Made by a program: the position numbers and the translations under genes. A DNA stretch of 64,000 nt from Membranipora membranacea (lineage: Eukaryota; Bryozoa; Gymnolaemata; Cheilostomatida; Membraniporidae). The notes below the pieces were generated by a model. It saw only the letters and a list, made by a program, of their open reading frames with translations, was not told where the DNA came from and did no database searches. Positions 1-64,000 of the stretch are shown one piece after another (positions within the stretch are counted from its first letter, which is position 1; each line of letters begins with the position of its first letter). The stretch spans positions 36,580,001-36,644,000 of the forward strand of contig OU612065.1 of the NCBI GenBank assembly GCA_914767715.1, written 5' to 3'.

Positions 1-392
1 ATGGTTCACTTAGTATACGACCGTCACTACTGAGAACAAAAAAGATCGAACAACATGTCAGGTTAATCAGTTAAATTTGAGAAACTATCAAAAATACTAT
101 GCCCTAAATTCCTCCAGGGTGAGTGGCATTTACTGCTACAATCGTTTTGTTTTTACAGTCGATGAGTTAACTAACGAAGTTGATTAACAACTCCTTGATT
201 ACACATAGTGACCTCAAATTGGAGTTCCGATTTATTTTGTTGATTATGACAGCTCTCACACATTATCTAGCCGCTGCGTTCTTGTACCTCTAAATATTGT
301 TAAATATTCCTTGTTTCTTTGTGACCATACAATATTAAAATGGTTATATAATATATTATATAACATTTATAATATAAATACATTTGTCTAAC

Positions 393-11267
<10,875 letters not shown>

Positions 11268-11675
11268 CTACATAGACAATCAGATAAAAGTTGTTAATAA
11301 CATTATGAGCTAACATGAAGCTACGGTAATTGATTAGGTTCCATACATAAAGACTCCATGTACATTTACACCAGCGTGATGCAGACGTACACTGATGAAG
11401 CCTCACACAATTGGTTCACCCATTTAACAACTCATTTTTAGTAACAATCAGTTTGTTGATATACTTGTGTTCTTACATAATATGCCCCTATATTCATGGG
11501 CGTATATTCTATAAAATTCAACCCACCACTATTTCGTGAGTCAATATAACGGCTGCGTAGCGCCCGAGCAAAACCAGTTGGGGGGTTTGGGGGGCACTGT
11601 AAGCCCCCCCAACGGATTAAGGATTAAGACATAGTATTTACACTTTATAGCCCCTGGCGCTGAGGAATGGGTTGA

Positions 11676-13380
11676 CTATCGAGCTAATGGTGATCTTCTT
11701 ATCCCGGTCATTCTGTGGATGAAAATAAAGTCATGATCACTTGCCGAAAACTCTTAGGTTAGTTAGTTAAGGTAAGAACAAATGCCTGTGTTAATCAGCA
11801 TCTTTGTCTGTATAATTCCATTCTTATGCCTGAAATTATAAAGAAAAACCATATTTTTTTGGACACATACCTTTCATCTCCCATAGTGCTTAAGTCATCC
11901 TTCAGATCAGCCAGTCTGGAGAAGCAGCGTTCAGCCTCACAGCTGGTGACCGGTAACACCCCCAATATCTTCAGGAGAACAACTATGTTGGAGAATCCCA
12001 TCTCCTCCGCAACCTTGAACGCGTCACTGGCCCTGTCAGATAGAGTTACTCCATCAGCTACTAGCATATTACTAGAAAGCAATGAGGACGAAAAATTATT
12101 AACTTCAGATTATGATTGATAGCTATGATTGACTGCAGAATATTTAATTAGCTATTGCTATTTGCATATGGATGACATGGCAATAGATACACTATATTAC
12201 ATCTAATAGCCCATTAAATACAAAAAGTTGGAAATTATAACCAGTACTACCTACCAGTGATTTCTCCAACTTCTCAGTTCCGTCTTTAGAGATACGTTTG
12301 ACGGGAAGAGGTCAGCATATAGATGGGCTGCATCGTACACAGTCTCATGCCATGTGTCATTGCTCTGCCAGCTGGGAGCAGTAGCTGCTGGAGGGAGTAA
12401 GTTCAGAAACGGGTACAGCTGCTCGGTTCCATCAAACCGTCCGTGGTACTCTGAGAGAAGATAGTCTACAAAGTGATGCACAGTATAGGTTATTATACTA
12501 AAAATAAATAAATAATTTTGCATCAATGATTAGGAAGCAGTTCCTAATCCTTGTTTGCATGGTGTTTCAATGTTGGAGTTGTTTCCTCTCACTTAATCAG
12601 AAAACGTAAGAAGACAACACTTTGATTACTTAATTTGTCACAAGTAATAGAAGTCGCTGTATTTTGACGGTTGAGTGTTACTCACCTATAAACTCTACTG
12701 TCACCGTTCGGGTGAAGTATTCTTCTGGAGAGCTGGCTGGTACATTCGATCTGTGCTGCTGCCGACCACACCGTCTGGGGATAGATGGCTGAACATTGAG
12801 TTTGGCAGCTAGCTCTTCAGCTTGTACATACCACATCTTGCTGTAGTCATTGATATTCTCTCTGAAGTCAACTAACTTCCTTTCAGTGTTGTTGATGAGT
12901 GTGTTAGCACTAGCCAAATCAATGCAGCGACCTTGTGGAATTGGAAAATACACAGCAAATATGATGAATATTGTAAGAGCACATACGATACGACGGGGCA
13001 CTGTTTTGTATCATATTTTTGGGGTTGGTGGTTTGACGTTCTGTAAAAAGTGAATGGCTAAGTGAACTACCCGTTAAATGAGTAGAAGTTGGTAAATAGA
13101 ATGATCCATATACTTAATGCATGCTGGCTTGACATACAGCCATAAAATTATAACCTCATATTTTTCTCTTACCTTGAAGTCTCACACATAGTTCCTTACC
13201 GGAAGCCATGATGTTGGAGCAGACGACCAACGAGTATATAAAAGAGAAGCTCATCAGAGCCCTGAGCATGTTAGAGATGTTATCCCAGTCAGTACGGTAC
13301 TCTCTCTCTCTGACAATATTGCCTGTAGACTTTCTCCGATGTGTGGTAACAATTCGATTGTGGTCTCCAGAGCAGTGTAT
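11676..13380 (-). CDS. hAT-type transposase, C-terminal half, spliced (THAP12/p52rIPK-like)
   Basis: Exons in order are 13380-13173, 12931-12686, 12465-12255, 12071-11871 and 11712-11676, ending at a TAG (11678-11676). All phases join with GT/AG ends. Visible landmarks of the hAT C-terminal domain are PRRCGRQQHRSN (12931-12686 exon), a tryptophan-rich segment, and the dimerisation core LGVLPVTSCEAERCFS with LSTMGDER (12071-11871). This layout matches proteins of the p52rIPK/THAP12 kind. The N-terminal part was not found. In the first exon the LRR-free helical start reads best in one frame and RALMSFSFIYSLV in another, with the switch at an (AG)n run near 13310-13320, so this copy may be frameshifted there. 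It could be an old transposon or a host gene derived from one. It lies between SMARCA4 and the next transposase. Confidence 0.8.
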
Positions 13381-14261
13381 CTAAAACAAGTGCAGCCTGT
13401 GGATTACTGGTCTTTCATTTTCATGCTGTTTGTCAATTCTCCTCCTCTTTTTAAACTCTTTTTATTTGTCTCATGATTCAATAAAGGTCCATACAATTTC
13501 AACACAATGGCTCAACCTCACACCAACAAAAAATTGGTAGGATCTGTTCAGTTCAGTATTACCTTTAGTATTACCTTCAGTTTTACCTATTTTAGGATGG
13601 CATAAATAGTTACCGTTCGACCCATCTTGTCTTTGAGAGTGAGCATAGTTTCTTCTTAGCAGTGGTTTCTGATGTTGATTCGATCGTATGTGTCAGCTTG
13701 GCTTGTCTCTTTGGGCTGTCCGAGAAGAACGAACACAGGACCGCTTGTGTATTTATCATATCGTCTATCAAGTGCATATTTTCCTAGTATTATTCAACGA
13801 CATTTCATACAAGACAGTACCTGCCAATGATTCCTAGGCACCAAATTAAATTAAAAACATTCAACTCTAATACCAGGCTGGGGTGATGCAATTGGAGGCA
13901 CACGAAATATCCAGCAAAACATGTGATTGATATTAATTATTTTCTAGTTACTCACTGATTGGCTGTATACTCTTGCAAGGTTTCATCAGAGCTAGATTAA
14001 GTTGGAATTGGAAACATTTTTCCAGACTCTAAGATACTTTACTTCAAACGAGCCGGCACAGAATTTCTGTCTGTTTGGGTCTGGAAGATATTTCGCAGAA
14101 TCATCTCAATTATCACTCTCGAGCTTGGTTTATCTAATACGGCACCAAATAAATTAAGGAGCGTATCTATGGTGATATAATAAATTTTACCATTTCAGGC
14201 CACTCTGACCCTTCGCTTCGTCATTTCAGATATATTGTCAGATCAAGCAAAACTTACCTAC

Positions 14262-16993
14262 CTATCGGATCATGATGGCGTCTGGTGAACTTCTCATGCC
14301 CATTGAATCCTTCATGGACATTTGAGATGCGGATGGGCATAGACTTCACCATCTCCACCAGAAGCTCTGCATCCCCATTACAGGTAGTGTTGGAATACCA
14401 TATGTGATTCTTTATGTGAGAAATCCAAGGCACAAGCTCCTTTTGATCTTTAGTCTTACACTCCACACGTCCTAAAAATGAGTGGAAATATAATATAGAG
14501 ATGCTAGTGTAAAATTTAAACAATTAAATCAAAGCGCACAGGTTTACTCAATTCTGACTTCCAGCATGAAAGCACAATAACTTGTTCTTTGAGGTGACTA
14601 TGGTACTAGTTTTCCTTTATTCTGAGAGCCGTGATTAAACTGAGCATGCGCTTTGCATATCTTTGAGAGCAGAGCCTCATTTGTGGTGTTTGTCATCGTC
14701 CGCTTGCGTCGAAGCCGATTTATATTTTGTGTTTGTAGGTTTACCTGATTGTGAATGATGTGGGGATAAACAGTCCGCATCAGTAGAGCAATACCGAGAT
14801 GACCGTCTGTGGTGACAACCCTTATACTGAATTCGGATGTTGCGTCTTCCATGATCTCGAAGAAAGCCTGCTTTTCAGCTGCCCGAGAGGATGTGACAGC
14901 TCTAGTCTCTAATGTTAGTGAATGGGTGACCAATCCAGTTGACTGTTATGGAAATTTAAATTAACTCAATTATACTCATCATCTGGAAATTGTCATCCAT
15001 CAGTCAAATGCCTTTGTCTTCATTTTGATAAATATGCTCAAATTTGTTCACATTCTATATACAACTATATCTGGGAGCTTGGGAGTTTATGGTTATATTG
15101 CGTTTTAATTATTTTATTTGGATTTGATGATTAATATGTTGAGTCACTGAATAAAAATCCATTTCTTACCACATCAAAGAGCGTGTATGTTCAATAGCGG
15201 GCATTATGGCCAGGGCTGTCATGCCTGCCATCTCCTGTCAGGTCAGGTTGTACACCTAAACAATACAATACCGTAAGATGTTAGTTATCACTAAATAAAA
15301 CTAAAAATAAAATAAAACAGCATGTGTAGTACAGCTTCAGCTCCGTATGTTAGGGCTCATATTACTGAATTCCATCTAGACAGAAGTGTTATGGAATTTG
15401 TCAACAGGCTCATCAGATCACTAGCCAATACTTGTTGATCAGTGGCTTGCACTACAGGAGTCTGACTTACTCGTTATTATAAAATCACAATAAATCTGAC
15501 TTACTTTTTTCAGCAATGATCATCCTAGCCACTCTCATAGTCTCATCGTACATTTGGTTAATGACGGGAATTAGGAGGCTGCGCTGGTATACATAAAAGA
15601 GTGTGCATGATATCACACTTAGATTAATCATGTCCATCATGCTTTCTAGTGTGCCATAGGTGTTTCCACTACAAGAGATATATTCATCAACTGCAAACAT
15701 TTTTGTTGAAACAAAGATATTATTTGCGCAAAATGTGTTGTTTTCCTGTCATTTCTTTTCAGTGAAGGAAACGCAGTCAGCAACATGAACTTGCAATTAC
15801 AGTTTTCTTTCTTCACCACAGAAGTAAAATACTTGGATACTGCGTCCCCAATCATAACGGAGTGATTATGGCTATCATAATTAATAATAAATTAGTAATT
15901 AATAAATAATTCATTAATATAAAATTGGTATTGTTGGCAAGACAAGAAGCCATGTGAATTGTTTTTGTACTCACGAAAGTAGCACAGATGCTGCCAGCAT
16001 AACATTCCCTGGATACTTCCTTCCAACCTTGGGATGGGAATCCCACCTATATGTGTGGATGCATGACGGGCATGTACCTGTGACAACAAGGGCTGATCCT
16101 TGTTGTCTAAACTTCATCGATATCAAACCAGGCCATCCACATTCTCTACATGATACCTTATGAAAAACAAGAAACCAGATAAAAACTACATCAATGGCTC
16201 ATGCAGCATTACACAAAGGTTGGTGCTGTTACCCCACAGCAGACCAGGGAGTTAGTCCAAAACTCCCTGTGCATATGTTGATTTTAGAAGTTGCATTCTT
16301 AAGTTGCAGGAGACAATAACACTGGTAAATTTATGTAAGAATACGGGAAAGACTGTGTGGTCAGGGAGTTTTGTTTTAACACAGGCAGGATTGTTTTGTA
16401 CCCCGGGCAGCGTGGCACTGTAGTACATTGTATTTGGATGGGAAAATCTAAACAGACTGACCCTTTAGCCACAAAGCGGTAAGCTAATTTCGCCTATTCG
16501 AGAATAAACCCTATTATAATCTGTAGTAACGGTTATGCCTCAGTATCAAGGTGCTCATTTTATTTATGATATATCTAAGAGTATCTATGCTTGTTAGCAT
16601 CTGAAGCCAAACTTGTAAAGATGTTTTTTATTCAGGCACTTTCTTTTTAGAATTAAGGATATTATTTTCATAGCCAAACAGATCTATAGGTTGGCTGGCT
16701 TCGGACTCAATCTGAAACCATCTGGGAGACCAAAATTTCTAACAAGCAATTATGAAATACGATGCAAATTTGTGATGCTGTGCAACATTATAAGATCACT
16801 TATCGCAAACCGAAACAAAGAAATAGATAAAAAAGGACTTTAAATTGGTTTGGCAGGAGCTAATGAAAAATACATGATAATTTGTGTCACTCACTTTACT
16901 ATCTGCTGCTGAAGAGTTGCTGACAACTAGCTCTTGCACTGAACAGTGCTCATCCGATGTGTTGTAGGCATGAGGCTTTGGTGTCACTGATAC
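14262..16993 (-). pseudogene. Broken DDE-type transposase-like gene (tentatively Kolobok-like)
   Basis: Exons in order are 16993-16895 (low confidence), 16156-15975, 15668-15505, 15255-15170, 14942-14745 and 14471-14262. The first five join in phase. Motifs resemble a large, mostly unnamed animal transposase-like family: a CRECG zinc-like start followed by GSALVVTGTCPSC (16156-15975), GDGRHDSPGHNARY (15255-15170), and RVVTTDGHLGIALLMR then HNQ followed by DVW. There is an in-frame TGA at 15193-15191 right after HNARY. The last exon starts DVWSV in one frame and continues with ELVPWISHIKNHIWYS in another. Those two lesions argue for a dead copy. I recognise the family by pattern; the Kolobok name is uncertain. 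Confidence 0.7.
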
Positions 16994-17500
16994 CTGATAA
17001 TATAAAAACTAGACATGGCAGAGCAGAGTGCAAGGACCGCCTGACACATAGAACCTTTTAGTTAGTTCCCTGGGCCCTGCACCCAGTGACCAAGCTCTCT
17101 GATGCTAATTGATTCCAAGATTCACAAGCTTATAAACAACAGGCATATCCTGTGAACAATCTGTTGTGTGGTTGTGTTCTATGACACACTCTCTTTAGCT
17201 GTGAGTGCAAGTACTATAAATAACTGCCAGCCTGTATGGTATAGTCACAGGCTGGCATAGATAGAAGGACTAGACTAGTTATTTATATAACTTGCACTGA
17301 CAGCTAAAGAGAGTTTGGTGGCTTGGCCTACCTACTAAGAAGATGCATCATTCTTCTCCTTTTGGAACATAGTGTTGTTATGAAAACTGTTAGCAGAATA
17401 TCTGATTTACACTTACTGAGCTTGATGTAGACTTCTTATCAGAGAATGGACTTTTTGGCCAGGAACTGGTTTGCCTCCTGCAAGCTGTCTCTGGCAGACC

Positions 17501-17954
17501 CATAGGCCCCTGGGACTTACATGTTTTTACTTTGCCAATGTCCACTATCAACCATCCAAAAAACACCAAACAGGGTAAGACACAAAAATGTTTTTTTTAC
17601 AACCTACCTTGAAATCTCTCTCACCAACTCAGCCCTCCTTCCTCTTTCATTTGCTTCAGGTTTGAAGTTTCTAGTACAAACAGAGCTGACTTTATGGACC
17701 AGAGAAAAAAATTGTTCCACAAAATCTGAGTAGGCTGAAATGGCTGCATGAGTGTTGACATCCCCACATGATCATTGTACTTTTTTTTTATTTCACTAAA
17801 ATTGGTTCTTTTTACACTCATATATGAGTTCTAAATTATATTCATTAATTTTTAAGCTTCTAATAAACTATGTGTCTTACCCTGTTTGGTGTTTTTTGGG
17901 TGGTTGGTAGTGGACATTGGCAAAGTAAAGACATGTAAGTCCCAGGGGCCCATG
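17501..17954. mobile_element. Non-autonomous foldback element with perfect 8-bp TSD (copy 1)
   Basis: The element is 454 bp. Ends CATAGGCCCCTGGG and CCCAGGGGCCCATG are inverted repeats about 75 bp long. It is flanked by a perfect 8-bp direct repeat GGCAGACC at 17493-17500 and 17955-17962. An 8-bp target duplication is typical of hAT elements. It has no transposase. It lies next to the 3' end of the LINE. Confidence 0.9.
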
Positions 17955-18214
17955 GGCAGACCTAATCTGCCTTGCAGATTGGTGTAGAGGGAGAGTCTCA
18001 CTGTCCTACATCAACTTACATCAACTTACATCAAAGATGACATCACGCTAGACCGCCTAGGGGGGCGTAAGGGGCATGCCTCAGTTTTTGGACATAAATA
18101 CATAAGGTTTGGACATTATTCCAGAATACCATCCCATGGGTAGGGCATTTGGGTTCAGAGTGGGTACATGTACCCATCCAGTAGGGCATCAGTAGTATTG
18201 TCCTCTGATTGTCC

Positions 18215-20886
18215 TTAGATTTTCATATCCCGTATTGTCCGGGGCAGAAAACTGTTATGGTAACAGTTTCCTGTGGCAGCGATAGAGCGTGGCTCGTTCC
18301 TTGTTTGTGATCTTGTCGAGACTGTAGTATGGGGCTGATTCATTATTTCATCGTAGGATGTGCAGAGTGCAGGGTGGGCCTCCTCTCTTGACAGTACCTT
18401 ATGTAGAAGCTTTACCCTGGAGTTCTTCCGCCGAATATCTAGCTGTTCCAGCTGCAATTTCTCCTTTGCTTCCGTAACACCCCTCCTCCCCTTCAATCCA
18501 CAGATCATTCTCACACCTTGGTTTTGCACAATCTCAAGTGCCTCGATCTCCCTCTTTGTTGAAGGATCCCAGGCACAGGAAGCATATTCCAGATGAGGAA
18601 GGCCGAGAGACTTGTATGCAATCAGTCTGGCTCTCTCCGGTGCCCAGTAGAGAGCTCGTCTGATCATCCCAATCTGCTTTCTGGCGCTGCAGATCTTGTC
18701 GGCTATGTGGTCAGTGAACTTTAGATCTGACTGCAGTATCACTCCCAAGTATTTGCAGTGATCTGTGTGCTCCAGCACTATATTGTCCATAGTGTACTCT
18801 GGGACTGTTCTCTGGGGATGGAAGGCAATAATCTTACACTTCTTAGCATTAAAACTCATCCCCCAGGTTTTAGCCCAGGTGTTCAGTGACTCCAAGTTGG
18901 CTTGAAATCTCTCCTCATCGTCTGTTGTCTACATTTTGGTACATCAGTGTATCATCAGCAAATAGGCCAGCAGAACAATCAACATGACTGGGGAGATCGT
19001 TGATATACACCAAAAACAACACTGGACCCAACACCGAGCCCTGTGGGACTCCCGATGTCACTGGAAGGGATTCAGATTTGGCTCCATCCAGCACCACTGT
19101 CTGCGATCGGTTACACAGGAAGTCATGTATCCAGTCCAGCAGGTAGCTTTCCATACCAGGTATGTCTGTCAGTTTTTGCATTAGCAATGCATGTGGTACA
19201 CGGTCAAAGGCCTTTGACAGGTCCAAGACTGCTGCGTGCACACTGGACTTCTTATCGGTTGCTCCTATGATCTCATGCAAGGTGGCGCATATCTGAGTTT
19301 CACATGAGAGCCCTTTTCTGAAACCATGTTGTCTATTGTGGAGCCAACTGTCAATCTTCTCTAGAAGGTTTCTCAGCACAATATGTTCAAGCAGTTTACA
19401 GGGTATGCTTGTGAGAGAGATTGGTCGGTAATTGTTGGCATTCTGTTTGTTCCCGTTTTTATGAATGGGCGTCACATTAGCAGTCTTCCATTCAGCTGGC
19501 AGTTTGCCAAATGTTAGAGATTTGTTGAAGATCAGGGACAAGCAACCTGCAGTCTGCTCAGTGTCTAGAGTGAGGTCTTCTTTTTTCAAGCCATCAGGGC
19601 CTGGAGCTTTTCCAGACTTCAGGCTATTCAGAAGTTTAATCACACCGTATACTTCTATCTCTCCGCAGTTGGGTTTGTGTGATGCAGTATCCTGGCTGTG
19701 GAGGGCATGTGTCTTATTGAACTGGTTGTGAAAGTGAGTGTTTAAGATTGTGGAGCATACAGCAGGGTCATCAGTGATGTCACCATCTGTATTGAGCAGT
19801 GAGATATGCTGTTTTGGTCTCTGTCCTCTCAGATGTCTGTAGAAGGGTTTGCTGTTTCCCTCCAGCAGGGGCTTACACAATCTGCTCTCCACATAGGTAC
19901 GCTTTGCTTTGTTAAAGTGCTTTTTGGCTTCTCTCCTCTTGCTCTTGTAAAGCGCCTCACTGGTAGTATCACTCTTCTTTTCCTTCCATTTGTTGTACAG
20001 TTGTCTCTCCTATGCAACCAGCTTGCGGCATTTCTTGTCAAACCAGACTGGTTCTTCATGCGCCTTAGAGCTCACAACCGTGGTGGGTACACAATCGTTG
20101 ATGGACTTTTTAATTCCTAGTGAAAAGTGATTCCACATTTCGTCAACGTCGTCTATGTTTGCCAGGTCATGTTTCAGTCTCCACATCTCATCACTGAATT
20201 TGTCTAAATCAGCTTTATGGTACTGTTTGACTGTGTGTAGTGGTTTCTTCGTCAGTTGCATTTTGGTATCTAAAGTTGCCTGGATGATGCAGTGGTCACT
20301 AAGTCCAGGGTATATGACTTCTACATCATGCACCACCTGAGAATCGTTGGTGCAGAGTAGGTCCAGAGTGTTCCCCTGTATGTGAGTTGGTTCCATAACC
20401 AGTTGGGCCATGTCAAACTGGTTGAGAAGGGCGAGGAAACTCTGTTTTAGTCTGTGTTCTTGTGTGTGAGGTTTGACAGTTCCATTCTGCCAGTTGATAC
20501 CTGGTAGGTTCATGTCACCCACCAACACTATTTGTTCTGTAGGATATTTTGCACATATCTCTTCTAGGGCATTGGCCAGGGTATCAAAACATCTGTTGTG
20601 CTGGGGTCTGTAGTAGCAGCCAATGATCACGGACAAAGATGAGTTCAGTATCATCTGAATTGTTGAATGCTATCTCAGTAGTTGGGAGTTTCTGGTCAAC
20701 TGCTATTAGGACTCCACCACCATGGATGTTCCTGTCTTTACGATAGATTAACTTAGAGTTGTAGTCAAATATCTGATGATCTTTGATCGTGTCATCAATA
20801 TGGGTTTCAGTAATGCATACAATGTCTTTGTCATGAGTTACAGAAGACAGTTCAACAGTTTTGCCTTTTAGAGATCTGGTATTCAT
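18215..20886 (-). pseudogene. LINE ORF2 (endonuclease plus reverse transcriptase)
   Basis: The N-terminal part is an APE-like endonuclease: MNTRSLKGK, CITETHIDD, VLVGDMNLPGINW, and the GLSDHCII block near its end. The RT follows with NYRPISLTSIPCKLLE, QHGFRKGLSCETQ, VLDLSKAFDRVPH, GVPQGSVLGPVLF and the catalytic FADDTLMY (RT exon-free stretch 19892-18915). The conserved C-terminal block CKYLGVILQSDLKF is at 18895-18215. One-base frameshifts near 20640 and 18925, and a TAG at 20012-20010, break the frame; no single polypeptide can be made. Confidence 0.95.
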
Positions 20887-20909
20887 GTGTTGAAGAGTGA
20901 TTTTCTCAG

Positions 20910-21914
20910 TTACATAGTGCTGGTTTTCTGCCGGACTGGCCTGTTGACCGGCAGGAATTCCCAGTCCCCCGAAGCATTACTTTGGATCCTCATGTTTCTG
21001 ATGCGGTACTGTTTAGGCGGATCTTCACCATTGCTCTCTTTCATTTCTCTGATTTGTTGTCTCAGTTGGTACTGCTGGTCACGTATCGCCTGACTCTCAT
21101 CCTGTCTGATGTTGATTCCTTTTGGTTTGAGTTTAATATGGCCATGCTTCATAAACACCCACTTACTATCTTCATCGGCAAACTCTAGTTTGACTAGACC
21201 AGGTTTGTTTCCTGAATTATTGGGGTTTGTACGTAGTCTTTTGGCGGACAGTGGTTTGGGTATGGTTGAGAAACTCTCATCCAGGAGAAGGAGTAATCTC
21301 TCCATGGTGGTTTTACCTGCTTCCGGTTCAATACCAGAAACAATACAGTTTTTCTTCCTGTGTTCTGATTGCTGTTGTTCAAGGATTTGGTCAAATTGGG
21401 CTTTTGCATCACTGTGAAGCTGGGCAGCAGTCTTAACACCCTCCTTATTGCTGGCAACTGCCTGTGCATGACTGGTTTCCAGTTTTTGCATTCGTTCCTC
21501 CATCTTGGATTAACTGGTACTCACAGCTGTGGTTAACCTCATGACCATATCCTCAATGCTATCAAGCTTACCTTTCATTGTACTGTTGCTGGAGACAGTT
21601 GCCAGTTCATCATCTCCACCTCCCATCAGGGCTGTCTCAATCTCTATGTTACATGAGCTACAAAACCACTTCACACCCGGTTTGTCCTTGAGTTTACGCA
21701 GGCTGGTAACATCTTTCTCACTCATGTCCTGACACATAGCATGGCACCACTTTTTGCATGAATCACAATAAACCCAGCTTGGGTTAGTAACTTTTTGTTT
21801 GAGGCCTTTTGGGGTTGTCACAAAGCAATCTACCTGATTGCAAGTGAAGCAGGGTTGAGAGCTCTCACCATCATCTTCTTTGTCAGTTTTCTTTGTTTTC
21901 TCTCCACCGGTCAT
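20910..21914 (-). pseudogene. LINE ORF1 (PHD finger, coiled coil, RRM-like)
   Basis: The frame starts at ATG 21914. A PHD-type zinc finger (CFTCNQ, WVYCDSCKKWCHAMC, KWFCSSCN) occupies the first half. A charged helical stretch follows, then an RRM-like segment starting around KKNCIVSGIEPE. This is the nucleic-acid-binding chaperone of the LINE. Both halves lie in one frame but are split by a TAA at 21512-21510, so the second half begins at the next ATG (21503) if translated at all. Confidence 0.9.
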
Positions 21915-22357
21915 TTTGGCTTTGGGGCAGTGCTTACCACACGGATTTCAGTATAGATTTGTTCCCTGAGGTATGTTTGATATTTGGGCAGGGATTCTCA
22001 GAGGCACACCCACCCTAGGGGTCAGTCAATTAGGTAAATATCGATTATAAGTATGCCAAATAATTTTCAGCTGCCGCCATTCACTTGACCTTGACCTTGA
22101 TTCTAATATAATTCTAAATAAAATCACAAATACATAGACTATGAAGATAGGTCTCTGTTTAGTTTAGAAACTGCCTTATGAAAATAGAGTTGACCTAGTT
22201 TGTATCATGTATCAGTTGTTCGCAGCCTTGAGGGGTGGTTGACAGTTAAAGGGATAGCAATCAGACAAAGTTGTGTGAAAGTCATGAGGAGTTTTGAGAT
22301 TAACGCTGTCTTGCAGCCCATTCAGTAACAACACATTGTTGTTGCAGTGAGTGAGAC

Positions 22358-23071
22358 CATGGGCCCCTGGGACTTACATGTCTTTACTTTGCCAATGTCC
22401 ACTATCAACCACCCAAAAAAACACCAAACAGGGGGTAAGACACAATTTTTTTTTTTTTACAACCTACCTTGAAATCTCTCTCACTAACTCAGCCCTCCTT
22501 CCTCTTTCATTTGCTTCAGGTTTGAAGTTTCTAGTACAAACAGAGCTGACTTTATGGACCAGAGAAAAAAATTGTTCCACAAAATCTGAGTAGGCTGAAA
22601 TGGCTGCATGAGTGTTGACATCCCCACATAATTATTGTACTTTTTTTTTTATTTCACTAATTTGGTTCTTTTTACACTCATATATGAGTTTTAAATTATA
22701 TTCATCAATTTTTAAGCTTCTAATAAACTATGAGAAATCATATATGAGTGTAAAAGAACCAATTTAGTGAAATAAAAAAAAAGTACAATAATCATGTGGG
22801 TATGTCAATACTCATGCAGCCATTTCAGCCTACTCAGATTTTGTGGAACAATTTTTTTCTCTGGTCCACAAATCCATAAAGTCAGCTCTGTTTGTGCTAG
22901 AACCTTCAAACCTGAAGCAAATGAAAGAGGAAGGAGGGCTGAGTTAGTGAGAGAGATTTCAAGGTAGGTTGTAAAAAAAAACATTTTTGTGTCTTACTCT
23001 GTTTGGTGTTTTTTGGGTGGTTGATAGTGGACATTGGCAAAGTAAAGACATGTAGGTCCCAGGGGCCCATG
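22358..23071. mobile_element. 714-bp long-palindrome foldback element with perfect 8-bp TSD (copy 2)
   Basis: It has the same ends as the 17501 element (CATGGGCCCCTGGG / CCCAGGGGCCCATG), but here the internal sequence is present twice, as inverted arms 22358-22731 and 22735-23071, making an almost perfect hairpin. The flanking target duplication is AGTGAGAC at 22350-22357 and 23072-23079. It lies just upstream of the LINE 5' end. Confidence 0.92.
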
Positions 23072-23079
23072 AGTGAGAC

Positions 23080-24167
23080 CTAGTGGTAGACCAAAGTGCT
23101 TTCTCACAATAAGAATAAGATTGTACACAAATTTAATACATTTCATCCATCTGTTTTTCATTGAATCCTCACTATCCACCCATCAGAACTGTGTTAATAA
23201 TATTTGTAAAGTAGGACTATTTGTGAATTGAACTACTGCAATTCTTATCGTTTGGCTTTGGTGGGGTGGTGAGAAAAGGATCACAGCTTCATTATAACAT
23301 AAGTATATCTCAGTTATCTGTACGGTATGTATGTCTGTTGTATACAGCAGTTTTGTGGTGGATATTTAAATTGCATAAATGTTTGTGATCAAGTGCTGAC
23401 CATATAGCAGACAAATAAATTCTTTGCCCATCTTTTGTATAAAAATACAAAAGAGGATCAAGCCATCAAAATTAGAGGCCTACTAGATTACATTGCTTGC
23501 CTCACTCAACTTGCTGTCACAGCGTGCTTTAACAGCATGTATAGTGAGCCAAGACAGTGCTCTTATTGCGCATACAAGCCCAAAAACTTTTGATCATTTT
23601 GGTAACAAATTGGAGAGAGGACAACGCATACAAAAATAACGTGTCCATTGGCCACTCAGAGAATATTTTCCCTTTTAAGTTTCAATCTTTTTCCAACAGC
23701 GCATGTTGATACCAGGTTGTCTGATATGTTGATTAGAATATCATTGGGCATCACCTTAACATCAGGTTGAGCGGTTAGTATTGACAGCAGTTGATGTCAG
23801 CCCAATGAACATGAAACTTTTTCTCCTGTGTACCATATAGCCGGCAAACATGGGAACATAGATATGCTTGGAAAAAAAACATTGAAGACAGACATCAGAC
23901 AGCGCTTATCACCGACTCAGTTCATACCCAAATTAGTAAGTCTGGAATGACCGTGTCCGCAAGAAATTAAAATTCTAGTTAGGAATTTGTTGAGTTCATT
24001 TAGATGTATGTCAAGGTTTTGTGTTACCCTTGTCTTCGTTAGTCACTGTAACACAAAAGAGTCAAAGTCGCAGAGTTATTCATAAATGAAAATATGCATA
24101 ATCATAACAATGTCCACTTCATCTTTAAGATGCTGGTTACAACAGATCAGCCTTAGCTGACCATATC
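23080..24167. other. Intergenic, nothing recognised
   Basis: About 1.1 kb between the foldback element and the first coding exon of the LRR-Roc-COR-caspase gene. It should contain that gene's promoter and 5' UTR. I saw no clear TATA box, tRNA or coding exon. The short open frames here have no recognisable content. Confidence 0.4.
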
Positions 24168-24282
24168 ATGGATCCTCCACCAAAAGACTCTGCTAAGAGA
24201 AGAAGACTTAACCCACAAGGGACAGAAGAAAATGAGGAAGCTCAGGCTACAGGAATGGGTCAACCTGCTATTGATATGCAGA
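24168..24282 (+). CDS. Exon 1: start codon and basic N-terminus
   Basis: Begins MDPPPKDSAKRRRLNPQ and ends ATGCAGA before GTAAGT, leaving one base. The KRRRL cluster resembles a nuclear localisation signal. ATG 24168 is the first in-frame Met that keeps phase with exon 2 (A plus AG gives Lys). An untranslated upstream exon is possible. Confidence 0.7.
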
Positions 24283-27200
24283 GTAAGTTTTGGTTTATTC
24301 ACAATGCAAAGACCCTAATTATAAAGATTATAATACTTTTCAGTGGATTCAACCATTTACTCTTTTATCCACAGCGCTAAGACGCTTAACAAGTTTCTCT
24401 TCTGAGTAAACATCATGCCTACTCCATATATCATATCACTAATTTCAATTGCACCTGGACGGAACCTGAAGAAGAAATGAAATACTCCCTAATAGGACAT
24501 CACATTTCGTTGTTTTCCTCTCTTCACAAACAAGAAGACAGCCCTAGTTATTGCCAAAGCATGCGAATGTTTTAGTAGTGTAGTGTAGTGTTAGGCCACA
24601 CCGGGTGTCACATTGTCAAGGCTCTCAGGCTCTCCGCTATAATAACTCCTCTCATCGTGTAAACTTCCTATGGATACAATATTGCACAACCGATCAACCA
24701 TTTCCCTGTTTCTATATGAGATAACACTGATATTATTTGACACAAACTCTTTTCTGTTTTAATGTTGATTGAAGGAAAAAAAAACATTTTGTGCCACTGA
24801 TTTTTCACCATAACTTACAACCTTGTTCTAGAACACAATATATTAAGTGACGACCAAACTGCTGTTGATATTTATCAAATGTGAAGATATCGGGTCAAAA
24901 AAATTAAATAGTTAAGGTAGCCCTATCAGTTTTGTGAGCTCGTTTCTAACCATAACATCATATCAATAGTTTTATTATCCAGAATATTTCCTATATGATT
25001 GGCTGGTCAGCTTAGGTGTGGTGAATATACCCCAATTTCGTTTATATTCTATTCATATGCTATTGCTGAAACTTCTTTGGTGCTAACATCAACCAAACTA
25101 GGTGGTACGTTATGATGATTCAGACAAGTTATCAATCTTAAAATTTTAGGGAAAATATGTAACATCTTATAATCAGAGAACTTCTCTATTTTTTCTATAT
25201 TGATGTTCACAGAGTATTATAGAATCTGGTATCGAGATGACAGTGAACCAGATATAGACAAGATACCTTATAGACCGGAGTACAGGAGATTTACACTAGA
25301 AGAGCTTATATCAGCTACACAGGATCTCACTGTGACTCATATGTCTATCTGTGGAGATATAGCACCAGAACTCAGTCAGATAGCACCCCATCTAAAAGTG
25401 CTGAAGATAGAGGATATAACTGATGATGTAAAGTTAGAGAAGTAAGTAGATTAAAATCTATATAACAGACTGTATTGTGACCTCATACAGTACACAACGT
25501 TAGTTATTCTCATTATGACTGATAAATGTGATTTAGGTGCCCAGGTACTCAGGTGCAGTCCTTGTGATATTGTGCCATTATTTGTCCTTGGCTCATTTAA
25601 TTGAAGGTTTACACAATGGGCAATATCTAAATAATGTTCAATGTGCAAGGGGCAATATTCTTATTATGTCCTTCGACATACATACATTCGGACAACTCTT
25701 ATTTTATTCCGAATCCACAACTATTGCAATATATATTTGAGTTGTCCTCTTTTTCCAAATGGATTTACCCTGGCTGTCCCCCCTCCCCATCCGCCCACCC
25801 CCAACAGCCTGCCAAGGCTACCCATTGTGGAACAGAAAGATTATGGGAGAGTAATTTCTAACTCTTATTGGACTGGATAATTACATTTTAGCAATAATTA
25901 ATTGTTTTAAATCTCCAACATGTTCATAACGAGGGATCAGTTCTCAACTACAGTAGTGTATAAAACATTATTTTAGTTCAGTAAAATCTCATTTGATGTA
26001 AATCATGTAATAATCCGTGGGCTGAACAATTTTGTTTTGGTTATAACTAATTCTTATTGGACAGCATTACAACTCTAATAAATAAATTTAGAGATAGGAG
26101 AACTCACAAGTCTTAAGAAGCTAAATGTGTCTAAATGTTGCCTCACTCACCTGCCTAACAGGTACATAAACATTACGATTTCATGATTCCCAATATTAGT
26201 TCTTACATCAATGTCTCCATTGGTGATCAAATCACTCTAAATGTGATTTCAGATCTGTCAAAGGTAGTTTACAATATTGGTAGGTATAAAACCATGTAAA
26301 AACCTTTCTGTCTTAATACTTGGCATCCTGTTTGAGTTTCTGATAAAAGAGTAGCACTGGTACAGAATATGAGTATCATATTCTGATAAAATTGTAAGCA
26401 GTATTTTCATTCCTATTACACATTAAAAATTCGGCATAGGAAAAATAGGGAGCAGTTTCTCTATATTACCCTGGGTAAAGCAGTATAACTTTGTCCTGAG
26501 CCTTCTATAGATATAATGAGTGCTCTAATGCCACTATAGGTCAGTAGCTAAAATATGTACAATTAAATACTCAAAATGCTCCACTAAACGAGATAAAGCT
26601 GACAGTCCAACTCTAGAATTAAATGGTGTGGAAATAGATTGTTGTGACAATGTTAAATATTTGTACTCTTTGATAACAAATTACGTTTAAAAAAATCATG
26701 TTAATAATGTTGTAACAAAATCTTTGTTAGTTTGACCAAGGAGTAGTCCTTGGTTGGACTTTTTGATTCTTCCTTCTTATTCCATGTGATTCCCTTATCA
26801 TTTGGCATGTCATACTGTTTGAAAAGCTACTTCTTTCTTAGTCTTAGCTCATGGGCCCCTGGGACTTACATGCCTTACTTTACCAATGTCCAGTATCAAC
26901 CGCGTTTTTTTTTGGGGTGGTTGATACTTGACATTGGCAAAATGAGGCATGTAAGTCCCAGGGGCCCATGGCTTAGCTAGTAGAGATTACCTGGAGTAAG
27001 TAGATTTTTTTAAATTCAGTATTGTGATCTACAGGCATCGACACACAGACATCAATTTAGTCTATTAGTCGTGTTGAGATCACATGATCAGAGTACGTGT
27101 ACCAGCAACCTTTTTCTCACAGCTTTTACAGTCGGTGATGGATACCAATCAGTTAATCAAAACTCCATGCTACAACCAGTTGTGGAATGAATAGATGATG

Positions 27201-30200
27201 AATAAATAGCATTGAAAGTAGAATGTTTATTATTTTGATGAGGAGTGCTGATACCACCACAATATAGAAAACATAGCCTTTATTCTTGACAGACAGGTTT
27301 CTGGGAGATTATGAAGTAAAAACATCTATCAATCATCATTCTATCTCCTTGTTACAGTATGAGAACACTAACCAGCATAGAGGAAGTGAATATATCTGAT
27401 TATAAGCTGGAATCCTTACCAGACTGGATTGGAGAACTCACGAGTCTTAAGAAGCTAGATGTGTCTCAGTGTTGCCTCACTCACCTACCTAACAGGTATG
27501 TGAACACTATGATTCCATTATTCTCAATAAAAGTTTTTACTTCAGTATCTTTATTAGTGACTCTAAAAGCACTCTTAGATCACTCATCTTAGATCACTCA
27601 TCTTGTACTTTTAAAACAATATTAGCTTCAATTAGCATGCCTGAAACCCAGCAACAATATGATAACAGGATATGATATTAACTCATGACTTCTTGAGCGT
27701 GGAGAATTTTACAGATATACATTGATTAAAGGGATAATACACTTCTGATCTCTGTTTGGCAGCCAATGGAGCACAGAAAAATGTATGTACATACAAAAAC
27801 TCCTTATTTGTAATTCAAAACCCCTTGTTCTGCTCAAATGTGCATTCTAAATTGTAGTTGTGCATCTCCAACAAGAAATAAGACAACTAACAGAATTGCT
27901 TGTGATCTGAAAAAAGCCGATTTTGTGAGCAGTTGTGTGCTCCTACCTCTTGGTTAGTGTTTCAATTGTCTAGATACTCAAAGTGCGCATGTGCAACAAG
28001 GATGACCTTTTGACTTTAGCTTGTTATTTTCTAACAGCCCAGCTTAACACTTTTATTACCATAACCGGATATGGTAATAAATGTGTTAAGCTGGGCTGTT
28101 AGAAAATAACAAGCTAAAGTCAAAAGGTCATCCTTATTGCACATGCGCACTTTGAGTATCTGGACAATTGAAACACTAACCAAGAGGTAGGAGCACACAA
28201 CTGCTCACAAAATCAGCTTTTTTCAGATCACAAGCAATTCTGTTAGTTGTCTTATTTCTTGTTGGAGATGCACAACTACTATTTAGAATGCACATTTGAG
28301 CAGAACAAGGGGTTTTGAATTACAAATAAGGAGTTTTTGTATGTACTTACATTTTTCTGTGCTCCATTGGCTGCCAAACAGAGATCAGAAGTGTATTATC
28401 CCTTTAATGTAATATAGCTACATAATATTTGCGGTTTTAGTTTCTGCATGGTGGTATTCATCAGTGGTAGCAGTTGATTTTTTTTTAAAATTTGGATATC
28501 AATTTAAAAGTCACTAACATAACAGAAGCAACATTGTTGCAAATAAATAGTCTGGTTGCAGTGTACTGGGAAAATAACAAGCTCTATTAAATACACCCAA
28601 AATTGATTTGAGAAACTAAGAGACACTTTGTGATCAAGATACACTGATATCTAAAACTGGTAATATTCACAAGTCGAGAGAACATAACAAATAAGTATTA
28701 AGTGTGCGATAGTGTCGCAACATATATCTCAAACATGTTAACCTATTTTTGGCCGTAATGCCTTGTAAGTATATCATTTGATCCCAGAGGTTTATCCCTG
28801 AAATTGTTTGTGATGCGTTCATAATAGTCTGAACTCTGTCAACTTTAAGTATGAGCAAGGATTCAAACTGTTCCCGACAAGATTTCCAATTTCAATGCTG
28901 TATCTTAGTTTCAATCTGTGAGAAATTGAGCTTCAGTTATAATGAGTAAGAAGCAATTTGTAAGCCCACTTTTAAAAGACCCAGTGAGTGGGCTTGGGGT
29001 TGCAAGTTAACATGTTGGAAGCAGTATAACCTTGTCCTGAGCCTTCTATAATATAACGAGTGTTCTAATGCCACTATAGGTCGTAGCTAAAATATGTAGG
29101 TAAATACTCAAAATGCTCCACTAAGCGAGATAAACCTGACAGTCCAACTCTAGAATTAAATGGTGTGGAAATAGATTGTTGTGACAATGTTAAATATTTG
29201 GGAGTACTCTTTGATAACAAATTACGTTTCAAAAATCATGTCAATAATGTTGCATTCATAAATAGTCCGAACTCTGTCATATATAAATATGAGCAAACTG
29301 TTCCCATAGAGAAGATTTCCAATTTCAATGTTGTATTTTGGTTTCAATCTGTGAGAAATTCTGCTGAACTCATGATGAGTCGGAAGCAATTTGTATGCCC
29401 ACTTTAAAAGACCCAGTGAGGGGGCTTTGGGATGCAAGTTAACATCTAGAGATTGAGTCCACCACATTTGAGAACATAGTTATTCACTTATAAGTCAGGC
29501 AAGGCAGTAGCGTAAATGTGTGGTCGATTTCATTGCTCAGAAATGATCTATCCCCTTGAGTTAAACCTGCCAATCCATCCTAGGTTGCCGATGGTCTTAT
29601 GCATAAATTTTCTTTCTGGGGGAACCTACCAGTTGTGTTGGTCTTTGGGACGGGTGTTAGCATAAATTAATTTTTTTTTGTGCTTTTACCTCAGTTTGAA
29701 ACTAACAAAAAAATTATCCTTTAATAATCAATTGCACTCAGATATGATGGTGATAAAATATTCACCTCAAAATAGACTAAAAATGAATGCAGTCAACATC
29801 AAATAACTTGTAACTTGATGTATTAGACATGAATTTTTTTTTTTACAAAATTGATATTTCTTATAATTGAGATTACTTACAAATTTAGCAGTAGGAAACC
29901 AGATAATATACACGTCGGATCATATATTATACTTATAATCTTATACTTGTGTATTAAAGAGCATAAACCATCTTATCCTCACCTATTTACTCTCCTTGTT
30001 GCAGCATGAGAACACTAACCAGTATAGAGGAAGTGAATATATCTGGGAATGAGGAACTGATATCCTTACCAGACTCGATTGGAGAACTCAAGAATCTTAA
30101 GAAGCTATATGTGTCTGATTGTGGCCTCACTCACCTGCCTGACAGGTAAGAAAAGAGACATTACCTGATGGTATCGGGGGGGGGGTTGGGGTTTACTCAA

Positions 30201-33200
30201 GAGTCTCAGAGAGATATCTATAGTTGAGTGTCCTATCAGACACCTACCTGAGAGGTAATTATATACTGAGTCACTCAGGACTATGATGACTGTATGTGGA
30301 TATTCTTAGTTCAGATCAGCATACTTTTCTACACACAAATCCCTGTCTTTGTAATCTGATAGAGTTTATGTTGAGGCTGGGCAACATCGAAAGATATCTT
30401 TACCTCAATCCAGGATAATAGAATTTACCAATTGCTGTTCAAATACTGACTAGTCAAAATAAGTTGGAAGTATATTTAATAATAATATTGATTGCACTGA
30501 TTGTTAGATTATTGGCAAAATTTTAAATCTAACCTTATCTGGAAGATTTCAAGAATCAAAACTTGGTAATTTTTCAATCCCAGACGTCGAACATGCCTCT
30601 TCCGCACCCTCCCATGTGCCAAGCACTTGCTGCCCTAAATAACTGCCAAGTTGTCTAGAACCCCAACAAAATCTAGTATTTAGTATCTAGTATGAATGGT
30701 ACATTTCACATCCATGACACAATAACCATATAAAACCAAGGAGTCCTTTCTCCTCTTCCCTATTGCATTTTATTGTCGAGCTTCCCTTCACTCAATCCTG
30801 CTTTGCGAATTCATTGTGTCACTACTGGGATTTTAACCAGTAATCTGCTAACCATTTACTATTACTCCATATGGGCATTCATATTAATAATACCATTTTT
30901 AACCCTGTTTTTGCATGCAAGGCAACTTCATTATTTTTAGCAGAGTACTTGTACCAGCAATCTTTTTCTCTCAACTTTTACAATTAGTGATAGATACCAA
31001 TCAGTCAATCAAAACTCCACGCTGCAACCAGCTGTGTAATGAATAGATGATGAATAAATAGCATTGAAAATAGAATATTAATTAGTTTGATTAGAAGTGC
31101 TGATACTACCACAATATAGAAAACATAGCCTTTATTCTTGACAGACAGGTTTCTGGGAGATTATGAAGTAAAAACATCTATCAATCATCATTCTATCTCC
31201 TTGTTACAGTATGAGAACACTAACCAGCATAGAGGAAGTGAATATATCTGATAATAAGCTGGAATCCTTACCAGACTGGATTGGAGAACTCACGGGTCTT
31301 AAGAAGCTAGATGTGTCTCAGTGTGGCCTCACTCACCTACCTAACAGGTATGTGAACACTATGATTCCATTATTCTCAATAAAAGTTTTTACTTCAGTAT
31401 CTTTATTAGTGACTCTAAATGCAATTTTAGATCACTCATCTTGTACTTTTAATACAATATTGGCTTCAATTAGCATGCCTGAAACCCAGCAACAATATGA
31501 TAATAGGATATGATATTAACTAATGACTTCTTGAGCGTGGAGAATTTTACAGATATACATTGATTATTGTAGAATGGGTTTAAAATACGCTGTAATATTT
31601 AACGTTTTTGTGCCAAAAATGGTTCTTAAAATTTTAACGAAAATACTATTCAACTATTGACTTGGCTTCATCAATTAATTTTTACTATTGACCTGACCTC
31701 AACAATTTATTTCTACTAGGTTTTCATATTGCTAGATAAGTACAAGCACAAAACAGCTGCTGCTTACAAAAATTATGTGCTCATGTCAGGAGGGTAGACA
31801 ACTCCAATCATAATATACCAGTGAGAGAGCAAGCAACTCCCTGACATTAAATAAATGTTGTCAAGAATGATTATATTATTGATTTTTTATTAGTTTTTAT
31901 TTTTACTATTCTATTGAGGTCGTTAATATCGTTAACAGGTATAGCGTTAATGAAACCCATTCTACAGTAAAGTAATAGTAGTAGCTACATAATATTTGCG
32001 GTTTTCGTTTTTGCTGGGTAGTATTCATCAGTATTCATCAGTGGTAGCAGTTAATTTTTTTTTAAAATTTGGATATGAATTAAAAAGTCACTAACATAAC
32101 AGAAGCAACATTGTTGCAAATCTATAGTCTGGTTGTAGTGTACTGGGGAAAATCACAAGCTTGATCAAATACACCAAATATTAATTTGAGTAAATAAGTA
32201 ATTTTATCAAGTTGAGAGAACATAACGAATAACTAATAATTAATTGTGCGAAAGTGCAGGGACATATATCTCAAACATGTTAACCATTTTTGGCCATAGT
32301 GCCTTGTCAGTATATCATTGATCCCAGAGCTTTATCCCTGAAATTGTTTGTGATGCAATGGCCTGCAATCATATATAGTCTGAACTCTGTCAACTTTAAG
32401 TATGAGCAAGGATTCAAACTGTTCCCACAGACAAGATTTCCAATTTCAATGCTGTATCTTAGTTTCAATCTGTGAGAAATTCAGCTTCAGTTATAATGAG
32501 TAAGAAGCAATTTGTATGCCCACTTTTAAAAGACCCAGTGAGGGGGCTTTGGGATGCAAGTTAACATCCAGAGATCGAGTCCACTACATTTGAGAACATA
32601 GTTATTTACTTATAAGTCAGGCAAGGCAGTAGAGAAATGTGTGGTCGATTTCATTGCTCAGAAATTACCTATCCCCTTGAGTTAATCCTGCCAATCCGAG
32701 GGTGTGGATGGTCTTATGCTTAAATTTTCTTTCTGGTGGAAACTACCAGTTGTGTTGGTCTTTGGGACGGGGCGTTAGCATAAATTTATGTCTTTGTGCG
32801 CTTTTACCCCAGTTTGAAACTGTAACAATTTTTACAAAAAAATTATCCTTTAATAATCAATTGCACTCAGAAATGATGGTGGTGAAATATCCACCTCAAA
32901 ATAGACAAAAAATGAACGCGGTCAACATCAAATTACTCGTAACTTAATGTATTAGATATGAATTATAATTTTTTTTCTTACAAAATTTCCCAAAATTTAT
33001 ACTTCTTATAATTGAGATTACTTACAAATTTAGCAGTAGGAAACCAGATAATACACACATCGGATCATATATACTTATAAACTTATATTTGTGTATAAGA
33101 GAGCATAAAACATCTTAACCTCACTTAGTCATTCTTCTTGTTGCAGCATGAGAACACTAATCAGCATAGAGGAAATGGATATATCCTTGAATTATAAACT

Positions 33201-36200
33201 GATATCCTCACTAGACTGGATTGGAGAACTCACGAGTCTTAAGAAGCTGAATGTGTCTTTTTGTGGCCTCACTCGCCTGCCTCACAGGTACATATACATT
33301 ATGATTCCATTATTCTCAATTATAGTTTTTACTTCAGTATCTTTATTAGTGACTCTAAATGCAATTTTAGATCACTCATCTTGTACTTTTAATACAATAT
33401 TGGCTTCAATTAGCATGCCTGAAACCCAGCAACAATATGATAATAGGATATGATATTAACTAATGACTTCTTGAGCGTGGAGAATTTTACAGATATACAT
33501 TGATTATTGTAGAATGGGTTTAAAATACGCTGTAATATTTAACGTTTTTGTGCCAAAAATGGTTCTTAAAATTTTAACGAAAATGTAATTCAACTATTGA
33601 CTTGGCTTCATCAATTAATTTTTACTATTGACCTGACCTCAACAATTTATTTCTACTAGGTTTTCATATTGCTAGATAAGTACAAGCACAAAACAGCTGC
33701 TGCTTACAAAAATTATGTGCTCTCGTCAGGAGGGTAGACAACTCAAATCATAATATACTAGTGAGAGAGCAAGCAACTCCCTGACATTAAATAAATGTTG
33801 TCAAGAATGATTATATTATTGATTTTTTATTGGTTTTTATTATAACTATTCTATTGAGGTCGTTAATATCGTTAACAGATATATCGTTAATGAAACCCAT
33901 TCTACAGTAATGTAATCATAGTAGCTACATAATATTTGCGGTTTTTGTTTCTGCTGGGTAGTATTCATCAGTGGTAGCAGTTGATTTTTTTTTTAAATTT
34001 GGATATGAATTAAAAAGTCACTAACATAACAGAAGCAACATTGTTGCAAATCTAACATCTGGTTGTAGTGTACTGGGGAAAATCACAAGCTTGATCAAAT
34101 ACACCAAATATTAATTTGAGTAAATAAGTAATTTTATCAAGTTGAGAGAACATAACGAATAACTATGAATTAAGTGTGGGAAAGTGCAGCGACATATATC
34201 TCAAACATGTTAACCATTTTTGGCCATAGTGCCTTGTCAGTATATCATTGATCCCTGAAATTGTTTGTGATGCAATGGCCTGCATTCATAAATAGTCTGA
34301 ACTCTGTCAACTTTAAGTATGAGCAAGGATTCAAACTGTTCCCACAGACAAGATTTCCAATTTCAATGCTGTATCTTAGTTTCAATCTGTGAGAAATTGA
34401 GCTTCAGTTATAATGAGTAAGAAGTAATTTGTATGCCCACTTTTAAAAGACCCAGTGAGGGGGCTTGGGGATGCAAGTTAACATCCAGAGATCGAGTCCA
34501 CTACATTTGAGAACATAGTTATTTACTTATAAGTCAGGCAAGGCAGTAGAGTAATGTGTGGTCGATGTCATTGCTCAGAAATTATCTATCCCCTTGAGAT
34601 AAACCTGCCAATCCATCCTAGGTTGCCGATGGTCTTATGCATAAATTTTCTATCTATCCCCTTGAGTTAATCCTGCGAATCCGAGGGTGTGGATGGTCTT
34701 ATGCTTAAATTTTCTTTCTGGTGGAAACTACCAGTTGTGTTGTTCTTTGGGACGGGTGTTAGCATAAATTTTTTTTTGTGCTTTTACCCCAGTTTGAAAC
34801 TGTAACAAAAAAAATTATCCTTTAGTAATCAATTGCACTCAGAAATGATGGTGGTGAAATATTCACCTCAAAATAGACTAAAAATGAATGCAGTCAACAT
34901 CAAATTACTCGGAACTTGATGTATTAGATATGAATTATGATTTTTTTTTTACAAAATTTCCCAAAATTGATATTTCTTATAAATGAGATTACTTACAAAT
35001 TTAGCAGTAGGAAACCAGATAATATACACATCGGATTATATTATATACTTATAAACTTATATTTGTGTATAAGAGAGCATAAAACATCTTAACCTCACTT
35101 AGTTATTCTTCTTGTTGCAGTATGAGAACACTAACCAGCATAGAGGAAATTGATATATCTGGGAATGAGGAACTGATATCCTTACCAGACTGGATTGGAG
35201 AACTCACGAGTCTTAAGAAGCTAGATGTGTCTCAGTGTGGCCTCACTCACCTGCCTCACAGGTATGTGAACACTATGATTACATTATTCTAAATAATAGT
35301 TTTTACTTCAGTGACTTTTGGATATAAATTAAAAAGTCACTAACATAACAGAAGCAACATTGTTGCAAATAAATAGTCTGGTTGTAGTGTACTGGGAAAA
35401 TAACAAGCTTATTAAATACACCCAAAATTGATTTGAGAAACTAAGAGACACTTTGTGATCAAGATACTCTGATATCATAAACTGGTAATATTCACAAGTC
35501 GAGAGAACTTAACAAATAAGTATTGAGTGTGCGATAGTGTCGCAACATATATCTCAAACATGTTAACCTCTTTTTGGCCGTAGTGCCTTGTAAGTATATC
35601 ATCTGATCCCAGAGGTTTATCCCTGAAATGGTTTGTGATGCATTCATAATAGTAATAATAGTCATAGTCATAGTCATAATAGTCATAATGTATTCATTAG
35701 TGATCAAATCACTCTAAATGTGGTTTCAGATCTGTCAAATAATATGTTTTTAATATCATTTAAAACTTTGATGCTGTTAGGTATAAAACTATGTAAAAAC
35801 CTTTCTGTCTTAATACCTGGCATCCTGTTTGAGTTTCCGATAAAAGAGTAGCACTGGTTCAGAATATGAGTATCATATTCTGATAAAATTGTAAGCAGTA
35901 TTTTCATTCCTATTACACATTAAAAATTCGGCATAGGAAAAGTAGGGAGCAGTTTCTCTATATTACCCTGGGTAAAGCAGTATAACCTTGTCCTGAGCCT
36001 TCTATAGATATAATGACTGTTCTAATGCCACTATAGGTCAGTAGCTAAAATATGTACAATTAAATACTCAAAATGCTCCACTAAACGAGATAAACCTGAC
36101 AGTCCAACTCTAGAATTAAATGGTGTGGAAATAGATTGTTGTGACAATGTTAAATATTTGGGAGTACTCTTTGATAACAAATTACGTTTCAAAAATCATG

Positions 36201-39200
36201 TCAATAATGTTGTAACAAAATCTTTGTTAGTTTGAGTATAAGGACGATTTTATGATACTATAAAGGAAACCTAAGAATACGTGCTTTTTGAAAACAGTCA
36301 CCCTCAGAGCATTACAAACTGGTGTTATGAGAGGGTCAATACACATTCACCATAAAAAAACTCAGATCAATACGAACATTCGAAGCCTGTTTTTTAGGCA
36401 ACAGCATGATTGAAAAGGTAGTTTCGCTTTAATGATAATTAATTAATTAATTACACAGGTGATAAAAGGGGTATTGCAACCGTTGTTGGCCGCATCTCAG
36501 CTTTTTATAATAGCAGACCCATGTAAAGTTGTAGATCCACTAATTATGACATGCTCTTTCAGATATTTTTGATGTTTTGAAACCATATCATCATTTTTCG
36601 ATCACTTTCCCTTTTACCGGCAGCTTTTTTGTCAATTAGCGGCCCATTGTGCAACTTAGTGTAAGGTACATTGTTACCATTGCGATCAGCGCAAAAAAAT
36701 GTACCAGAAACAACTGACAAACCTTATCCATCCAAAGGTGCAACTGGAAGTGACAAGATAGGCAGGGGCTGCCACCGGACTATAATGGCCTGCATTCATA
36801 AATAGTCCGAACTCTGTCATATTTAAATATGAGCAAACTGTTCCCACAGAGAAGATTTCCAATTTCAATGTTTTATTTTGGTTTCAATCTGTGAGAAATC
36901 TCATGATGAGTCGGAAGCAACTTGTATGCCCACTTTTAAAAGACCCAGTGAGGCGGCTTGGGGGGTGCGGGGTGACCTCTAGAGATTGAATCCACTCAAT
37001 TTTGGAACATAGTTAGTCACTTAAAAGTCAGGCAAGGCAGTAGAGTAATATGTAGTTGTGTGTTGATTTCATTGCTCGAGAAGTATCTATCCCCTTGAGT
37101 TAATCCTGCCAATTTGAGGGTGCAGATGGTCTTATGCTTAAATTTTCTTTCTGGGGGAAACTACCAGTTGTGTTGGACTTTAGGACGGGGCATAAGCATA
37201 AATTTTTGTGTGCTTTTACCTCAGTTTGAAACTGTAACAAACTTTAAAAAATTACCCAAAATTGATATTTCTTATAATTGAGATTTTCTTACAAATTTAG
37301 CAGGAGGAAACCAATTGTTTGTGATGCATTCATAATAGTCTGAACTCTGTCGACTTTAAGTATGAGCAAGGATTCAAACTGTTCCCACAGACAAGATTTC
37401 CAATTTCAATGCTGTTTCTTAGTTTCAATCTGGTAGAAATTCAGCTTCAGTTATAATGAGTAAGAAGCAATTTGTATGCCCACTTTTAAAAGACCCAGTG
37501 AGGGGGCTTGGGGATGCTAGTTAACATCCAGAGATTGAGTCCACCACATTTGAGAACAAAGTTATTCACTTATTAGTTAGACAAGGCAGTAGAGTAATGT
37601 GTGGTCGATTTCATTGCTCAGAAATTATCTATCCCCTTGAGTTAAACCTGCCAATCCATCCTAGGTTGCCGATGGTCTTATGCTTAAATTTTCTTTCTGG
37701 TGGAAACTACCAGTTGTGTTGGTCTTTGGGACGGGGCGTTAGCATAAATTAATGTTTTTGTGTGCTTTTACCCCAGTTTGAAACTGTAACAATTTTTACA
37801 AAAAAATTATCCTTTTAGGCCAGAAGCAGCCTAGCTGTAACTGCTCTATAAAATAATGGCACGGACAATTTTTGATGGCAGGAAACTGATCGCATATTAT
37901 ACTTAATTGATGTTTCTTCTGTAAAATTCACCGGGTGTACCCAGTTGTAGTGGTCATATTTAGAAATTGAAAGGTGTTTTGTTTTTGCATTATATGTGTG
38001 GGGACATAACTCCTATTCTGTGTAATCTTACTAATCTACTCTTCAGGGAATTCCAGGTTGAAACTGCATTGGGGGATTTTGTTGACTTGCCAATTTATTT
38101 ACCAAGTAAACTTGCAGAAGTCTGCTCGTGTTAGATCAGGACAAATTTAAAATTTTCAATAAGTATAATGTCAGATCTTTATGAGGTTAGTATGATACTG
38201 TCTTGTGGCAGCATATCGAAATATTTCTCAAAATTGCATGTTATAAGTGAAATGTTAAGAATTCAATAAAAGGTGTTTCTAGGGTGGAGCAACGTGGTGA
38301 ATCCAAAATTAAGGTTGTATGCAGTTGTAGCGATCATGTCAGCGGCAGCGCGGCAGCATATCCTCAGTTCTTCTAAAAATTGCTTTTAATGAGTGAAATA
38401 TTAAGGGTTTAAATAAAAGGTGTTTCAAGGGTATAACAACGTGCTGAATATAAAGAAATAGGGTGTAACCTAGAACAAATTTATCCAATTGTCTATTGCC
38501 TATTGCTCCCAATCCACCGGTCACGCCGCGGCGTAACCAGTGGATCGGGAGCCACATCTCGGAATGCAGGCAAATGGACCAAACTTGGTCTAGTGTACCC
38601 AGTCGAAGCAATCATGTCAGCTGAAGATCGGCAGCGCGGCAGCATATCGCAATTTTTCTCAAAATCGCTAATAATAAGCGAAATGTTACGAGTTTAAAAC
38701 AAGGGTATATCTAGGGTAGAACAACATACTGAATCCAGAACTGAGAGTGTACCCGGTTGTAGCAATCATGTCAGCGGAAGCGCGGCAGCATACCTGCAAT
38801 TTTCTTCACAATCGGTTAGGTAAGTGAAATGTTAAGTGATTAATATGGTCAGCAGGAAACACGACTATATGTATGATTTTAACAAGATATTATATCACAT
38901 CATTTTAAAAGGTGGTCAGCGACAGCATGACATCTCAACGAGAACAAGACAAAAAGCAGCCTAGACATAAGACTGCTCAAAATATGATAGCGTGAGACAA
39001 ATTTGATGTAGGAAAAAAGTGAGTACCCAGTTGAAGAGGTCAGCCGCAGCACTACTGCATATCCCAAATATACACACTATCCATATGTGATTAGTGGGAA
39101 GTCAAGAGTTTGATGCAGTTGGCACAAGTCAAGACTATAGTACTGGGTTGTACATTGTATATGTTTATCATTGCATGAGATGACAGCGCTACCGCATATC

Positions 39201-42200
39201 CCCATATCATGTCATTAGCATGTTAGGAAAGTATGCGAAGCTGGTATATCTAAGTTTTTCAGAATCTGACAGTTTGGTTTCTTTCTGAAAAGTGAGGCAC
39301 TCATTGAACTCTTTGCTCACGCGTTACGCAAAAGATATCTAGCCAAAGAATGACATAAGAGGCAATTGAAACGTCAAAAATGTTGTTTGTAATTGCCCCA
39401 AGACAGTGGTCTTAAGACCATACAATATCATACTAGCATCAAGTATCCTGCCATCAAGTATTTATAATCTTTGATACTAGTCCTATATGAAGTTTGACAT
39501 TATTCAATTGAAATTTTTTCAATTTGTGCTGGTCTGATACGAGCAGCCTTCTCTCCAAGTTTACTTGGTGAATTAATTGCCATGTCAACAAAATCCCACA
39601 ATGCAATTTCAACCTGGAATTCCCTGACGATTAGATTACTTAGATTACACAGAATAGGAGTTATTTCCCCACACATATAATGCCAAAACAAAACACCTTT
39701 TAATTTCTAAATATGACCACTACAACTGGGTACACCCGGTGAATTTTACAGAACATACACCAATGAAGTATAAAACGTGATCAGTATCATGCCATCAAAT
39801 ATTGTCCGTGCCATAACAACTTATGCTATAGCTGCTTCTGGCCTATTTAATAATCAATTGCACTCAGAAATGATGGTGGTGAAATATTCACCTCAAAAAT
39901 AATAGACAAAAAATGAACGCAGTCAACATCAAATAACTCGTAACTTAATGTATTAGATATGAATTATAATTTTTTATTTTACAAAATTTCCCAAAATTGA
40001 TACATCTTATAGATTACTTACAAATTTAGCAGTAGGAAACCAGATAATATACACATCAGATCATATATACTTATGAACTTATATTTGTGTATAAGAGAGC
40101 ATAAACCATCTTAACCTCACCTAGTCATTCTTCTTGTTGCAGTATGAGAACACTAACTAGTATAGAGGACGTGACTATATATATATATATATATATGACT
40201 TTATATAGATCCTGCATGAAGGGCTAGGAGCATGTATAATCAAGATTTTTCATATGAATGACTTTTTCCTTTCACCTTGCTGAGGCCAATTCTCGCTACC
40301 TTCGTACACGCATTGATAAAATGGCCTTTATCTTTTCCATCTATTTTTATGTAGCTGTGTTCTAAGTGGATCTCTGAACAGCAGGTTCCTTTACGTTTTT
40401 GGAAGTATCCCTCTTGAGGTTTTCAATTTTCATCAGCTCTCTCAACAAGGAATTTAGCTTTATAGCAGTATACTTCAACTTATTGGTCAGATTCCAGCGC
40501 TCCAGGTTCGCCGTGGTCGGTAGTTGATCATAAGCTGCACCAACCAAAAAGCTGATACTTTGTGGCTCCATCGACCACATTTCTGTCCATTTGATTGGTA
40601 TATTATTCCTCCTCTCTAATACAAGATATCAAAGACTGCTATCTGAACTTATTTCTTTTTTCTAGCATGTCAAAACTGGTAAATTTGGAGGAACTTGAGC
40701 TCAGCAAAAACACCTCTCTCCTCTCAATCCCTGCTGGTGTACATTTCTGTCTTAATATTTGGCATCCTGTATTTTCCGATAAAAGAGTAGCACTGGTTCA
40801 GAATATGAGTATCATATTCTGATAAAATTGTAAGCAGTATTTTCATTCCTATAACACATTAAAAATTTGGCATAGGAAAAGTAGGAAGCAGTTTCTCTAT
40901 ATATCTCTTGGTAAAGCAGTATAACCTTGTACTGAGCCTTCCATAGATATAATGAGTGTTCTAATGCCACTATAGGTCGCAGCTAAAATATGTACATAAA
41001 TTCTCATAATGCTCCACTAAACGAGATAAACCTGACAGTCCAACTCTAGAATTAAATGGTGTGGAAATAGATTGTTGTGACAATGTTAAATATTTCTTAT
41101 AATTAGGATTACTTACAAATTTAGCAGGAGGAAACCAAATAATAGACACTTCAGATTATATATACTTGTAAACTTATATTTGTGTATAAGAGAGCATAAA
41201 ACATCTTAACCTCACCTAGTTATTCTACTTGTTGCAGTATGTATCAACCCGCTTGTTTTTTTGGGTGGTTGATACTGGACATTGGCAAAATAAGGCATGT
41301 AAGTCCCAGGGGCCCATGGCTTAGCTAGTAGAGACTACCTGGAGTAAGTAGATTTTTTTAAATTCGGTATTGTGATCTACAGGCATCGACACACAGACAT
41401 CAATTTATTCTATTAGTCATGTTGTGATCACATGATCTGTAGACCATAGAATAAAATCGGACAACTCTTATTCTATTCCGAATTCACAACTATTGCAATT
41501 TATTTTTGAGTTGTCCTCTTTTTCCAAATGGATTTACCCTGGCTGTCCCCCTCCCCATTCGCCCATCCCCAACAGCCTGCCAAGGCTACCCTTTGTTGAT
41601 CAGAAAGATTATAGGAGAGTAATTTCTAACTCTTATTGGACTGGATTATTACATTTTAACAATAATTAAATGTTTTAAATCTCCAGCATGTTCATAACGA
41701 GGGATCAGATCTCAACTACAGTAGTGTATAAAACAGTATTTTAGTTCTAGTCCAGTGGCAGCCTTCCAAAAATGTGTCTAGAAATGCAACTTCGTTTGGA
41801 TGGATAAATTCTAAGAGTGGATTCTAGGGTAGTTTTTTGAGGCGGTCGCAATGGTGATGATGTATGAGGGTGCGGATGGTGAGAAAGATTATAGGAGAGT
41901 AATTTCTAACTCTTATTGGACTGGATTATTACAAGTTAACAAAAATCAAATGTTTTCAATCTCCAGCATGTTCAAAATGAGGGATCAGTTCTCAACTACA
42001 GTAGTGTATAAAACAGTATTTTAGTTCAGTAAAACCTCATTTGATGTAAATCATGTAATAATCTGTGGGCTGAACAATTTGTTTTGGTTATAACTAATTC
42101 TGATACCACCACAATATAGAAAACATAGCTTATATTCTGGACAGACAGGTTCCCGAGAGATTATGACTTAAAAATCATCTATCAATCATCATTCTATCTC

Positions 42201-45200
42201 CTTGTTACAGTATGGGAACACTAACCAGCATAGAGGAAGTGAATATATCCTCGAATACGGAACTGAAATCCTTACCAGACTGGATTGGAGAACTCATGAG
42301 TCTTAAGAAGCTAAATGTGTCTAAGTGTTGCCTCACTCACCTACCTAACAGGTATGTGAACACTATGATTCCATCATTCTCAATAATAGTTTTTACTTCA
42401 GTGTCTTTATTAGTGATCAAATCACTCTAAATGTGGTTTCAGATCTGTCAAAGGTAGTTTACAATATGTTTATAATATCATTTAAAACTTTGATACTGGT
42501 AGGTATAATACTATGTAAAAACCTTTCTGTCTTAATATTTGGCATCCTGTATTTTCTGATAAAAGAGTAGCACTGGTTAAGAATATAAATATCAAAATTG
42601 AGAACATTTTAAGCAGTATTGTAATTCCTATAACACACCAAAAATTTGGCATAAAAAAGTAGGAACCAGTTACTCTCTATTAACCTGGGTGAATCAGCGA
42701 AACCTTGTCCTGATCTTTCACAATTAAAAGGAAACAGAGGAGGACTTTTGTCTTTTGATTCTTTTATTATTTAATTTCTATTCTGGTGAACATTTGCCTG
42801 ATCAGTTGTCTTCAGGACACCTACTTTTATCATATATTTGCTGTTTCTCTTTTTTTGTTTTGAAATCCTTTTTTTTTCTGGCACTGAGTGAAAAACATTT
42901 CAAATTAGATGACTTTGGTTGCCAATGAAAGTATATATATCTCATCAGAAACCAATGAGATAACAGTGTCCTTGCCAAACAAAGCTTGTTAGTACAGGTT
43001 AGAGTTGATGTAAAATATAATTTGAATTTGTATGCCTGTTTCAAAAGACCCATTGAGGCGGCTTGGGGGCAAGGGGTAACCTCTAGAGATTGAATCCACT
43101 TCATTTGGAAACATAGGTATTCACTTATAGGTCAGACAAGGTAGTAGAGTAATGTGTAGTTGTGTGTTGATTTCATTGCTCGAGAAGTATCTATCCCCTT
43201 GAGTTAATCCTGCCAATCCGAGGGTGCGGATGGTCTTATGCTTAAATTTACTTTCTGGTGGAAACTACCAGTTGTGTTGGTATTTGGGACGGGGCATTAG
43301 CATAAATTTATGTTTTTGTGTGCTTTTACCCCATTTTGAAACTGTAACAACTGTTACAAAAAAATTATCCTTTAATAATCAATTGCACTCAGAAATGATG
43401 GTGGTGAAATATTCACCCCAAAATAGACAAAAAATGAACGCAGTCAACATCAAATAACTCGTAACTTAATGTATTAGATATGAATTATATTTGGTTTTTT
43501 TTCAAAAAATTTCCCAAAATTGATACTTCTTATAATTGAGATTATTTTCAAATTTAGCAGTAGGAAACCAGATAATATACACATCGGATTATATTATATA
43601 CTTATAAACATATATTTGTGTATAAGAGAGCATAAACCATCTTAAACTCACTTAGTTATTCTACTTGTTGCAGTATGAGAACACTTACCAGTATAGAGGA
43701 AATGGATATATCCTTGAATATGGAACTGAAATCCTTACCAGACTGGATTGGAGAACTCACGAGTCTTAAGAAGATAGATGTGTCCGGATGTGGCCTCACT
43801 CACCTGCCTGACAGGTATGTTAATATTATGATTTCATTTTTCTCAATAATAATTCATACATCAGTGTCTTCATCAGTGATAAAATGACTCTTCATGTGAT
43901 TTTAGATATGTCAAAGGTAGTTTACAATGTGTTTATAATATCTGATCAGTTAAAACTTTGATTCTGGTAGGTATAAAACGATGTAAAAAAGATTATGTCT
44001 TAATAGTTGGCATCCTGTATGAGTTTCTGATAAAAGAGTTGCACTGGTTCAGAATATGAGTATGAATGTTGAGAAAATAGTACGCAGCATTTTCAATCCT
44101 ATTACACGCCAAAAATTTGGCATAAGAAGTAGGAAGCAGTTTCTCACTATTAACCTGGGTAAATCAGTGAAACCTTATCCTGATCTTTCACAATTAAAAA
44201 GAAACAGAGGAGGAGGATTTTTGTCTTTTGTTTTTTTTTATTTTTTAATTTCTTTGCTGGTGAACATTTGCCTGATCAGTTGTCTTCAGGACACCTACTT
44301 TTATCATATATTTGCTTGTTACCATATTAATCAAAGACTTTAGAAATTGTCAATTAGTTGGAAAGGGATTTTTTCTCGTATATCTTTCAGTGTGCGTGCT
44401 AATGCAATATCAAGACAAATATCCTAAACTCCTTGCACTGACTCCGATCAACGCAAACATCATCTCTTTACCGTTACAATCGAGATCTAAAGAGAAGTTC
44501 AGTTCATTCAAAACTTTACTATTCAACCATATATTATCGACTTGACCAACATCATTGATGATTATTATTTCCATTCTGTTTCTCTTTTTTTTCTTTTAAA
44601 ATTTTTTTTTCTGGCACTGAGTGCAAAACATTTCGAATGAGATGACTTTGGTTGCCAATAAAAAGTATATATATCCCATCAGAAACCAATGAGATAACAG
44701 TGTCCTTACCAAACAAAGCTTGTCAATAGAGGCTAGAGTTGATGTAAAACATAATTTGAATTTGTATGCCTGGATTTAAAGGACACAGTGAGGCGACTTG
44801 GGGGCAAGGGGTAACCTCTAGAGATTGAATCCACTTCATTTGGAAACATAGGTATTCACTTATAAGTCAGGCAAGGTAGTAGAGTAATGTTTAGTTGTGT
44901 GTTGATTTCATTGCTCGAGAAGTATCTATCCCCTTGAGTCTATCCTGCCAATCCGTGGGTGCGGACGGTCTTATGCTTATATTTTCTTTCTGGAGGAAAT
45001 TACCAGTTGTGTTGGTCTTTAGGACGGGGCATTAGCATAAATTTATGTTTTTGTGTGCTTTTACCCCAGTTTGAAACAGTAACAACTGTTACAAAAAAAT
45101 TATCCATTAATAATCAATTGCACTCAGAAATGATGGTGGTGAAATATTCACCTCAAAATAGACAAAAAATGAACGCAGTGAACATCAAATAACTCGTAAC

Positions 45201-48200
45201 TTAATGTATTAGATAAAATTTATAATTTTTTTTTTACAAAGTTTCCCAAAATTGATACTTCTTATAATTGAGATTACTTACAAATTTAGCAGTAGGAAAC
45301 CAGATAATATACACATCGGATCATATATACTTATAAACTTATATTTGTGTATAAGAGAGCATAAAACATCTTAACCTCACCTAGTTATTCTCCTTGTTGC
45401 AGCATGAGAACACTAACCAGCATAGAGGAAATGAATATATCCTGGAATAGGAATCTGAAATCCTTACCAGACTGGATTAGAGAACTCACGAGTCTTAAGA
45501 AGCTATATGTGTCATATTGTGGCCTCACTCACCTGCCTAACAGGTATGTAAATATTATGATTTCATTTTTCTCAATAATAATTCTTACATCAGTGTCTTC
45601 ATCAGTGATAAAATGACTCTTCATGTGATTTTAGATATGTCAAAGGTAGTTTACAATGTGTTTATAATATCATATCAGTTAAATATTTGATACTGGTAGG
45701 TATAAAACGATGTAAGAAAATTTCTGTCTTGATATTTGGCATCCTGTATGAGTTTCTGATAAAAGAGTTGCGTTGGTTCTGCAATCAGATTCATACATAC
45801 CTTGGTCAGTTTTAGGTATATTATCAGCACGATATCTCAAATATTGAGTGAATGACCAACCTTATAAAATGTGACAAACTGAATAACGCTGCCAACAAAA
45901 GGGAAAGTGATGAAAAAATAATGATAGAGTTTCAAAACATCCAAAATCTGAAAGAGCATGTCATAGTTAGTGGATCTACAAGTTGACATGAGTCTACCAT
46001 CATAAATAGCCGAGATGTGGCCAACAACGGTTGCAATGCCCCAATATATCACCTGTATATAAACTATCATTGAAACGACACCTGGGACTTACATGCCTTA
46101 CTTTACCAATGTTCAGTATCAACCGCATGTTTTTTGGGGTGGTTGATACTGGACATTGGCAAAATAAGGCATGTAAGTCTCAGGGGCCCATGGCTTAGCA
46201 TAGTAGAGACTACGTGGAGTAAGTAGATTTTTTTAAATTCAGTATTGTGATCTACTGGCATCGACACACAGACATCAATTTAGTCTATTAGTCATGTTGT
46301 GATCACATGATCTGTAGACCATAGAATAAAATCGGACAACTCTTATTCTATTCCGAATTCACAACTATTGCAATTTATTTTTGGGTTGTCCTCTTTTTCC
46401 AAATGGATTTACCCCGGCTGTCCCCCCTCCCCATCCGCCAACCCCAAACAGCCTGCCAAGGCTTCCCTTTGTGGATCAGAAACATTATGGGAGAGTAATT
46501 TCTAACTCTTATTGGACTGGATTATTACATTTTAACAATAATTAAATGTTTTAAATCTCCAGCATGTTCATAACGAGGGATCAGTTCTCAACTGCAGTAG
46601 TGTATAAAACAGTATTTTAGTTCTACTCCAGTGGCAGCCTACCAAAAATGTGTCTAGAAATGCAACTTCATTTACGGATTTGGATGGATAAATTCTAAGA
46701 GTGGATTCTGGGGTAGTTTTTTGAGGCGGTCGCAATGGTGACGATGTACATTACACAAATTTGCTCCATAGGCAGCAAATTGCCAAAAGCGCTGCCAAAA
46801 ATGGCCAAAGTTGCTGTTTTTTAAGATTTCAAAGGCCTGTCCTGTGCTCACCTTATGAGTTGGGCTGCTCAAACTCTGCAATCAGATTCATACATACCTT
46901 GGTCAGTTTTAGGTATAATATCAGCATGATATCTCAAATATTGAGTGAATGACCAACCTTAAAAAAGTGACAAACTGAAAAACGCTGCCAACGAAAGGGA
47001 AAGTGGTGAAAAAATGATGATAAATAGTTTCAAAACATCTAAAATCTGAAAGAGCATGTCATAATTTGTGGATCTACAATTTCACATTGGTCTGCCATCA
47101 TAAATAGCCGAGATGTGGCCAACAATGGTTGCAATACCCCCATATATCACCTGTATATAAACAATCATTGAAACGACAATTTGGCAGAACAATAGTCTGG
47201 TTGCAGTGTACTGAGAAAATAACAAGATCTATTTAATACACCCAAAATTGATTTGAGAAACTAAGAGACACTTTGTGATCAAGATACAATGATATCATAA
47301 ACTGGTAATATTCACAAGCCGAGAGAACTTAACAAATAAGTATTAATTGTGCAATAGTGTCGCAACATATATCTCAAACATGTTAACCTCTTTTTGGCCG
47401 TACTGCCTTGTAAGTATATCATTTGATCCCAGAGGTTTATCCCTGAAATTGTTTGTGATGCATTCACAATAGTGAATGTTCTAATGCCACTATAGGTCGT
47501 AGCTAAAATATGTACGTAGATACTCAAAATGCTCCACTAAACGAGATAAACCTGACAGCCCAATTCTAGAATTAAAGTGTGTGGAAATAGATTGTTGTGA
47601 CCATGTTAAATATTTGGGAGTACTCTTTGATAACAAATTACGTTTCAAAAGTCATGTCAATAATGTTGTGACAAAATCTTTGTTAGTTTGACCAAGGAGC
47701 AATTGATTTTTTGTTTCATGTGGGTATATAATATGTCTGAAAATACTTAATCATGATTGGAATTAATTCTCGTTCAATTTTAGTCAGATATTTGTCTATG
47801 TCTGTTAGTCTATGCGATACTGCCTTTTGAAGTCTTTTTGGCGATTAGAGAAAAATATCACAGGCTACATAAAATATAGCCAATAGTGATTCGGGTACAC
47901 TGATATCACGAATTGGTAATATTCATTAGTTGAGAGGACATAACAAATAACATGCAAATGAATAAATTCTGGTGAAATTGCCCTCTGTGCCACCATACTC
48001 CTAATTGTTCAACTGGTTCTACTGATAATAATTGTGTAAACACTGTGTTAAGTCTGAAATATTGGCGATTTATAGAGGATTCGACAACAAAAATGATGAA
48101 AAACATCAAATGTTGGAATCATGAGCAGTTAACAATTCAAGATGACAAATGCTCTGGTGAAACAATAATAATGATACATCTGTTTGAGATGTCCGGTTAC

Positions 48201-51200
48201 CTAATACAGTGTGACATGACTTCTTGTGAAAATCTGATACATGTTTACCTATTTGTTGCCTTGTAAGTGCCTTGTAAGTATATCATTGCCCCTGAAATTG
48301 TCGGTTATAGTCCAAACTATGTCATTTTGGGAACATTAGCAAGAAATCAAACTGTTCTACCAAGAGGATTTCCATTTCAATGCTGTATCCTGGTTTCCAA
48401 TTAGTATCTATCTCTTTGTGTTAATCCTACCGATCCATCATAGGTTGCGAATCCTCATTTCATGCATTGATTTGCTTACTGTGGACACTTCAAGTTGTGT
48501 TGTTCTTACTAAGTTTTTTATAGATCCTGCATGCAGGGCTTGGAGCATGTATAATAAGGATTTTTCATATGAATGACTTTTTCCTTTCACCTCGCTGAGG
48601 CCAATTCTCGCTACCTTCGTACACACATTGATAAAATGGCCTTTATCTTTTCCATCTATTTTTATGTAGCCGTGTTCTAAGTGGATCTCTGAACAGCAGG
48701 TTCCTTTACGTTCTTGGAAGTATCCTTCTTGAGGTTTTCAATTTTCATCAGCTCTCTCAACAAGGAATTTAGCTTTATAGCAGTATACTTCAACTTCTTG
48801 GTCAGATTCCAGCGCCCCAGGTTCGCCGTGGTCGGTAGTTGATCATAAGCTGCACCAACCAAAAAGCTGATACTTTGTGGCTCCATCGACCACATTTCTG
48901 TCCATTTGATTGGTATATTATTCCTCCTCTCTAATACAAGATATCAAAGACTGGTATCTGAACTTATTTCTCTTTTGTAGCATGTCAAAACTGGTAAATT
49001 TGGAGACACTTGATCTCGGAGATAACCCCTCTCTCCTCTCAATCCCTGCTGGTGTCTGTCAACTCAGTAAACTGTACAAAATAGCCTGTGGTGATTGTAA
49101 AGCACTGACGAGTCCTCCATATGCTGTCTGTACACAGGGGCTTGCTGCAATGAGAAAATACTTTACAGATCTGGAAGAAGATAGGGAGACGAACATAAAG
49201 TTTGTTCCAGTCACTGTTTTTGGTCAAACCATGGCCGGAAAAACCAGTCTTGTTCGGTCAATGCAGAAAAATGAACGTGTTTTGACTTTGCGATGTGACA
49301 ATAGCAAGCTAGATGAGGCTACCAAAGTGTTCAAGGTGTGCGAGGCAGAGGTCGATGACAAATACAAATTAGTATTCCATGACTTTGGTGGGCAGGCGAT
49401 TTATCAGTTTGCCTACCAATTGTCAGATAGATCCCAGTACATTCCCATGCTCGTCATAGACATTGCTGAATTTGACCGTCTGGTAACTGAACAGGGAGAA
49501 GAAGTTGCCTGTGAAACAGTTTGTTTTCAATGGCTCTCCCACCTCTACCTTGCAAGCCCCAAGGCAGGCCCGCCATTTGTAGTGTTGACCCACTGTGATG
49601 TTATTGATAGCCAAATCTGCGAAAATAGGCTGAGATTGCTGATAGAAGTATCAGAACGCTTACGATCAATATTATTAAAGGAGGAGAAAGCCATGGTACC
49701 AGAGAAAAGCCCAATTTTGATCATGAAAAGTTTCCAGGATACATCCCAGCCCCTTCTCACTCATCACACACCACGCTTCTTTGACAAAGATTCTGCCACT
49801 GAAGTAATTTGTGGTCTGAAAACCTTCCTCGTGTCTATCGGATTATCGCTGCTCACAGAAATACCAGGTAGCTGGTATGTTCTGATGGAACTGTGTGCAA
49901 ACAACAAGCAGCCATACCTGACGCTGGAAGAGCTGGACAAGCTATTTCCTGGTGACAAAGATCGTGTAATTCTTCAATACCTGAATGAAATAGGAAGAAT
50001 CAAGTGGTACAGGAATAGAGAAAACCTATCCAATATAGTGTTCCATCGAATCGAGCTGCTCACACACCTGATCGAGTTGCTCTACGACCATTCCAGAAAG
50101 GATACCTGGGATCAGCGGATAGAGAGTTTCCAAGCTTTTGAGGATGTGAGTCAGGATGTGAGAATAAACAAAAGGAAATACAATGACATGATTAGATCCT
50201 TCCTAGACACTGGGGTCATACGGGATATTCTGCTACATCATCTAATCAGCCAAGAATCTGAGGTTAGACCTGAGGTGGCAATAGAAGTATTGAAGGTGTT
50301 CCATCTGATCTGCGGTCCAGTACAGAAGGGTAGTGAGAGTCACTACGTCATCCCATACTTCAGTCCGAGAGTAATCACAGTAGAGGAATCTGAGAAATAC
50401 ATCCCTTTGAAAGTTGACATTTTTTTCAATGGATTGGCACTTCCAAGCTATGCATATGATCTGCTTACAGCAATATATGTCAACCTCCATATCACACCTT
50501 CCAATCACATTGATGTCGGCTGCAACGGTGCTTGTGTTAGTGAAGACAACGGCACAATCAAGTATTTATTTCACGACCATATTGAGAAAACCGTCACACT
50601 TATCATACTATCACCATCAGAAGAAATAGCCACATCCTGGGGCAGCCTGCTGAACACTTTGCAACATCTGACATCACAACTAGAAGAAGTATGGAAGGGA
50701 GCTCACTGGGAGAAGGTATTTTACTGCTCACACTGCCTGCTTGCTAAACAAGACAGCCTACACACTCAGGTGGATCCGGAATGGCTGACCCTAAAAAGGC
50801 CACCCTATACTGGCAAAGAAGTTTCTGTCTGCAGTGAACCCCCTACAGCCCAAGGCCGATTATCAGTTCCACGTCCGTTCATCTATCCATGTTAGTACCG
50901 CTAGAATTATGTTTATAAACTCATGTGCAGTTGGCGTTTAAGGCATGATTTGAATGTTGCTGGTTGCATTTTTATGTCTCTTTCTGTATCTGTATTCTCT
51001 CTGCAAATCTACATGAATGTTATAATTAATAGGCGGCAGCATTACTGAAAGAGGAATTAAAACTTTGGACGAGTACTTGTCAAGTATTGAAACAGGACAG
51101 CATCAGGCAGGTAGGTAATTACAGAGTTCATGTTCGGTGATCGAGAAAAATCAAATTTAAAAATCTAATATATACCTCTGTCAGAACAATAACCATGGAA

Positions 51201-54200
51201 TTGTCAATGGTTGAACATGTCCACCTTTCCGGACTTTTATTGCTGTCACGCAGGACAAGCAAAGTTAGGTATTGGATTGGAGCATCGGTTGATCTACGGT
51301 CTTGAAATGCTTTTATTCCCAGCCTTAGCCTGAGTGCTCAACAAGTGCGTTCGAGTTGCTGTTGCCTCTTTTCAATCTAAATCTAGTTTCTGTTGTTGCT
51401 CATTTGTGACAATTCAACAACAATAATAATTTCACAATCTGAAAACCCCGTTTTGTCATTTTTTTAAACACATATCGTGTTTTTTTAGCGCAGATGCATT
51501 ATTTTCTCAATCTTTCCTTTTGTCACATGTTATAGTATTCATATTGTTTGTCTTTACAGCCTCAGCAACTTCACAGTCTGGTAGTTCACACATTCAACGT
51601 GCTGTACAGGTATCACAAATTGATGATATCGTGAATGAAGTGAACTCTGATCAGGTTCTGATCAGTCATGAGCCAGTTACAGCTGATCCATCGAACACAT
51701 ATCTGAAGAATCAGGTAATTGAGTTGTCCAGCTTTTGCTATCAAAAAAGGCATGCTGACCTGTGCGATTCATTTTGCTGTCTTAGAATTGCCCTCTCACA
51801 TTATCATCAGTTCTGTTAGTTCAGTTAAGTCCATACTTCCCATGCGTCCTCAACAAAACTTATTTCAATTGAAAGCTTTGCCAAGACAGACTAAAATGCG
51901 ACAATGAACACAGTGCAATATAAAATGCGCACTACATTTTACAACTTTGTTGATGTTATGTCTGCATGTCTTCATTGATCGGTTTTAGAGTGTGTATAGT
52001 GTGTCTAAAACTCGTGGAAGAGCACTGATAATATCAAACAGAGACAGGAGAACAGGCTCAGATCATGACAACGACAATATTAAACGAATGCTAGGCAAGT
52101 TCGGATTCATTACTGTTGGAGGACATGACAGCTACACTGCGCAGGTAATGAATCTTCCACACAGCACTGCAAAATCCCGATACATTCAGTACATGACAAT
52201 AAATGTGTCTATTGAAACCATTACAGTTGAGAGAAATTAATTTGAACACTGAAAACTACTTAATTTAAACTTTGCTGATTTAAATGATGCATGAGTGAAA
52301 CCCTGGGCAATGAACATTAATTTTGATGAATCACCCAAATATTTCCACTGACTTCATGAAATGTGTACAATGAAAAATACTACCACGGTTATTTACACTG
52401 TTGTGGCACCTAGCCTAACCTGTCTGGAATCAATATATCCAAATATCAAACTTCATAGTATCATTTAACTTGGAGAGGTAGATGGATGTAATGATCCGGT
52501 GGGGATTAAGTGGAATTTACTCCTTGTTTTATGCTCTTTGCTTAGGAAATAGTTGCCGCTATTCATTCAGAGACACAACTAGTAGACCCACTGACAAATG
52601 AATCAGTACACGAACAGCTACACTCATTTGTGCTAGTCATCGCGAGTCACGGACATGAGGGATCTGTATCTGGTTCTGATCGTAGACATCTCAAAATCAC
52701 AGAGGTTATAGACCTACTCTCCCCTAAAAACTTTCCTGCTATGAAAGGGAAGCCAAAGCTCGTGATTATACAGGCGTGTGCTGGCAGTAAGTCTGTAAAT
52801 CTGTATAAGAATATAAAGACAGCTACCTAAGCTTTCAAAATACCTGCAAGTCTTCATTCAACTCTAGTAGAAAACTCATTTTATATGCTCAATAGAAATA
52901 TGATTGATTATCAAATACTATGACACAACGCTGAGAAGTTGGCTATCGAGTCTAATTAGTATACATACAACCTGTTAACATCCTACACTATTGTTAAGTG
53001 AACCACAGTAAGCTCTGAGCTATTAAGTTTTAAAGAAAAAGTTAACATTACCCATCTGGACACATTAAATCAAGTTCTTTGGATTTTCATCTGCAACCGT
53101 TCTGATTTGTTTGATAGATCCTTATTGGATCGGGTCACTAAAAGCCAAGATAACATGACTTTGCAGGTAAGAGAGAGATGTTTCTCATGGACCCACCCCC
53201 TCCAAGACCTGCACAAATTCAGAATCGACCGGATGTCGGTAATATCAATCAGTCTTCTGCCCACACTTCTGATGATGACAGTGATATCAATGAGGAAAAT
53301 GATGAAGCAAGCAATCAAGACATTGACGAAGACAGCGGTGAAGACAGCAGTGAAGACAGCGGTGAAAATGGAACTGAGTCATATACCCTCGACCCTAGTG
53401 ATATCTCTACATCAGACTTCATGATCATGCAGTCCAGCTTTGATTGTAAGTAGAGAACAATTTCCAACCTTGGTAACCTAAAGAAAATGAATACAGCGAT
53501 TGGTCAGCTGTAGCATTACTGATTTAATACACCAAAAAGAAAGCTCTAAGTTGGTCCTTTTCCATACAAAAACAAACAAGTTTCCCGATCCATGCATTGC
53601 ATGCATGTTTGGTTCTAGAAACAAAGTCAATTTGCTAATCTAAAAATTGATTCAGCACTTCAGCCATTGAGACGCAGGAACAGTGAAGGTCGAGTTAAAT
53701 ACAGGGGCAATCACAGCATGATTGTTTTATGACCAAATTTACTTTGACGAAATCAATTTAGATTGTTTTAGTTTTCATATTATGATGTTGTTTTCCTACA
53801 GTGTTCAAGTCACCACGGAGACATACAGTTGGCTCGACGTTCATTCGATGCTTGGTATCAGTGTTCTACAGATATGCTGATAGATATCATCTCAGGGAGC
53901 TGGCAAAAATGGTAAGTGATTGTACGATTAACATGTCGATTACCTTTCCTTGGTGAAAGTGCATAACATCAATTTTAGCATGAGTTGATGATAACTATAT
54001 TCATTCCAAATCATTGGAAGATTCATACTTAGCTCTAGTCACATCCCTTGTTTCTCAGGTAGGGGAGGCTGTAGCTAAAGCTGGAACACTGAGAACAGAA
54101 TATCTGCTGAGGACTCGTAGATACAATGGAAGTTTTGAGAATGCTTTTCGTGCCTCGATGCCGCAGACCAGATGTACATTCATTGAAAAGGAGTTCTATC

Positions 54201-54627
54201 TACAGCCTGGTATCAATATGAGAACAGAGGATGGGCAAGAGGATCATCCAGAATCACTGAGAAACCCTGTGCTCCCGGATAACACGTATACTAAAATAGA
54301 GCAGAAACCTAGTGAGTGATAAGAGCTATTTTGAGCTGGTATTTATATTATTTATTTGCTTATGCTTATTATTGATTTTGGTAATCAACCCTTGTGTGGC
54401 TTCTCTTTCTGAGGGGGGATGGGGTAATTCAATGATTCAAACAGTGACAGTAAATAACAAAATACAAAATGAATACGCAAATAATTATATTGATGGCAAT
54501 CTCGCATGATATATTTTATACCATATCTTCTGTTTTTCAAGATTTGATACAACGATTTGAGAGAGCAGGAGAGATAAACCTGAAGAAAACTTATTATCAG
54601 TGGAGAGTGAGAAAGAACCCAACATGA
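24168..54627 (+). CDS. LRR-Roc-COR-caspase fusion protein (predicted 1577 aa)
   Basis: Exons: 24168-24282, 25213-25441, 27358-27495, 30005-30145, 31210-31347, 33147-33287, 35121-35261, 42211-42351, 43674-43814, 45403-45543, 48981-50890, 51033-51110, 51560-51714, 51989-52144, 52546-52786, 53167-53445, 53802-53911, 54059-54311 and 54542-54627. Coding length is 4734 nt and every junction is phase-compatible with GT/AG ends. Residues 1-115: novel N-terminus with an NLS-like KRRRL. About 116-488: sixteen LRRs in eight cassettes, then one or two more LRRs. Roc GTPase: P-loop GQTMAGKT (570-577), DFGGQ (623-627), THCD (692-695). COR about 750-1040. Caspase from RGRALIISN (about 1212), His in SHGHEG (about 1290), Cys in QACAG (about 1333), acidic linker, p10 from about 1429. 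No kinase and no DEATH/CARD domain seen. Domain calls are secure. That all exons form one mRNA is inferred from phase and orientation. A likely cytosolic immune or cell-death receptor, by inference. Confidence 0.85.
25213..25441 (+). CDS. Exon 2: N-terminal cap region of the LRR domain
   Basis: Encodes about 76 residues starting YYRIWYRDDSEPD and including FTLEELISATQDL and HLKVLKIEDI. I do not recognise a named domain. The second half has LRR-like spacing and probably caps the LRR solenoid. It ends with two bases of an Asn codon completed by either T or C at the start of any LRR cassette. Confidence 0.75.
26093..26161 (+). pseudogene. Relic LRR cassette (5'-truncated)
   Basis: Retains the second half of a cassette (IGELTSLKKLNVSKCCLTHLP-like sequence) up to the donor site, but the first half and the normal acceptor are missing. 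Its length would break phase if spliced in. Evidence of repeated duplication and loss in this array. Confidence 0.8.
26850..26970. mobile_element. Miniature hairpin of the CATGGGCCCC foldback family (copy 3)
   Basis: 121-bp hairpin whose arms of about 60 bp carry the family ends and the same CTTGGCAATGTCC-type inner motif. It is flanked by CTTAGCT on both sides (26843-26849 and 26972-26978; 7 of 8 positions match). It lies in the intron before the first intact LRR cassette. Parts of it recur at 41239 and 46081 with the same right-hand flank, so the later copies arose by segmental duplication and not by separate insertion. Confidence 0.88.
27358..27495 (+). CDS. LRR cassette exon 1 (subfamily A, 46 codons)
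   Basis: 138 nt, phase 2 to 2. Encodes two 23-residue leucine-rich repeats. Strand residues are NISDY in the first repeat and DVSQC in the second. The upstream intron carries the A-type flank (ACAGACAGGTTTCTGGG then CTCCTTGTTACAG). Confidence 0.92.
27730..28403. mobile_element. 674-bp foldback DNA element flanked by TTAA
   Basis: Nearly perfect palindrome with arms of about 330 bp. It begins AGGGATAATACACTTC and ends with the inverse, and has TTAA on each side (27726-27729 and 28404-28407). TTAA target sites are the mark of piggyBac and Kolobok superfamilies. No coding capacity. It sits in the intron after the first LRR cassette, at the point where sister units carry a different insertion. 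Confidence 0.9.
30005..30145 (+). CDS. LRR cassette exon 2 (subfamily B, 47 codons)
   Basis: 141 nt, phase 2 to 2. Two LRRs. Strand residues are NISGN and YVSDC, and the loop GNEEL is one codon longer than in 138-nt cassettes. B-type upstream flank (GCAGTAGGAAACC, CTCCTTGTTGCAG). Confidence 0.9.
31210..31347 (+). CDS. LRR cassette exon 3 (subfamily A, 46 codons)
   Basis: 138 nt, phase 2 to 2. Almost identical to cassette 1 but with NISDN and DVSQCG. The downstream intron carries a 401-bp MITE (31567-31967). The frame stays open past the exon into the intron by chance. Confidence 0.92.
31567..31967. mobile_element. 401-bp mariner-like MITE at a TA site
   Basis: Ends TTGTAGAATGGG and CCCATTCTACAG, flanked by TA. 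Comparison with the sister unit at 27.7 kb, which lacks it, gives an empty site reading GATTAATGTAAT. The same element at the same place is present at 33507-33907. No coding capacity. Confidence 0.82.
33147..33287 (+). CDS. LRR cassette exon 4 (subfamily B, 47 codons)
   Basis: 141 nt, phase 2 to 2. Strand residues are DISLN and NVSFC. SSLDWIG replaces the usual SLPDWIG, and the end reads TRLPHR. B-type upstream flank, but its downstream intron is the same type as after cassette 3. Confidence 0.9.
33507..33907. mobile_element. Second copy of the 401-bp TA MITE
   Basis: Same length, ends and insertion point as the element at 31567-31967, with a few point differences. Its shared position shows it was copied along with the unit after insertion. 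Confidence 0.85.
35121..35261 (+). CDS. LRR cassette exon 5 (subfamily B, 47 codons)
   Basis: 141 nt, phase 2 to 2. Strand residues are DISGN and DVSQC, ending THLPHR. B-type flank. Followed by nearly 7 kb of intron filled with duplicated fragments and a 2-kb inverted-repeat element. Confidence 0.92.
36055..36232 (+). repeat. LINE reverse-transcriptase tail fragment repeated across the array
   Basis: Translates as a block containing LELNGVEIDCCDNVKYLGVL and FDNKLRFKNHVNNV, the conserved C-terminal region after the RT of CR1/Jockey-type LINEs. Related fragments occur at about 26560-26730, 29092-29262, 41003-41092 and 47505-47695, all in the same orientation. It is a different LINE from the one at 18-22 kb. 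Not a host gene. Confidence 0.8.
37816..39845. mobile_element. 2.03-kb foldback element with long TIRs and internal tandem repeats
   Basis: Inverted ends of about 330 bp starting TAGGCCAGAAGCAGC, flanked by TTT on both sides. The empty site is visible in sister units as ATTATCCTTTAATAATC. Between the arms are about four imperfect tandem units of roughly 130 bp containing GTACCCAGTTGTAG and CGGCAGCATATC. One unit is split by a copy of the 125-bp MITE seen at 912. No transposase. The structure resembles FB/Galileo-type foldback elements. Confidence 0.82.
38472..38593. mobile_element. 125-bp MITE nested in the foldback element
   Basis: Ends TAGAACAAATTT and AAACTTGGTCTA match the element at 912-1036. 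Flanking sequences GTGTAACC and GTGTACCC look like an 8-bp target duplication with one change. Shows that this family moved after the host element formed. Confidence 0.75.
40142..40190 (+). pseudogene. Relic LRR cassette cut by an AT microsatellite
   Basis: Starts like an intact B cassette, with acceptor and MRTLTSIEDVTI-type sequence, then runs into (AT)n and loses the rest of the exon and its donor. It is joined directly to a copy of the region that precedes the Roc exon. Confidence 0.85.
40205..40742 (+). pseudogene. Partial duplicate of the Roc exon and its upstream intron
   Basis: 40205-40666 matches 48520-48980, and 40667-40740 matches the first 75 bases of the Roc-COR exon, including acceptor and MSKLVNLEELELS. 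The match stops abruptly inside the LRR part and continues with array intron repeat. No GTPase sequence remains, so it cannot make a second Roc protein. Confidence 0.85.
41239..41319. mobile_element. Truncated hairpin element fused to a cassette acceptor
   Basis: Right half of the CATGGGCCCC hairpin family. Its left side directly abuts a B-type acceptor and the first four bases of a lost LRR cassette (41235-41241), marking a recombination breakpoint. Confidence 0.8.
42211..42351 (+). CDS. LRR cassette exon 6 (subfamily A flank, 47 codons)
   Basis: 141 nt, phase 2 to 2. Begins MGTLTSIEE. Strand residues are NISSN and NVSKC. A-type upstream flank (GACAGACAGGTTCCCGAG). Confidence 0.92.
43674..43814 (+). 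CDS. LRR cassette exon 7 (subfamily B, 47 codons)
   Basis: 141 nt, phase 2 to 2. Strand residues are DISLN and DVSGC, ending THLPDR. KKID replaces the usual KKLD. B-type flank. Confidence 0.92.
45403..45543 (+). CDS. LRR cassette exon 8 (subfamily B, 47 codons)
   Basis: 141 nt, phase 2 to 2. Strand residues are NISWN and YVSYC. DWIREL replaces DWIGEL. Last intact cassette before the Roc exon, 3.4 kb upstream of it. Confidence 0.92.
45790..46075 (-). repeat. Dispersed repeat with exon-like open frame
   Basis: On the minus strand it reads WGIATVVGHISAIYDGRL and ends in a donor-like site after TFYK. Copies lie at about 46880-47180 (same strand, with stops) and 36470-36720 (opposite strand). 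The reading weakly recalls an AMP-binding acyl-CoA synthetase segment, but I am not confident. Probably a captured exon fragment carried by a repeat. Confidence 0.4.
46081..46192. mobile_element. CATGGGCCCC-family hairpin (left end truncated)
   Basis: Same hairpin and same right-hand flank (GGCTTAGC) as at 26850-26970, lacking the outermost left bases. Best explained as part of a duplicated segment. Confidence 0.8.
48981..50890 (+). CDS. Roc-COR exon
   Basis: One 1910-nt exon encodes the last LRRs (LVNLETLDLGDNPSLLSIP), the whole Roc GTPase (P-loop GQTMAGKTS at 49228-49254 region, switch DFGGQ, specificity motif THCD) and the COR dimerisation domain with its downstream part. In Roco proteins Roc and COR act as one GTP-regulated dimer switch. 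The donor is T|GTTAGT, whose own bases form a TAG stop in frame, so retention of the next intron would give a protein ending right after COR. Confidence 0.95.
51033..51714 (+). CDS. Two linker exons between COR and caspase
   Basis: Exons 51033-51110 and 51560-51714 encode about 78 residues (GIKTLDEYLSSIETG; Ser/Gln-rich ATSQSGSSHIQRAV; acidic VNEVNSDQVL). No known domain. Phases fit COR on one side and caspase on the other. It corresponds in position to a caspase prodomain, and Asp residues here could serve as processing sites (inference). Confidence 0.8.
51989..53911 (+). CDS. Caspase domain exons (p20 and p10)
   Basis: Exons 51989-52144, 52546-52786, 53167-53445 and 53802-53911. p20 shows RGRALIISN, the substrate-pocket R-x-GSDHDNDNIKRML signature, catalytic His in IASHGHEG and Cys in KPKLVIIQACAG. 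An Asp/Glu/Ser-rich interdomain linker (DSGEDSSEDSGEN) follows, then p10 with SDFMIMQSSFD and RHTVGSTFIRCLVSVF. All elements of an active cysteine-aspartate protease are present. QACAG replaces the common QACRG. Confidence 0.93.
54059..54627 (+). CDS. C-terminal exons of the caspase gene
   Basis: Exon 54059-54311 completes the p10 helix (VGEAVAKAG) and adds a tail with RTEYLLRTRRYNGSFENAF and FIEKEFYLQPGI. Exon 54542-54627 encodes NLIQRFERAGEIN and KTYYQWRVRKNPT then TGA (54625-54627). The KTYYQW tail is duplicated at 61.4 kb. Confidence 0.88.
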
Positions 54628-55215
54628 AGTGCTCCTTCTCTCCACTGTAGGCAGCAGTAAATATCACTTTTTTCAATTTTCTGTTGATTACTTGTCAGTT
54701 AATTCATCACGTATATCGAATGTATAAGCTAAAGTGCTAACTGTGATAAGCATTATTTGAGTCTTTTTAGTTTCTAGACAGATAATGCTAATCTGATCTA
54801 CTGATGCTAAATATGCTGAAATCAGTTGTAAGGTCATTAATCAGTAACAGCTAGTAAGCAAGCATCAATTTTATCTTATATTATTGTGAATATGGTTTTA
54901 TATGCATATTTATGTTGTCTTCGACATATTATACCATTCATGAGCTATAAATATTATTATGTATACTTGAGTGATTCACAAACGGTGGCAGTAAGATCTA
55001 CCGACAATTGAAACTGCCCAGACCATGAACTCCTCCATCCGATCGGATTGAGTTTCATTGCCAACCGATCTCCGACAAGCCTCCAGTGTGAGCTGAATTG
55101 TTATTCCCTAAATACCGCACCTCGTTTGTTCAAGAAAGCAGAATCCATGGTCTGCTCAATCTAATTCAGATCTTCTTACAACTTCTTTTGTGTTATTATC
55201 CTTTTTTATTTTGTA

Positions 55216-55221
55216 AATAAA
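55216..55221 (+). promoter_or_regulatory. Candidate polyadenylation signal AATAAA
   Basis: Canonical AATAAA about 590 bp after the caspase gene stop codon, in an AT-rich stretch. It is the best-placed signal for that mRNA's 3' end; use is not demonstrated. Confidence 0.5.
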
Positions 55222-55739
55222 CTGTAAAATTTCAAATTTCTGGCATGGTTACGGTAAAGAGTTAGAGACAACTCTGTCGCTTACCCCTTGGTCACGACAA
55301 CAGGGACAATGATCTGCATGTGCAGTTTAGTTCTCGTGTCCGCAATTTGTCATGACAGAAAAGTGTTGTCTTCTTTGTTGATACATTCTTGTGGTGGGAG
55401 AGGATGCAGGTAATGAGATGGACACTCACAGAGCTTGCAGAAGTCAACTGCAAATTCCATGTTCCATATTGGCGGGCCAGGCTTCAAATAATGATCTAAT
55501 TTTGTAATGTCGTAATTATGTCCCACCAACAAATCAATTCCTAACGCCCAAAGTCAAGAATCAGACGTGTCACTCAAATTCTGCTAAACATAAAAATTAT
55601 TAACTGACCGGTGTATACTGGTGAACATAGGTAATGAGAACTGTATAATAAGGACCAATGACCCTGATAAAATTTTATTGTGTTCTTTTTATTTATATGT
55701 TATGACAGGATAATAAAAATTAATTTACCCTCATGTTTA

Positions 55740-56130
55740 GTGAATATTGAGAAACAACAATTGAAGAAAAAATCCAGTGCGCAATATTGAAATGCATCAT
55801 GTCAGTCTACACAAGTGTGTGCAGTTACCAGTAAGACTACCCAAATGTATGTGTAAGGACTAGTGAGCCAAACCTCACTGATCTACCTAGACAATAAACA
55901 TAACTAGCAAAGGTGGATACCAGAATTACAATGAGGTACATGGATTTAACTGCTATAAATTTAAACGCCATGATATGCCTGTGAACGGATAATTTTGAAT
56001 TTATTGGTTCTTTTTTCCAGCAGATTGAGCCTTGAGATTGAGCCTAAACTCACTCTTGCATCATCTCCATTTCTGTATAAGATGGTCCTGGCTCTTACTA
56101 TATTATTCACTACAAAATATTAATTGCCAA
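55740..56130. repeat. Direct repeat, left copy (partner 62345-62690)
   Basis: Shares AATATTGAG, a stretch of scattered matches, and a strong core CTGTATAAGATGGTCCTGG with 62345-62690 in the same orientation. It lies about 1.2 kb after the caspase terminal exon; the partner lies about 0.95 kb after the duplicate exon. It may be a segmental duplication or the split repeats of the retroelement between them. Confidence 0.6.
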
Positions 56131-56189
56131 GCTGTACGTCCTTCTTGTGGTATGCGCGAATGTGTTGTGTATCAGGTTATCAGCTCACA

Positions 56190-57420
56190 AGGCTGACAAA
56201 ATAAAGGTTTTTAGTGTAGTAGCCTCTGTAGGGTGGGGTATGATGGGCCGGGATTTTGTATTCCGTGTGGGTTGTGTAAAATTTGCAACCACATTCCAGC
56301 TTTCTTGATAGCTTATCTGCTATGACCCTCAAACTACCGGCTATGTGGCAACCTCGCAAAACAAGGCCAAATCGTTCAGTAAGGTGTTGATCATTGCCAC
56401 CAGAGCTTGATTGTCAGTCTGAATAGAAAGTACCGTATCACTTATATTGTCGCCCCAGAGATTAACGGCCATGTAGGTGGGAATCAGTTATAAAAAGAGC
56501 GATATTCTGTTTCGACCACCATTCATCTTGCCAAACCCTGTTGAGCCACCAGTTGTCAAACACACATCCCATAGCCAACCGATCCTGAGGCGTCAGATAT
56601 GACAGAATGTGGGGCTTCCTGAGATCCTGCAAAAATGAAATTAAATGGTTTTCTCTCCGGTTGAGACAGGAGGAATGCCACACTCGCAGATCTGCACGAA
56701 CGTTTTCATTTAATCTGTGGTGTGCCCACTTGTTTGAGGATAGAATACCAGATAGATTTTGGTATAATCCCGTCAACAGCGCCTTTCTGGGTAAAAATGC
56801 GATACAAAGAAATGAACGCGGGCCCCTTCTTAGCGATGATGTTAGTTGTTTCCCTTCCATAATTTTCTCTTTTTGACAGAGGCACAAATAATAACAGATT
56901 CATGCTGTCGATACCCAGCCCTAGGACTATATATGGGTGCAGGTCTTTTGTGGGCTGATAGGGAAACCTAAATACTTTAGACATGAGAGAAATTCTGACA
57001 ATGCCTCTTGGTATCGCTGATGGCTCAACGCTAATATCAAAAAGTTATCAATGTTATTGGAAATTTCACAGTCTGGATGGGCTTTCTCAAATAACCAAGC
57101 GAGGCGCTCAGGCCCATAGGCAGACGTAATATATCGAATAACAACTTAACTTCGAATTGCATCCCCAGATATCTCCATTCTTCTTTGTTTATTGGGCAGC
57201 ACCGATACGCATCTTTGTCATGAAGGTTGGGGCCTGCTCTTTCTCTTGTCTTCTTGACAGCGATTCTGCCACCTGCATAACATTACAGAAGCTGACACCT
57301 TTAAGTTCATTGGGACTTTTACCATTGACAGATGTGCCATAAGGTTTACTCATATAATGAATGAGACGAAACTTTCCCGGAGCGCTTCTCGGTATAGCAT
57401 ATAATTGACATTGTTAATCG
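56190..57420 (-). pseudogene. DIRS-like reverse transcriptase/RNase H remnant
   Basis: Several frames together give an RT-RH region. The longest open piece is 56887-56462 (PRKALLTGLYQNLSGIL; DRLAMGCVFDNWW). The catalytic YxDD position reads NIDN, so a catalytic aspartate is lost, and stops occur for example near 57200. The RNase H end lies in a different frame after 56460. Confidence 0.78.
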
Positions 57421-57798
57421 TGAAACATGGTATGGCCCTAAGATGCGGCCTTCCTCCAGCTCACAGTTTAGCTTTTCAATGACCACCCCGCGGTTCCTGG
57501 CGGGTTTTTGTCTTGGATTACATTATCGAAAGAAAAGGAGTTTACAGAAGGCCCCCCTATGCGACTGGTGTTATGATTCTCGATTCCGCTATTTATTTTA
57601 AACTTTGCACTAATTCTTAAAATGGAAAGTGTAAATAATGTTAGCTCTTAGTGAATACAGTAGTCACAAAGTTGTCACTGAAAAGGCGAGAGGGTGATTA
57701 GAACCTTCCACACTCGTCGATTCAATTCTAATTTGTAAAGACTATTCATGCACAGACGAAGCAGTATAATTGAACTGAGCTGGTTATTCTTTGCACAT

Positions 57799-58640
57799 TT
57801 AAACTTTCCATTTAAACTTTCCTACACTTGTAAATTTACAGCCCGTACAAGTGCATTTGCGTGCGTTGAAGTAAAAACACCTAAAGGACCTAACTACGTT
57901 GGATCGTTGGTATGATAGTGCCCGATAATGAGCCTGGCTTGTACTCCTTGGGCCTTCAGGTTCCATGTAAGCATTCTTTGACACAAACTCTGCCATATAA
58001 CAGCCCCATGGTACGCTTGGATTATTAGCTTTCATAAGTCGGAACTTTTTATCATATAAGGTTCCATCACCATTTCGAAAAAATATATGTTTTACCGTCT
58101 CGAGGTGTTCATTAGGGTAAGCTTTATCTCTGACTGTCATGTAAATCAGAAAAAAAATCAATAAATAGGTTGCATGAGAATATATCAGCCTTTTTGATGT
58201 TAGAGTCAAACTTTAATTGCCCATCTTTGACAATGAGGACCTGGTCCATCTCTTGCTGATTATCCGCGCGGAATAGCTTTTATTGCTCTACATCCTCTCC
58301 TTGTACTTTTTTCAGTTTGATCTTACTTGGCACATGGCTAGTATGGGGGGCATCTGACGCCACTAAGTAAGGAGTGTAGTCATTGTCAATAGCTGCCATA
58401 GTCATACCGTTGTTAGGTTGAAGGTCAACCGATGAATCCTCCTCCTCCTCCAGAGACATCTGTACTGAGGGTATTGTCGGAAGCTGAGCATGACTGACTG
58501 CCTGAGGCCGTTGATATCAGCTCTGTCACTGCTGGTCTTGCTAGCGTAGGTGAAGGGCTCCGTGACAATCCTGGAATCGGGTCCGGTCGCAGCAACCAAC
58601 CGTCATGATCCAGTCTCGTCTTGAGCCGAGGTTCCAAGCC
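57799..58640 (-). pseudogene. Gag-like remnant of the DIRS-like element
   Basis: Open pieces 58637-58425 (Ser/Pro-rich) and 58209-57799. The latter has FRCFYFNARKCTCTGCKF, like the single Cys-rich motif at the end of DIRS Gag proteins. Assigned mainly from position upstream of RT; moderate confidence. Confidence 0.55.
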
Positions 58641-59009
58641 CCGAGTTGCACCATCAGCTAAACAAAGGCGTTTTTTGCAAGGAATTTTTCTCCTCTCTGA
58701 CTATTAACTAGAGTTGATTTAAGAAATTTGGTTTTGTTACAAGCTCCTTAACTGCACCTTCTCCAGCTCCTTGTCTGATTTGTCTGACAAATTTCTCAAG
58801 CTTACGCTTCTTTGAGGCCTAAACTTTTTTGCTTGCCTATAATAGAGAGAGAAATGGTATTAGACAACCATGAAGACGTATGTCTTGTTCTAGCAGACAG
58901 CTTAATCAACAGCACAATTCTCCAACAAGTGAGGGGTGATCATGACCATCCGCACTCAGTTTGATTATTCTATTATTTTCAATTTATTTAAATCTAAGAT
59001 TTTTGAACT

Positions 59010-59530
59010 ACAATTTTTGTTGTTGGCTACAAGGTTTGAAAAAAAAACATCACAGGTGATGCAAGGTATTTACAGGCCATTTTATCTGTGTCAGTCAGAT
59101 GGACACCATCAGACCTCAAAATTAAGTGTCGGTCATACTTGTTTGACCATCTCCAGCTTACAATAATCTGGTTTGGATTTCTGGTAATAAGATCATTTAG
59201 CGCAGTCAATCTATTCATATAATTTGTCCATAGACAGGGAAAAACTGTTATAATAATAACTTTGGCGGCAAATTGGTCAAACAGGTTGGCATGGCCCCTC
59301 AAATTAACTTATAAACCGCTTGGAGTAATCCCATCTCCCAGACCGTTCATTCCTATCACCAGGATGATGCCGTCATAATGCTGTTGGTTAGCTGGGACCT
59401 CTAAATAGTTGGTCAGAGCTCCTCGGCGGCACCTTAATTCTACTGACAGATCTCTACTGCTGAAGTACACCCCAGCTTGATCTTTCAGTCATCGTGCATG
59501 TGAGTCCCCCACGACAAGTACCTACAGGTA
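59010..59530 (-). pseudogene. SGNH-hydrolase-like domain remnant
   Basis: Reads VVGDSHAR at the start, GIILVIGMNGLGDGI in the middle and SDGVHLTDTDK at the end: the Ser, Asn and Asp/His blocks of SGNH hydrolases. A TGA follows HAR and a TAA interrupts after TPSGL. Such domains are known in some Ngaro/DIRS and CR1 elements, which fits its place beside the RT. Confidence 0.7.
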
Positions 59531-60540
59531 GTTACAGGCTTTCCAAATTAGTATAAATTCAGGAATACAGAATATCTGAATCACCCCATAATCGTTAGCG
59601 AACACCCAAATATCACTAAATCTAGTTATTAAGTTCATGAAGTTGTTCTATTATCTGTTTCATTACCAATCCACAGGGCTTATTATTTCCGTCAGCACCA
59701 GAATGAAGCCAAGGACAAGCGAGTTGTAGTGGCAGTCTGCCTTAAACAATGAACTCATTCATTAGGCAGAGGTTAGGAAGTTTTTTTAAGGTGTGCCTTG
59801 GGAAGTAATGACAATGAATGATGAGTGAAATGATCGGAGTTACAAATGGAAGTTGGGTAGGAAAGTTCAAGGCATATCTCATAAAGAAGCTTGTCGTTGA
59901 ATATATTATTATTTTGTTTGATGCTCTCAGATTATGATATCATTTCCACAGGTAACATCAAATCACAGCTCAATATAAACAGTATGAAACATTGACGAGG
60001 TTTAGCCAAACATTCTCTTACTTACTCTTATAATAGAAGACATGTTTACAGTTGAGATTCAGGATCTGACAGAGACAAAATAGACAGACAGTGTTCACTG
60101 TCTCAAGGCTAGCAATCAAAGGATTGATGAGTTTAAATCTCCCACAATTCAATACAAAGTGATCACATAACTTCCTTGTTGCCAGATCAGTATTTTATAT
60201 AACATGCTGGAGTCGTCGGGGCTTGTTGGGAAGGCCAGACGACTTGAGGAAAATTTGATTTCTTTTATTGTATACCAATTTTACTGAAACTATGATATCA
60301 TATTTTGTCAATCATGGCAGCAAACATTTTGGTTTGGCTGCAATCTAGCCGCTGCATGTATTTGATACTCTATTCTGATATTCAGTAACAATATAAAGGG
60401 CATAGTTTAGAGAAAATATAGGGGAGGCAGAAATTGCTGAAGGCACAAAGGAACACCAACTGTGATGCTGTACGCTTGTCCGATGTGTTTGAAGGTGAAT
60501 AAATAGATTATTCAATAATAGTATTAATTGGGCTAGGGAG

Positions 60541-60790
60541 CGGCTGTGGTGCAATGGGTAAGGTATGGGTTTTATCATTCGAGAGGTCCCGCGTTCGATT
60601 CCCGGTTGGTCTTGTTGGTGTCAGGAAGAGCATCCGACCTCAAATGCTTCTCACACGGTATCACAGGGTATTGAGACTATGAATGGACGTGAGTTTTAGT
60701 ATTAAATGGGCTACCTTACTTAGCATTCTAGAGGAGGATGTGCCACCCTGCCTCCCCTAGGACTCAGGCCTCATTGTCGTATATGTATTA
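60541..60790 (+). repeat. tRNA-derived SINE
   Basis: Starts with a tRNA-like head: A box region TGGTGCAATGGGTAAGG and B box CGTTCGATTCCCGG (60591-60604). It is followed by a non-tRNA body with GTGTCAGGAAGAGCATCCG. The body, and the lack of a proper acceptor stem, argue against a functional tRNA. Confidence 0.75.
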
Positions 60791-61380
60791 GTACTAGTTG
60801 CATGTGCATTACCTGTGTATATATATATAAGATGTATTGGTGTGACCTATATGCATTTGACAGAGCAGCATGCAGCAGGTTCTGGGACTGTCATGTGACC
60901 TTTTTATAAGGCTATTAGCTAGCTTTACCTTTATTCTGCTGTCATTGTGTTGAGCGTCAAGCTGCTCACCAAAATCTGATCGACCTTCCCCAAGTTTTGA
61001 CAGCTTATATATACATCCTCTCAAGCCATCCACTTCTATGGTCTTCATAGCTGGAGATATAGACAGTTTTCTGAGCTCTGATTAAGGCCTCAATTCGGAG
61101 TTGTCCTCTCTCCGGTTTGGTACTTTTAACCCACGCCGCATAGGAAAAACGTGCTGAAAAGAGGGTTATCTTGATAACAGCCAATAATAGGATAAAAATT
61201 ATTTTTGATTCAGAATCTGCAGCATTGAAAACTTTGGGAAATAATTTTAGTATTTGGATAGTCAATTATAGCATTTTCTGCCTGTTTTGCGGACAATTTG
61301 GCAGAATTTTTCATGAGTCTCGTCACTAAAATTAAGATTTAACAACATTCAAGCCTCCAATGATTCTTTAGACCAGGTTC

Positions 61381-61453
61381 AATCATTAACAAGCGGAGAG
61401 AAAGTGCAGACGAAGACTTATTATCAGTGGTCGGTTGAAAAGACCACACCATG
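61381..61453 (+). pseudogene. Duplicate of the caspase gene's terminal exon
   Basis: After a TTTAG acceptor the frame reads NQVQSLTSGEKVQ, then TKTYYQWSVEKTTP and TGA, parallel to NLIQRFERAGEIN and KTYYQWRVRKNPT in the exon at 54542-54627. Phase at the acceptor is the same, so it could serve as an alternative last exon. No other caspase exon was found near it, so it may equally be the remnant of a tandem paralogue. Confidence 0.6.
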
Positions 61454-64000
61454 AGATTTTCTTCTCTCCATCTTCTGACAGATGATGATGATCACCTGAT
61501 TATATCTTCTTAGGTACAAACTAGTTGTATTACATATTAGTTGTATTTTCAAATTTCGGGGCTGTACAATCTATGGAAATACCTCCCGGTTCGCGCGAAG
61601 CTCGAAGGTTCAGTTTATGCTGCTGAGCTGTGTGGAATGGCGTGGTCATCATCTAGGGCGGCAGATCGATAGGCCCAGTGTCAAGTCCTGGAGGTAGATG
61701 TATGCGAAGTTTCGACTTGCACTGAGCTCGAGCTCAAAAAATTCAGGAAAACACACTGAAAAGAGGCGAATTTGTCAGTTTTGTTAATGCCCTTATGCTG
61801 TAAGATGCCTTCTACTCATCCAATTGATTTTCTCAGCTATCTTTAACATGTGAATCCAACTGGGCCAGTGAGTCTTCAGTTACATTTTATCATACTAGAG
61901 CAGACTTGCACCATTGTTTCATCTATTTTATTTCTATCAGAAAATATGAGGTTTTATTTTCCGCAGCTCTTTCTTATTGTGCGTATATACCAAATTATAT
62001 AATTATCAATCCTCCACAGTTCATGACTGGGAGACAGGAAATAAAAATATCATGATACGTATAACAGATATATCGTATATCTCGAGTTCTGAGTTTTATA
62101 TGTAGATAACTTAAAATTGTGGAAAAAGTTAATTTTAGTTAAATCCCTTTGAAAGCATTGTGCGCAAGCGCACTATATTCAGCCACGCCGCCAATTAGGA
62201 AATAAGTCGAATAAACACGGTATAGATATTCGCGTCCAAAAAGTCATTCGTCACAATCGGAATTTGACTTTAATGCCATTTCCATGGGGCGATTACTCCC
62301 GAAATCCTTACATAATCGATCCATGGAACCATAGTGAATACAAATTTATCTAGCCTACTGTTTAGTAAATATTGAGTAACAACAACAAAGGGAAAATATC
62401 ACTGTACAGTAAATGCGCAAAGAAAGTTTAAGTGTTTGAAGATTGGAAAGTTGAGACAACAAACCGATCTAATACACTATCCCAGACAGTAAGCATAGAG
62501 AGCAGAATTACGATAAAGAGTTACAGGGATTAGACGATTTAAATTTAGGTGACATAATTCATCCGAGACACTAAGAATTGAGTATATATTTCTTTTTATC
62601 CTGCATGGTCAGCCCTATCTCACTCCTGCATTGGCTCCATATCTGTATAAGATGGTCCTGGTTCTGACTATATTAATAAATATAAAATAAGAGGTCAATA
62701 ATAATCTGAGTAAATAACGAACAAAATCAGGCATTGCAAGTGTAACTCTGTCCTGTAAAATACAGGCAGCGTATGACTGATTATTTAGGACATTAGATAA
62801 TAAAACATGACACAGGATATTTTGTAAGTAGAATAATGTATTACTGTTCCAATATCTCAATAAGTTACTTTTTGTCTACAATCATCAATGCATGTTACTC
62901 AGTCAGTTACTGATGATAAGGGTATGTAAGATTTGCATGTGGAAAAATGAAAAATGTCTTCTGGGCATGAATTACTGATGGCAATGACGTATATTAGCAA
63001 TCACGGACCACAAACTTCGTGAATGGCCGAATAGCTCAGTGTGTAGAGCGTCTGCGGGCTCAGGGATAAACTTCTCGGTGAGAGTGGGGAAAAGAGGGAG
63101 GAGAAAAGAGAAAAAATGGAGGGGCAAAGGAAAAAAATAAGAAGAAGTTGTCTTCTCATTTTACGTGTCATGATAACTTCTGGGATATTTTATAGTTTTT
63201 TTTATAGACATAAAACATAACCTTGCGCATAGAGAGAGGTATACAATGAGCAATAGAAACGCTTTTTCAATTTGCAGATGGGGATTAATTACCTTATGAG
63301 TCATCTAAACAATTGACTTTTAATGGCTGGCAAAGAAATTCTTAGCAGTGAACTATTTGACCAGGTTGTTAATGACTTGATAGTCGCCAATAAAGGTTAG
63401 CTACGGCCCGCAACACTGTTTGTTCATCATTTCATATAGAGTAATCCTGTGTGTTAGCTTGCAATGTCCATTTAGTTATCTATGCTGCGACTTGATCAGC
63501 GATATAACAGAAACGGTATTATTTGCCAATTCAAGCAAAGAGTTTTATTTTGCGAAAGGTATGGGTACAAAGCTTGTAAGATAGGTTATATTGTATTTAA
63601 TAAGATACAAATTTAAGCAGATGATTTCTCAAAATTAAAACTATAGCACCTCGATGTTGACCTCAATGTCCTCAACAAAAAAATTAATCCTTTTTTCAGC
63701 CTGAAAAGTTGCTACTAAAAGTCAAGTCAAGTAAAAAGAACACGATAATATATCAAGCACAGCACTGTGTACAGGTCAGAAGACAGTCATAGGAAAATCC
63801 TTAGTAGGTATTTAAATAATATGTATGTCGACGTCATGTTGACCTTACAATACCTCATTGCACGCTGAATGCAGAATTTGAGGCTAATATTAAGATGGTT
63901 GAGACTGCAGCTCAGCTCGTATGGCCGTACGAATGCGGACAAGATTTGTTGAAGTGTTCTTTGCAGCAGGTGATGAGTTGGCAGCGTGCAGTCAACGTAT
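61454..64000. other. Mostly unassigned sequence
   Basis: No coding region I can support. It holds the right copy of the 350-bp direct repeat (62345-62690), a purine-rich run at 63085-63150 and the tRNA-like fragment at 63022. Short open frames here have no recognisable motifs. Confidence 0.4.
63022..63064 (+). repeat. tRNA-like 5' fragment (SINE head or tRNA relic)
   Basis: TAGCTCAGTGTGTAGAGCG is a textbook tRNA D-arm/A-box sequence, but no B box or matching 3' half follows within 80 bases. Best read as a truncated SINE head, not a working tRNA gene. Confidence 0.6.

Follow-up and report, generated by a model that had tools for sequence, protein, structure and literature searches.

A bryozoan family of predicted Roco-caspases in the genome of Membranipora membranacea

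Membranipora membranacea has a bryozoan family of predicted Roco-caspases that is larger than the single gene from which our analysis started. We read its members as probable one-protein recognition receptors, in which sensing by leucine-rich repeats (LRRs) would act through a Roc-COR switch to bring caspases into proximity and cause cell death. The starting gene lies within a stretch of 64,000 nucleotides (contig OU612065.1, positions 36,580,001 to 36,644,000 of the forward strand), which we call the window and whose own numbering is used throughout.

Gene model and domains of the window protein

Nineteen exons joined from 24168 to 54627 give a predicted model of 4734 nucleotides in a single frame, with GT-AG borders at all 18 introns. 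This confirms the initial annotation, which had proposed a gene of this length and exon number in one orientation. It had also proposed the domain order LRR, Roc, COR, caspase, and the joined model agrees: the LRRs are followed by Roc-COR, a linker and a complete caspase. The exons are as follows.

24168..24282, + strand: exon 1, N-terminus (MDPPPK...), with a putative start codon
25213..25441, + strand: exon 2, N-terminal region WYR...THM, with Watersipora matches
27358..27495, + strand: exon 3, two LRRs, phase 2-2
30005..30145, + strand: exon 4, two LRRs
31210..31347, + strand: exon 5, two LRRs
33147..33287, + strand: exon 6, two LRRs
35121..35261, + strand: exon 7, two LRRs
42211..42351, + strand: exon 8, two LRRs
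43674..43814, + strand: exon 9, two LRRs
45403..45543, + strand: exon 10, two LRRs
48981..50890, + strand: exon 11, end of the LRRs, Roc GTPase and COR
51033..51110, + strand: exon 12, conserved linker GSITERGIKTLDEYLSS
51560..51714, + strand: exon 13, linker
51989..52144, + strand: exon 14, start of the caspase large subunit, with the Arg in RRTGSDHD
52546..52786, + strand: exon 15, caspase catalytic His (SHGHEG) and Cys (QACAG)
53167..53445, + strand: exon 16, acidic intersubunit linker, then start of the small subunit
53802..53911, + strand: exon 17, small subunit, SPRRHTVGSTF with the S1-pocket Arg
54059..54311, + strand: exon 18, end of the small subunit
54542..54627, + strand: exon 19, C-terminal tail and stop, the least certain of all exons

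Exon 2 matches two predicted proteins of Watersipora subatra, P0067 (E 1.3e-8) and P0072 (E 1.2e-5; both E-values for a set of 36 proteins). The NTPase has a Roc fold with the motifs GQTMAGKT (P-loop), DFGGQ and THCD, and COR lies immediately C-terminal to it. These motifs are kept across loci L009-L038, the window's own included: DxGGQ and THxD occur in all 30 and the P-loop in 29, the sole exception (L028) being a match that starts downstream of the P-loop. A Pfam search on the joined model recovered the proposed protease at full length, with Peptidase_C14 covered from 1 to 233 of 233 (E 2e-27), whereas Roc and COR-A score under the Pfam cut-offs.

The caspase domain (residues 1212-1512) has CED-3 as its best PDB sequence match, its p10 part aligning weakly. 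RRTGSDHD and SPRRHTVGSTF align with RNGTKAD and SWRNSARGSWF of CED-3, and their arginines, whose role in the S1 pocket we take to be a feature of Asp-specific caspases, are both present; specificity for Asp is predicted. In 20 central caspase exons picked from Pfam matches, the window's own among them, His-Gly and QAC are kept without exception (SHG in 19, THG in one).

Set beside the initiator caspases CED-3, caspase-9 and caspase-1, the window protein has the p20/p10 arrangement, the His/Cys pair and the S1 arginines in common. Initiator caspases have a CARD or DED prodomain and depend on adaptors, whereas the N-terminal part of the window protein is LRR-Roc-COR. MFHAS1 is an animal Roco with the same LRR-Roc-COR order, but is not known to have a C-terminal protease or other enzyme, and differs from the window protein in this respect; the Roco of Chlorobium tepidum (CtRoco) is likewise not known to have a protease. 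LRRK2 and LRRK1 end in a kinase and WD40, and neither domain had a Pfam match at E 0.01 in the window protein. NLRs and Apaf-1 would resemble it in working, as a repeat sensor with an NTP switch and a caspase output, but they use a NACHT or NB-ARC ATPase, for which there was no Pfam match at E 0.01 here, and their caspase is a separate protein. A PADLOC search with three proteins gave no match at E 0.01.

Proposed coupling of switch and protease

In the working that we propose, the protein would be intracellular, its diversified LRR array would detect a ligand, and Roc-COR would then shift its nucleotide and oligomeric state. This would gather two or more C-terminal caspase domains, which would activate one another through induced proximity, and cell death would begin without a CARD, DED or Death adaptor. 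Judging from its sequence, the acidic intersubunit linker IDEDSGEDSSEDSGENG may offer Asp-Ser sites for self-processing.

The direction of the switch deserves caution. Excerpts of two papers describe CtRoco as chiefly dimeric when bound to GDP or free of nucleotide, and as turning monomeric with GTP (PMC5714945, PMC11052575), and the GTP-driven Roc-COR dimerisation suggested in the initial annotation is doubtful for this reason. The switch of the window protein may run the opposite way. The GDP-bound or nucleotide-free dimer could be the active form or a locked inactive pair, or animal Rocos could differ.

A locked pair is possible, though we hold it to be clearly the less likely arrangement. 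Here the gene would still be single, but the Roc-COR GDP dimer would hold the caspase off until ligand or GTP frees monomers, which would be clustered by the membrane, an LRR ligand or a scaffold. The nucleotide behaviour of CtRoco, as given in those excerpts, fits this arrangement, as do the N-termini of Watersipora P0067 and P0072. These begin with MGAKSS and MGCSLS, which by motif rules we take to be possible acylation signals, but the window protein has no N-terminus of this type. Activation by ligand-induced proximity remains our preferred reading.

Family size, selection and apparent module exchange

In the whole genome (339,339,785 bases in 18 contigs) we detected at least 109 Roc-COR matches, a floor, since scoring covered 69 of 285 candidates in one Roc-COR search and 65 of 482 in the other, and 140 of 515 candidates for the caspase. 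Among the first 69 matches, two are incomplete and one is interrupted by a stop. Considering the caspase matches listed, 49 of these 69 are followed on their own strand by PF00656 within 6 kb (spacing 933-3000 nt), and in none does it lie upstream or on the opposite strand on either side. C3 and C5 add 40 Roc-COR matches, with 15 paired and none wrongly oriented among those listed. Overall, 64 of the 109 have a listed same-strand caspase no more than 6 kb downstream, and none has a listed one upstream or on the other strand.

We opened the downstream regions of five (L041-L045) of the 45 unpaired copies and found caspase exons in all five. The caspase of L045 resembles that of the window, a single exon (E 1e-34) carrying both His-Gly and QAC. 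The other four form a divergent class, in which an SHG or THG exon is followed by a QAC exon running into the small subunit. This QAC exon reaches 22.6-41.3 bits in all four, against a Peptidase_C14 cut-off of 21.4; for the SHG/THG exon, L041 and L042 reach 14.7 bits, and L043 and L044 give no Peptidase_C14 match. A His-Gly exon was also found downstream of L040. No non-caspase effector was seen in the five opened copies.

Comparisons of diverged copies show purifying selection on both Roc-COR and the caspase. Seven Roc-COR pairs with dS above 0.3 have dN/dS of 0.10-0.26, the pair L017-L021 (dS 0.10) has 0.31, and the catalytic caspase exon gives 0.09-0.20 in nine comparisons with measurable dS above 0.6, although several dS values exceed 1 and are close to saturation. 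Four near-identical comparisons of the same exon give 0.08-0.33. The remaining six Roc-COR pairs, all close copies, show 0.46-0.86, and some recent copies may therefore be decaying. For the catalytic exon we set aside L055 and L056 as artefacts (34 and 38 codons in the wrong frame, ratio 0.68), and L061 and L063 for saturated dS.

The eight LRR exons of the window have a pooled dN of 0.129 and dS of 0.116, so that their ratio is about 1 and not clearly above it (28 non-independent pairs, no significance test). They are most variable at exposed positions: the three most variable columns, with 5, 5 and 6 residues in the eight exons, correspond to position 8 or 10 of LxxLxLxxNxL, and position 5 of the second repeat shows three residues. 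In L039, which has 62 LRRs, entropy is highest at positions 9 (3.0 bits), 7 (2.2), 5 (1.45) and 8 (1.4), the pattern used to collect the repeats restricting the residues before the high-entropy positions. From general knowledge of LRRs, we assume that the variable positions sit on or beside the exposed strand face. The sets of variable positions in the window and in L039 overlap without being identical.

Comparison of copies points to exchange of modules. From 48985 to about 50485, the identity of L013-L016 to the window is 96-100%; it is 90-92% over the following 300 bases and falls to 50-68% over the linker and first caspase exon, while L010-L012 are 92-100% identical from 48685 onward. The sharp breakpoint at about 50.5-50.8 kb is best explained by exchange of a caspase module or by gene conversion of Roc-COR, and copies appear to swap caspase modules.

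With its varying LRR exons and apparently exchanged caspase modules, this family of at least 109 matches most plausibly forms a repertoire of germ-line recognition receptors, which would be directed at pathogens and possibly at foreign colonies too. It is improbable that it serves normal colony biology instead, namely the regression and replacement of feeding units. Cyclic degeneration of the polypide is well established in bryozoans, but more than 100 copies, with LRR variation on a few exposed positions, would be unusual for a developmental switch.

The Roc-COR/caspase junction and relatives of the family

Over about 1400 residues the joined model is collinear with predicted proteins of W. 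subatra: residues 45-1431 of P0063 align to model residues 65-1472, P0067 aligns to 279-1520 and P0071 to 151-1530. Splicing across 50.9-52.0 kb is therefore well supported. Roco and caspase matches also come from one single predicted model of P0062 (mean pLDDT 73.0), in which the caspase fold is predicted, and P0050 of Bugula neritina combines Roc with a COR-A below threshold and part of Peptidase_C14.

The exon 12 linker GSITERGIKTLDEYLSS was found at E < 1e-3 in 21 of the 25 loci listed, a count that includes the window's own locus and in which three of the four non-matching loci (L026, L030, L032) had been cut out in the wrong orientation, so that they provide no test. It is also present in several Watersipora proteins, directly after the PC that ends Roc-COR. 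No in-frame Met occurs between exon 11 and residue 1237, which lies within the caspase. Stops, at 51023 and 51986 respectively, block the frames that lead into exons 12 and 14. In L039 and L040 one uninterrupted frame, of 2053 and 1744 codons respectively, encodes both LRRs and Roc-COR, which demonstrates co-translation of these two parts and not of the caspase. Intronless copies were considered as proof of a fused mRNA and rejected, the long frames of C11 containing LRR and Roc-COR and ending before the caspase exons.

PF00656 is present in 14 of the 26 Watersipora proteins found; the other 12 are either truncated models or genuine members without a caspase. The idea of two neighbouring genes, an MFHAS1-like LRR-Roc-COR gene and a separate caspase co-inherited through tandem duplication of the cluster, can draw on these 12, on an unspliced Roc-COR frame that ends at 50893-50895, just beyond the donor, and on the single A[AT]TAAA hexamer within 50891-51989, yet it is very unlikely, as that hexamer (51056) falls inside exon 12, conservation extends to the linker exon, which keeps the phase, no in-frame Met precedes the caspase in exons 12-14, whose upstream frames are closed, predicted Watersipora and Bugula proteins cross the junction, and pairing persists in copies that share as little as about 45-48% protein identity, beyond recent duplicates. 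The collinear proteins, the linker exon and the genomic pairing thus favour the single-gene sensor-switch-protease that was initially annotated, which would be transcribed as one mRNA.

The Watersipora relatives are named 'MFHAS1 homolog' or 'uncharacterized' in databases. A tree of 21 rows groups the window protein with five named bryozoan and six metagenome sequences in a single clade (100/100), which sets the window protein apart from MFHAS1. This clade, a gastropod MFHAS1 (P0054) and P0051 lie on one side of a split (94/90), and seven rows, the named bacterial ones among them, on the other; the split is not starred and long branches are flagged, in a tree that had no bacterial Roco-caspase. 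This placement and the CED-3-like caspase suggest an independent animal fusion. Outside bryozoans, no LRR-Roc-COR-caspase fusion appeared among 59, 39 and 10 matches, in searches that reach relatives sharing exact 5-residue words and of which the first two scored the best 7996 and 7993 candidates.

The layout has precedents, although the initial annotation knew of no well-described protein with it. Besides the caspase-bearing bryozoan proteins already in databases, bacterial LRR-AP-GTPase-COR proteins have C-terminal effector domains of at least 24 kinds, one of which is a caspase, in an account whose excerpts report no animal occurrence (Kaur et al., 2021, PMC8195603). As described there, these conflict proteins have the domain order of the window protein and share with its family fast-evolving N-terminal LRRs, AP-GTPase and COR, a variable C-terminal effector and several paralogues per genome. 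They differ in having many effector types, whereas the bryozoan copies examined have caspases only; the window family is animal, with a CED-3-like p20/p10 caspase and its many Roc-COR matches. Among the openly licensed papers listed by our searches there was none on an animal Roco-caspase, a word search of the Flustra and Bugula genome papers gave no mention of caspase, and a search on allorecognition led to one paper, in which it matched reference-list entries.

The interest of the Roco-caspase family lies in its size, its variable LRRs and a direct coupling of switch to protease that can be tested. Animals normally divide variable sensing, GTP-dependent switching and cell-death proteolysis among several proteins; if our reading is true, caspase activation would here be wired straight to a Roco GTPase, free of adaptors. 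The unsettled coupling of nucleotide, oligomeric state and C-terminal enzyme in Roc-COR proteins, which is also the question posed by LRRK2, would then become readable by a simple protease assay. Taken to its full extent, and only tentatively, the family may represent a bryozoan one-protein apoptosome, with more than 100 germ-line LRR-Roco-caspases bearing diversified ligand faces and exchangeable caspase cassettes and killing cells on contact with a pathogen or a foreign colony; it would be an animal parallel to plant NLR repertoires, with a Roco switch replacing the ATPase. The Roc-COR copies of Membranipora, along with at least 14 caspase-bearing Watersipora models, provide candidate recognition and cell-death genes for a colonial phylum.

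Caspase modules and LRR layout

Compared over window positions 48985-52385, the Roc-COR regions of the M. membranacea family loci L013-L016 and of the window gene, which lie in one tandem array, are almost the same, whereas the caspase modules attached to them are two different ones. A second, divergent caspase class, with a QACQ motif and with the Cys and small subunit sharing one exon, sits on the same Roc-COR family in L039 and L041-L044; for four of these five loci, no caspase was among the matches listed in the genome-wide Pfam search.

The LRR layout also varies. The window gene has one exon per LRR pair, whereas two loci on contig C11 carry near-identical 23-residue LRRs (62 counted in L039) in a long run in frame with Roc-COR:

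L039, 1-6830: long LRR run and Roc-COR, single open frame
L040, 1-5904: the same

Broken exon copies and neighbouring elements

Inspection of the window sequence located broken copies among the working LRR exons:

26094-26162
40144-40179
40667-40741

They comprise a half exon, an exon that a TA repeat splits, and a duplicated beginning of the Roc-COR exon together with its upstream intron. These copies suggest that exon duplication and loss are still under way.

Two other features were detected:

18215-21947, minus strand: LINE-type retrotransposon, with reverse transcriptase (RVT_1, E 8e-30 in one frame; a second-frame match, 1e-5, is below cut-off) and endonuclease (E 1e-13) domains and a sub-threshold PHD-like finger
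3245-3748, minus strand: exon encoding a Helicase_C domain (E 1e-14)

The LINE-type element falls where the window shows an AT-skew, at 18-22 kb. SNF2 proteins appear similar to the helicase exon by eye.

N-termini of Watersipora relatives

Two related predicted proteins of Watersipora begin with MGAKSS (P0067) and MGCSLS (P0072), which we take to resemble acylation signals, a hint that some family members may be membrane-anchored.
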